DNA of 64,000 bases, from NCBI GenBank assembly GCA_947561715.1, contig OX387201.1:19358001-19422000 (forward strand). The letters run 5' to 3'. The stretch comes from Ascidia mentula. Taxonomy: Eukaryota > Chordata > Ascidiacea > Phlebobranchia > Ascidiidae. The notes below the pieces were generated by a model. It was not told the DNA's origin and did not search any database. It was given only the letters and a program-made list of their open reading frames with translations. Shown in pieces: positions 1 to 64,000 of this stretch. A program made the position numbers and the translations under genes. Numbering within the stretch: position 1 is the first letter of the stretch; every line of letters starts with the position of its first letter.

Positions 1-1
1 A

Positions 2-223
2 GCAGATTCAGTAAAGCACCAAGTATACGGACACTTCCTCAACAACCTTGGTTTTGTTTGCGGGAAAACTTCGCGAATTAGTGATGCAAGCAAATATTAC
101 CGAGAAGCAATCCAAGCTTACCGAATGACCGAAGATTTCAGCACTAAAGAAATAAGGGAGAAAGTGATTAAAACAAGTGAAAACAATCTGAAACTAAACG
201 AAGCAAAGTTGGACAAACAGTGA
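2..223 (+). CDS. 3' end of a TPR-like protein gene, paralogue of 9958-10722
   Basis: An open frame enters from the left edge and stops at TGA 221-223. Its 73 residues align without a gap to the C-terminal part of the protein at 9958-10722, including the motifs LNNLG, KYYREAIQAYRM and SENNLK. That stretch resembles a single tetratricopeptide helix pair (Asn/Leu/Gly in the first helix, Tyr-Tyr and Ala-Ile in the second), a fold that usually serves protein-protein contact. The DNA similarity carries on into the 3' flank, so this is a segmental duplicate and not a retrocopy. The 5' part lies outside the window. Substrate and partner are unknown. Confidence 0.7.
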   Translation, partial: ADSVKHQVYGHFLNNLGFVCGKTSRISDASKYYREAIQAYRMTEDFSTKEIREKVIKTSENNLKLNEAKLDKQ

Positions 224-634
224 CTTTGTGACATTCAAACAAATGGAATTATGTTTGATATCAGCCAAAATACGGTCTTCTATTGAGCTTGTGACGTCAT
301 AATGACCATTTACATCAGATGTATTATGGATTTAGTTTTAAAATTTGTAAGAATATTTTCTTTGTGTTTTCTACAATCTTCTGCAACCAACATTCAACCA
401 ATGCAATATTTGTAAACGGAGGTAGAAATTTGTAGCACTGTCCAGTAACCCCGTGTCGTCCTATGTTGTCTTTCGCAACCCATCACCTCCCAGTGTAACT
501 GAGTATGCGATTCTACAGCAGAGTGCGATTCTCCGTGAGGAGTGTGACCTTCACATGACGACCAGACTTCATAACCACGTGATTTTATCAGTTTTCATGC
601 TATTTTGAATTTTTGTATATAGTTCATTTATGTT
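224..634. repeat. duplicated 3' flank of the TPR-like gene (pairs with 10723-11110)
   Basis: Non-coding. It matches the flank of the second copy over most of its length with small gaps. The match resumes at 2220, after the hAT insertion, and runs to about 2545 (partner 11119 to about 11607, apart from the retroposon there). It gives a natural empty-site comparison for both insertions. Confidence 0.75.
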
Positions 635-642
635 GTGGTCAC

Positions 643-2211
643 CAGGGCATCGATTTTTTATTGCGTGTCGAACATCTTGAGAAAAATTGTCGTGCGTGTC
701 GAATAGTAGAAATGTTGTATCTGGTAACTAGCGCATGAAAACTTCCAGGCTTACTTCGATTACAGGATTTTTGTACTTACATCACATTGAAATAACGACA
801 AACAATTAAAAACCTTGCATGTTGCAGGCTGCTATGTCTCTTTTTAGGTCCGATTGAACGAAAAATGGCATTTGTTTCGTAACAATGCAATATGTTTCGT
901 AACAATACCACGTGTTCGGTAATAATGCTCCATGTTTGGAAACAATGGTTAGTTTTAGGTATAACGCGCTTATTCGCTGAACGTTGAAGCAAGTGCTGAC
1001 AGGTTTTTGCATGGATTTTGTCCAATCTAAATAGGCAAATTTATCTTGGATGGGGATCCCAAACGATGATACCATTAAGTTTTCAACACTACGTAGCCGT
1101 TCACTTAAATGCTCTTGTTTAACAGTGACTCGAAATGGGCTACAAATTTCTCCCCAAATAGTTGTTTGCGGTTTGAAATTAAATGACTTATATTGGCACT
1201 AACTTTTTCGATCCACTTTTGCCACCAGCATCTATAGATGGGCAATATAGAACAATACACTATTCTAGAATATTCTAGAATAGGTAAATCGAATCCAGAA
1301 TACCGAATCCTATTCTGTTTTTGTTTCAGGTTGTACACTAAAGCACAATAAACATAAAAGATTTTTTTACATGACTCCAAAAACAAAGCACAATCAACGA
1401 AAAAATATATTGCACTGTAATGTATCTAGGCTTTCTATGTGCTTGCCTGCCAAGCGACATCCCTAATTTTGTGGCTGTCAAACCTGCATATTGACGAAAA
1501 AAGATACGCACCATATTTACTCGATTGTAAGCCGCGGCTTATAAAGATGTTTAACCTACCGTTTGTGATGCTTACAATAGAGGGCGGCTTACATTATTTA
1601 TTGTCACGCTGATATTTTGTCTGCGGTTCTGAGTTTTAATGAAATTTATCAAACACAGTTATCAGTGTACGTGACAATTTTAAACGACAGATTTGTTGAC
1701 AACTATTGTAGGGCACCAAAGTTTGCCTTTAACATTTACGTACGGCTTGCATTCGAGGACGGCTTATATTAATTTTTTAACATTGTCGCATGCGGAAATA
1801 CGGAAAGTTACCGTACATAGAAGGTAGATAACGAAACCTATTATTCGGTTTGAAGACAATTTGGATTCGGATAGTTTAAGATTCGAATCCTCCGGATTCG
1901 CTATTCTGAATTGCCCATCCCTACCAGCATCTACGGCAAAAAATTGACAACTACATGTGAATAGGTGAATCGTTGGCGTCCAATCTTCGAAAAAAGAAAA
2001 CTAGTAAGATCGATGTGAATGTTGCAAGATTGGCGTGGCCGATATGTTTGATGGTAATTCAATTCATGGACATTTGTAGCTAACAATAGCGTTTGTCTGT
2101 TCGTGGTAATGTATACCGGTAACTTAACATTTATTCTCGCCGCCCGTGTCGAACAGTGGCGTCGCGTGTCGAACACTTAGAATGGAGAAAAAGGCATAAA
2201 TCGACACCCTG
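643..2211. mobile_element. non-autonomous hAT-superfamily DNA transposon
   Basis: The ends are inverted: CAGGGCATCGATTTT on the left and, read in reverse complement, CAGGGTGTCGATTTA on the right. The element is flanked by a perfect 8-bp target duplication, GTGGTCAC, at 635-642 and 2212-2219. CAGGG ends with 8-bp duplications are diagnostic of hAT. The paralogous site near 11111-11125 has neither the element nor a second target copy. The motif CGTGTCGAA occurs twice near each end, always on the same strand, and may bind transposase. No transposase frame was seen, so it would need another element's enzyme. A second hAT is nested at 1233-1923. Confidence 0.88.
1233..1923. mobile_element. hAT-like MITE nested inside the 643-2211 transposon
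   Basis: The inverted ends are TATAGATGGGCAAT and, in reverse complement from the right, TAGGGATGGGCAAT. The 8-bp target duplication CCAGCATC lies at 1225-1232 and 1924-1931. The inner part has AT-rich near-palindromes of the TTCTAGAATATTCTAGAA type close to the left end. There is no coding frame. It is younger than its host element. Confidence 0.82.
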
Positions 2212-2485
2212 GTGGTCACCACGCCAAATAAAATGATTTGTTTTTGATATTTTTGTTCAATGTTGATCGCTAAACCATACGCTGTAGCAGTTGCACACTT
2301 GCGAAATGTTAAGTTTTAATACAATCTTGCGGCCACGTGATTTCTTAAAATCACCATTAAATGTAGTAAATTTGTTAGTCAGAGTGTTTAAATAAAACAA
2401 AAGTAGATTGCGAAATTATCATATATTGGCGGACATGCAAACACAATTGATTGGGGATCGGCGGCAATTTGAATTTCCTCCATTT

Positions 2486-2700
2486 TGTTTAAATGTTACA
2501 TTCTGCTGCTGCCCTGATGAGACTTTTCAAAAGACTATCTGCAGCTCAAGTAATTAAAACTAATGCGATTACTGACAACGTTAACTACAGTTGTGTGATG
2601 TTTATATTTGGTTTCAGAAAGGATATAGCCAGTCTTCTCAATTCGGAGTAAACATCGGATTTATATGTTTTGGTGACGTTTGTTCAGTGTAAGATTATCG
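2486..2700 (+). CDS. possible two-exon short ORF, duplicated near 11412
   Basis: An ATG at 2491 starts an Arg/Ala/Leu-rich stretch (MLHSAAALMRLFKRLSAAQ) that ends at a GTAATT donor. An acceptor (TTTGGTTTCAG) about 70 bases on would give about 25 more residues before TAA. The N-terminus looks like a mitochondrial targeting peptide. In the paralogous flank the ATG and first codons are kept with several silent differences, but a retroposon breaks that copy. I cannot name the family. This may be chance. Confidence 0.25.
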
Positions 2701-5648
2701 GTTTTCTAAGTAAATAACTTTGTTTATTGACAACATTTCCTATGAACGCAAACCAACATTTCGCTTTGTTCTCATCTAATAACTTAGTTTATAATGTTCG
2801 CAAGCTCTCTGCTGCCACCTACCGAATTTAAAAAAAAACTCTTTCTACGGACGGACTCGCGCGAAACACTTTTTTGTGGACGAAACCGTCACTTTCGAGA
2901 AGCCAACGCATCACGTCATACAACTGGTGACGTATATAAAAGAATTTTATGCGCTCTGTATGGAAACGGCACTAATTGTGTTAAAAAGTTCAAAATGGTC
3001 AAAGGGGAACGATTTTTTCATGAAAATTATGCTGCATATTTCTAATCTCATCCTTTGGTCGTTATAAATTTTATTGTATACTAAACCCATGTACGAGTTA
3101 CGTTTTATATCGCGCCTCTATACCACATATCTGCGTCATTTGAACATTAGCCCTCAGAACATCATAAACCACAGATTGTTTTGCAAATATATTAGAACTC
3201 TGACATAAGATGACGGATTTAAATGTTATATTTGGTCCGGATTTAACTGAATATTTTCTGTGGAAACGGCAAGAATTGTATTAAAAATTTCAAAATGGTC
3301 AGATTTGGACTTTTGTCCCTTGCTATAGCAGCAGCCTTTGCCTTCCGCAAATATTCGACACTCGAGGGTTAAGAGTGTTGAAAAATTCATCAGCTGCGTC
3401 GTGTTCGTGTGCGTCATTCTTCTGTGTATTGTTGCAATCAAAATTGAACGATCGGAAGTTAAGAAAACTTGGTTCGATACAATGGCGGAGGTGGTTGGAA
3501 GCACTTTTTGCTTTACTGCACGAATACTAGATGTGAATTTAAACTGATATATTTATGTCAACAAATTTCTATCGTTGCAGACATACAACTCATGATATTC
3601 ATACTGATCCTCGCCGATTTCTCTTGCTGGATTTTTCACTTTCGATCTTGGCGATCATTTAATAACAGCGACCACAACTCAAACTTCATCGTAAATTTTC
3701 ACAAAAGGCTGTGACAATAATTTGTTTACAAATTTTCACAAAGCAATGCAGAGTGCTATATCAATGTGTGTTACTAAAACTATGGGTGCAAGTAAAAGCA
3801 CACGAGAAATGAAATAGCGATGAAGTAAGCTCACTTTTTTAGACCAATGTTAAATTGGCTCTATGCTGCGATGAAGCGGTATGTCTCAATTTGATCAGGT
3901 TGCTACTTGTTGGCGCAAGACATTTTAATTGCAAGGAATCTTGATTTTGAAATAATTATTTCGTGGGCGGGTGATTGACAGCATTGGTCAAGAGCCCGAC
4001 CCATATACCAAAATGAAAACCTGATCGGGATTCGTGCCCAGGATATCCTGGGTCAAACCACGGTGTGGTCAAAAAATGAAATATATGAGTGTTACATAAC
4101 GTAGATACATTGAAGTTTGCCTTATATTCGAGGAGAATTGAAAGCGCTAAACAGTAATATCACCACACTGTCTTGTTGGCTGCGAGTTATCTTAGCAATT
4201 TAAACGAACCCTGTTTCTTGTTTATCTAAAGTGCATTTTTTGTTGATACTTTTAGCTAACTGAATATTTTTAGTTTATAGACAGCTGTCACCTCATGTTT
4301 AAACATCGGAAAGTTCATATAACAATGTGTTAGGTTGTGACCAGACAAGCACCTATCAGTTTCCTAATTCAACTGAGAAGAAATAGTCGCTATGATGTAA
4401 CAGTGCAATGTGAACACTACACAGCAGAATCAATTCTCGAAATGGGATTTTGGGCAGCAAGAAGAACGTCTTATTAAGCAGGGGAGCTAACCGCATTGTA
4501 AAACACTTACTCCACTAGAGACAAATTATTTTCCGCAACTATCTTTCATCAAGCTTGCAAAATATGAATTAAATGCGCGCAAGGTTTTTGACCACATTTG
4601 AGGCGGAAGATTAAAGCAGTTCGGCCCGTTGAGAACTTGCAGAGCTTGACTTGGTCCACGATGATGAAAGGTTGCTGATCCCTGATTTAACAAAACATTC
4701 ACAAAACAATCAGCTGTATTGGTTTGTGGAAGTCTTGAATACAACTCCAGATGTAAATAATTCTATTTTTGTGCATATGTTGTTACAATTCTGTTCTATT
4801 TTAATTAATCTAATTTCGGTATTCGGTCTTTAGTTTGCATCCTGAAAATTGATTTGTTTGTAATCCAACAAAATCAAGCAAGAAATTATCGTACTTTCCT
4901 GTACTTTACATGTTAAATGTAATAGCAACTGTGATTTACACTTGAAAACAAAAACCAATTGAAATGGAATTGAGCAACTGTCAAAGAGTAGATCAATTAA
5001 GCAGAAATCTATACGACAGAGAAATCCATCTAATTGCGGTACCAAAATCTTCGGGGTTGAACATGATTATTCACAGTTACTTCAAAGGCTCAGCAAAGAT
5101 AGCGGAATGGGTGTTGTACCGCAACCAAGCTAAATGTCATCTGTCGGAACATTGCCTGTGGAATATTTACCTCCATTCAGACAAAAGTGTGATTGCAATA
5201 AAATTTTGTTTCTTCTATGTCCGAGTTCTTTAAACAGGGGAGATAATTTTAATGAGGGGTGATTTCGAGCAGCTGGGGAGCGAATTGCTTTCAGGGGAGT
5301 AATTTTTCGATCTCTTTCATTGCTCGTCACTTTTAATGTATACTAAGCCCCTGTACACCAATTACATGTACCGATGTATATATAATGGTGCTAATATATC
5401 ATCGGCCGGATAGGATGACGTTAAGGAACTTTGCGCCTCTTCACCACACATCTGATCTGCATCATTTGAACATTATCCCTCACAGCATTATAAACAATAG
5501 ATTGCAGCGAAAATGTATTAGTTACAACAAGAAACTACTATTCTGCTAACAACAAGTGAAAATGTCTACTTTGACAAAGATAATTTTGTGTGTTGTGAAG
5601 CAATCAATTGCACAATTAATTTTATAATTAACATTCATGCATCTACAG
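2701..5648. other. intergenic / 5' region of the kinase gene, with a diverged local repeat
   Basis: No convincing exon. About 3075-3195 and 5335-5525 are diverged copies of one another (shared GTATACTAA, GCGCCTCT, CATTTGAACATTA and an ATAAAC...AGATTG block). A second short block recurs at 2960-3003 and 3258-3303. This suggests old tandem duplication upstream of the kinase. Around 4010-4060 is a weak tRNA-like stretch. The frames at 2794-3067, 3338-3714 and 4964-5233 show no recognisable domain or coding bias. Confidence 0.4.
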
Positions 5649-6888
5649 ATGCGTGAAATTGATGCTGGTGAGATTATGTGCGACCCGAGGTCAGCTGTTG
5701 TCGGTGGTGGAAGTTTTGGAATGGTTTTGTTGGGTGAACACAAGTCACTCAATAAAGTTGCTGTGAAAATTCTGACTGTACAAGGTGGAATAAAAGACAT
5801 GCGACTTATTAAGAACACGTAAGTGAATAAGTGTGTGCAAGCAGTAAAGTAACCCGCAGTTGTTGACTGTAAATACGGGTAGTTACCATTTGTAAGCTGG
5901 TCACCGCCAGTTAGGTGACGTAACAAGTTGTTATACATGGAGGATGAGATAAAATCATTTAACTAATGTATAGTGTGTAGTTACCAGTTTACGGTCTTCA
6001 CGCAACATTCCAACAATTAATATTGATTGCAGCATCCTGAACGAATTTGGGAAACTTCAAATCGCCCAATGTGAAAACGTGGTCAGAACATACGGTTGGA
6101 CAATGCTGTCTTGTAGCATGGGTTTGGTCACAGAATATTGTGCTGGCGGAAATCTACGACAACTACTCCTAGATCACAACCTCGACATCGAAATTCCTCT
6201 ACGTCTTCGGATGCTCAAAGAAACCATGGATGCAGTCGTTTTCTTTCACGAGTTTCCAGAGAAACCTCTGGTTCACGATGACCTGAAACCCGAAAATATC
6301 CTTGTAACCCACGATCTCCATGCAAAGGTTGCCGACTTTGGTAGCGCTCGTTTGGCCGCAGTAACTGGTTCGACCACCATTCGGGCTCCAGCCGAAGGTG
6401 AAAAAATCCAATTCACTGCCGAATATACGGCACCAGAAAAGCTAGCAAACATCACAATGAAACCAAAGAAAGAACACGATGTTTATAGTACTGGAGTGAT
6501 GACCCACATGTTCATCTTCCGTGAATCTCCCTACCCACCATTGGATGCAAATAAACTGTGGATTGCAATCATCAACGGAGAGAGACCCGACTGTGATGGG
6601 ATTGAAGATTTGAAAGCAAGCTTGGGTGACGGTGACAGGGAAATCCTCACAACGATGGATGAAGAAATGAAACGATGTTGGGATCAGGATCCGAAGAAGA
6701 GACCTCCTATGAGAGAAGTTCGCGACCGATATCAACGCTTGTTAGACAAGCAAAACCCAGCTGACATCTTGCAACACGTGGTAGATTCTGTGAGGCAGAT
6801 GGATTTAAACGACCCTATCTCAACCAATCAGGGTCAACTCGTTCCGCTTCACCAGTTTTCTACGCTCACTGGAAAGTTTCATTCGTAA
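5649..6888 (+). CDS. non-RD protein kinase of RIP/TKL type, two exons
   Basis: Exon 5649-5818 follows an acceptor (CATCTACAG) and ends at GTAAGTG. Exon 6033-6888 follows TTGATTGCAG and ends at TAA. The phases join exactly and give 340 residues. A full kinase fold is visible: glycine loop GGGSFG at residues 19-24, VAVK lysine 40, glutamate 61 in helix C, catalytic loop HDDLKPEN at 138-145, DFG 158-160 and YTAPE near 188-192. The usual HRD arginine is replaced by Asp, so this is a non-RD kinase, a class common in innate-immune signalling (RIP, IRAK). Asp140, Lys142 and Asn145 remain, so activity is plausible. It is probably cytosolic. The start is the first Met of the exon; an upstream exon is possible. 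The tail is polar. It lies in the same direction as, and between, the two TPR-like genes. Confidence 0.75.
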
Positions 6889-7720
6889 GATGGTAAAAAT
6901 AATTTTGGAAACATGTGATTAGTTATTGATGTTTGTTGTAAGCAATGCACTACGTTTGCTTCAGTGCTTTTAGGTTTATGTTGATTTTGTATGTTTGTAT
7001 TAGCCGGAAACCCTGAAAGAAGCAGTGACCTTCCTAGCACATCACGTGACAACCAACAAGGTCAATCACAACATGATGTATCTGAAGTACAAATGTCATC
7101 CACTCAACAGCATGTAACTTCGTTGCCAAAACAACAAGGTACACGCTTTGCAGGAATTCCACTGATCTTCCTGTTGAGTCTGCAAGAGCAACATTGACTC
7201 TCGCTATAAGTAATCTTTATTCTATCTTGCAGTTAATTCAACAAATCTTTATTATATCTTGCAAATAATTCAACTGTTCATTTCGCCGGGCAACTTACAT
7301 TGATATAGTCCAACTTAATAGCATAAGACCAGATTGTATTTTGCGAATATTGTTTTTTTCATTAGTGCTACCGTTTTAAGTAATGTTGCCTAACCAGTGC
7401 CTGTAAAAACTTTCTGTCCCAAATGCGCCCTCATGCGATGAATAAATTGTTACTTTTTTCAAAGTTGACGTCACACTTCTTACACTGGAGCAAGTGTTTC
7501 AACAGCAAGGTGAGTTGTTCAGATTCGTTATTATTCAAATATTTCTCAGCATTTTTCCTCCATCCCAAAATTGTCGCAAACGAAGTAGTTTTTTTGTCTG
7601 TAATCTCAAAAAAGCGAGCACTTTAACACGAACCCTGATACAGTTTTGTTGAAAAGTTCACTGGCATCAAAGGGAATGTCCCAGACATTTTATTTTCACA
7701 AACCCGGGGTAAAATAAATA
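6889..7720. other. kinase 3' flank
   Basis: A Gln/Ser-rich open stretch (7006-7138) sits between a plausible acceptor (TTTGTATTAG) and donor (CAAG-GTACAC). Joining it to the GTAAGA donor at 6885 puts it out of frame, so I have not added it to the kinase. At 7208-7238 and 7242-7273 a 31-bp unit (AATCTTTATT...TTCAAC) is imperfectly repeated. Nothing else is recognised. Confidence 0.35.
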
Positions 7721-7724
7721 TATA

Positions 7725-7795
7725 GCCTGGCGAGGTTTGAACTCACAACCCTTTGCACACCACTGCACTGTTCTATCCGACAAAACCAGGGGTGT
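7725..7795 (-). repeat. tRNA-derived SINE fragment
   Basis: Read on the minus strand it contains a T-arm-like B box (GAGTTCAAACC) after GGGTTGT, with CAGTGCAGTGG upstream, as in Pol III tRNA-derived SINEs. The A box is not convincing, and no CCA end or complete cloverleaf is present, so it is not a functional tRNA. Confidence 0.4.
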
Positions 7796-7983
7796 GCAAC
7801 CTTTAGCTCGGCTAGCTCAAATACAACAAACTAGATTAAACCACGAGGCAAAGCAAAATTTTGGCATCAAATTATGTCTAACTGCCTATATCGATGGTAA
7901 GCGTAATTTCAAACTGTGCTTAATGCTAAAGCGTTGTACAGCTTCATTGCGTTGCAAAGTTAAGACTGACTCCATGAGTCCAC

Positions 7984-9760
7984 GCAACAGCAGCAATTGA
8001 GAAACGCGAAGAAAAAGGCAATTAATCCGCTTCGCTAAAATGCGGTAAAGTGAGCGCTACATAACCCCCCACCAGAAGCGGACAACAAAATTTACAAACA
8101 AAAACGGTCCGGAAGGCGAGTAATGAGACCAGAGAAGTCAAGTGTAAAAGTTCCTTGCTATGACCCGGTATGGCCCTTCATACGGAGGTCTTAAATGCGG
8201 GCGATGTTTGTGTGTGCGCAAGAATACGTAAGCGCTAGTGTCTAATGACTGCGGAACATTTTCATGCGGATGTGAGTGACGCGACATTGGTGTCGGCAGG
8301 AACCTTCCAACAGCCGACCTCAAAGCGGGCCAAAGTTGACGCGGGGACGGTTCGATGGGTGTTGAACCAATAAAATCGCCAGACACAGCCAACGGTGAAC
8401 CGTAAACGAGCTCAGCAGACGATGTCCCGAGATCTTATTTTAGAGCGGTGCGGATTCCAAGCATAACCCAGGGAAGCGCGTCTATCCAATTGCTGTCGGT
8501 GAGCCGAGCCATAAGTGCACTCTTCAAGTGGCGATGGAAACGTTCGACCAGACCATTTGACTGGGCATGATAAGCCGTCGTGCGATGGAGCTTGACACCA
8601 AGAAACCTATTAAAAGATATCCATAAATCAGACTTGAATTGTGGACCACGGTCGGAAGAGATGTCCAAAAGTACACCAAAACACGACACCCAGTGGTAAA
8701 CAAATGCCCTGACACACGTTGGCGTGGTAGCATCAGGAAGAGGAACCGCTACCGGCCATCTCGTAAAGCGGTCGACCATTGTAAACAAATAAGTATTGCC
8801 TGAGAAGACGGAAGTGGACCGACTATGTCCACATTAACATGAGCAAAACGAGCCCGTGGAGGCGGGTAGTTTTCGAGCGGTGAACGTACATGTTGTTGGA
8901 TTTTCGATTTATGACATTGTATGCAGTTGCGTGTCCATAATCCAACCTGTTGTTTTATCCCATGCCACACGAATTTGAAAGCAACTAGCTGGCGGGTGGC
9001 TCGAATAGATGGGTGCGACAAACCATGCACAATTTCAAAAAATTTCCGCTGCCAAGACTTGGGTACAATGGGGCGACGTTTTTAGAGACATCACAGAGTA
9101 TGGTGTCCTCGGAAATACCATACTGTATGTCTTGCAACTTGAGATTGGTCACAGCCATGCGGTATGCTTGAACTTCCGGATCAAGCTGCGCGGTTGCTAA
9201 AGCGGAGTAATCCAAGTCCAAAGGAAATTCAATGGTGTCGATGGAGGCTCGGGATAGAGCATCTGCGACCTGATTTTGCTTTCCTTTGATGTATCGCACA
9301 TCGGTAGTGAACTCGGAAATGGCGGTGAAGTGTCGTTGTTGTCGCGCAGACCAAAATATTCAAACTATTGGGAAACTTTTTTGAAGGCAATAATCAACGG
9401 TTTGTGGTCAGTGTAAGGCGCAAAACAGAAACCTTCCAGAAAGTAGCGAAAATGTCTGATGGACAAATGCAAAGCGAGAAGTTCTCTGTCAAATGCACTA
9501 TACTTTACTTCTGGTGGTCGAAGACGTTTATTGAAAAAACCTAACGGTCGCCAGACACAATCAATAAATTGTTGCAGCACTGCTCAAACCGATATTTGTG
9601 ACGCGTCAGAAGTGAAAGCAGTTGGCGCTTGAGGCGAAGGGTGGTGTAAAAGCGTCGCGCGCACAAGTGCTGCCTTACTACGCAACAGCAGCAAAAGAGA
9701 AACGCGGCGAAAAAAGCAATTAATCCGCTTCGTTCATATGCGGTAAAGTGAGCGCTACAA
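7984..9760 (-). mobile_element. Ty3/gypsy LTR retrotransposon fossil, broken
   Basis: The ends share about 80 bp (7984-8064 and 9680-9760) starting TGTAGCGCTC on the minus strand, which look like LTR remnants. A G-rich polypurine-like tract adjoins the first at about 8065-8075. In minus-strand order the body holds the end of reverse transcriptase/RNase H (about 9620-9370), a linker, the H2C2 zinc-binding integrase head (about 9030-8850), the DDE integrase core (about 8790-8435) and an integrase C-terminal piece (about 8390-8140). The gag and protease part is absent. It is broken in several places and of moderate age. It separates the kinase from the second TPR-like gene. Confidence 0.8.
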
Positions 9761-9957
9761 TGCACACATACAGTAAAATGGGAATTACGATCAGTCGATT
9801 CGAATTCACCTCGTGTCTTGGCATGCGAGAACATGCGTTGTTTTCCCAAACGTAGTTCTTTTAAAGCAACGCGTGAATATTTGGATTTGTTGACAGTCGA
9901 ATATATGTGATTACGTCATACAATATATTGCCATAACGAAACATTAATTTTAGATAG

Positions 9958-10722
9958 ATGCCAAGACCAATCACTGGACATTTAATGAAAGTTATTGTTT
10001 GTTTAGATGAAACCAACGACAAAAGACAACTGGTGGAAAAGTATTGCAAGCAGCTGAAGGATGGAAAATATATTGAAGCAAATTTTACGAAGCAGCAACT
10101 CTCTCGGTTGATTGAAGCTCAAATTAAAACCACGGCTAATGAATTGCGGGCATTCACAAACAAAAACATAACTGAGAAGAGATTTCTCGAAGCTTTGTTG
10201 TTCTTCCAAATATCAACAGATTTCTATGCCAAGAATCCCAACCCCGAACTTGCAGCTAAAGGTTTAAAGGAATGTGCGAATGGACTAAAACACACAGACA
10301 TAGCAATGGTGGAAAGTGACGTCACAAGTAAGCTCATTGTTGGTGATTACATCATTCCTTTGATCAAAGTCATTCGCCAACAAATGGAGAACTTAGCAAA
10401 CGTTGATGACAAACTACGCACTGTGTGTGTGGCCGGATGTATTCATGCCGTCGAAGTGAGTCTTGGTTCAATCGACTCCTGGCAATCGAGGGAAGAAACC
10501 ATCAATGAAGGGTTGTACCAAGTATACGGACAACTCCTCAACAACCTTGGTGTTGTTTGCGCGAAAACATCACGGTTTCGTGACGCAATCAAATATTACC
10601 GGGAAGCAATCCAAGCTTACCGAATGGCCGAAGATTTCAAGACTGAAGAGGAAATGGGGAAAGTGATTAAAATAAGTGAAAACAATCTGAAAATAAACGA
10701 AGCAAAGTTGGCCAAACAGTGA
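9958..10722 (+). CDS. protein with one C-terminal TPR-like repeat, 254 aa
   Basis: One uninterrupted ORF from ATG 9958 to TGA 10720-10722. Helical throughout, with no signal peptide or membrane segment. Residues about 185-225 form a TPR-like hairpin (LLNNLGVVCAK, then DAIKYYREAIQAYR), followed by a Lys/Glu-rich C-terminal helix. The N-terminal two thirds match no family I can name. An ATAG just before the ATG could be an acceptor, but joining it to the visible upstream donor gives stops, so I treat the ATG as the start. A partial paralogue lies at 2-223 and the kinase lies between them. A role as an adaptor is inference from the fold alone. Confidence 0.7.
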   Translation: MPRPITGHLMKVIVCLDETNDKRQLVEKYCKQLKDGKYIEANFTKQQLSRLIEAQIKTTANELRAFTNKNITEKRFLEALLFFQISTDFYAKNPNPELAAKGLKECANGLKHTDIAMVESDVTSKLIVGDYIIPLIKVIRQQMENLANVDDKLRTVCVAGCIHAVEVSLGSIDSWQSREETINEGLYQVYGQLLNNLGVVCAKTSRFRDAIKYYREAIQAYRMAEDFKTEEEMGKVIKISENNLKINEAKLAKQ

Positions 10723-11435
10723 CTTGCGATATTTGAAACAAACGAATGTTTAATATCCTACGAAATAATGTCTTCAACTGACCTTGTGACGTCATAATGA
10801 ACATTTATTTCGCTTGTAGTTATGATTTTTTATTGAAAATGTGAAAGAACATTTTTTGGATTTTCTGCAACCAACATTCAACCAATGCAATATTTGTAAA
10901 CGGACGTAGAAATTTGTATCACTGTCCAGTAACCGCGTGTCGTCCTGTGTTGTCTTCGCAACCCAACACCTACCAGTGCGAATGAGTATGCGATTCTACA
11001 GCAGAGTGCGATTCTTCGTGAAGAGTGTGACCTTCACATGACCCCAGACTCCATAATCACCTGATTTTATCAGTTTCCATGCTATTTTGAATTTTTGTAC
11101 ATAGTTCGTTTATGGTGTAGTCATTGGCGCCAAATAAAATGATTTGGTTTTGATATTTTTGTTCAATGTTGATCGGCAAACAATATTCTGTAGCAGTTGC
11201 TTCTTAACTTTGCACACTTGCGAAACGTTAAGTTTCAAAACAACCTTGCGCGACCTTGATTTCACAAAATGACCGTTAAATGTAGGAAAAAGGTCAGTCA
11301 GAGAATTTAAATAAAGCAAAATCAAATTGCGAAAATACCATATATTGGCGGACTCGCAAACACAATTGATCCAGATCGGGGGAGATTTGAATTTCCTCCA
11401 TTTTGTTTAAATGTTGCATTCGGCTGCTGTGCTGG
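10723..11435. repeat. duplicated 3' flank, second copy (empty site for the hAT element)
   Basis: It matches 224-642 and then 2220-2515 directly, with the junction near 11111-11125. No gene seen. The match continues on the far side of the retroposon at 11445. Confidence 0.75.
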
Positions 11436-11444
11436 TAAGGTTTC

Positions 11445-11577
11445 ATTCATTCATTCATTCATTGGTTTATTTTTGCCTGAAGTATTTCAGCAATAAAAAG
11501 ATGGGGAATGCGAGAGTGTGGGCAGGGGGACGCTGGATTAACCTTCAGGTTTTCGGTGCCAAGCGTCACCCTTGGTC
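11445..11577 (-). mobile_element. short retroposon with a 4-bp-repeat tail
   Basis: A 133-bp insertion absent from the paralogous site near 2516. It is flanked by a perfect 9-bp duplication TAAGGTTTC (11436-11444 and 11578-11586). On the minus strand it ends in a run of TGAA/ATGA units, as in some SINEs and in RTE-type LINE tails. No tRNA-like promoter was recognised, so it may be a 5'-truncated LINE end. Confidence 0.7.
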
Positions 11578-11586
11578 TAAGGTTTC

Positions 11587-12307
11587 TCAAAAGGCTCTTC
11601 ACCTCAAGTAATTTAACCAACATATATAGCGAGAATCAATCAAATTGTTACCAACCAACATCACACACCTGTCATGGTGATAATGCCGACTGAGAATAAC
11701 AAATATCAAATATCGATGTTTTCATTGTAAGTGTTAATTCCAAATACGCGTGTATGAAGTGACAACCGCGATACGAGAAAAAGGCAATGTCACGCTTCGA
11801 TGCACATGATAATAGTGTGTTCGCCACAATGCAAACAAATGTGGGAACAACAACATGGACAATAAGGGCGGGGATGAATGTAGAGTAAAAATATCAATAA
11901 TATTACTACATAACAAACATCATAAACAAGCAATCGTTCGATGGTTTACAATAAAATGATTCGTCCCAAATGCTTGTAGCGAACCTTAGCAATAAGAAAT
12001 GTTCACTTTTATGTTAACACGTTTTTCCAACAGAAAATACTGATTGGCTCTGTACTACATCCTTGCGGTAAGCTCTCTTTAGCTGCTTTGTCACTTGGAG
12101 GTGTTGGAGGTTTTTATTGCAGACAAATGTGATGTCGTAATATTTCTCTGGTTGTTTTCCAAACTTCGACGACTTTAAACTTTCGACTCTAAAATGGAAA
12201 TGGGAATTTATGTTGTTTGTATTCTCCCTCGTAACCCAAATGTCTGAATCGTTGTGTAAACAGGGTTAGTGATTCCAAGCAGGGGTCTGTGGGATGGTGT
12301 GTCAGGA
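11587..12307. other. intergenic
   Basis: No gene seen. About 11753-11830 matches the reverse complement of about 25865-25940 (shared GCTTCGATGCACA and GTGTTCGCC), an unclassified interspersed repeat. Confidence 0.4.
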
Positions 12308-13118
12308 TATATACAGGAGAACCAAACAACACGTTTCAAGCAAGCTATGTAACAATACTAGAGTCAATATAACAGTATCAGTTAATCCAATTTAAATTCC
12401 TGTGTTTTCAGCAATATTATTACAACCAACAAATTTTTCAGGTTTGGAGAAACTGCATCAAATCACCAGTGCGTCCACTAGATGTCGCCTTCGTGTTGAC
12501 CTTCAGGATTTTTCCGGAGGCCAAGGTTTTGCCAAGTATAGGTAAGACTATGACGTATTTAACGTTTTCAAATTAATGCCATTGTTCCAACGATAATTTA
12601 CCCGATGCTGCCATGTCGTCATAACTAACAAAATCTTAAAAGACATTAGGGAAATACCCCCCTTATTACGTCAGATTCACAAAATTCGTGTTTGAAGTTT
12701 GAAGCAACACAGAATATTCTTGCTGTGTTTCAATGCATTTACTCGGTTCGGAATAATTATGAAAACAAAAAGTTTAGATACCGCACACACATAGGGATGG
12801 TAATCAACTCGTAACGACCCCACATCACCGCTCTTGAGGTTTGCGCGATCGCTTGGTCGCGGATTGCCGGGACCGAACTCAGTGGGGCTCGGATTGGGTC
12901 GAACGCCACCTTTTTGCGCTTAGAGAATCTGGCTGCAGAAAATTTTCTTTCCCTTGATTCCAAATCTTCTGAAGCGTATAGGCATCTGGAAGTCAGTTCA
13001 AGCGAAATTAACCACGGCCAACCGTTTGACAATTGATGGCAGCAATTCAGTGAATATTAGTGCTGTGTCCCACATCGATATATGGGATCAAATGGTTATT
13101 ATATTCTCCATTGTAACG
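12308..13118 (+). repeat. segmental copy of ficolin exon 7 with its flanks (pairs with 31736-32541)
   Basis: About 810 bp that align almost end to end with the ficolin intron-exon-intron stretch at 31.74-32.54 kb. No other ficolin exon is nearby. The shared flanking part includes a GC-richer block (12830-12950). The copy ends abruptly where the BEL/Pao sequence begins. Confidence 0.85.
12442..12541 (+). pseudogene. orphan fibrinogen-domain exon (copy of ficolin exon 7)
   Basis: An acceptor (TTTTTCAG) and a donor (GTAAGA) bound 100 bases, the same length and phase as 31872-31971. It encodes [12 protein letters not shown], then [17 protein letters not shown], the fibrinogen-domain strand region that normally reads LRVDL...AKY. 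It is open and still spliceable, but the exons before and after are missing, so alone it is a gene fragment. Confidence 0.8.
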
Positions 13119-13139
13119 GAGGTTTTCCAATTGTAACTC

Positions 13140-16100
13140 GCTCCAGAGGCACCTGCCCCAATATCAGCGTCCCGGGTTAAGCGCTCCTTAATTTGCACAA
13201 AAGGCATTTCCGCAAAACACTTCTCACCGCGGAATGTCCTTTAATTATCCAGTACTTGAGTCTTAGAGAAGCAAGAACATGTAGCACCCCACAATGTCCT
13301 TCTCTAATGTGGCAGTCCATGACTAGCAATTCGGTGACATGGTGCCGATACGGCATGATGATTTGATGCATACGTTCTTGGTCCAAATTCGCTCGTTGCA
13401 GTCGTCCTCCAACATACAGTACATCCTTAACGCGACACGGGTTGAGAGGACACAAATTAGATTTGTAATTGGGTGTAGTAGTATGGTGTAAAGCTTCTGC
13501 AAAACTCTCATAGTTCAACAAACATCTTACATCCTCCGGAAATGACTTTCGTTGCACAAGTCGAACAATGCTCAGTGTCGCATTTGTTATCTCGTGGGTT
13601 GTAAGTCCCTCAACTTCAAATGTTGGTCTTCTATCCTCTCGGCGAGAGAATTTCCAAATTATCCACCGTTTAAAACGCAGCAACCACGCGACCGCCCTCT
13701 GTAGCCTTTTGAAACACGAATAGCGAAGCAGCAAAAGATGCAGCACATCGGGAGACACAATCGTGACATACACACGCCGCTGCCTCTTTATCTCCAAATC
13801 GTCCTGGAATAAACCAATTTCCAAATTCGGCCGACTTGGCCAAAATTTCGCCCCCTTCTGCAAGAACTCCGGTCCTTCAAACCACGTCCGTACATTACTG
13901 TATTCCTTCGGCATTACACCACGCGAAGCAATATCCGCCGGGTTATCCTTGGTACCAACGTGATGCCACTGTGAAGGCTTCGACAACTCATGAATCACAG
14001 CAAGACGGTTGGCGACAAATGTCTGAAATCTTGTTGAAGTGTTGTGGATATAGTGCAACACGGTCAACGAATCGGTCCAAAACATCACGTTGTCGATGAC
14101 GTAATCCAACTCGCGCACCACCATAGCACCGAGCTTCGCCGTAATAACAGCGGCTACCAACTCAAGCCGCGGAACGGTAACGGGCTTTAAGGGAGTGACT
14201 CGGCTTTTGCCGCAAACTAATGAAATACTGACATGACCAACCGAGTCAACAAATCGAAGGTAGCACACTGCACCATATCCTAAATTACTAGCATCCCCAA
14301 AGCAATGTAATTGTACAGAAGTAAACCCTAAAGGTGGCCTTAAACAACGAGGAATGTGCAGGTGCTCCAACAGAGGCAATTGTCTAAGCCACTCTTCCCA
14401 GTGCACTAATGCATCTGAAGGAAGGGGGTCATCCCATCCTAAACTTAAGTTACAAAGACCCTGCAGAAGGCACCGCATGGGCAGAAGAAAAGGCTGCATG
14501 AAACCTCAGGGGTCGTACACTTGACTCATCATTGACAAAACCCCTCTACGGGTATATGACTTGGGTGATATGTTTACTCTAAACCCAAAAGAATCCTTAA
14601 CTATGTCCCATCGGACACCCAGTGTACGACCAACTAACTGGTGTTCAAAGTCTAAATCAAGGAAGGAAATATTGTGGTTTGAGCCAGGAAGTGACTCAAG
14701 AACCTCTGAAGAATTGCTTACAAATTTAGTCAAATGAAAGCCCCCCATATCCAATATTGTGGTAACGTCCCTTACCAAAGTAATTGCTTGCTTCGTAGAA
14801 GTGACCGACACCAGCCAATCATCCACATAAAAATTGTTTGAAACACTCTTTGCAGCATCTTCACCAACAAGATGGCTGTTATCCGACACGGTCTTTTTCA
14901 ATGCAAAACTTGCACAGCTGGGAGAACTTGTTGCTCCAAACAGGTGGACCATCATTTGATAATCAACTGGTGGCTTTGTGAAATCACCTGCACGCCACCA
15001 AAGAAACCGCAAAGAGTCACAATCCACAGGCAGGACTCTAACCTGATGAAACATGGCTTTAATATCCGCTATAATTGCCACAGGGTCTTGGCGAAAGCGT
15101 AAAAGCACACCAACAAGAGAGTTGGTCAAATCAGGGCCGTGAAACAGATTGTCATTAAGAGATGTTCCTTTGAACGTTGCTGCACAGTCAAATACAATGC
15201 GAAACTTCTTCCCAGTGGCATGATGAGGAATATACCACGTTTTATCAGTACGCTTCAGACATTCATCCGGAATCCGACGAGCAAATCCGTTTTCAATGTT
15301 ATTGGCAATCTTCTTCTTATATTGCTCACAAAGCTTCTCATCATTCTGTAAGCGACGCATAAGGTTCTTTAGTATCCTCTCTGCCATATTTCTATTGTAC
15401 GGCAGCTTTAGGTTATCAGACTTCCAGGACAGGCTCATTTGGTAATGTCCATCCACCAAAGTGGCCGTGCTTTCCATCACAGCAAGAGCCCGCTTGTCCT
15501 CCAATGAGTATGTGGGCTTATGACCTCCCTGATCCATGAAGTCTCGTCCAAATATTTCATCAAGTTGACCACACTGATCACAGCTAGTCTGTACAAAATT
15601 TACTGATGCTTGAGGCTTTCCCCTGTTGCGTTCTGTACCAAACAGACACCATCCAAGTGGTGTATGTAATGCATCAGGTTCTCCATGACCTCCACGGATA
15701 ATCTCTGTATATTCATGAACTTCAGGCAGATCAGCTGCCAGCAATAAATCAACCCCACCATCTCGAACCACGGGTAAGTCTAAATGGCTAATATGTGGGT
15801 ATCTTAAACTGTCTTCGCCAACAGGAATGCTCCCAGCCAAGCTGGGTAATTTCGGAACAACCCTAACATCAGTTAGGTCATAGACTACATCAGCGTGTTG
15901 TCCCACACCATGAACAGAAAGAGTCACACAATAACTATCAATCTTATGCGTCCCCGCTATAGTTTCAATAGACAAAGGATTCAACCTGCCACTAAGCCCA
16001 AGCTTATCCATTAGACGAGAACAGCACAGGGTCGTATTCGCACCATTATCCAAAAATGCATATGTAAGTACACATTTATCCGATGTAACAGTACGTACCT

Positions 16101-17430
16101 TGACGGGCACAACTTTCAATCGCACATTAAATGATCGAGCAGTAGACGTTGAAGCAACAACACCGACCCCATTTACCGTATCTGGGTCAATGGCGGCACT
16201 TGAGCTTCGCCCCTTACGTGACTGTCCCAATGCATTGTTAATCTTGCTCCAATGTGGCAGTGTATGATGCGACTTGCTACAACCTTTTACTTGGCATGTC
16301 TCCTCAGATGGACATGCATCAATGTAGTGTCCAGCCCCAAGGCACTTAAAGCACAGTCTGCAACGACGGGCCAACTGGTATTTCTCCTTGAGGGACCGTC
16401 CTATAAATGACTTGCAATCCTTTAAGCTATGTCGTCCACCGCAATCTCAACATTCCACCAACCCTTTACAATGATGTCCATCAGACTCCGTGTTCGCTAC
16501 AACCGTATTAAACACACTTCGAGATTGTTTACCAAACTGGTTCCTAACCTTTGTCTTTTGAGTGTCCCGCACAAGGTATTTCATCATCGGCGACAGAATG
16601 TCTTCACACTTAACTTCCAAGAAATTAAGCAAAGTCTGGAACGTTGGAGATATTCCTTTGAGTCTAAGTTTTGAACACTTTGTAATGAACTGTGCAATAT
16701 AATCCGGTGGCATTCTCTGAGCCACAGCCTCCAAATTCTGTGGCAAGTCCAGCGTGTAGCGACAACTCCATCTTCCAAACAATTTGTAACTTTCGGCTGC
16801 CTGCGCACGAAACATTTTCAAACCTCGAAAGTCATTTTCTCGCAGCTGGTTCCTTCCAATCAGTTTGTCCATATGTGCACGAACCACCAATTCAATTCGT
16901 CCATGACGATGGTGTAGTATTTTCAATGCTTCAGAATAGCCCATATCAGATGGAAAACTTTTGCATTCCACAATGTTAGACCTTGCACGTCCAGTGCAAA
17001 ACTCACAAAGGTAACTAAGTTTTTCAGAGTTACTAAGGTTCGTTTGATTGATCTGACGATCAAAGTTCTATACGTCGACGCTCAGATTCCATAGTTAAAC
17101 GACGTTGTTCATCTTCCAACGTTAAACGACGTTGTTCAGCTTCAACAAGCAGTTTTTCTTCCTCAATGGCAACTTGTTCCTGAGCATACTTTAGTGCCAG
17201 TGATTTTTCATCAACAAGTCTACGTGCACGCGAGCTGTTGGAACGCAAACTTTTTCCAAAGGAACCACAGTTTGTTGAAGCGTTTGATCTCCCTACAGAA
17301 CCATTTCCCGAGCGCACAACGTCCAGTATTTTAAACAGTTCCTTAGAAACATTGGGCTCCTCGCCTGATTCATCCATTCCAATCACCTATGCACGTTGCG
17401 TATTACGTCACAATGTGAACAGATCACAGA
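13140..17430 (-). mobile_element. BEL/Pao LTR retrotransposon fossil, broken
   Basis: In minus-strand order: gag-like charged N-terminus (about 17386-17060), gag body (about 16970-16450), CCHC zinc knuckles and aspartic protease with DNGANTT (about 16370-15950), BEL-type reverse transcriptase (about 15500-14510), RNase H and linker (about 14300-13700) and the start of integrase with HH-CC residues (about 13330-13180). The integrase core and both LTRs were not found, so the ends are approximate. It has a handful of breaks but long domains survive, suggesting modest age. Confidence 0.85.
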
Positions 17431-17821
17431 CGTAACTCAAAACAATGCAGTTTTGACTTTAGTTTTAAATTCAATGTAGGATACAGATCCTTAATTGCCG
17501 TGTACTTTTTTATATGCGTGCAATTCTCAACCTTTTATTCCAATTTGCAGTTTCACAGCAAACAGATAAATAAAACTAGAATAAACACGTTTTAAAACTA
17601 AATGCCTACACGGCTCCACCTTATTCAAATAGAATCCAAATCCAATCCAATTCAAGTAGAGATCACAGCCAAGAAGGCATTAAAATAACGTACAAATAAC
17701 TAGATTGCAATGGATACACTAACTCAACATTACAAGCACGCGCACAACCCAAACACAAAATAAGTTTCCGCGCATGAGTGCACCCACAGAAATCATACTC
17801 AGTTCTGTCCGTTACACTTAC

Positions 17822-18383
17822 CTTAAACCCACAAAATGATCTTGTTTTTTCATCATTCACATAAATATTCAAATCATCAGATGATAATGTGATTGAAAAT
17901 CTTCGAAACCGTTTTAAATTTTGTCTGGGACTCCACTAAAGGGTCTATGCAGTGGTGAGGTATGACATTAGTCCTTGAAATACTCACATGGAAATCATCC
18001 ACAAGATGCCATGTCGATTCTATCAATTCATGCACAAACATTTAAAACTGTACACAATAATTAAAGCAGATAATTTAATACCCTTTTCTCTGCTTTCGAG
18101 TGTTTTTTCAACGTTGAATTTAAATCCATCCAAACTTCTTTTAAGGGTACGGTATGTAAACATACGTTGCCCAATTTCCGTGCTCGTGGGGGAACGACCG
18201 GATTCGACCTCGGTGTTCCTGGGGTTTCAACGACTTGGTGTCTCCAAACAATGAAGAAATAGCTTGCGGTAAAGGCAAATTCACTTTGGTGCCAGCTTGA
18301 TCTACTTGCGTTAATTGCTCGTCGTTATAGCTAAAATCAGAATCACTGCCGTAAGCGTCACAAAGCGAAGCCAAGGCCGCCAT
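17822..18383 (-). pseudogene. USB1: USB1 pseudogene, exons 1 and 2 only
   Basis: A duplicate of the USB1 gene at 45 kb. Exon 1 (ATG at 18383) carries the family signature RGRIRSFPHEHGNWATYVYIPYP. It keeps the frame where the other copy slips, but then meets a stop directly after that motif because of a one-base change in length. Exon 2 (17822-18019) keeps DDFHVSIS with the first His-x-Ser catalytic motif but is 2 bases short. The exon with the second His-x-Ser motif is absent: similarity to the other copy ends just past the exon 2 donor. It cannot make a working phosphodiesterase. Confidence 0.8.
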
Positions 18384-18661
18384 TTTTTGACCAGAAATCA
18401 GTTTTCAAACTGGCACTTTTTAATCAAATATAAGGGAAAGCACCCGGAAAACCATTGAAGCGTGCAAACATCAACATCGGTATGAAATGCAACAGGGGGG
18501 AAACTTTGTTTCCCCTTACAATTACTAAACAGCTTAAACTGTACTGACTGCAGTGGAAACGTTACTGTTCGTTGGCGAGTTACTTGAATGGCGCGTTTGT
18601 AATGCTGGAAAGTGACCACGTGGTGCCGCTGTGCGTACATTTTCATCCCAGTGTTACGAAC

Positions 18662-19792
18662 GGTAGACACTTAAACCACCTCACGGATGGGCGAAACGGG
18701 ATTTCTCCGTTTCATGCGTGGCTACTCAACATTAGTTTCCACGAAAACTTTGCAATATTATAACTCTAATATTAAGTTTGTTTACGCAAAAACGTTGTTA
18801 CACACTAAAGGCCCGTTTACACTACAGACGATTCCGTGCTTGTTTTATTGTGCGCGCGTGCTGAGTTGTGCTGGGATGGGATGTGCCGGTCTGTGGTAGG
18901 ATGTGCTCGCTTTTGCTCGACGAGCATAAATTCGGACACAGTTGGGAACATTTCGGCACACATTAATGCGAGAGTGCAAGGCGACTGCTTAAAAGGAGAG
19001 GACATATATTATTTTAGTGGTGGTTGTGTGATGTGACCGCGTTTGACATGTGAGCGATTGTTTTGAGTGTGTGAAATGGTGCCGTAACTGCATAACAAAG
19101 CGGTGTGTAGAACGGCGTCAAAGCGGGATGCTGCTGTGAAAAACCATTGGTTCAATTATACCATCTTTGTTTTCATAATCTGTGTTGTTTGGTTCAACAT
19201 ACTGTAGTTTTACCTTGCGCCGTAAAAAATTAAGTAAAAGGAGTACCTGCTTTTTGATGAAGAATACGTACAGCCAATAGCAACAACTTCAATTTGTACC
19301 TGTAATAACGCTGGCGGGCCGAGAAATGCAAGTCAAGACTGACATCCTTAAAAAAGTATCAACGTAACTTGTCACTTGCACTTGTCGGTTTCGTGTTCAT
19401 TACAGGGAAATCCCCGTAGTCGTGCTCGATTATTCCAGTAGTGTAAACACCGTGTGTGCCAGACTGTGCTGTGCCGTGACATACTGTGTTCGTGTGTAAA
19501 CGGGCCTTAAGAGCATATTGTTCCTTGGTAGATTTGCCTAAAGACCCAGAATTTCGATACTTTAGGACGTGAGTAGCATTGCCGAAGCACGTCGTGCACG
19601 AAACAAACATTTCGTTGATGTAAGATGTGTTGCTTGCTTTTTAACATACCTCTATACAATGCCTTGATAGCTATTTTAGTTCCGAAGGAATAATATTTCC
19701 AACAAACATGTTTGAAAAGCTAGTTTAACCATTACACGATGAACCGGGGAAATCCCGTTTCGCCCGTCCGTGAGGTGGTTTAAGTGTCTCCC
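18662..19792. mobile_element. Mutator-like MITE, copy interrupted by another MITE
   Basis: Same element as 46149-46576: inverted ends of about 55 bp and the 9-bp target duplication GTTACGAAC at 18653-18661 and 19793-19801. It is longer here because a Harbinger-like element sits inside. No transposase. Confidence 0.75.
18809..19507. mobile_element. PIF/Harbinger-like MITE nested in the Mutator-like MITE
   Basis: The inverted ends AGGCCCGTTTACAC are perfect over 14 bp. The flanks carry a TAA duplication (18806-18808 and 19508-19510), the 3-bp TWA target typical of PIF/Harbinger. The partner segment at about 46290 is uninterrupted, so this is a clean presence/absence pair. Non-coding. Confidence 0.8.
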
Positions 19793-21117
19793 GTTACGAA
19801 CAGTTTAACCATTTAATAACATTTCTATGTTACTTGAACCCATGTGTGTATATGTGCACATTTGCATCACATCATCGCATTCCTTTGTTTCACAAAGCGT
19901 GCTCACTGCTCTATTTGCGGGAAATAGCCACAGTAATCGTTGAAATTAATCTAGATTAGACTTTGTCTAGATTCTAGTGATACTTTTAATGTTTGTGAAG
20001 CGTTATAAAGACTTAAAGGCCTGTCATGTGCCTCTTTCAGTGTTTTGTAAGCCAGTTGACTACGTAGCAAATTTGTGTCGTTTGCTTGTATGATTTAGAC
20101 GCCAAGCTAACTCTACAGTGCCTTTAGAAACGTGGTACTGTGAACTTCAGAAATCTCGACCCTGTCCTGTATGACTGTATGCGCTAAACTGTGCCCTGTT
20201 TGTACTGACTACCCCAATGCTGCACTGTTGCTGATGTATTGTGTCTCGCCCATTCTACACTGCGTACTGATTCGTTGTTCTTTCACTGCACAATATATTC
20301 ACTAAAAACCAAGAGACTGGGGTGCGGTTGCGAATATCTGACTCATCGTACCTGACGTTGGTACCTACGAAGACCCGGTATAGGCAGACCGATAGCGTAG
20401 GCCTATGCATCACTTTATTTATGATGATAATACCGAGCATCCGGTTTACCATGGAGCGCAGTCTGTAGTTTGTTCAAACCTTCAAGCAAAAATTACGCAG
20501 ATTACCTTAAGCTTATAAAAACCATTCCAACCAAATAGAAAAACCCGAAGAAAACAACCAAACAAACGGGAAACCCACATGGAATCGACCTTAACGGAAA
20601 CCCAATAGCAGTCGCTCTACTATGATAATTTTCAATGCACTCTGAAAACGAAATTAAGATCTTTTTAAATTAAATTTGTGGGCATTGGTAACGAATGACG
20701 CTCTATTTGGCTTCAGGCTGGTTGACAGCACTGGTGAATGTGTTTTTCTTTGCGAAAACGAAATGGAAACAATTTAGCATGTATTTTTTGTGTGTAATAA
20801 ATGTTGCAATATTCTGGGAAGATGTAAGTGCATGGTTGGACGCCAAATTGATGGAAAGAATTCTACTGACCCACTTTTGATGCAGAAAACGTAAATACGA
20901 ACCGATTAAAACTGGTTAATTTGTTCTTATTGGAAGCAAGATTTTGTATTTCAAAATGTAAATTAGTTAAATTGCAAGAGTGTTTTGAAATATTCCATAC
21001 AAAAGTTCAGTAAGTTTCGGCAGCAGAACGAAAAATCCACTGCCAACTAAAAATGGCAAAGAATTCAAACTAAAATGAAATGCATTCAAATTTAACCGCG
21101 ATTGTAGGGAACGATCT

Positions 21118-23348
21118 GTGTGTTTTTGTTACGCTGATTTTTATCCCACATTCCTTGTAACATGAAAAGTATGCTAGAAAATACGTGAACAGAAACATTA
21201 CAGGAGAACATTCCCTATGTTATTACAGGAGCTTGCCGAAAAACTACATTCTACATCGAAGAAATCAAACTGAAGTGGGTTGTTTTTTTAAACATGCACC
21301 GAGAAGGCAATGCGGAGAGAAAGGCAATGTGGAGTCGTTTAAAAGGTATGTTTTTTGCAAATTTTAGAACTGTGTCTTAGTGTTTGACACTGCTGTATAA
21401 AACTTTAATTATATTGATTGGTGATATTCTTGCTTTGTTTTTGCAGTACCCCAACTCCAGCAGCGGATTATATGACACCACTGTCTTCATATTGATGGAT
21501 TTAGCATAGTAAAAAACTTGATTTTTGCCTACAGCATACGTCATCATCACTTTCTGCAAATAAAATGCATTAAAACACTCGAAGCTACATGTACCTAAAA
21601 TAAACAAACAAATAAAACTGAAATGGTGATCACAATGTCCCCTACCACTGCATCTACACAACTGCAAACTTCACTGCAGTGCAAGGCCCTCTGACACCGG
21701 AAGCAGAAAGATAAGAGAGTGCGAATCAAAACAATGACGACCCGCAGCACGAACGCACGACGTCATTGAAAAACATTAAAACAATGGTGAAAGATGTTCT
21801 CCATCCATAAAAACACACAACACCAAACAAAACTGCCAGCAACTGCTTACGAATTCAGGGAGAATCATTTTTAAATGTTTATTGAAAGTTGGGTGCGGTT
21901 CTGCCATTTGGCTTCGCACACATCCAGTCCTTTGGCCATGGACTGTTCCACAAATACCACCGAAAAACAACTTGAAATGCTTATGCGCGTTCCTTCCGGT
22001 TGATGCGCGTTTGCAAAATGATGGCGCAAAGCCGTTTTGTCGTTGCTTCTCAACTTGCCTTTGCTTGAATTCCAAAAATGTCGCCCAAGGAGGGGGGGCG
22101 TTTATAAACGATTTGGGCCTGGCTCTTTAATTGCCCTTCTTTTTGTGTGAGCTTAAGAACCTAAGGAAATGCTGAACCCCAAGTTCTGTCTTTCGTTGTT
22201 GCGGTCCAATGCAGCTGTAATTATTGTTTTTCTTTCCTTTGAATATTTAGTGCTAGTGGACATTCATATGTCATAAGCCACAGGAAATGTTTTTGAAAAG
22301 GGTTTCCACCTTCGCGACCCATTAGCATGTCCGCCAAAAAAGTCTCGGTCTGACATCATGTTGGTTCGTATCGTCATCAGTGTTTAGTTCTTGGATCTAA
22401 CTAAGTTTTAAGACCAAATGCATGGACTCTGAGACGAAACTGCGATCTCTGTGATCCATGAGACCACATGTTAGGATCTAGGAGACCAAATGTTGTAACC
22501 CAAGAGACCACATTGCGATCTGAGTTGGACCGAATGTTAGGATCTGTTTATTTGTGGAAAGTGTCGCAAATATATAGGAACATATCAAAGATGACGCCAG
22601 AACAAAGAGATAATTGCTGCGATTACGCGACAAAGCAGACTTAGAAGAAGTAGCGAAAGTTGAATGACGTAACGCAAGCGAGATAACCAGCAATGGCGTC
22701 AGAAAGACGGGTGTAAATGTAAAAGAGTAGAAAGCAGTTTTGAAAGTTTAAACAAAATATTAAAATGTTTCGAAGCATGACAAGCCGAAGTTACATTCTT
22801 TGGCAAAAACGCAAGTTACTCAGTAAGTGTATTAATGCTGAAAAGCCTCAAAACTTTAAACAAGAAATCCAAAGCTAATATGCTGCTATACATTATGTGC
22901 AAACGTTTCGATCATCAGTGCAATTTGAGAAAGAGTTGCAACCAAGAAAGCGCTGAAGTAAGCAGGCAACTGAACGGGCGAAACATAACAACACCTCAAA
23001 ACATGATATGGGAGATTTAATACTGATGCGGATCACATAGTGTTTAATACAGATTAAATACAGAGTGCATATAATACAACTAACACTAAAAATAGGGATG
23101 GTGCCCTCAAAACCATTGGAGCGTGCAATAAATGAACTTTGTAGATTCAAATAATTGTGGAATTTCAGATAAAATAAATATATAGATCACTCTATTCAAT
23201 ATTTTAACGATTGAATTTTGATCAAAATTAAAATAATAATTGTTCCGATGTTAAAAATTGCGGTTATTCCCCTGCGGGTAGTTTTTCACCAATAAAATGA
23301 GTTGAAGAAAGAAAAGTTTAAAATTTTCCCCGATTCCATGTTCGAATA
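21118..23348. other. intergenic with repeats
   Basis: About 21785-22075 is an inverted, diverged copy of about 48450-48735. About 22396-22545 is a degenerate tandem repeat around GAGACCA...ATGTTAGGATCT. No gene was recognised. Confidence 0.45.
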
Positions 23349-25075
23349 ATGAATAACCTCAAAGTGTTTCTCGAAACTCTTGATCGAACTTTTGATCTAA
23401 GGACGGCTTTGGAAAGATATCGCGCTGAAAAATATGGTAAGTGTTTGTCTAGAGCAGGGAACTCTTTGCTGCGGAACTTGATGTGAATTTGTGAATATGT
23501 TTTTCTCCGGCATATTTATAAATTTTTTGCATATGCAGAATGGCAGATCTTATTAGCAGCAACTCGACAGACTGTAAGTTTGCAAAACAATAATTGACAA
23601 AATTGAGCAACAACTGCAAAGCTCCCAAATCACTGCAGCAATTTTACACAACATAAGTTTGATTTCCTGCCATATCTTCACATACCTCCTGTGCAGACCC
23701 CAGTCTGGAACCTCGGTCTAGAGTTTTAATATTCTGCTTCATTATTACCTTACAAAAAATTTTGGTTTCAACCGAATGCGAATTTGAAATGTTTAAACTG
23801 TGACACATAAACATGAAAAAATGAACGTGTGTTACGTTTCAGAAAGCTTGCTACAGCCATGGGTAACAGAAAGACATAACAGCAAGCAAAGTCAACTAAT
23901 CACAAAAGAAGAATGTAAAGCTCCAAAAATAAATTGAAAGTGCCAACAGCATGCTTCAAAAAGCTAAATTAATTCGAGAAACTGGTGGAGAATCATCAAA
24001 ACGTTCCTCTTCTGCCCCAACCCAGTCAACAAAACAAGGATGCAGATTATGCGCGAGAGGAAACTGCCCCAAGCATAAGATGTTTATTGCGAAACCAAAC
24101 AAAACTATTGAGAAGTTGAGTTTGACAAAAAACAGGGTTTGGATGAAATCAAAAACTGGGGTTGAGTCACAAGGAACAAGAATTTCATCTGCTGGAAAGA
24201 ATCGACATGCCTCAGTCTCAAAACAAAAAACAAACCGGGAAAGGAACAAAGAAATTGTGGATTTAAAGGCAGATTGAGTGTCCTCTGCAGTTATAACAGA
24301 AGCCCCTGCAGCCCAAAATTCAACAACTAAACCTAACGAGGCACCAGAGTGCACTGTAGTCACAAAGTCTCTTTTGGAAGTCGTCAAAGAAAGTAACTCC
24401 CTTAACAAGTACCAAAAGCTGAAACTAATGCAGGCAAAATTAAAAGTCGATTCAAATTATTTAAGTGACCCTGCATGCTCTGAAGAAAGTAGGTTTGTAT
24501 CAGCTCTGTATAGCAGGAAGCAAAAGGTGAATCTCATCACGGGTGATGCAGCATTAACTAATATGAACAGAATTTCAAAGAAATTGCACAATCTAAGAGC
24601 TGTCTTAAATAACAAAGAATCCCTGTCCCAAGACACTGGTGCAAAACTGTACTTTGAGCGCAAGCTGTACAAACAAGTTGCAGACTGTCTAGACACACTT
24701 TCAACACAGTTTAATGACGTTAGGAATGCCAAGATACTCTGTCAAAAACAACCATTTTCTGATGATCCAACAGTTCCTACCGACATGTTTTCGAGTTCTT
24801 TCCATCTTACATTTAAACATGAGAGTGAAGTTGTAACTTTGTATCGAGCTGAAAGTGACCTTATTTGGAATTTTATACATCTGACATTTAAAGGACGGAT
24901 TCATGAGACCTTAATTCCATGGCTTCTCGGTCAACAACCATGGATTTTATGTTTGGCAGATGTACAGCACTTAAGACACATGTTCACAATGTCTTTATCG
25001 ATGTTGTTCCAGTGCACCACCGTTCCAGCCAGTTGTTTTATGGGCAGCAAGCGAAATGCCTCAAATGCAAAATAA
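23349..25075 (+). CDS. spliced gene resembling TEDC2 (tubulin epsilon/delta complex), with one in-frame TGA
   Basis: Exons 23349-23436, 23539-23573, 23843-23862 (20 bases) and 23950-25075 join in phase at GT-AG sites. The protein starts MNNLKVFLETLDRTF. A short Cys cluster (CRLCARGNCPKH) and a basic Ser/Lys-rich middle follow, then a helical C-terminal half of about 260 residues. Order and character resemble vertebrate TEDC2: short N-terminal helix, basic linker, C-terminal helical domain ending in a bulky ETLIPWLL helix. TEDC2 works at centrioles with delta and epsilon tubulin. I rate that name as tentative. A single TGA at 24275-24277 interrupts the last exon, with the same frame open for 265 codons beyond. 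That is a young nonsense change, a read error or a missed small intron. The true 3' end may be a donor before 25075. Confidence 0.5.
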
Positions 25076-28000
25076 CGTAGTTTAGTTGGAACCCCGATGA
25101 GGCCCAAATTAAAGTCTTTTGGAATGTTAAATCATATTTTTTTATGTTTTATATTTGGAAAGATGGGACAGATTTGTCGGTCTCTCCAGAGCAGCGCAGG
25201 TGGATATACTTGCAGTATTTATTGAACTTTTCGCTTACATGGAGAACTTCGCTTTGTTGTTTAAATTCGTGTTCAATCTTTTAACCGAAAGGTAGCAGTT
25301 GGGTCTACAATTATCTTTCGCTAATAAATCAACTCAATATCGACTTCACGAAGGAACAGCAGGCTGTGCTTTGTCCTGCGAGTGCTGATGCTGATATTGT
25401 CCACAAGCAACGGTTCCCGGAGCATGAAGTTGGATTCTTATCGTTATGCCGCAAGGGGGGGCAAAAACGATTTACATTACATCAAATCTCCAAGTAACTA
25501 GTGGTGACGGACTTAAACCTGAATATGTTAAATTGGAGGCCATTTTATCCCAAAACCCTCAAATATGGTTGTTTGCCGTAATGTTGTGTTCATTATTCTG
25601 GAAGCAATGGTAAGTGATCATCAATACAGGTACTACTTCGGACTGTTGGTAATCTGATAAACGTCATACTCTGAAAAAACAAAATATCGGTAAGATGCGC
25701 CTTCCTGTGCTCCAGCTAGCATCACCAAAGCAGATACAACAATAACCAATCCATTGATATATATATATGTGTGTGTGACCAAATCAACCAGTGGGAAAGA
25801 GTGTTTGACAACTTGTTACCTCTGTGCACATCTTTTAGGTGGGGCGAAAAGTAAAATTTAGATTATGGCCACCACAGTGTTCGCCTGTGCATCGAAGCGC
25901 GCCATTGCCTTTCTCGTGTTGCGGTTGCCGCCTCATGAACGAGTGTTTTGCTTGTCTAAAGTTTGACTGCGCAACTTAATAAAGCATCAACCACTTTAAG
26001 ACCATCGATTGAATCTGTATCTTCCCCTGCCTGAACATACAGTTGGTTGGTTGATTAGCCGGTGCAAGAAGTGCTGTGTGTATGACCCGTTAGTCTTGAG
26101 ATGGGTGTTGAGCTGTACGGTTGTTTTTAGTGTCGGGCGTTTACTAGAATTGTAAAGTTCACAGTCTTCGCAGCCAAGGCATTGCAGCCGAGCTGGATTG
26201 TCTGGCGACCTTCACATGCGTAGAGGATCTCCACCACAGTAATCAGACAACGCAGAAGTAATATCACGCTTTCACTGCCCTCCAAGTGGGGCGATCCTGC
26301 CTTGCTATGCGAAAGCATGTATTACTACTGGAATTGTATGTACGTTTTATTGTCGTTTTTAACATTAGTCCGTTTAATAAAGTCAGGCGCCCATTTAGTG
26401 AAACCAGTGCAACTCACGCTCAGCGCCAACGAAGCATTTCCCCACTTTTTTGCAGTTTTGTGTCGTGACGTCAATTGTGTTGCCAACGTTCTATAGGATG
26501 TTGAGCGATTGTAGTCATTATATTAATATTAGACAAAGCATTAAAAGGTTTATTTTTTGGTATCTGAATAGTTGCGTTTGTAAGAGTTTGTTTGAAAGCA
26601 TAGGATTAGGAAAAGAAACACGCAAAAGCTCTTTAATATTAGCGATCCGTCATCCGCCTGGTTTTGTTAAAGTGAGAAAAGAAATTCACCTGAAAACCAG
26701 GAGCAAGATACGAAAATATTTGTGTGTAATATTTCATTTGAATATGTACATGTTGTAACGTGATTTTGCATTACATGTCAACGGTTGCATTAATGGACTT
26801 AAGGTTGCATGGCCAGTTGTCATTTTGGCGTCTCAGTCCACTGGGTTGGGTAATTGGTATTTTTAGATCGTCTTGGCAAGCGGGTTTCATTTCAAAATTT
26901 AGCGATAGCAACAGCTGGCCATTCACGTGATTTGTGTCTTTTTTTGGCTTTTGTGTGATATGGTTTAACAGCTGTTTTGCGTCATATTAATCTCAAGTGA
27001 CTTGGTCGCTTTGAGACTTTAAGTTTTCCCATGTGACTGTCCTTCATCGTCTTTCAGTAACCGACCTTTCTTTGTAACTTTCCGTGTGCGTTTAGCTGAG
27101 GACCGAGACAGGGCAGCGCTGCTGTACTGTGCTCATCTCAGTTCATCGGTTTTGTGATTTGGTTCTGTTCAATTTTGTCTGTGCGTTTGGGCGTAAATTC
27201 ACTCAGTTTGGCGTTGGTATAATTTCGCATGTTAATTTCGTGTCCAAAATTGTTCATTTTAAATGAATATTGTTGGAATGTTTGCATCAAGTTTCAATTA
27301 AAGTCAGGTTAGGAAAACACAACAATTAGAACTCACGTGCGATCTTATGTCAAATGCGTTAATCAAATAGGATTTCCCATCGATCATAAATAATATTGTT
27401 AAGTACCGGATTGAGGCTCATAATTGGCATATAGGTCGCAACACATGTAAAACTTGTATATTTAAGCGGCTTTTGCCACCGTCCAAGTCATCCAACATAT
27501 TTATTTCATCTCAATTCAGTGTCAACCATTAGTATTCAGACAGAACAGCTTAAATTGCACTGAGTTTAACTGCGTCTTGTTCCATAACCAACCCAAACGC
27601 ACCGATTAAAGGGAGCGAGAATTCAAAGCCAGAATAAATGCAGGTTTTACGAACTCTTGCAAACGAGCGCACGCACTTAAGGTATTTAAACCGACTTCCT
27701 TTGCATGGATGTATTTTGATACGCCGTGTTTTCGTATCAGTGACGTTATTCGGTCCTCGGAAATTCAAAGGTCTCCGGCAACTTGAAGGAGGTTTTAAGC
27801 AAGTCACAGTTGCGTCGTGATTACTGCATTGAGTTTGCTCGGGTCTGTGTGGTTGGAAACGCAACGTGATCCAGTTCAGATCAAGCTTGTATTGTAGCTG
27901 ACCGTGGTTTAATGTCACTCGTGCTTGGACAAGTTATAACTGATAGAGTTGAAGGTGAAGTTAAAACCAAGTAGAGATGCCAGATGTAATTTGCGATGGT

Positions 28001-28806
28001 TAACTCGCCTGCAAAACTCGTTTACAAGGATATGTTTGTTCCTTTATTATCAGAAAACAACTTTAATCATAAACAAATATTCTCAACACTTTCTGTGCGG
28101 CTGACTTATATCTGCATCAAAAGATCTTTAGCGCATATTGTTAATTGACGTGGAAGTACGTCAAACTTTCTAAAAAGATCAAGCGGTCCACGTGATGAAT
28201 GCGTGATCGCCGCGTGTCTAGGTCGGCGCATTGCGATCACTAAGGCATTACGTGGCAGGTGGCTTTTTACAACGCGTGACGTAAGAAACCAAGGAAAAGT
28301 GACTTTTGTGTCGCAACAATTGACAAATCAGTTTGTCCTAACAAAGTTTTGTGGTGTATTTGGCAACGATGTACATAACAACAGCATTCTTTTCATTGCG
28401 TTCGTTTACTGATGTTGTTGAGACCTCAGTAGACGGGACAATGCAGTTATACGCAATTAACAATCAACAAACGCACGCACTGAGCACTTCCTTGCGTAAT
28501 TGCTGGCCGCACTGAAAGTTTTACATTAAGTAACGTAACATTGGTCAACAGTTTAAGGTTGGATTATGCGCGACTTTCCTTTAAACTCCACATTTATCAT
28601 TTGCATTATTTTCATGTTTGTTTCATCCACGCAGCATAAATGTGTATTGATTTTCGCCCGCAGGTCTCAGTGAATCTTCCATATTTTCAATGTAGTTGTT
28701 AATTAGGTAATTTTGGTGCAAATTTAACGTTGATGTTTACTTTGCTAATTTCCATGTGATGACTGAGCAAATATTTACAGAATTTCAAAGTCTACCTTGT
28801 TTGAAA
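25076..28806. other. intergenic, upstream of the ficolin gene
   Basis: No convincing exon. A TA/TG microsatellite lies at about 25757-25780. About 25865-25940 is the inverse of the repeat at 11753-11830. 27535-27907 is an interspersed repeat shared with 62690-63049. The frames at 26286-26758 and 27638-27820 have no recognised domain. Confidence 0.4.
27535..27907. repeat. unclassified interspersed repeat (pairs with 62690-63049)
   Basis: About 370 bp alignable in the same orientation, with shared blocks CGAGCGCACGCACTT, GGAGGTTTTAAGCAAGT and GTTTGCTCGGGTCTGTG. Moderately diverged. No inverted ends or target duplication seen. Confidence 0.65.
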
Positions 28807-31800
28807 ATGTTGAAATTTATTTTGTTTGGAGTTTTGTTGGTCGGCCATCTTGTCATAACTCACCAACAACAACAAGTATGCAGAGTTGTTTCCATTTGTG
28901 ACGGACAAGAACAAGGATCAGAGATAGAACATTCTGGCTTGAAAGGTGGCAGAGGAGAGACTGGAAGACCAGGAAAGATGGGACCACGTGGACCTCAAGG
29001 TCACCGAGGTGAAAAGGGAGACCAAGGACCTGTGGCTGGCAAAGAAGATTTGATGAGGCTTGTTACAGGTATAAGATTCTTCTCTAAACACTTTTCGACA
29101 AAATTTATTATTGGATATGAAGCTTTAACAAACCAAGCAGTTTAGATAGATATTTGATACAAACACAGCAGTACAACAAATCCCCTACACGGTGAACTCT
29201 CATAAAATCATATTCAAGTAAATTCATCGAATATTTTATTCACAGAGTTGTCGAACAGAGTAGATCAAATGCAGAGTGAGCAGAACCGCACATCTAACAG
29301 TTAAGTTCATGCACTTAACATCCAATATCCACTCACACATCTAACATTATATTCACAGAGTTGTCGAACAGAGTGGATCAAATGCAGAGTGAGCAGAACC
29401 GCACGTCTAACAGTTAAGTTCATGCAGTTAACATTCAATGTCCACTCACACATCGAACATTTTATTCACAGAGTTTTCGAACAGAGTGGATCAACTGCAA
29501 GGTCAACTGAGTAACACTTCCAACAGTTGAGTTTTACTTTATTTCAATATAAATCTCACATATGTGTCAAATTCTGAAAACCTTTGCCCGTAAGTCACGT
29601 CATGACTCGCTTCTGCCTCTAGTGGTATAGATTGGTAAGATATCTACACCACTAGGGGCAGAAGCGAGTCATGACGTGAGTTACGGGCAAAGGTTTTGGT
29701 AAACCCAACATATACGTCATCAGGTGCGAATCAGAGAGGGTTCAATCTGGCACCGGTATATGCTGGTCATAATGCACGTCGTGCAAATATTCTGGGGTTG
29801 TCACCGCCTACTTGCGTGTGAATGAGTTTAACTCAAATACTTCTGCCAATCTGATGAGTTTTAACCGTCTGCAGATCTCTGGAATCTCATAGATTCTCTT
29901 CCACCGGTTTCCTGTAAAACTTCAGATCTTAAAGGTCGCCAACATCTCATATCGGGAGAAGAAGTTTACTGTGAAGATGGGTGGCAGGTATTGATACTGT
30001 GGTAAATATCACTAACACAGGGGTGGGCAATCCCTGGCACCAGCGCTTAGTTGGGTAAGCGAGGTGATTATCCACGCCAAGTAATTTCCGATTTCACACT
30101 ACAATATTTAACCATACGCCCGGGATTGTGTTGTTTATAAAGGTCAGGAAATTACACACGAAAGTGAAAAGTCATATATTGACATGGAGGTCATCTAACT
30201 TTTTTAGACCAATTCACCGAAAATCAGTGTCAAGTGTTTTACTTGATAAATACCAGGTGTTCCAGCGTCGTTATGATGGATCTGTGAGTTTCGATAGAGA
30301 TTGGGTGGATTACAAGAACGGGTTTGGGAATCTATCAACACAATTTTGGATGGGTTTGTATTCCAATAAAGCAGTCCTTAACCAAGTGCAAATGTTGCAA
30401 AACTTTGAATAATAGTTTGTTTTAGTTTAAAATGTACCGCTCTTCTGGCATAAAATATACGTGCTGTATTTTTACGACGTTTCGTCTGCCATTCAGCGAG
30501 ACTTCATCAGGTATTGATGCCGCAATTTCAAAGTAAACTACACTAAAACATTCAGGACCACAAAAAGAAAAAAGGACAGGTTGACACCGCTTGTCAGATC
30601 ACGTGACAGAGGCAAAACACGAAACACTGCGGGAGGCGCAACAGTTACAACAAATTGTTATAAACTGCCGGAAAGTAAACACATTGTTCTTTGTCGTTGA
30701 CGCATCCACTGTTTTTGTGAATGTGGATCGACTCAAGAATGCTAAAATAATCGCTCCTTTCTTGGGCAATATTCCGCACCATGTGAAAAACTCACGCGAG
30801 TTTGCAGTCGAGGTACGGAGCTTACGAGTGGAGCAACATGACAGCATGGTATCCTTTGATGTGGTGTCATTGTTCACCAATGTACCGGTATCCCTATCAA
30901 TCACCACTGTTATGGCACGATCAAAATATACTGGCAATAACCCGTAAGGATGAAACGCCCACTAGCGGAGCAGTTGTTATTCCTTTCGTCCCTGGCCTTG
31001 ACGAAACATTGCGAAGATTGATGTCGGATTATGGCATAAAAGTCTATACTGAGCCCCATACAACACTTGGCAATCTAATATCACGACCCATTGCTACGGA
31101 GGCTTCCGAGCCAAAGGGAATGGTCCGTTTAATACCATGCAAATATTGCAATGGTATTTACATTGGCGAAACCGGAAGGGCCTTTAGGACGCGACTTAAA
31201 GAGCATCGCCGTGATGTCGCATCGAAAGATGCCAGCAAGACTGCGTTGGCCAAGCATGCAGTGACACTGCGACACGAAGTTGCCTTTGATAAAGCCCTTT
31301 CCAGGTTCTGGAAAAGGAGTTGGACCACACCAAGCGGCTCTTTCTTGAGTCGCTTCACATTCACAAAAACAGTGGATGCGTCAACGACAAACAACAATGT
31401 GTTTACTTTCCGGCAGTTTATAACAATTTGTTGTAACTGTTGCGCCTCCCGCAGTGTTTCGTGTTTTGCCTCTGTCACGTGATCTGACAAGCGGTGTCAA
31501 CGTGTCCTTTTTCTTTTTTATGCCCCTGAATGTTTTAGTGCAGTTTACTTTGAAATTGCGGCATCAATACCTGATAAAGTCTCGCTGAATGGCAGACGGA
31601 ACGTCGTAAAAATACAGCACGTATATTTTATGCCAGAAGAGCGGCACATTTTAAATTGCAATATGTCTGTGGCAGCAACAGTAGTTCCAGGTTTGTTTTG
31701 CTGAACACATTGTTATAACTTGTACACACCCAGTTAAATATACAGGCCAACCAACCAAAACGTTTCAAGCAAGCTACGTAACAATCCTAGAGTCACTATA

Positions 31801-34153
31801 ACAGTATCAGTTAATCCAATTTAAATTCCTGTGTTTTCAGCAATATTATTACAACCAAAAAAGTTTATCAGGTTTGGAGAAACTGCATCAAATCACCAGT
31901 GCGTCCACTAGATGTCGCCTTCGTTTTGACCTTCAGGATTTTTCCGGAGGTCAAGGTTTTGCCGAGTATAGGTAAGCCTATGACGTATTTAACGTTTTCA
32001 ATTTAATGCCATTGTTCCAACGATAATTTACCCGATGCTATCATGTCGTCATAACTAACAAAATCTTAAAAGACATTAGGGAAATACCCCCCTTATTACG
32101 TCAGATTCACAAAATTCGGGATTTAAGTTTGAAGCAACACAGAATATTCTTGCTGTGTTTCAATGTATTTACTCGGTTCGGAATAATTATGAAAACAAAA
32201 AGTTTAGATACCGCACGCACATAGGGATGGTAATCAACTCGTAACGACCCCACATCACCGCTTTTGAGGTTTGCGCGATCGCTTGGTCGCGGATTGCCGG
32301 GACCGAACTCAGTGGGGCTCGGATTGGGTCGAACGCCACCTTTTTGCGCTTAGAGAATGTGGCTGCAGAAAATTTTCTTGCCCTTGATTCCAAATCTTCT
32401 GAAGCGTAGGCATCTGGAAGTCGGTTCAAGTAGAATTAACCACGGCCAAACTGTTAGACAATTGATGGCAGCAATTCAGTGAATATTAATGATGTGTCCC
32501 GCATAGATATATGGGATGAAAAGATTATTATATTCTCCATCTAACACCCATGCATAAACCAGTGTTTGAAATTTCGATTTTCTGCCCAGCATGCTCGGCT
32601 CCCAATGTTTTGAATGAGGCAACAAAAATCCCGTAATCGCGACGTGTAAGACGCTGACACAACTTGATTGTCAGTGTATAAGTTGTATAGTGTAAACACT
32701 CTGTGTTCTCTTTGCCCACCCCTGGGTTAGCTGCTGGTCGTTGCGTGGTTGATTGGATATTGTAGGGTCTCTATGCAAGAAAATGGATGCATTGGCCTGC
32801 AGAGTTAATTCCTTGGCCAGTGGTTCTTATCCGGTGGGAAATTTTAAGGTTGTAGGTGGATAATTGGTCGGCACCGAAATACACAAAAGTAGTTGTAAAC
32901 GAAATATAATGATCTGTATTCACTGTGTGTTGTACACTTATTGGTAATTGGTAATGCCATGCGGTAGAAAAAGTTAAAAAAGTATAACAGATATAACGAA
33001 AATACAATAATCAAATTCTTAGTTAAAAAATGTAAATACCAGTGGGAAATAAAGATTCCGTTTACACTGGATGTGGGAAATGAGATAAAAAAAGGTTAAG
33101 AACCACATAAAAAAGGTTAAGGAAAATCTGTTGCCCAGACGAGTTTATGCGGTCGTTGTTGCCCAAGTCCTTGTGGTAAAATCTTGAGTGCCAAGTACTG
33201 ACCTTTGCCAAAACGTTGCATCTTGACTTTAAAGTTAGAATTATCCGCTTTGTTCTTCAGCTACAATAAAGCCTCCTTGTAATCCTCCAGTCGTTTGTGA
33301 ACTTAAAGTTGAAAAATAACTGGGTTTCCTTCTCAAAACTTCTAATCCCACTCTGTGTTTATTGCTTAGTTGACAAATAATTATTCCAAACAACACAACA
33401 CAATGAATGACACATGTCGTTTATTACGTCATAAAGGGTTTTATGTTTAACAATCATTTCCATGAGCAACAAACCAATGTAAGCGGATTGATTTAAAACA
33501 ACAAATTATCCGTTGTTATTTAAATTACTTTGCATTAAATTAAACATTATGACATTGTTGTTTTCAGTACTTTCAGCATTGGCGATGAAGGAAGTTCTTA
33601 CACAATTACTATATCCGGATATTCGGGGAATATATCAGATGACATGGCTGGGTCCTACAGTCTAAACGGGATGAGATTTTCAACACGCAACAGAGACCAT
33701 GATACGTGAGTAATAATGATACAACGTGTCTGATTATATTTCTGTTTTACTAACGAAGTAAATCGAGTTGTTTTAATAAAGATGAAATGCATTTCCTCAA
33801 ATAGTTGATTTTCGTTGACAAAGTTAACAGCCCACCCTAAATCAACAATTGTAAAAATCAATTGCTCTGAAACAGGGGGTTGCGTTAAAGTTTTAGTTAA
33901 ACACAATTTTTAACTGAGTTTAAATAAGTTGTAACACAGAGTTGTTGACAACCGACTTAATTATAATTGCAGGTCAGGAGGTAATTGTGCTGTGTGTTGT
34001 GGTGGAGCTTGGTGGCATCGTGATTGTGGATATGCCCGCCTCAATGGTCCGTGGTCGAGAACTTCTACTGCTTACAACACTATGAGTTGGTATTATTGGA
34101 AAAACTCATGGGGCGGAATAATGAGTTCTAAGATGAAAGTGAAATGCGAGTAA
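28807..34153 (+). CDS. ficolin-like secreted lectin: collagen stalk, neck, fibrinogen domain (9 exons)
   Basis: Exons 28807-29068, 29246-29299, 29359-29412, 29472-29525, 29875-29987, 30257-30353, 31872-31971, 33568-33705 and 33973-34153 join in phase to give 350 residues ending at TAA. Residues 1-20 are a signal peptide (start at MLKF, not the upstream ATG at 28759). Cys25 and Cys31 could link chains. Residues 44-76 are 11 Gly-X-Y triplets. Three copies of an 18-residue neck unit follow. The fibrinogen domain then shows [13 protein letters not shown], a GLEKLHQIT strand, a RDHDT calcium-site-like loop and GAWWHRDCG...LNG near the C-terminus. Ficolins bind acetylated sugars on microbes and activate the lectin complement pathway. 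The order matches ficolins, with a short N-terminal fibrinogen segment. A Penelope-like element sits in intron 6. No lesion was seen. Confidence 0.88.
29246..29525 (+). repeat. tandem triplication of the ficolin neck exon
   Basis: Three exons of 54 bases start at 29246, 29359 and 29472, exactly 113 bp apart, each with its intron. Units 1 and 2 encode [18 protein letters not shown]; unit 3 is diverged ([18 protein letters not shown]). All are phase 1-1, so copies can be gained or skipped without frame change. The Leu-Val-Met spacing suits a coiled-coil neck. NRTS or NTSN may be glycosylated. Confidence 0.85.
29577..29697. mobile_element. 121-bp near-perfect palindrome (foldback MITE) in ficolin intron 4
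   Basis: Two arms of about 56 bp, beginning AAAACCTTTGCCCGTAA and ending with its complement, differ at only a few bases around a loop of about 9 bp. RNA from either strand would form a long hairpin. No target duplication was recognised. Near identity of the arms implies recent origin. Confidence 0.75.
30426..31655 (+). mobile_element. Penelope-like retroelement fragment with long inverted arms
   Basis: Inverted arms of about 315 bp (30426-30740 and 31341-31655) enclose a short reverse-transcriptase piece ([14 protein letters not shown] at about 30846-30890, typical of Penelope-like elements) and a GIY-YIG endonuclease domain ([16 protein letters not shown]...RLKEHR, about 31139-31210). The bulk of the reverse transcriptase is missing. 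It lies in ficolin intron 6, same direction. A second copy near 49 kb has the same internal loss. Penelope elements commonly carry terminal repeats in direct or inverted orientation. Confidence 0.8.
31736..32541 (+). repeat. segment duplicated at 12308-13118 (includes ficolin exon 7)
   Basis: The parent or sister of the orphan exon copy. Exon 31872-31971 lies inside; the remainder is intron. Confidence 0.85.
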
Positions 34154-36526
34154 ATGTTGGGGAGGTTTAAAGTGACGAAAATTAACATTGCGTCGTTAGT
34201 TACCATGGCAACGTTGTGTTGATTTACAATTATTGACAGACATTGTAAATACTTTCACCTGTTTTGATAAAGGCTTGAAATCGTAAATAACACGAAGGCA
34301 ATTATACCAAACCGAATTTATTCCACAAGTCCTTACAATTTTTGTGTTAAAAGCGAACTTCACCTTTCTGCATGTTTGTTATTATCATGGTATTTGTAGT
34401 TCGTTACTTAAAACGTCTACACAAATAATAACACTTCCGTATATCTGACTCCTGATAAAAAGGCTGCTATCAAACCCAAAGTCAATCGATCAGTTTAATA
34501 CATAATAAACAAGCGCACGAGGATTAACAATAACACGTTACAAACCACGCGTACAAAAAGTCTCTGTCCTATATGTCCTTTGTCCTCTGTCCCTTCAAAA
34601 CACAACATAATAATTTGCAAATATGACGTCGACACTACTTATTATTACATTTTGTGTGTTTCGGATGCCACTTCTTCCATAGAATTATGTCAACGTGTCA
34701 ATTAGATATTGACAACATATTCCGTTTTATCATTCCTTGTATATCATGCCGTATTGTAATATCGCATGCAACCGTTTCCATGCTTTATGTTGATAATCCA
34801 TGTAAATATAAACATTGATCCATCAGATTTGACGGTTGATTTCTGATTCGAGGATGTCAGTAAATTTGATTCAGTTCAGTTTGGCATTCTCTAATAAACC
34901 CCAAAAATGCAGTCACGCCAATTCACCGCAAATATTTACAGAAATGCGCGGATATCGCGGCGCAATTTCACCGACTTATGGGAAAGGTTTAATGTGAGGG
35001 TAAATTGTGTAGCAAGGTTTCTTGTCAACACACAGGTCCTCATTGCAGCCCAAATGATGACGTCACGGCCGTGGGCCTTCGAGTGGCGTCTGTCACGTGT
35101 TTTATTTGTGTTGTTGTTTTTGCCTGTTCAGTTACCTGCCTCCCTCTGCACACATCTTGCTGCAACTCATTCTTACTTGTCACTGGTGATGAACACAGTG
35201 GTGTTGGAAACGTTTGCTTCGGCATGAGTAGCATACTAGCTTTGGCTTTCCTTTACAAATCATTTTCTTGTCACCTCCCAAGGTTAGACCTTATACACTC
35301 TTGTGTAATAAACAAACTTAACACAGCAGTTTGTGGAGGACACAGACGCGTCTGATGCGTCTGCCGGTTGCATTCCATGGCAGAATGTAGATGGCATGGA
35401 GAGAGTGAAGTTTTGTAGAATTGATTCCTGAACTCGAAGTAAATTACTCGATAAATAGAATTTCCAGCCACCAAACACCAAGGGTCATGATGTCAGTTTC
35501 AGGCCATGTTAAAAACCAGAATTTTCCGACAAGATCTCAAAATACGAATTTCTTTTCGATCCCAATTCAGGGTTTGTTTCTTTTTCAAAACCGAGCGACA
35601 GTGAAACAATAGCAGTAATTGGAACGTAACAATAAGCAATTGTGACATCACAGGCATCAACTGGCTTGCCGCAGACATACAAGGAACTGTGTTTATAAAA
35701 CAACCAAATCGAACAATAAATTGATGCAAATGTACAATAAATAATATTAGACAGATAACAATGTTAAAAGATAGGCAGTCTAAGGATAAAAGGGTTGACA
35801 ACAATAGGTACGAAAGCGGTTGGAATATTTCATGTTACGTGGTGACGTCGTCGTATTGATGACGTTGTTTAGATGGTAAAATTAAGCAGAAACACATGTT
35901 TTGGGTGTGGTTCATGATTGGGGCGAAATAATTGTGAAAAAATATTGAAATTACAAATCACAAGTTGAAATGCCATGAGTGGGACTGACAACTTTATCAC
36001 TGGTTGTGATTTCTATGGTTATGGTATTTGGTTTCCCGAAAACAAAATAGACAGAAAAGCACCAAGTGCTTCAGGACAAGAAAGAATATGACTAGCGAAA
36101 AAAACATGTGAAAGTGGCAAAACAAATGAAAATCGTAACTGCAAGGTTTAAACACTGGAGCGGAGTATTGAGAGTGGGTGTAAGCGTGTATGCCGAAACT
36201 ATAAGATACATGATCCTGTAAATAAACCTTACTGGGACGTGAAAGACTTGGAACAACTCGCGAGCTTGTTCGGGTCCAACGACACCCTGGTTAACTCTGT
36301 GGATCCTCCCAACCGACGAAAGTTTTTGCTGAGTAATGTCACAAAAACATGCATCGGCGAAGGTAATATTGTGTGGTAATGTGGAAGCCATTGATATAGA
36401 TCGCTGTGGTCCATATGGTGACCCTGTGGAAAACCCCTGATCTTAACATTTAAGTTTGTGGCTAGAACGACAAATACTAAAGTTTCGTTAAAATCTGAAC
36501 GCAATAAAATTGCTCGGTGTCAACTT
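34154..36526. other. spacer between ficolin and myosin-X; first part duplicated at 54.7-56.14 kb
   Basis: About 33995-35376 matches 54578-56139 (the latter with about 215 extra bases near 55155-55367). Overlapping frames at 34907-35355 and 55671-56118 are kept in both copies but in no preferred frame, so I do not call a gene. From 35377 to 36526 nothing is recognised. Confidence 0.5.
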
Positions 36527-39500
36527 TCAATGCTTTCGGCGGAAGAGGGCGGTGATGTAAGCTCGCATGAGTTTCACAATCTCGTTAACTTGTTCTGCGG
36601 TGAAGGAAATGTCCCCTCTTGACTCGGTCTGAAGTCTGAAAACATTCGCAGATCCCGCTCCGAAAGACTGGATCCTGAGAGGAAGACACAATAACATGTT
36701 CAACTCAAGGAATGTAGCTGCAAAATCTTGCTTAATTGTTTGGAACAGTGGTTCTGAGACTTTTCAAACGTCAGAGCCGAATTCGAAACCGGCCGCAGCA
36801 AACCCGAAACCCTATTTGAAAACTTTTTTTGTAAGTGGGCATTTGACCGAATCAAACATTTGGGCCGTAGTTCACCAACAATTTTGTTTTCTGACGCCAA
36901 ATAATCTGCAGGGAAATATGGACTCCGCGTTACCCCACTACTATGGTTATGGTAAGTTTATGTTTCGTAAAATAAACTGCATTATATTCATAAGACCGAT
37001 AAGCAGAAACGTTGAGAGCCAATAACTCCAACAAGTTTCGTGTCTTCCCGCGTTGAAAACGAACCATTGTGTTCGATCAAACTTACTTTTCATATGAGAA
37101 ATGATCTAGGGACTGTGAGTGACCTCGTTTGAACACAGTTGCTCCCTGCGCCGATATCGCCAGAGTGAGAAGGGTTTGACCGAACTGCGCGTCGTGATTT
37201 TCAACTTTAAACAAGTAGGATCCGTATCCGGGCCACCGACGTGCAAGGTTAACATATTCAGCCTGAAACAAATTGTTGAGATAAAATGAATTAGACGGAA
37301 TGAAGAGAACGCGAAATATGTCGAACATAAAATTATGCGAATATTATTTAAACATCAAGCAGCCAAATACAATGCCAATAAATATCAACCACGGGCAGCT
37401 TGGAGCCGTGGCACACTCGCATGATCGCCTGGAACGAACAGATAGATAGTTTGTTGGAACATCGTTCCCCACTCATTGCAAAGAAATATCCACAATTACC
37501 TGACAAACGTCATGACATGTGCAAATATATAGGGGAGGAAACTCAATTACAGGCGGGAAATCGAGAAATATCAAAAAGCAAAATTTAAAAATTAATTTCT
37601 CAGTTTTTTTACCTGGAGTGATTTCGCTTCCTCCTCAATGTTCAGAAAAGTCCGTTCTTCCATTTGAAGGAGGACGTTAAAAATCCTCACAGCCTCGTCC
37701 CTCAACGTGTAGTGGTCGTCACGAGAGGGCACCTGTGAGCGAACAACGGTTGATTATGATTTCTATGCCTTTTTTTCTAAGTAGCGAAACCAATACTTTT
37801 ATATTTTTTTTGGAATAATCAACTTGGTTCGTTAGCAACACAACAATATGAGCAATGTTACGTCACATATAGATCGGGTAAGATGATGTTGACGTCATCG
37901 TGGTTTTATGACAACCACGTGGATACTTGCAGCACTATTAAGTTTGCGTTAGTATTGGATTCTGGGACGGATAGTTGTAATAATTGCTGGGTCACCTGTT
38001 CGTATGGAAGGGATAGCAAAGGGGATCTTAAAGGCTCGCTTGATTGCCTGAAGATTGGGTTCCTTTTGTAGATTAAGTCGATCTCCTTTTCATTGTCATC
38101 TGAACGCTGTTGCAACATACACAAATTTTAAGCCATAGTTTCATACACTATGGTCAACATGCTAAATATAAGTGAAAGAATGAAATGCTTTGGGCAGAGT
38201 CGTTTTGTTAACAACATTGTAATAATATTCCTGATGTGCTTTTTAAGCAGGTAATTTCAAAGCCATGAGGTTTTCGCCTCGCTACCTAAGTGGCAAGATA
38301 ATCACCAGACACATTACCGACATATTAGATCGAAACAGTTGCCCTGAAAGCAGATTATTCCAAGCAACAAGCTCAGTTTCAATTCTACACTTCTGTACCT
38401 TGATCTTGTCCATTACGATCTTTGTTTTGGTGATAATCAGAGGTTGTCCATCTATCATAGCCTGGATCTCACTGCTCCAGATGTTCGCGTCCTCCTCTAC
38501 CTCCGTGCTGAGTCGGAGGGTGTGCTTCCTCCTGTATACCACAGTCTCCCACAAACCTGTCAGCGTCTGTAGTGAAATAGAGGTGGCGTAACTTCTAGTG
38601 TAGAAAGTGTGGATCGAAACTACAGCTGCCGGTCAATGTTCAGTAATATTACACAAAAAATCACATGCTTAAAGGAATCAACGTATATTATTACATTAGT
38701 TTTATGATTTTAAGTGTTGCGTGTTTTACATGGTAAGACGGAATCGTCCAGCTATACAGGATCTCACAGCGAGGTTCGATTTAACAAGTGTTCATCTCTA
38801 GTAAACACACGAAAGCCCACTTTTACTCCTACATACAGCAGGGACTTACAAAGACGTTCTCGTCCGGTGAGGTGACAACACAGAGACTGTTGAGTCCCAT
38901 CGACCCGATCTTCTGGGCATCGCGGTTGCTGTTCTTGAAATATTCGATCGCGTTTGGTTTCAGAACGAACCACCGACGTTGGTGACTCACTTTCTGCTTC
39001 TCGTAAGATGTTTTAAGCAACCAACCTTGCTGTATGAAAGAATCCTGGCCAGCCTGAAAGTGTATTAACAATATTTGAGATTGTGGGCGAGCCCGAAGAG
39101 TTCTCTTACCACAAAGAAAATATGGATTGAGTTATAAAAGAAAGTGTTACTGACTTTCATTTTCTTGACAAAACTTATTGTGTAATTTTTCTAAAAATTC
39201 ACTTTGTCGTTTTGATTTGTGACCAATTGTGAAGCAATCATTTAAAAACCTGAAGTCAAATGGGGTTTGGTTTCTGTCTGCTTAACACGTACCGAGTCGC
39301 CTGAACTTGCTGTGTTCTTGCTCTCATTGAGTAAAGTGATCCAGTGATGCATTTCCTCCCCCGAATCACTCGCGAAAGTGTAAACACGTTGCGATGTCGT
39401 CACAGTGAACGTGTTCGACTTTCCTGCAGTCACAAACCACTTAATATTATTCACATCTTGTCGCCACGATGCCACGATAGGAGTAATTGGTTCTAATGTA

Positions 39501-42500
39501 GCATCCATAATGTATCCGATTCCTGAGATTATAATCAGTGCCAGAACCCCTAAAGCCTATTTATATTGTAACGTCTTTTCCTCAAGAGAAACTGACAACT
39601 TGCTAAAATACACGAGAGTCACCTGACACAGATGTTGCGGTTGCCTGGGTAACGGTTTGACCGTCGACCGTCATCAGAGCGTTCTTCGGGTTTGCGAACT
39701 CGCTTTCCATGTTTGCTATCTCTTTCTCCGTGCTCGATACAATCTTCATCAACATGCTGCGGAAAAAAAGTTCCACTCAATAACATTTCACAGTTTTTTC
39801 AGTGAAAGTCCACACTGCATCCAAAGACTTTTTACCAAACGTTGGCGATTCTGGTTTAAACTCACCTGTACCATTCCCCCGCCTCCTCGCTCGATTCCGC
39901 CGAAAGGTGGTGCACTTTTGATGACGTCATAATGATGTCAATGCCATTCTCTTTCTCTGTGACGTCAGTTACGTCGGATATTTGACTGAGGTCGATCGTC
40001 CCCCGACACTTGGCGTTCTCTTCGTCGTTATCGTAAACTTCAACTCCTGGTTGCGCAGCGTGAACCATCTGAATTTGGTTATTTGTTGTTGTACCTTGTT
40101 TAGTGTTTTGTTGTTGTACCTTGTTTAGTGTTCAAGCTTCGTGTAACTTACAACTGCTACGTAGAACTAACAACGGAAATATAATATGAAATACATCGCC
40201 GACCACCAACCTTTTCTGCCAATTCTTCCTTGGGAGAGTTCCTCTCAGAGTTCCTTTGCCACTGTCAGCTTTCTTAAACAGCCAGCCGCACTTTAAACTA
40301 TCCTGTTTGCTTCTGAAGATCATGAAAGTGCTGTTACTCAGGACGCACCACCGTCTCTTCCACTGGCTCATGAGGCCACCCTATAACAGGTTGTAAGGTT
40401 GTGCAATGATGTGTTTTCAAATATCAACCAATCTTCACAGTGGCAGAGATTGGTGTGACGCTTGCTAGTTTGTTGCTTAAATGTTGTTGGCCAACTTACG
40501 TGGAGTTGAATTTTATTTCCATAACAAACTGAGCCAATTAGTGGTTGCACTGATCAATGTGATACGTAACAAGCGAACTGATCAATATCAACAACTGTAT
40601 TACTATTACATCCCTAAAACGTCACGAAATTTCAGTGCGCCGTGAGAACATATTGGACGAATGCGATTTGTGAAGACTGGGAACCACGAAGGTGGAAATC
40701 TCAGTCCAACATATTATTCCGTCTAACCTTCACGTCGAGGTAGGAATGAAAGTATACGTTGGGACTCCACTTCTCTGCGACCTCCATACCGCCACTAGTG
40801 GACGTTCCATCGTCACTCATGTCGTCATCATCGACGTCATCAAACGACGAATCAGTGTAATAACTCTCTATAGTGGGTAAACACCCATGAATAATGTTTA
40901 ATTATCAACAAGTTTGATTGAAAACACCAGCAATAGTTCAACCCCCATGCATCATTTCAATACAAAAACATTTATGACGTCACCACAAATCACATGATGT
41001 CGTCACTACTTTGCCATAGAAGTAATAGCACCCCGTGTCAAAACTGCGAAATTTTGAAACAAAGCGTTTAAACACTTACCGTCGTCCATATCAGACGTTT
41101 TAATGTCTTCCGCTTCGTAATTCTCCTCGTCATCTGGAACAATTCCATCCTGTGTGTTCTGTGGGTCGGGGAAATATTTGTTTACTAACTTTTTCCATGT
41201 AAGGTTGAAATTAACCTTTTACACTTGTTGTTAGTTGAGAAACGATAAAGATTAACTTTAAATAATCAAGAATCAAAACCCTTGTCTGTTTGTAGCAAAA
41301 GAAAAACGCACACAGGCAACTGCAGAGTTACGTGTTAATAAAATAATATCAAATCGTTTGCTCTTAGCATAAATAAAACGACTGCCATATTGTTGTTTAC
41401 TAATTGTCACCCAGTGCGAGAATACTTCCCTGCAAACATAAACAATATAACCACAACCTCTTCCCCGTCTCGGAAACTTACAATGTGACTCGTCGCCACT
41501 CAGGTAACTGTTACAAAACAACGTGCAAATCAGCTTAAAACAAAAACAAATATCGTACATTCACTTGATCGACGTCATACGATGTGTTATGCATCATTGC
41601 GTCCACTTGGCTTTCAAAATCTTCAAAACCCAAATCCTGGAGCAACAAAATGTTTAAAAAATCTTCTTTTTTGTCCATAGTATCACCAGCACCCCGAACT
41701 TTGCTTTGTGGTTGCGAGTAACTCGCTTATGCGTTGCATAAATCACAATATTACGCACTCGGGGCAATTTAAAATCAATCAGTAAACGCCATTAAACTAT
41801 AGACCAATTATAATTTAAACGGTAAATTATTTTAAGATGATTTCAGACCTAATACAAGCTGACTTGCTACGTCACGAGGATGACGTCATCGGATTGATTA
41901 TCGGAATTACAACTGATAAGAATGATCTCGGGTTACGTAAAATCATTTGTTAGTGAATTTAAAAATAGCAACCACCATTATGCAATTGAGCCGGATTGAA
42001 TTGTTAGTATGGACAAAACAAAATCCTAGTAACATTCACAGTGTTGTTTGCACGCAAACAACTTATATTTGTAACCTGTAGAATGTCCATTCCTCTGTTT
42101 TCGTCTGCCTTCTCGTCGGGGTAATATTCCTCACCCACGTTCGTTACAAATTCATCGGTTGCTTCAGGTTGATCCTGATTAAAAATTATTAAAGTCAGCA
42201 AAACAAACAAAAATTCTTTTTTGGTAAAAATACCAGATTCGTTTTTTGCCAACTTAGATTGTTCTTAAATACCTTCCAGTATTCTGAATCATATTATGAC
42301 ATCACAACACTTATTCTCACCACTTCCAGCGCAAGACTCTCCCTGGCCTCGCTTCGTCGATGCATCTGCGCGATCTCAAGTTCAAGTTGGAAGAACCTCT
42401 CCATCTCCTCCCGTTCCGCATCATCAAGCTCCTCCTCTCCACCGGGTGAGAGCATCCTCTTGTTTACGGTTGAGTAAGCACTGTCTACGTCACCGGAATC

Positions 42501-43493
42501 TATGACGGCGTCGAGTGACGCAAGAGCCGATTCCTGCCCGAAGAGATGGGCGAGTTTGTTTTTTACAATAGGAATATGATTTGAATCTCTTGCTGGCGGA
42601 AACCAAGAAACAATTAAATTAAAAGTTCCAAGTGTTAGAAAGTAACCAACCCAAAAAGCAAGTATTTTGTTTAAAAGATCAAGATTTGTTTCACAAAAAC
42701 GTAGCACACACAAGCACCCACATGTTCGCCATCGAAACCTCAACAAACTTATTGCAAACACAAAGTCAAACTTTAAATATTAGTCAAACAATTTCTGTGG
42801 AAATTCATAAAAGTGGAGGAAACCGTTCTGTTCCAGGATTCTTACACAATGTTATTGTGACCTTTAAATTTATAAAGCTGGCGGGTAAAAGGAAAGTAAG
42901 GGACGGACAAACCTGTTCCTCCCTCTGTTTCCTCTCCCTTTCCATTTGTTCCTTAAGAGCCTTGAGTTCTCTGTGTTTCTCAAGCAGGATCTGAAAGGTT
43001 GCCATGGAAATCGTATCAGCAAATGCACTCGATGACTTTTTACACAAAGTGACAGTGCTTTGGGTGTATTTAGTATTTCAAGTAGAAAATCGTAAACTCC
43101 AAGTGCGGTCATTGATAGTATGTTGTCCAACAATATTGCGTCAAGTTTCCTTGCCAGCAAGCATCAATCACTGAAAAGAGGTCACGCAAATGTTTGGCAT
43201 GTGACAACTAATATGACACACATGGATTGTGTAATCCTGCATTAAACTACCAACAATTTATGCATTGAAACCATCCAAAAACAGCAACATCCTACCTCAA
43301 ACATCTTCTGGGCTGCCCGCCCTCTCGTGTATTTCTGGAAGACGATCGTCGCCTCCGCCCTTTTTCTCTCCCTCTCTCGTTTTTCTGCGAGAAGAAGTTT
43401 GAATAATTTTCTTGCTTTCCTTCCTCTCTCGAATTTCTGCATTGTGATGATCGCCTTGTGAACTCGTTTGAACTTCCTCCGCGCAACAAACCC
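36527..43493 (-). CDS. MYO10: myosin-X tail: IQ, coiled coil, acidic linker, PH domains, MyTH4 start, FERM F3
   Basis: Exons in minus order (high-low): 43493-43296 (IQ-like), 42990-42913 (charged helix), 42533-42321, 42174-42076, 41636-41565, 41158-41080 (acidic linker), 40867-40728 (YYTDSSF, YFHSYLDVK), 40380-40211 (split PH1, WKRRWCVL, GWLFKK), 40068-39866 (NGIDIIM), 39756-39623, 39522-39293 (EEMHHWITLL), 39053-38850 (PH2, RRWFVLK), 38566-38399, 38106-37996 (YKRNPIF), 37732-37613, 37262-37087 (F3, RRWPGYGS) and 36674-36527 (stop). Phases agree, with these motifs closely matching vertebrate MYO10, the filopodial motor that binds phosphoinositides, microtubules and integrins. The motor head is not upstream in the window. 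Between 37613 and 37262 the MyTH4 core, F1 and F2 are missing; only 31 bases of the MyTH4 core exon remain (37398-37428). One base is lost at about 40045 in the PH1 exon. As it stands this copy would not give a normal tail. Confidence 0.88.
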
Positions 43494-44939
43494 CTGAATA
43501 ATGGCGGGAAAACAAGAAACACACATGTTGTGTAGTAGATTTGTATAAAATACAGTCATTGTTTAAATTAAATAACAAAAAAATGTAAATACAATACTTT
43601 GCTTTATAGAGATGGAAGTTCAATGCTGTTTCAAATCAGCAGTTGAGTTATGGCTCTGATCTTACTTGCATCATTTTCACGAAGTAGTGTTGTCCCACTG
43701 TTTGTCCAAATATACTTGAAGGCTTGTCTTTTTTTGTGCTGCAAGCAAGTGTTGAATAATTTTCGGTTTTGTCTTGTCAAACTTTCTGTCATGAAAAAAA
43801 AATGCAGGTTGGAAGTTGTTTCTTTGGAGTTGGGGAAATGCAGATTTGATTTGTTGAAAAATATTTAATTCCTGATTTTCCTTGAAATAAACTATCAGTG
43901 GGGGTTATTTTGACGAGCTGCTTGTTGTTCTCACAGGTATTCTGTTTGAGATGCTACATCAGTTTTTTGAATCGATACTCCCATGTGTTTGGCATTTGCA
44001 TTTGGTCGGTGCATTCTTCTTTAGTTTGTGTTATGCAAAATATTTGTTTGTAAAAAAAACAGAAAACAACAACAGTTGAACTGAAAGAAAAAGTATTAAA
44101 ATTGCGAACATACATATTTCAATGCATTCTCTCCTGCTATATTGTTCAAGGATATTTACTTCACTTTTGCTTCTTCAACATCTGTTTGCAATTTTAATTA
44201 CTTTTTCTTTCAGTTCAACTGTTGTTGTTTTCTGTTTCTTTTACAAACAAATATTTTTAGCCAAAATTTTTCTATTCCAACCTTATTGAAATAGACCTGG
44301 GGACACTGTGGATGGTTTTGACTTGTAGGGGTCTCATAAGTGCAGTTGGTAACTGTGGCCCAGGACTAGCTCGCAAACTAGCCAGGAACAGATATTTTTC
44401 AACGTAAGTCAGTTGGGTACCCATAACTGGGCATCAAACAATAGAGACGAACCACTGTGGAGCGCATTATGCCCAAACAACTGCTTGGTATCCAACAGTA
44501 TCAAATCATATGGTTTGTTATGGCTCATATGCATTTTTCTTTACAATCAATTTTGTTTCAAACGAATTTGAACACAGTTTTTACTTTATGTATGGAGTTT
44601 AGGTCGGCATAAACTCAACGTGATAATAAACAGTTCAAATTAAAAACCTGCATTTTGCGGCTGTTCAGCAATTCATGATATCACGTTTATAAACACCGCT
44701 GGTTCTCATGTTTAGAAATGTTCACGACAGGTTTTTGTGATGAAACCTGTATGAGACAAACAATAAAAGTTGAACATAAATGATATGAAAAAGAACAAAA
44801 TGTTACTTCATAAGATTAAATGTAGCAGTTCAAATCTGGAGCTAAACAAGAATTTAACTCGACCACAAAAAATGGAAAAACTCACTAAAAGTCCCATGAA
44901 ATGGTGACAAAACAGATGTGCATGCGAGTATTGTGGATG
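43494..44939. other. spacer upstream of the myosin-X tail exons
   Basis: No motor-domain or further IQ exon was found here, although myosin-X must have them. It contains the foldback at 44037-44257. The remainder is AT-rich with no recognised feature. Confidence 0.45.
44037..44257. mobile_element. foldback repeat with arms of about 68 bp
   Basis: 44037-44104 and 44189-44257 are inverted copies (AAATATTTGTTTGTAAAA outward; CAGTTGAACTGAAAGAAAAA inward) around a spacer of about 84 bp. A few mismatches. No target duplication seen. Confidence 0.65.
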
Positions 44940-45870
44940 TCAACTGATTAAACTTAGTTTACTTGAAAAAAAATTGTTGCCACTTTTACAAACAACCTCA
45001 TCCACATCAATTGTAAAAAGTTCAGGGTTCTCCAATTCTATTCTGTTCCAACTTGATGAAAGTTTTGAAATTAATTTGAATTCTTCTGTGAATTGGTTGA
45101 GATGCCAAGCAACACTCATGTGGTAGGATGGTTTGTGTAGTAAGGCTTGCAATGAAAATCCATGAATGCTTTATCCACGATCTGAACGACTTTATTCAGT
45201 TGTTGAACTGCAGGTTGCGCTGAAATCTGGAATTGTTTGGAAACAATAACAAACAATCTGATACCAAATCAAGACAAGAAATGCTGTCAAAAAGTTTCAC
45301 CCTTACCTTAAACCCACGAAATGATCTTGTTTTTTCATCGTTCACATAAATATTCAAATCATCAGATGATAATGTGATTGAAAATCTTCGAAACCGTTTT
45401 AAATTTTGTCTGAGACTTTCTACTAGAGGGTCTATGCAGTGGTGAGGTATGACATTAGTCCTTGAAATACTCACATGGAAATCATCCACAAGATGCCATG
45501 AGGATTCTATCAATTAATTCCCAAACATTTAAAAATGTACACAATAATTTAAGCAGATAATTTAATACCCCTTTCTCTGCTTTCGAGTGTTTTTTCAACG
45601 TTGAATTTAAATTCATCCAAACTTTTTTGGGGGTAAGGTATGTAAACATACGTTGCCCAATTCCCGCGCTCATGGGGGAACGACCGGATTCGACCTCGGT
45701 GTTCCTGGGGTTTCAACGACTTGGTGTCTCCAAACAATGAAGAAATAGCTTGCGGTAAAGGCAAATTCACTTTGGTGCCAGCTTGATCTACTTGCGTTAA
45801 ATTGCTCGTCGTTATAGCTAAAATCAGAATCACTGCCGTAAGCGTCACAAAGCGAAGCCAAGGCCGCCAT
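44940..45870 (-). CDS. USB1: USB1, U6 snRNA 3'-phosphodiesterase, three exons
   Basis: Exons 45870-45569, 45506-45307 and 45226-44940 follow GT-AG sites, with introns of 62 and 80 bases. USB1 is a 2H-family nuclease that trims the U6 tail and leaves a cyclic phosphate. Exon 1 has RGRIRSFPHERGNWATYVYIPYP, exon 2 has DDFHVSISRT (first His-x-Ser) and VNDEKTRSFRGF, exon 3 has PSYHMSVAW (second His-x-Ser) and CKSGNNFFSS at the C-terminus. Length and order match the family. Two single-base slips interrupt the frame: an extra A in exon 1 at about 45800, absent from the copy at 18 kb, and a missing base in exon 3 at about 45137. Each exon length is off by exactly that base, so these are sequencing errors or a freshly dead gene. 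The acidic Ser-rich N-terminus is normal for the family. Confidence 0.82.
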
Positions 45871-47908
45871 TTTTTGACCAGAAATCAGTTTTCAAACTGG
45901 CACTTTTTAATCAAATATAAGGGAAAGCACCCGGAAAACCATTGAAGCGTGCAATCGTCAACATCGGTATGAAATGCAACAGGGGGCAAACTTTGTTTCC
46001 CCTTACAATTACTAAACAGCTTAAACTGTACTGACTGCAGTGGAAACACCACTGTTCGTTGGCGAGTTACTTGAATGGCGCGTTTGTAATGCTGGAAAGT
46101 GACCACGTGGTGCCGCTGTGCGTACATTTTCATCCCAGTGTTACGAACGGGAGACACTTAAACCACCTCACGGATGGGCGAAACGGGATTTCTCCGTTTC
46201 ATGCGTGGCTACTCAACATTAGTTTCCACGAAGACTTTGTAATATTATAACTCTAATATTTAGTTTGTTTATGCAAAAACGTTGTTATGCACTGAGAACA
46301 TTTTGTTTTTTGGTAGATTTGCCTAAAGTCGAGAAATTTCAATAATTTAGGACGTGTGTAGCATTGCCGAAGCATGTGGTGAACGAATCAAATGTTTCAT
46401 TAATAGAAGATGTTTTGCTTGCTTTTAAAATACCTCCATACAATGCCTTGATAACTATTTTAGTTCAGAAAGAATGATATTTCCAACAAACATGTCTGAA
46501 AAGCTAGTTTAACCATTACACGATGAACCGGGGAAATCCCGTTTCGCCCGTCCGTGAGGTGGTTTAAGTGTCTCCCGTTACGAACAGTTTAACCATTTAA
46601 TAACATTTCTATGTTACTTGAACCCATGTGTGTATATGTGCACATTTGCAACACATCATCGCATCCTTTTATTTCACAAAGCGTGCTCGCTGGCTTACTT
46701 GCGGGAAATAGCCACAGTAATCGTTAACATTATAATGTAGATTAGACTTCGTCTAGATTCTAGTGATACTTTTAATGTTTGTGAAGCGTTATGTAGACTT
46801 AAAGCCCTGTCATGTGCCTCTTTCAGTGTTTTGTAAGCCAGTTGACTACATTGGCAATTTGTGACGTTTGCTTGTATGATTTAGACGCCAAGCTCACTCC
46901 GCGGTGCCTTTAGAAACGTGGTACTGTGACCTTCAGAAATCTCGACCCTGCCCTGTATGACTGTATGCGCTAAACTGTGCCCTGTTTGTACTGACTACCC
47001 CAATGCTGTCTTGTTGCTGATGTATTGTGTCTCGCCCATTCCACACTGCGTACTGATTCGTTGTTCTTTCACTGCACAATATATTCAATAAAAACCAAGA
47101 GACTGGGGTGCGGTTGCGAATATCTGACTCATCGTACCTGGCGTTGGTACTTACGAAGACCTGATATAGGCAGACCGATAGCGAGCGTAGGCCTATGCAT
47201 CACTTTATTTATGAAGATAATACCGAGCATCCGGTTTACCATGGAACGCAGTCTGTAGTTTGTTCAAACCTTCAAGCAAAAATTACACAGATTACCTTAA
47301 GCTTATAAAAACCATTCCAACAAAATAGAAAAACCCCAAGAAAACAACCAAACAAACGGGAAACCTACATGGAATCGACCTTAACGGAAACCCAATAGCA
47401 GTCGCTCTACGACGATAATTTTAAATGCACTCTGAAAACGAAATTAAGATCTTTTTAAATTAAATTTGTGGGCATTGGTAACGAATGACGCTTTATTGGG
47501 CTTCAGACTGGTTGACAGCACGGGTGAATGTGTTTTTCTTTGCGAAAACGAAATGGAAACAATTTAGCATGTATTTTTTGTGTGTAATAAATGTTGCAAT
47601 ATTCTGGGAAGATGTAAGTGCATGGTTGGACGCCAAATCGATGGAAAGAATTCTACTGACCAACTTTTGATATAGAAAACGTAAATACGAACCGAGTAAA
47701 ACTGGTTAATTTGTTCTTATTGGAAGCAAGATTTTGTATTTCAAAATGCAAATTAGCTAAATTGCAAGAATGTTTTGAAATATTCTATACAAAAGTTCAG
47801 CAAATCAAGGCAGCAGAACGAAAAATCCACTGCCAACTAAAAATGGGGAAAAATTCAAACTAAAATAAAATGCGTTCTAATTTAATCGCGGTTGTAGGGA
47901 GCGATCTG
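45300..47908. repeat. segmental duplication, second copy (pairs with 17815-21117)
   Basis: Lacks the Harbinger-like insertion. It contains USB1 exons 1-2, the Mutator-like MITE and about 1.3 kb of gene-free sequence, then diverges near 47908. Confidence 0.85.
46149..46576. mobile_element. Mutator-like MITE (428 bp)
   Basis: Inverted ends of about 55 bp start GGGAGACACTTAAACCACC and differ at few positions. The 9-bp target duplication GTTACGAAC lies at 46140-46148 and 46577-46585. Long inverted ends with a 9-bp duplication fit the Mutator superfamily. No coding capacity. It lies about 270 bp upstream of the USB1 start, so it could affect that promoter. Confidence 0.75.
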
Positions 47909-48754
47909 CGGCATAGGTTTGAACCCATGACCGAGTGCTGTTTACACTTTTCTGCCTGAACAACGCCTGGTTACAGTTGCCTGCAGGCATAGAATTGAAC
48001 CCATGACAGAGTGGAAAATAAAGGTTATGAAATAATGTAGAAAAAAGCGAAACCGACGCATTTCCTGCTCCTTAAGAAATGCCACCATAACTTCCTTGTG
48101 TTGTTGGCTGCACTCCACAAACTTTCGTGTTAGATCTTGCGCATACGTAGAGGTGGTTGTTTGTTTTTGTTTTCTGGTCGATCAACATTTTCACCGCAAA
48201 TGAATCGCGAAAGTTATGAAATGACGGCTCGCTCTGGTCCCCAGGAAAACAGTAAGTCGTACAAATTGGTTATATTATCTTTGTGTGGAGAAACTAATAT
48301 CTTGTTTTCTGACGCGTTTTCCGAACCGGTGTGAATAAAGCGGAAAAGTCCAAACTATTTTTTCACAACTATTGACGTCACTATCGACGCTTATTCAAAG
48401 CTTTGTACCAAAATGGCATTAATGTGACAACGTGTATTATGACGTCATGACCTTTACATAAAGAAACGCCAGCAAAAAAGTTGGGAAGCAACGACAAGAC
48501 GGCTTTTCGCCACCATTTTGCAAACGAGCACCCGCCGGCAGGAACGCGTCTAAGTATTTCAAGTTGTTTTTGGTGGTATTTGTGGAACAGCCCATGGCCA
48601 AAGGACTGGATGTGTGCGAAGCCAAACCGCACCCAAGTTTCAATAAACATTTAAAAATGATTCCCCCCGAATTCGTAAGCAATTGCTGGCAGTTTTGTTT
48701 GGTGTTGTGTTTAATGGATGGAGAACATCTTTCACCATTGTGTTAATGTTGTTC
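47909..48754. other. intergenic repeats
   Basis: About 48450-48735 is the inverse of the repeat at 21785-22075. A short direct repeat (TTGAACCCATGAC-GAGTG) occurs at about 47930 and 47995. No gene. Confidence 0.4.
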
Positions 48755-49520
48755 TGCCGGAAAGTAAACACATTGTTCTTTGTCGTTGACGCATCCGCTG
48801 TTTTTGTGAATGTGAAGCGATTAAAGAAAGAGCCGCTTGGTGTGGTCCAACTCCTTTTCCAGAACTTGGAAAGGGCTTTATCGAAGGCAACTTCATGTCG
48901 CAATGTCACCGCATGCTTGACCAACGCAGTCTTGCTGGCATTTTTCGATGCGACATCACGGCGATGCTCTTTAAGTCGCGTCATAAAGGCCCTTCCGGTT
49001 TCGCCGATGTATATACCATCGCAATATTTGCATGGTATTAAATAGACCACTCCCTTTGGCTCGGAAGCCTCCGTAGCAATGGGTCGTGAAATCAGATTGC
49101 CAAGCGTTGTATGGGGCTTAGTGTAGACTTTAATGCCTAATCCGACATCAATCTTCCCAATGTTTCGTTAAGGCCAGGGACGAAGGGAATAACAACTGCT
49201 CCGCTAGTGGGCGTTTCATTCTTACGGGTTACTGTCGGTATATTTTGAGCGTGCCATAACAATAGTGATTGCTAGGGATACCGGTACATTGGTGAACAAT
49301 GACACCACATCAAAGGATACCATGCTGTCATGTTGCGCCACTCGTAAGCTCCGTACCTCGACTGCAAACTCGCGTGAGATTTCCATGGTGCGGAATATTG
49401 CCCAAGAAAGGAGCGATTATTTTAGCATTCTTGAGTCGTTTCACATTCACAAAAACAGTGGATGCGTCAACGACAAACAACAATGTGTTTACTTTCCGGC
49501 CGTTTATAACAATTTGTTGT
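48755..49520 (-). mobile_element. Penelope-like retroelement, second copy (split)
   Basis: On the minus strand: terminal arm, short reverse-transcriptase piece (about 49335-49250), GIY-YIG domain ([16 protein letters not shown], about 49040-48990) and a short part of the other arm (about 48845-48755). The same internal region is missing as in the copy at 30.4 kb. The outer part of the high-coordinate arm continues at 53358, after a 3.8-kb insertion. Confidence 0.75.
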
Positions 49521-52500
49521 AAGTATTGTAGGAATGTGTGTTGTTTGAAGTTTGAACTGCGTGTTCAACTGCGATCTGCGTTTCCTTTACTCCTGACTCC
49601 TCTTCGTAACTAACCAAACTTGTGTTAGTTTGTTTTATTCACCAAAGACGAAAGATATATGTGCAGAATACAACTGAGCCCCAGAGTAGAATATACAGAC
49701 GGTGATTCTACGCTAAAGGCGAACCAAAATGTAGAATGGATTGGTGAAACTACACTAGGCAGAAGCTCAGCGCAGAGTGGCGATTCCACGATGTGGAATG
49801 AATTCGGACCACAGAAACCACAGATTTAAAGACAATTCATATTAACCAGTTATGCAGCTTGCGTGAAAACCGCGATACATAATTACGTGTTACGAGCGAT
49901 CTCCTGTGTCGTTTCAGAAAATAGGAGTTACACTTCCTGGTACGAACTGCTAAGTCACTCTGCATTACCTAATGGAAAATTACGTAAATGTGAACACTAC
50001 GTCACAGCATAAACGTTACACTCGTCTTACCCCAAAAAGTGTTTTACAGAATAGGCAAAAGAACAACGATATAAGAGAGAAAGAAGAGAATAAGAAGAAA
50101 AATGGTATTTTAGCTTTGTCAAAGTACATGTCACAAAATAATTGCCAAACAACAAAACCATGCGTAAAATATGTCAATCGGCAGTTACGTGCTTCATCAA
50201 ACCAAAACAAAACTAGAGCAAGGATTTTTCCTATTGGGGCTTCAGACATATAAAGAGTGGGGAGGCATATTTAGGGCGACTTTGCTTAATTATGCGCCAT
50301 GTAGTATAAAGGTATCAGGCCCCGTGCTAACTTTGTCATGCAGACACGTTAAGGGTTGAATCAACATTTCACATTTAACAGACGTCAATTACGCAAGGAA
50401 TAATATTAACTAACGTTTCGGTGACAAGGAGACTTAACAAAGTTTAAAAACCCTTTTACAGAAAATGAACATAAGGGAATTAGTATTACATAACCATTGA
50501 GGGCTAGGCATGGCTTAAAAGAGTAGAAACAAAAGTAATATGCAACATCACCGGGTAATTTACGACAATGTTCCGACGTTTGTAGCTAAGATTTCTTGAA
50601 ATATCCTTGATGTTTGCAATGGCAGGTAAAAATTCAGTTCATTGCCTTTAATAATCCATGAGTGTTGAATAGAGAAATTGTATAGTCCAACAGCATTCCA
50701 TAGGTTTGACTGTGAAGGTCTTGAAATGAAATCCACCTTCCCTCGCGCAACAGACTTTGTCGGGTTACATGCTTGCCTGTTGGCATCGGTCCAACACAGT
50801 GCGATAGTCCGCCGGAATTGACAGTGCGATTTCCCGCAGCGACACGCCAACGCCCGCCGGCAGCCCAGGCCAAAACAACGAGACGGAAATTGGGCAGGGG
50901 GAAACGAACAATCACGGAAAATATCCAACGTTGTATATGGGGAACGATGAAATCCGTGCGTACGCGAATTGAATCTCCTCTAAGCTCGATTTAAAGCGCA
51001 GGGCTGGAGTTGACGAATCCTCAGGAAAGCACTTGTGAATGGAAAGAACCGACGATGAATCCAAGAGAAATGGTAGTAGCAACGGTCCAAATAAGAAACA
51101 GAGGAACCTTGAAAATCTCAGCAAGTGTTGAAAGATTTTCGATAGATTCCTCGTGACAGTTAAGATGATGAAAGAATTTCGACCAAAAGTACAACTGGTT
51201 TGGTACTCACGGTCAAAAATTTGTCGTTCGTCTTGGAAGAATTATCTTCAATCTTCTTTCTTCGAATTTTGCAGGAAACTTTGCAGGTACGGGGTCGCCA
51301 AATTGTATAATGGAATCAACAAAGACGAAAGAATATACAGACGGAGCCCCAGAGTAGAATATACAGACGTTGATTCTACGCTAAAGGCGAACCAAAATGT
51401 AGAATGGAATGGTGAAACTACACTAGGCAGAAGCCCAGCGCAGAGTAGCGATTCCACGATGTGGAATGAATTCGGACCACAGAAACCACAGATTTAAAGA
51501 CAATTCATATTGACCAGTTATGCAGCTTGCGTGAGAACCGCGATACATAATTACATGTTACGAGCGATCTCCTGTGTCGTTTCAGAAAATAGGAGTTACA
51601 CTTCCTGGTACGAACTGCTAAGTCACTCTGCATTACCTAATGGAAAATTACGTAAATGTGAACACTACGTCACAGCATAAACGTTACACTCGTCTTACCC
51701 CAAAAAGTGTTTTACAGAATAGGCAAAAGAACAACGATATAAGAGAGAAAGAAGAGAATAAGAAGAAAAATGGTATTTTAGCTTTGTCAAAGTACATGTC
51801 ACAAAATAATTGCCAAACAACAAAACCATGCGTAAAATATGTCAATCGGCAGTTACGTGCTTCATCAAACCAAAACAAAACTAGAGCAAGGATTTTTCCT
51901 ATTGGGGCTTCAGACATATAAAGAGTGGGGAGGCATATTTAGGGCGACCTTGCTTAATTATGCGCCATGTAGTATAAAGGTATCAGGCCCCGTGCTAACT
52001 TTGTCATGCAGACACGTTAAGGGTTGAATCAACATTTCACATTTAACAGACGTCAATTACGCAAGGAATAATATTAACTAACGTTTCGGTGACAAGGAGA
52101 CTTAACAAAGTTTAAAAACCCTTTTACAGAAAATGAACATAAGGGAATTAGTATTACATAACCACTGAGGGCTAGGCATGGCTTAAAAGAGTAGAAACAA
52201 AAGTAATATGCAACATCACCGGGTAATTTACGACAATGTTCCGACGTTTGTAGCTAAGATTTCTTGAAATATCCTTGATGTTTGCAATGGCAGGTAAAAA
52301 TTCAGTTCATTGCCTTTAATAATCCATGAGTGTTGAATAGCGAAATTGTATAGTCCAACAGCATTCCATAGGTTTGACTGTGAAGGTCTTGAAATGAAAT
52401 CCACCTTCCCTCGCGCAACAGACTTTGTCGGGTTACATGCTTGCCTGTTGGCATCGGTCCAACACAGTGCGATGGTCCGCCGGAATTGACAGTGCGATTT

Positions 52501-53357
52501 CCCGCAGCGACACGCCAACGCCCGCCGGCAGCCCAGGCCAAAACAACGAGACGGAAATTGGGCAGGGGGAAACGAACAATCACGGAAAATATCCAACGTT
52601 GTATATGGGGAACGATGAAATCCGTGCGTACGCGAATTGAATCTCCTCTAAGCTCGATTTAAAGCGCAGGGCTGGAGTTGACGAATCCTCAGGAAAGCAC
52701 TTGTGAATGGAAAGAACCGACGATGAATCCAAGAGAAATGGTAGTAGCAACGGTCCAAATAAGAAACAGAGGAACCTTGAAAATCTCAGCAAGTGTTGAA
52801 AGATTTTCGATAGATTCCTCGTGACAGTTAAGATGATGAAAGAATTTCGACCAAAAGTACAACTGGTTTGGTACTCACGGTCAAAAATTTGTCGTTCGTC
52901 TTGGAAGAATTATCTTCAATCTTCTTTCTTCGAATTTTGCAGGAAACTTTGCAGGTACGGGGTCGCCAAATTGTATAATGGAATCAACAAAGACGAAAGA
53001 ATATACAGACGGAGCCCCAGAGTAGAATATACAGACGTTGATTCTACGCTAAAGGCGAACCAAAATGTAGAATGGAATGGTGAAACTACACTAGGCAGAA
53101 GCCCAGCGCAGAGTAGCGATTCCACGATGTGGAATGAATTCGGACCACAGAAACCACAGATTTAAAGACAATTCATATTGACCAGTTATGCAGCTTGCGT
53201 GAGAACCGCGATACATAATTACATGTTACGAGCGATCTCCTGTGTCGTTTCAGAAAATAGGAGTTACACTTCCTGGTACGAACTGCTAAGTCACTCTGCA
53301 TTACCTAATGGAAAATTACGTAAATGTGAACACTACGTCACAGCATAAACGTTACAC
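49521..53357 (-). mobile_element. tandem non-autonomous LTR element (LTR-internal-LTR-internal-LTR), looks young
   Basis: A unit of 1668 bp is repeated: LTRs of 385 bp at 51304-51688 and 52972-53356, a third LTR ending at 50020 whose outer part differs, and internal regions of 1283 bp (50021-51303, 51689-52971). On the minus strand each LTR begins TGTAACG and is followed by TTGGCGACCCCG, a primer-binding-site-like motif; a T/G-rich tract precedes the next LTR. No gag or pol domain was recognised in the internal region, so it is TRIM/LARD-like and depended on another element. The two units are almost identical, so the tandem is recent, probably by LTR-LTR recombination. It sits inside a Penelope-like element. 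Confidence 0.8.
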
Positions 53358-53612
53358 TGTTTCGCCTCCCGCAGTGTTTCGTGTTTTGCCTCTGCTACGT
53401 GATCTAACAAGCGGTGTAAACGTGTCCTTTTTTGTGCCCCTGAATGTTTTAGTGTAGTTTACTTTGAAATTGCGGCATCAATACCTGATGAAGTCTCGCT
53501 GAATGGCAGACGAAACGTCGTAAAAATACAGCACGTATATTTTATGCCAGAAGAGCGGTACATTTTAAATTGCAATATGTCTGTGGCAGCAACAGGAGTT
53601 CCAGGTTTGTTT
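53358..53612 (-). mobile_element. detached terminal arm of the split Penelope-like element
   Basis: Matches 31440-31690 closely. It continues exactly where 49520 broke off, which shows that the LTR element landed in the arm. Confidence 0.75.
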
Positions 53613-53822
53613 TAGGTTGAATGCATGGCCAATAAAAAATCAGAAAATCTTCATAAACTAAATGCAATTAACAGAAGAATATTTTTGAGAAAAAAAAACA
53701 TCGCAAACCCATTTTCGGAAATTTATACGAGATAAAACTATTAATATTGCGAATTTTAATTTGTTTTAAACCTTTAAATTTCTTGTTTACTTCTAGCGTA
53801 TGTTCTTTAATTTTGTGTAGCA

Positions 53823-54540
53823 ATGATGTTAAAGTATTATTTGCAAGCTTTCCTGCTTTGTTATCTGCAATGCAAGAATCAATGCAATTCGTTGATAGGT
53901 AAGCTGCGTTTCAAATTTACTCAACAAATTTTCATGTACTGCTTATAAGTCTACTAAATATTTCGTTTTCACAGCAACGTGTGACACAAAGTTATCAGAT
54001 TTAAATCACTCAATTTCAAAAGTAATCTGCCCACCCAACTGCTTGAGACAATATTCGGATTTGTGTGGAAGTGATGATTACGCCTCTGGTCCCCTTTGTC
54101 TGGCTGCAATGCATGCAGGAATGATGGACAGTAAGTTACAGTGACAGTACCCTGGCATGTTTACCGGATTTTCTTTTATATGAACTCAAACCAAATATTT
54201 TTGTAAAGATGATGGAGGCTACTTTGAAGTATACAAAAGTGATCCAATACATGAATATAAAGGATTGGACAGGAACGGAGTGAAAAGCAAATCTTGTTCG
54301 TTTGCAAGATGGTCGTACACATTTGAAAGTAAGCTATGCTCCGGGTAGCGTTTTGGTTAGAATAAATAATTACTATTAATGTAAATATAGTGAAATGCAG
54401 CACGACAGCAAACAGTGAGTTTTCTGTAACTGATGTATTTTCCCCACCTGGTTGTTCGTCCAACTACGTCTGTGGAACAAATTCGTACAACAAGAATTCC
54501 TCGGTTTGTGCCTCTGCCATTCACGCTGTTATCTTGTCGC
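53823..54540 (+). CDS. secreted LCCL-domain protein, four 5' exons, truncated
   Basis: Exons 53823-53898, 53975-54130, 54209-54328 and 54391-54540 all join in phase 1. Exon 1 encodes a signal peptide (MMLKYYLQAFLLCYL). Exons 2-3 form one LCCL domain: CPPNCLRQYSDLCGSDDYAS, LCLAAMHAG, then a glycine/aromatic segment GGYFEVYKS and LDRNGVKSKS. Exon 4 starts a second LCCL domain (CSSNYVCGTNSY, VCASAIHAV). LCCL domains occur in cochlin, Limulus factor C and vascular/lung proteins, usually extracellular and sometimes binding bacterial lipopolysaccharide. After the donor at 54541 no third LCCL exon follows; the next sequence is a decayed copy of the ficolin last exon. The gene is therefore cut off. 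A fusion transcript is unlikely, as no acceptor is visible. Confidence 0.78.
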
Positions 54541-54577
54541 GTAAGTTGGTGTAATTAACACTTTGTGGTTTGTTTGG

Positions 54578-54712
54578 TGGAGCTTGGTGGCATCGTGATT
54601 GTTCATATGAACCGCCTCAATGGTCCGTGGTGACAACACTATGAGTTAGTGGCATTGGAAAAACTCATGAAGCGGAATAATGAGTTCTAAGATGAAAGTG
54701 AAATGCGAGTAA
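54578..54712 (+). pseudogene. decayed copy of the ficolin last exon
   Basis: Matches 33998-34153 ([13 protein letters not shown], then the C-terminal codons and TAA), but about 12-15 bases are missing in the middle and Cys/Trp codons are altered. No acceptor precedes it. It marks the left edge of the segment shared with 34-35.4 kb. Confidence 0.75.
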
Positions 54713-56139
54713 ATGTTGGGGAGGTTTAAAGTGACGAAAATTAACATTGCGTCGTTAGTTACCATGGCAACGTTGTGTTGATTTACAATTATCCGACAGA
54801 CATTGTAAATACTTTCACCTGTTTTGAAAAAGGCTTTAAATCGTAAATAACAGGGAAACAATTTCACCAAACCGAATTTATTCCACAAATCCTCACAATT
54901 TTTGTGTTAGTAACGAACTTCACCTTTCTGCATGTTTGTTATTATCATGGTATTTGTAGGGCGTTACCTAAAACGTCCACAAATAATAACACTGCCGTAT
55001 ATCTGACTCCTGATAAAAAGGCTGCTATCAAACCCAAAGTCAATCGTGCAGTTTAATACATATTAAACAAACGCACGAGGATTAACAATAACACGTTACA
55101 AACCACGCGTACAAAAAGTCTTTGTCCTATATGTCCTTTGTCCTCTGTCCCTTCGTATCTTTTTTACGCAAAAGACCTGTGGCCTGTATAGAAAATGCAC
55201 ACCGGGTTATTTGAGTTCGGATTACCACGTGACACATTTGAAAAGGCGGCTTGTTGCTGGAAGTGTCAACGAACGAATAGCACGTTCGCCGTAAATGAGT
55301 TAAACTTGGTTTACAGCGTGATAATTATCCGACGTTAATAAAAAAACGGTTGATGCCAGAAAAACGCAACATAATAATTGCAATTATGACGTCGACACTA
55401 CTTATTATTACATTTTGTGTGTTTCGGATGTCACTTCTTCCATATAATTATGTCAATGTGTCAATTAGATATTGACAACATATTCCGTTTTATCATTCCT
55501 TGTATATCATGTCGTTGTTGTAATATCGCATGCAACCGTTTCCATGTTTTATGTTGATAATCCATGTAAATATAAACATTGATCCATCAGATTTGACAGT
55601 TGATTTCTGATTCGAGGATGTCAGTAAATTTGATTCAGTTCAGTTTGGCTTTCTCTGATAAACCTCAAAAATGCAGTCACGCCAATTCACCGCTAATATT
55701 TACAGAAATGCGCGGATATCGCGGCGCCATTTCACCGACTTATGGGAAAGGTTTTTTGTGAGGGTAAATTGTGTAACAAGGTTTCTTGTCAACACCCAGG
55801 TCCTCATTGCAGCCCAAATGATGACGTCACGGCCGTGGGCCTTCGAGTGGCGTCTGTCACGTGTTTCATTTTGTTGTTGTTTTTGTCTGTTCAGTTACCT
55901 GCCTCCCTCTGCACACACCTTGCTGCAACTCATTCTTACTGGGCACTGATGATGAACACAGAGGTGTTGGAAACGTTTGCTTCGGCATGAGTAGGATACT
56001 AGCTTTGGCTTTCATTTACAAATCATTTCCTTGTCACCTCCCAAGGTTAGACTTTATACACTCTTGTGTAATAACCAAACCTAACACAGCAGTTTGTGGA
56101 GGACACAGACGCGTCTGATGCGTCTGCCGGTTGCATTCC
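54713..56139. repeat. duplicate of 34154-35376
   Basis: High similarity throughout, except for about 215 extra bases near 55155-55367 that the first copy lacks. No gene called. The match ends at ...GGTTGCATTCC, where the myosin-X F1 exon region begins in this copy and different sequence in the other. Confidence 0.8.
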
Positions 56140-56200
56140 TTACAACGAATTTGTAACTAGACTTCTCAAATCAAGTAAAAAAGTTCCAACGGCAACTTAC

Positions 56201-58773
56201 TGTTCGAACTTTGCAACGATATCAGCGAGGAAAGTGTTTGGTTCAATCGCTCTGTCAACATCGCCCTTGTGTTCGAATAATGCGAACGTGTTCTTATTCC
56301 CTTCCACGTTCATTCCATGCTGGAGTTTCTGGACAACATGAACACCAAAGTTGGACGTAAACTGTCTAAAGTGACTCCTCTAATTTAAAGTAAAAATATT
56401 TTGTAACTAAAACAACGAAACGCTTCTGAACACATAAAAATGCAGAACATAATTTAATAACAAATATTGAAAAAGAAGCATGTTTGCCACCAACCAACAA
56501 AACCAGATCATCAGAAGAAAATACAATTCAAAATTATACAAGAAATACTTCCGAGTGTTCGACATTACAATTTGTAACAAAACACTACTTGCATTTCAAG
56601 CAGTGGTGAAAGAGTTGATGTAGATTTCGCATGTTGCGCCACCATAGCAGTTAATCACAGTGACCAGGTCCCTCATCTCCAGCACAGCACAAATCTCAGC
56701 AATGGAAGGAACCATCTCACGTCGACGTGACGTCTGCTGACTCAGCGCATTTTCACCGAACTCGGCATAAGCTCCACCAAGAGTGCCAGGAAATCGCTCT
56801 TGTACCCTGATAACGGATGTTAATAAACAAACGGTGAAAAGGATCCCCGAATAATCATTACTGTACAGATTCCCAGGCATCTTATGGCACATTTGTGTGC
56901 AGTCAACAGCGCGAGGTAAGATAACCCGACCCGCTGTAATGCAAAACTACTGCTTAGTAGCAAGTGCTTCTCAAAGTGCCGCACGCCCCACCAATTTGGC
57001 TCGGAAAAATCGTCGGTGGACGTGAAGGTTTAAGACATTTCTTGGCTTATCTCTCATTAAACGAGCATTTTGTTTCAAATTTACTGGGAATACAAAGCAT
57101 TGAGGCAAGCAATAAATTCTGGTTTACCAACAAAAGTGGGGTTAGAGATGTTTTAGAATTAGCGCTCAGACCAGATATTCACAAACTTTTCGTCTGCAAA
57201 ACCTATGAAGATTGTTTAACTTAACAAAGAACCCCCTAATGTAGTAAACCTTTTGTGTTAAGGGTTCCGCGAACTCTACATTGGATAACGAAGTTATTTA
57301 CACACTTTGGTGACGTCATACCTCTTTAGATTCAGCTTCAGGTAAGACAGCACGGGACGTGATGGGTGGTACGCGCAACACATACAAGCTATGAGATGCC
57401 AGTAATGCGGACATGACGTCACATGAAGCTGGTCACACATTTGCTCGTCTGTGGTGAGTTGGAGGGTGTAGATGGCGGTTTGTTTGATTAATTGGAGATA
57501 AAGCTCGTCCTGGAATAGCTTGGAGCCGTGGCACACTCGCATGATCGCCTGGAACGAACAGATGGATAGTTTGTTGGATGGACGGTGTCGCAATTTTATT
57601 AGTTTATCTTTTTTGAATGCTGATTGATGTCAAGTAAAATTTTGATATAAAATGTGATCTGTAAACATCATTCCCCACTCATTGCAAAGGAAGATCCACA
57701 ATTACCTGACAAACGTCATAACATGTGCAAATATATAGGGGAGGAAAATCAGTTACAGGCGGGAATTCGAGAAATATAAAAAGCAAAATTTAAAAACGAT
57801 TTTTTCATTTTTTTTCCCTGGAGTGATTTCGTTTCCTCCTCAATGTTCTGAAAAGTCCGTTCTTCCAATTGAAGGAGGACGTTAAAAATCCTCACAGCCT
57901 CGTCCCTCAACGTGTAGTGGTCGTCACGAGAGGGCACCTGTGAGCGAACAACGGTTGATTATGATTTATATGCCCCTTTTTTCTAAGTAGCGAAACTATT
58001 AATTTTTTAATTTTTTTGGAATAATCAACTTGGTTCCTTAGCAACACAACAATATGATCAATGTTACGTCACAGATAGTTCGGGTAAGATGATGTTGACG
58101 TCATCGTGGTTTTATGACAACCACGTGGATACTTGCAGCACTATTAAGTTTGCGTTAGCATTGGATTCTGGGACGGATAGTTGTAATATTGGCAGGGTTA
58201 CCTGTTCGTATGGAAGGGATAGCAAAGGGGATCTTGAAGGTTCGCTTGATTGCCTGAAGATTGGGTTCCTCTTGTAGATTAAGTCGATCTCCTTTTCATT
58301 GTCGTCTGAACGCTGTTGCAACATACACAAATTTTTAGCCATAGTTTCTTACACTATGGGCAACATGCTAAATATAAGTGAAAGAATGAAATGCTTTGGG
58401 CAGAGTCGTTTTGTTAACAACATTGTAATAATATTTTCTGATGTGTTTTTTAAGCAGGTAATTTCAAAGCAATGAGCTTTTCGCCTGGCTACCTAAGTGG
58501 CAAGATAGTCACCAGCACCCAAACCGACATATTAGATCGAAGCAGTTGCCCTGAAAGCAGATTACTCCAAGCAATAAGCTCAGTTTCAATTCTACACTTC
58601 TGTACCTTGATCTTGTCCATTAGGATCTTTGTTTTGGTGATAATCAGAGGTTGTCCATCTATCATAGCCTGGATCTCACTGCTCCAGATGTTCGCGTCTT
58701 CCTCTACCTCCGTGCTGAGTCGGAGGGTGTGTTTCCTCCCGTACACCACAATCTCCAACAAACCTGTCTGCGT
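56201..58773 (-). pseudogene. MYO10: second copy of myosin-X tail exons: PH2 end, MyTH4, FERM F1
   Basis: Minus order: 58773-58606 (PH2 end, VVYGRKH), 58312-58202 (YKRNPIF), 57937-57818 (DEAVRIFNVL), 57548-57322 (MyTH4 core, FQDELYLQLIKQT, SRPVLSYLK), 56806 to about 56600 (ERFPG, MVPSIAEICAVLE, CYGGATCEIYINSFTTA) and 56328-56201 (NTFALFEHKGDVDRAIEP). These match vertebrate MYO10 in order and include MyTH4 and F1 parts absent from the 36.5-43.5 kb copy. The donor after 57818 reads GG instead of GT, and no donor was found after SFTTA. Upstream PH1, coiled coil and IQ, and downstream F2 and F3, are missing. It cannot work alone. Confidence 0.82.
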
Positions 58774-58969
58774 CTTTAGTGAAATAGAGGTGGCGTAACT
58801 TCTAGTATAAAAAGTGTGGATCAAAACTACAGCTGCCGGTCAATGTTCAGTAATATTACGCAAAAAATCACATGCTTAAAGAATCAACGTATATTTCCCT
58901 TGTATTATACCAGACTGATCCTGTTTAAACAAGTGCTTTTTGTGTAGGCAACATACATATTATTAAACT

Positions 58970-61900
58970 TTATTACATTCGTTTTATGATTTTAAGTGTT
59001 ACGTGTTTTACATGGTAAGACGGAATCGTCCAACTATACAGGATCTCACAGCGAGGGTTATTAAATCCCTCAAGCTGGACACTGCCTTGCCACGTGACGT
59101 AGAGCACAGTATGAACACGAGGCTCTGGAACTTGCCTCTCGACTTGATTGAGGTAACGCCGCTCCAATTGACGGGCATTCCGGCGCACAACAACATGCCC
59201 AGCCTCGACACGTGGTTGCATGTGCAAACTTTGCGTTGCCGCCGTTTGATTTGTGACACAAATTTGTACAGCTTTAATCAAAGTGAGATTTTCTTTTTTA
59301 TGGAATATCACGAGGTCCACACACAATTTGATCTCTTATCAACGAATCTTGCAACTTGCAGAAAGGTTATTTAATTCCATTGTATATTGGTCGATGGGCT
59401 CACCTTGATGCTGATGTCGAGAAAAAAACTTGTGCCTCTCAAAAGTGACATTGCGTTTTGGACAGCAATATTGTCCAAACTGATGTATTACGGCTTCATA
59501 CCCTGCTTCGTCAAAAGATTCTTTTCGAAGTGCTGAGGTGTCCATTTGCACTTGCATTCCTACTGTTTCGATTGCACAAACGATGTCTACGTCATCGGCA
59601 CTTTCCTCTCCGTCGAAAGTTATATCATCGCCTTGTGGAAGTCGGCTTAAAACATCAGCATTGTTATGTTCGCAGGTTTTTCTGTACTCGATGGTGCTGT
59701 ACTGAAATTGGTTTATAAAAAATGCCCATCGAGCCAACCTGTTGGCTGCTAAAGCTGGTGTAGGTTTTAGTGGACCAAATAAAGACATCAGTGGTTTATG
59801 ATTTGTTATCTTCTTCCAAACAAATATTAAAAGAACTTCTTTAGAGCGTAAACGATTGACAAAGCCTCTTTTTGAATTTGACTGCAATTCCTCTGGCTTT
59901 GTGTCAAAGTTTTCGATACATTGGCAGTTGGCCGCTCTCTGCCGTCGGGAAAACGGTGAAACAACGTAGCACCAATTCCAACGCTTGATGCGTCACAAGC
60001 AATACCAACAGGAATGAATGGATTGAAATGAACCAACACTTGGTTTCTGATAACAATTCCTATAGCTGATTGAAAGAACGTTCTTCTTTTTGACACCATT
60101 TCCAAGGAATGCCTTTCTTCGTGAGACGATAGAGTGGTTCTGCTACAGTTGAAAATTCTGCGGGCAAAAATTGTACAGATCCAAAGAAAGACCGCAGCGT
60201 TGGTACATCGTGCGGTGCAGGCATCCTTTGTACAGCGTCGACTTTGGCACCCTTCGTGATGCCCTTGTTGGAGAGAACATGGCCAAGGTACTCAACCTGC
60301 TGTTGAGCAAATTTGCATTTTTCCTTCCTGCAACGTAAGCCTTTAGCTTGGAGCCGTTACAATAAACGTTTGAGATTGTGAAGTTGGTCCTTGGCAGACG
60401 AACCACTGACCAATATATCATCTAGATATACTGCAACATCCGGTAGGTCTTTAGTGATATCATCCATAATTTCTTGAAAATAAGCTGGCGCAGAACTGAT
60501 ACCAAAAGGCAATACGTTCTGTAATAAAACTCCGCGATGTGTGCTCAGAGCAAGCTTCTTCCGACTTTTTGGTCCCAACTTGATTTGATTGTACGCATCC
60601 GCCAAATCGATCTTCGTGAAGCCATAACCACCACCTAACTTTCACATTAAATCTTCTGGTAATGGCAATGGGTGACGATGAACCTCCAATTGTGAATTGG
60701 CAGTCACTGAATAATCACCAGAAATTCTTAAAACAGGCTTTTGCGAAGAAGTGATTGATTTGCGGACCGGAACTATTGGCGTACCCCAGTCGTTGAACTT
60801 CACTGGAGTCCAAATTCCTTTGCTTATCCCGGAATCCAAAACCTGGGACAAATCACTCTGCATAGCGAACGGAACTGAACGTGGTTTGCAGAAAACTGGT
60901 TTTGCGTCGTCCTTGAGTTGTACCTCCAGTTCATAATCTTTAAGACAGCCTAGATTGGGCTTAAACAGTTCTGCAAATTCACAGCACAACTTGACACACT
61001 CTTCATATAGTGATATATCTTGCGGTTCTTGGGCGGTTACGGCTTGTAGTACCTCTCCAGCTTGTAAGTTTGACTTGCCGTACAGAACTTTGTCTAACGA
61101 AATACCATTTTCTGTAGTTCGTTCCGCCCCACCAAATTCAGACGTTGAATGTCGCAGACGTTGAAATGAAGGTAAGCTACCTTTCCGGAATCTGCACAAC
61201 TGGTAGCAGACGTAAATGTGCCCATCACCGGCAAGTTGTGCCTGCTTGCAGACTGATACTGGGACGTTGCTTTGTGCAGCTTTGGAGAACCAATCTTCTT
61301 CCATGTTTCTTTTGACAGAAAATTTCCGCCTGTAGCTGTATCAAGTTCTATGATCAGCGAACGATCGTTCATAGAAATTGGAACTTCCAACTTGAGCGTG
61401 GCTGCTGTAATATTGGAAACACAAGTCAGTTTCTCAATTCTTTTAATGCCATGGGACGTGCACTGTCGAATCTTTTTGCGGCAAACGGATTCCAAGTGTC
61501 TTGTTAGGTGACAAAAATGACAGGTTGCATTCTTGAAGCGACATTCGGAAGCCTGACGCGAAGTCTTGCCACATCGATAACATTTCCTCCCTTCAGGTAA
61601 TTGCACCGACCTCGAATCCACTTTACGTTTCTCCCACGGTTTAGCTGTAGCACGTACCTTGAACACCGAAGTTGATGGCTGCGTCCCGTTAACAGTTTCT
61701 TTAGACATTTTGGCAGCATCTTCGGTTTCGACCGCAATGTCAATTGCACGAGCAAAACTCAATTCGTCATCCTTTGTCCTGAACAGAGCTTTCAAAACCG
61801 CTTCGTTTTCAATTGAACAGATGAAACGAGTGCGCAAAGCTTCATCCAATCAATCTGTGATGGATGCAAAGTCGCAAGTTGCTGCGCTTTGTCGAATGCG

Positions 61901-62200
61901 AACAGCGAGCTCTTGAATGGTTTCACCCGGCTTGCGCTTCATGTCGGTCCAAAACTTGTTTCACGGACTATGAAACGTTTGGGGTCGAACTGAAACTTCA
62001 TGTGTTGGACGATTTCTTCTAACGTGAGCTCGTTGATATCTCTTGGTGGCGATTCCTGTGCAGCCAAATTGAAAAGCATCTTGTACACAGCTGAAGATTG
62101 ATTCGTCAAAAATACTTTTGCCAGTCGATCGTCGGGTACCACGTGAGACCAGTAGTCAACCCACAGCTCTGATGTCGAATCAAAAGGCGAAAAATTTGGC
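58970..62200 (-). mobile_element. Ty3/gypsy LTR retrotransposon fossil, broken and rearranged
   Basis: In minus-strand order: gag-like piece (about 62140-61940), gag with zinc knuckles (CYRCGK, about 61600) and aspartic protease-like part (about 61390-61280), linker (about 61200-60900), reverse transcriptase (about 60750-60360), RNase H (about 60100-59650), then a second gag-like piece with possible zinc-binding cysteines (about 59560-59060). The order implies rearrangement or insertion of a relative. No integrase or clear LTR pair was seen, so the ends are approximate. Several breaks. The part from 58.97 to 59.06 kb also exists at 38690-38770, so some of it predates the myosin-X duplication. 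Confidence 0.75.
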
Positions 62201-62442
62201 GTGAGTTACCGTTGATGCTATTCCTTCTCTCGATCCTTCACTCGAGCGAGGCTTCCCCAGAATTGCTATCATTTGTTCTTGGTGTCGACGTTCTTGAATT
62301 TCGCGTTGACGTTCTCGGTTCGTTTGAAGCGGAAATCTTCGTTTTCGTTTGTGATCTCGTAAGCGGCCATCAACTTGTTGATTGGATAATATTTGCCGAT
62401 GTCAGCACTGGAAAAAGAATCCATGTTTTATATTCGCAAGAT

Positions 62443-62574
62443 ATTTATACAGGCTGCAAATGCTGTGTGGTTCATTGTTTGCACTCATTTATACAGGCTG
62501 CAAATGCTAAGTGGTTCATTGCTTGCACTCATTTATACAGGCTGCAAATGCTGAGTGGTTCATTGCTTGCACTC
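62443..62574. repeat. minisatellite, 3 x 44 bp
   Basis: Units starting ATTTATACAGGCTGCAAATG at 62443, 62487 and 62531, with a partial fourth at 62575, differ at only one or two bases each. A copy-number polymorphism is likely. Confidence 0.85.
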
Positions 62575-62689
62575 ATTTATACGAGATTTAAAGATTTTGT
62601 TTTTGATCCATTAGCATTTTTATATTTTTATTTTTGTGTTTTTTTGGGGGGGTTAAACGGAACGAAGCAATGAAAATCAGCTAATTTAA

Positions 62690-63049
62690 ATATTCATTAA
62701 ATTGCATTAAGATCAACTACGTCTTGTTCCCGAACAAACCAATTAAATGTAGCCATAACTCGAAGCCAGAATCAATGTAGAAGTTTACAAACTCTTGCAA
62801 TCGAGCGCACGCACTTTAAGTTATTTAAAACCGACTTCCATTGCCTAGATGTATTTTGATACGCAGTGACGTCATTCGTTACGCCAGGTCTGATTGGGTC
62901 CTCGGAAATTCAAAGGTTTCCGGCACATTGAAGGAGGTTTTAAGCAAGTTACCGTTGCGTCGTGATTACTGCTTGGAGTTTGCTCGGGTCTGTGTAGTTG
63001 GAAACGCAACGTTATCCAGTTCAGATCAAGCTTGTATTGCAGCTGACCG
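62690..63049. repeat. interspersed repeat shared with 27535-27907
   Basis: Same orientation and extent as the copy at 27.5 kb. It ends abruptly at 63049, where a myosin-X exon fragment begins, which marks a duplication breakpoint. Confidence 0.7.
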
Positions 63050-63165
63050 TCTATCATAGCCTGGATCTCACTGCTCCAGATGTTCGCGTCTTCCTTTACC
63101 TCCGTGCTGAGTCGAAGTGTGTGTTTCCTCCCGTACACCACAATCTCCAACAAACCTGTCTGCGT
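63050..63165 (-). pseudogene. MYO10: third fragment of the myosin-X PH2-end exon
   Basis: Carries VVYGRKHTLRLSTEV to EIQAMI of the exon at 58606-58773, starting part-way through it. Only the acceptor side is intact. Confidence 0.8.
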
Positions 63166-64000
63166 CTGTAGTGAAATAGAGGTGGCGTAACTTCTAGTAT
63201 AGAAAGTGTGGATCGAAACTACAGCTGCCGGTCAATGTTCAGTAATATTACACAAAAAATCACATGCTTAAAGGACCAACGTATATTTCCCTTGTATTAT
63301 ACCAGACTGATCCTGTTTAAACAAGTGCTTTTTGTGTAGGCAACATACATATTATTAAACTTTATTACATTCGTTTTATGATTTTAAGTGTTACGTGTTT
63401 TACATGGTAAGACGGAATCGTCCAACTATACAGGATCTCACAGCGAGGGTTATTAAATCCCTCAAGCTGGACACTGCCTTGCCACGTGACGTAGAGCACA
63501 GTATGAACACGAGGCTCTGGAACTTGCCTCTCGACTTGATTGAGGTAACGCCGCTCCAATTGACGGGCATTCCGGCGCACAACAACATGCCCAGCCTCGA
63601 CACGTGGTTGCATGTGCAAACTTTGCGTTGCCGCCGTTTGATTTGTGACACAAATTTGTACAGCTTTAATCAAAGTGAGATTTTCTTTTTTATGGAATAT
63701 CACGAGGTCCACACACAATTTGATCTCTTATCAACGAATCTTGCAACTTGCAGAAAGGTTATTTAATTCCATTATATATTGGTCGATGGGCTCACCTTGA
63801 TGCTGATGTCGAGAAAAAAACTTGTACCTCTCAAAAGTGACATTGCGTTTTGGACAGCAATATTGTCCAAACTGATGTATTACGGCTTCATACCCTGCTT
63901 CGTCAAAAGATTCTTTTCGAAGTGCTGAGGAGTCCATTTGCACTTGCATTCCTACTGTTTCGATTGCACAAACGATGTCTACGTCATCGGCACTTTCCTC
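63050..64000. repeat. start of a tandem duplicate of 58659 onward (period about 4.39 kb)
   Basis: Near-identical to 58659-59608, covering the myosin-X exon end, its flank and the first part of the gypsy fossil (gag-like piece). It is cut by the window edge, so the number of repeats is unknown. Confidence 0.85.

Follow-up and report, generated by a model that had tools for sequence, protein, structure and literature searches.

Two partial copies of a myosin-X tail, W1 and W2, were found in the window, the stretch of 64,000 nucleotides of Ascidia mentula DNA analyzed here (C69:19358001-19422000, C69 being the contig that carries it; positions without a contig name are window coordinates). We consider it probable, at roughly 0.8, that the two are damaged paralogues with independent deletions, lying in a segmental duplication of ~92 kb related to a macrosatellite-like tandem array on another contig, C70. 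The genome searched comprised 196 Mb in 79 contigs, and the reference peptides were the exons of one array copy, copy B (C70:~20417281-20442643), identified by eye in its open reading frames. Where the C69 block meets its flanks, and at the private junctions of W1 and W2, the assembly is taken as it stands. Coordinates are collected in Table 1.

Table 1. Features of the window, with strand and supporting evidence
Feature	Position	Strand	Evidence or remark
In-window part of the ~92-kb block homologous to the C70 array	12309..64000	.	Order rearranged; block ends at ~104066
Second partial HVSL copy	17666-18404		Pfam 1.4e-12 and 0.00015 (latter below cut-off)
Ficolin-like gene, 5' part	28711..30409	+	Exons: collagen-like and first fibrinogen-C; Pfam Fibrinogen_C 1.4e-11, Collagen 0.00014 (below cut-off)
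3' flank of W1	33985..35376	.	Shared with W2 flank 54563-56139 and C70 copies
W1, myosin-X tail copy 1	36530..43505	-	tblastn with exon peptides of C70 copy B; Pfam IQ and PH
W1 F3 exons	37086-37262 and 36530-36670	-	F label from PDB myosin-X alignment
W1 deletion junction	37397..37398	.	3082 bases fewer than copy B (most of MyTH4 core exon, F1, F2); 2-base AG overlap
W1 MyTH4 a / b	37975-38118 / 37613-37699	-	
W1 PH3c	38447-38560	-	
W1 PH3a	38850-39053	-	
W1 PH1c	39266-39466	-	
W1 PH2	39865-40044	-	
W1 PH1a	40210-40380	-	
W1 IQ exon	43299-43505	-	tblastn; Pfam IQ
HVSL-domain gene exons	44943..45884	-	Pfam HVSL 2.5e-16, 1e-08, 6e-14
W2 deletion junction	56135..56139	.	3731 bases fewer than copy B (F2, F3); little or no overlap
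W2, myosin-X tail copy 2	56203..58767	-	tblastn; Pfam MyTH4 1e-10; similarity reaches 59.06 kb
W2 F1b	56203-56337	-	
W2 F1a	56599-56814	-	
W2 MyTH4 c / b / a	57318-57551 / 57818-57904 / 58181-58324	-	
W2 PH3c	58654-58767	-	
4.39-kb unit: PH3 end and putative gypsy-like retroelement (minus strand)	58652..63043	.	Begins again at 63044; 98.5% over 957 bases
W2 5' truncation junction	59056..59057	.	Boundary between myosin-X and retroelement DNA; seen again near 63448 and in C70 copies

The predicted product of copy B is a class-X myosin, with a motor closest to myosin-X among solved structures. The best PDB match of the motor was myosin-X (4.1e-198), the best from any other class being myosin-VIIa (3.8e-122), and the MyTH4-FERM tail likewise matched myosin-X (1.7e-96). 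Copy B holds a motor, IQ, coil and PH exons, MyTH4, and FERM F1 to F3, and many of its exon edges, inspected by eye, carry GT/AG signals. The Pfam and tblastn exon map fits an interrupted PH1 with PH2 inside it, which we take to be a trait of Myo10. Pfam gave no label for the F1 exons, the F3 exons, or the PH3c piece; the F labels are those of the PDB alignment.

Both window copies lie on the minus strand. By tblastn, W1 runs in the order IQ, two coil exons, four linker exons, PH1a, PH2, PH1c, PH3a, PH3c, MyTH4 a and b, F3a, and F3b. Missing from it are F1, F2, and the bulk of the MyTH4 core; the remnant of the MyTH4 core exon is its first 32 to 35 bases, a length that depends on the exon start chosen. 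A sequence-only reading of the window had credited this copy with F3 and the mere start of the MyTH4 core, as found here, but had ended it at 38.8 kb, beyond which tblastn and Pfam place PH exons and then the IQ exon at 43.5 kb. One Pfam PH match in W1 (39245-39556) scored below the cut-off. The PH piece at 38.4-38.6 kb, in a frame for which Pfam returned no match, is probably the last part of PH domain 3, judging from its position. The one stop in W1 lies in a piece labeled PHx, which is probably noncoding, because C70 copy A has two stops there; no other stop was found in the placed exon matches of W1 and W2 or of two further C69 copies, W3 and W4. W2 retains the PH3 end, MyTH4, and F1, whereas F2, F3, and every PH exon before PH3c are missing, and the reading of MyTH4 and F1 without F3 was borne out by tblastn. 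Its MyTH4 exon alone matched myosin-X in PDB (4.3e-07), and its 5' side is interrupted by retroelement DNA. PH domains, MyTH4, and a complete FERM occur together in neither copy.

The same sequence-only reading had taken the copies for complementary halves with shared sequence on both sides of each gap. Self-comparison recovered the shared stretches (33985-35376/54563-56139 and 37397-38774/57517-59056) and showed that each copy is interrupted by a gap, W1 at 37397/37398 and W2 at 56135-56139. Identity was 90.7% for 33985-34596/54563-55154, 95.6% for 34597-35376/55361-56139, 98.4% for 37397-37458/57517-57578, 94.4% for 37458-38689/57664-58895, and 96.6% for 38688-38774/58970-59056. A chance repeat is excluded as the source of this similarity, which extends over kilobases at 91 to 96% identity. 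The complementarity fails at F2, which tblastn with the copy B exon peptides detected in neither W1 nor W2. A search of 154 kb of C69 for the myosin motor found none of nine motor patterns, and none of 17 copy B motor peptides matched by tblastn at 1e-4. With both F2 and the motor lacking in each, W1 and W2 cannot pair into a whole gene. The C69 copies most likely yield no working myosin.

A genome-wide search gave at least 49 MyTH4 matches, 40 of which lie in C70:19840755-20979381 (1.14 Mb), all 40 on the plus strand. Those outside the array comprise two more on C70 (at 3.11 and 19.52 Mb), four on C69, including W2 and W3, and three on C1. Three of the loci, L001 on C1 and L002 and L003 on C69, showed no myosin-X exons at 1e-4 and presumably represent other MyTH4 genes. 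Spacing within the array ranges from 11.5 to 63.5 kb (median, 26.9 kb), and the unit length is not uniform. Eight of the 40 array copies were read, five of them as 3-kb best-scoring loci only, and these eight differ by 1.3 to 4.0%. The 100 kb of C70 that was read contains three copies, A, B, and C, one of which (B) has a motor and a full tail; motor motifs in these 100 kb, a scope that excludes the DNA upstream of copy A, were confined to copy B, and copy C is headless. As assembled, the array is macrosatellite-like, its copies being large, numerous, highly similar, and all on one strand.

A 100-kb stretch of this array (C70 20370001-20470000) covers most of window 12.3-64 kb in altered order. 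When C69 was divided into 4-kb bins, coverage by matches to these 100 kb was 0.0 in all bins before 12001, 0.45 to 1.0 from 12001 to 104000, and then 0.07 and 0.0. The edges of the block are abrupt near 12309 and 104066 and have in common only a 10-base word, and identity to C70 is 84 to 99%, mostly 93 to 98%. C69 carries four myosin-X tail copies (W1 to W4), two of them beyond the window and placed by tblastn. W3 (93.9-99.2 kb) extends from part of PH3c through F3b, with its F2a exon split into two matches, as would be expected of a 1-base frameshift; W4 (102.2-103.3 kb) consists of F2c, F3a, and F3b. A dispersed tail copy at C70:3.11 Mb (L028:316-6697) spans PH3c through F3 and has a stop within F3a. 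Its match to the array is abrupt at both ends, the first lying within PH3c (exon or intron) and the second in the 3' flank. Transport of the tail by one mobile element was considered and rejected, as no ends common to L028 and the C69 block were seen.

The exons of the HVSL-domain gene, which we take to be USB1, and of the ficolin-like gene lie in the C69 block, and C70 contains DNA that matches them; ficolin-like motifs were also found in C70 and at further places on C69. The retroelement of the 4.39-kb unit appears gypsy-like from open reading frame motifs inspected by eye, and Pfam returned no match for its part at 60645-61340. A 4.3-kb tandem pair of the PH3-end and retroelement material is present at C70 20456262-20464445 (97.6%). 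Other repeats were observed as well. A 113-base minisatellite lies between the two ficolin-like exons (29225-29499; 2.4 copies); longer stretches of it measure ~3.6 kb at C70 20449715-20453353 and, beyond the end of the window, 4.3 kb at 68713-73046. A retroelement at 13115-17066 (Pfam DUF1759, 7.6e-07; reverse transcriptase, 0.00027, below cut-off), presumably BEL/Pao, shares 98.7% identity with C70 20408262-20412214, more than most of the block does. A 1.67-kb tandem repeat at 49668-53358 has units 99.4% identical, with relatives (84 to 95%) behind C70 copy A at 20380760-20382869. Two plus-strand open frames at 23933-25072 (114 and 265 amino acids) had no Pfam match at 0.01; they lie in the region shared with C70. 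A protein kinase frame (5974-6885; Pfam, 3.2e-29) lies outside the duplicated block. Rfam gave no match within the window.

The deletion junctions of W1 and W2 were absent from the other copies read, which included 8 of the 40 array copies. The 5' retroelement junction of W2 was found, save for point differences, in five of six aligned C70 sequences (C, C0, L004, L005, and L006) and was absent from copy B and W1; L007 and L008 stood outside this comparison, their loci beginning at that point. A deletion from F1b to F2b with an identical 11-base filler is common to C, L004, L005, and L006 (four of the eight array copies read) and, as read through in C, leads to a stop directly after F1. Because this deletion with its filler and the 5' junction are shared, it appears that defective units were themselves amplified.

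In a tree of 12 rows of PH3c-to-MyTH4 DNA, in which one of nine inner branches passes both thresholds, two are open, and most forks are weak, W2 groups with C, L004, L005, and L006 of C70 (support, 95/91) and W1 with A, B, L008, W3, and L028 (84/88). The W1-W2 difference is 5.6%, the maximum of the set being 5.9% (W2-W3), and neither copy is the other's closest relative. End branches are 0.019 to 0.037 outside the array versus 0.006 to 0.013 inside. The 11 copies with a MyTH4 core differ pairwise by a mean of 2.5% in exons and 4.2% in introns; L004 and L028 have gaps in an exon or at its edge, that of L004 falling inside a MyTH4 exon. From variable sites in five exons, the ratio of nonsynonymous to synonymous change was 0.10 for the full-tail copies A, B, and L008 (8 synonymous, 3 nonsynonymous) and 0.40 for W1, W2, W3, L028, and L007 (14 synonymous, 20 nonsynonymous). 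For C, L004, L005, and L006, over exons before the shared F1 stop, it was 0.28 (11 and 11), with a p of 0.0035 against equal-rate neutrality in a test that ignores transition bias and tree structure. No stop was found in the five exons in any of the three groups, and pairwise ratios pointed in the same direction, scattered from 0.07 to 0.94 on few changes. As ratios of 0.28 to 0.40 fall below the expectation for dead copies, youth, conversion, or residual function is needed to account for them. Constraint seems weaker outside the full-tail copies, yet not gone, and youth and gene conversion would explain this as well as function would.

The block unites the class-X myosin gene with the HVSL (USB1-like) gene and the ficolin-like gene's 5' part. 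These observations could be accommodated as follows. Array copies would multiply by unequal exchange and conversion, truncated units being amplified together with intact ones. A segment of several units would have moved to C69, if we infer the direction correctly, and been rearranged there, and W1 and W2 would each have lost 3 to 4 kb through end joining.

The sequence-only reading had left two origins side by side, and the one that stands is a single ancestral gene with two different deletions. The other, that the assembler placed two alleles of one myosin-X locus in series, would account for two nonidentical partial copies with shared flanks. It is highly improbable given the 5.6% divergence and the tree positions of W1 and W2, the loss of F2 and the motor from both, and the recurrence of the W2 5' junction on C70; moreover, the two further C69 tail copies and the 40 array matches exceed haplotype splitting. 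An assembler or scaffolder error that put C70 array sequence into C69 would fit a block homologous to the array almost end to end, with abrupt edges, and repeat arrays are difficult to assemble. We regard such an error as unlikely: the window and fetched loci contain no N, the block order differs from that of the C70 stretch read, and the longer C69 end branches, compared with those of the eight array copies, suggest separate evolution.

A different alternative concerns function. The headless copies might encode tail-only proteins (PH3 end, MyTH4, and F1) selected as decoys or scaffolds, for which the ratio of 0.28 in C, L004, L005, and L006, without stops before the shared F1 stop, could be cited, as could the headless Myo10 transcript known in mouse (excerpted portion of PMC5725431). 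That ratio nevertheless exceeds the 0.10 of the three full-tail copies and would result equally from conversion by intact copies, and the neutrality test has the simplifications given above; the 5' side of these copies is retroelement DNA, and L004 has its gap inside a MyTH4 exon. We regard such a function as quite improbable. Its extension to the ~40-copy array, in which motor-less, retroelement-truncated units would have multiplied and been kept open by selection, supplying many tail-only proteins that tune filopodia or integrin binding, must be called a long shot. Damaged paralogues in a segmental duplication remain the preferred reading of W1 and W2, and the most unusual element is the array itself, in which the tail of a class-X myosin has been amplified to ~40 copies within a single genome.

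Our comparison of the array with macrosatellites of the D4Z4 type (PMC3018141 and PMC4063668) draws partly on general background. Both have large tandem units in many similar copies. The C70 array differs from D4Z4-type macrosatellites in that its unit holds a large multiexon myosin gene, its spacing is irregular (11.5 to 63.5 kb), and an outlying block lies on another contig. The sea urchin Sp185/333 cluster, as far as the available text of PMC5103432 describes it, likewise combines clustered similar genes, segmental duplications, and short repeats; it is an immune gene family, whereas here the lectin-like part of the unit was observed only as a 5' fragment.

The Myo10 tail is given in the part of PMC3942036 available to us as IQ, two PH, one MyTH4, and one FERM, and copy B has the same class-X domain set, including the motor and FERM F1 to F3; W1 and W2, in contrast, lack the motor and parts of MyTH4-FERM, and the gene here stands in an array. 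Lineage-specific myosin expansions are cataloged in the same portion of that paper, with none in class X among them, and a term search of the open-licence literature, which covers few subscription papers, brought up no description of a myosin-X array. The headless mouse Myo10 (excerpted portion of PMC5725431) resembles the truncated copies in being a tail without most of the motor; it is an alternative transcript of one gene, whereas the copies here are separate truncated genes known from DNA alone. The ~40-copy array lends itself well to the question of whether tails amplified without a motor act as regulators or are junk.
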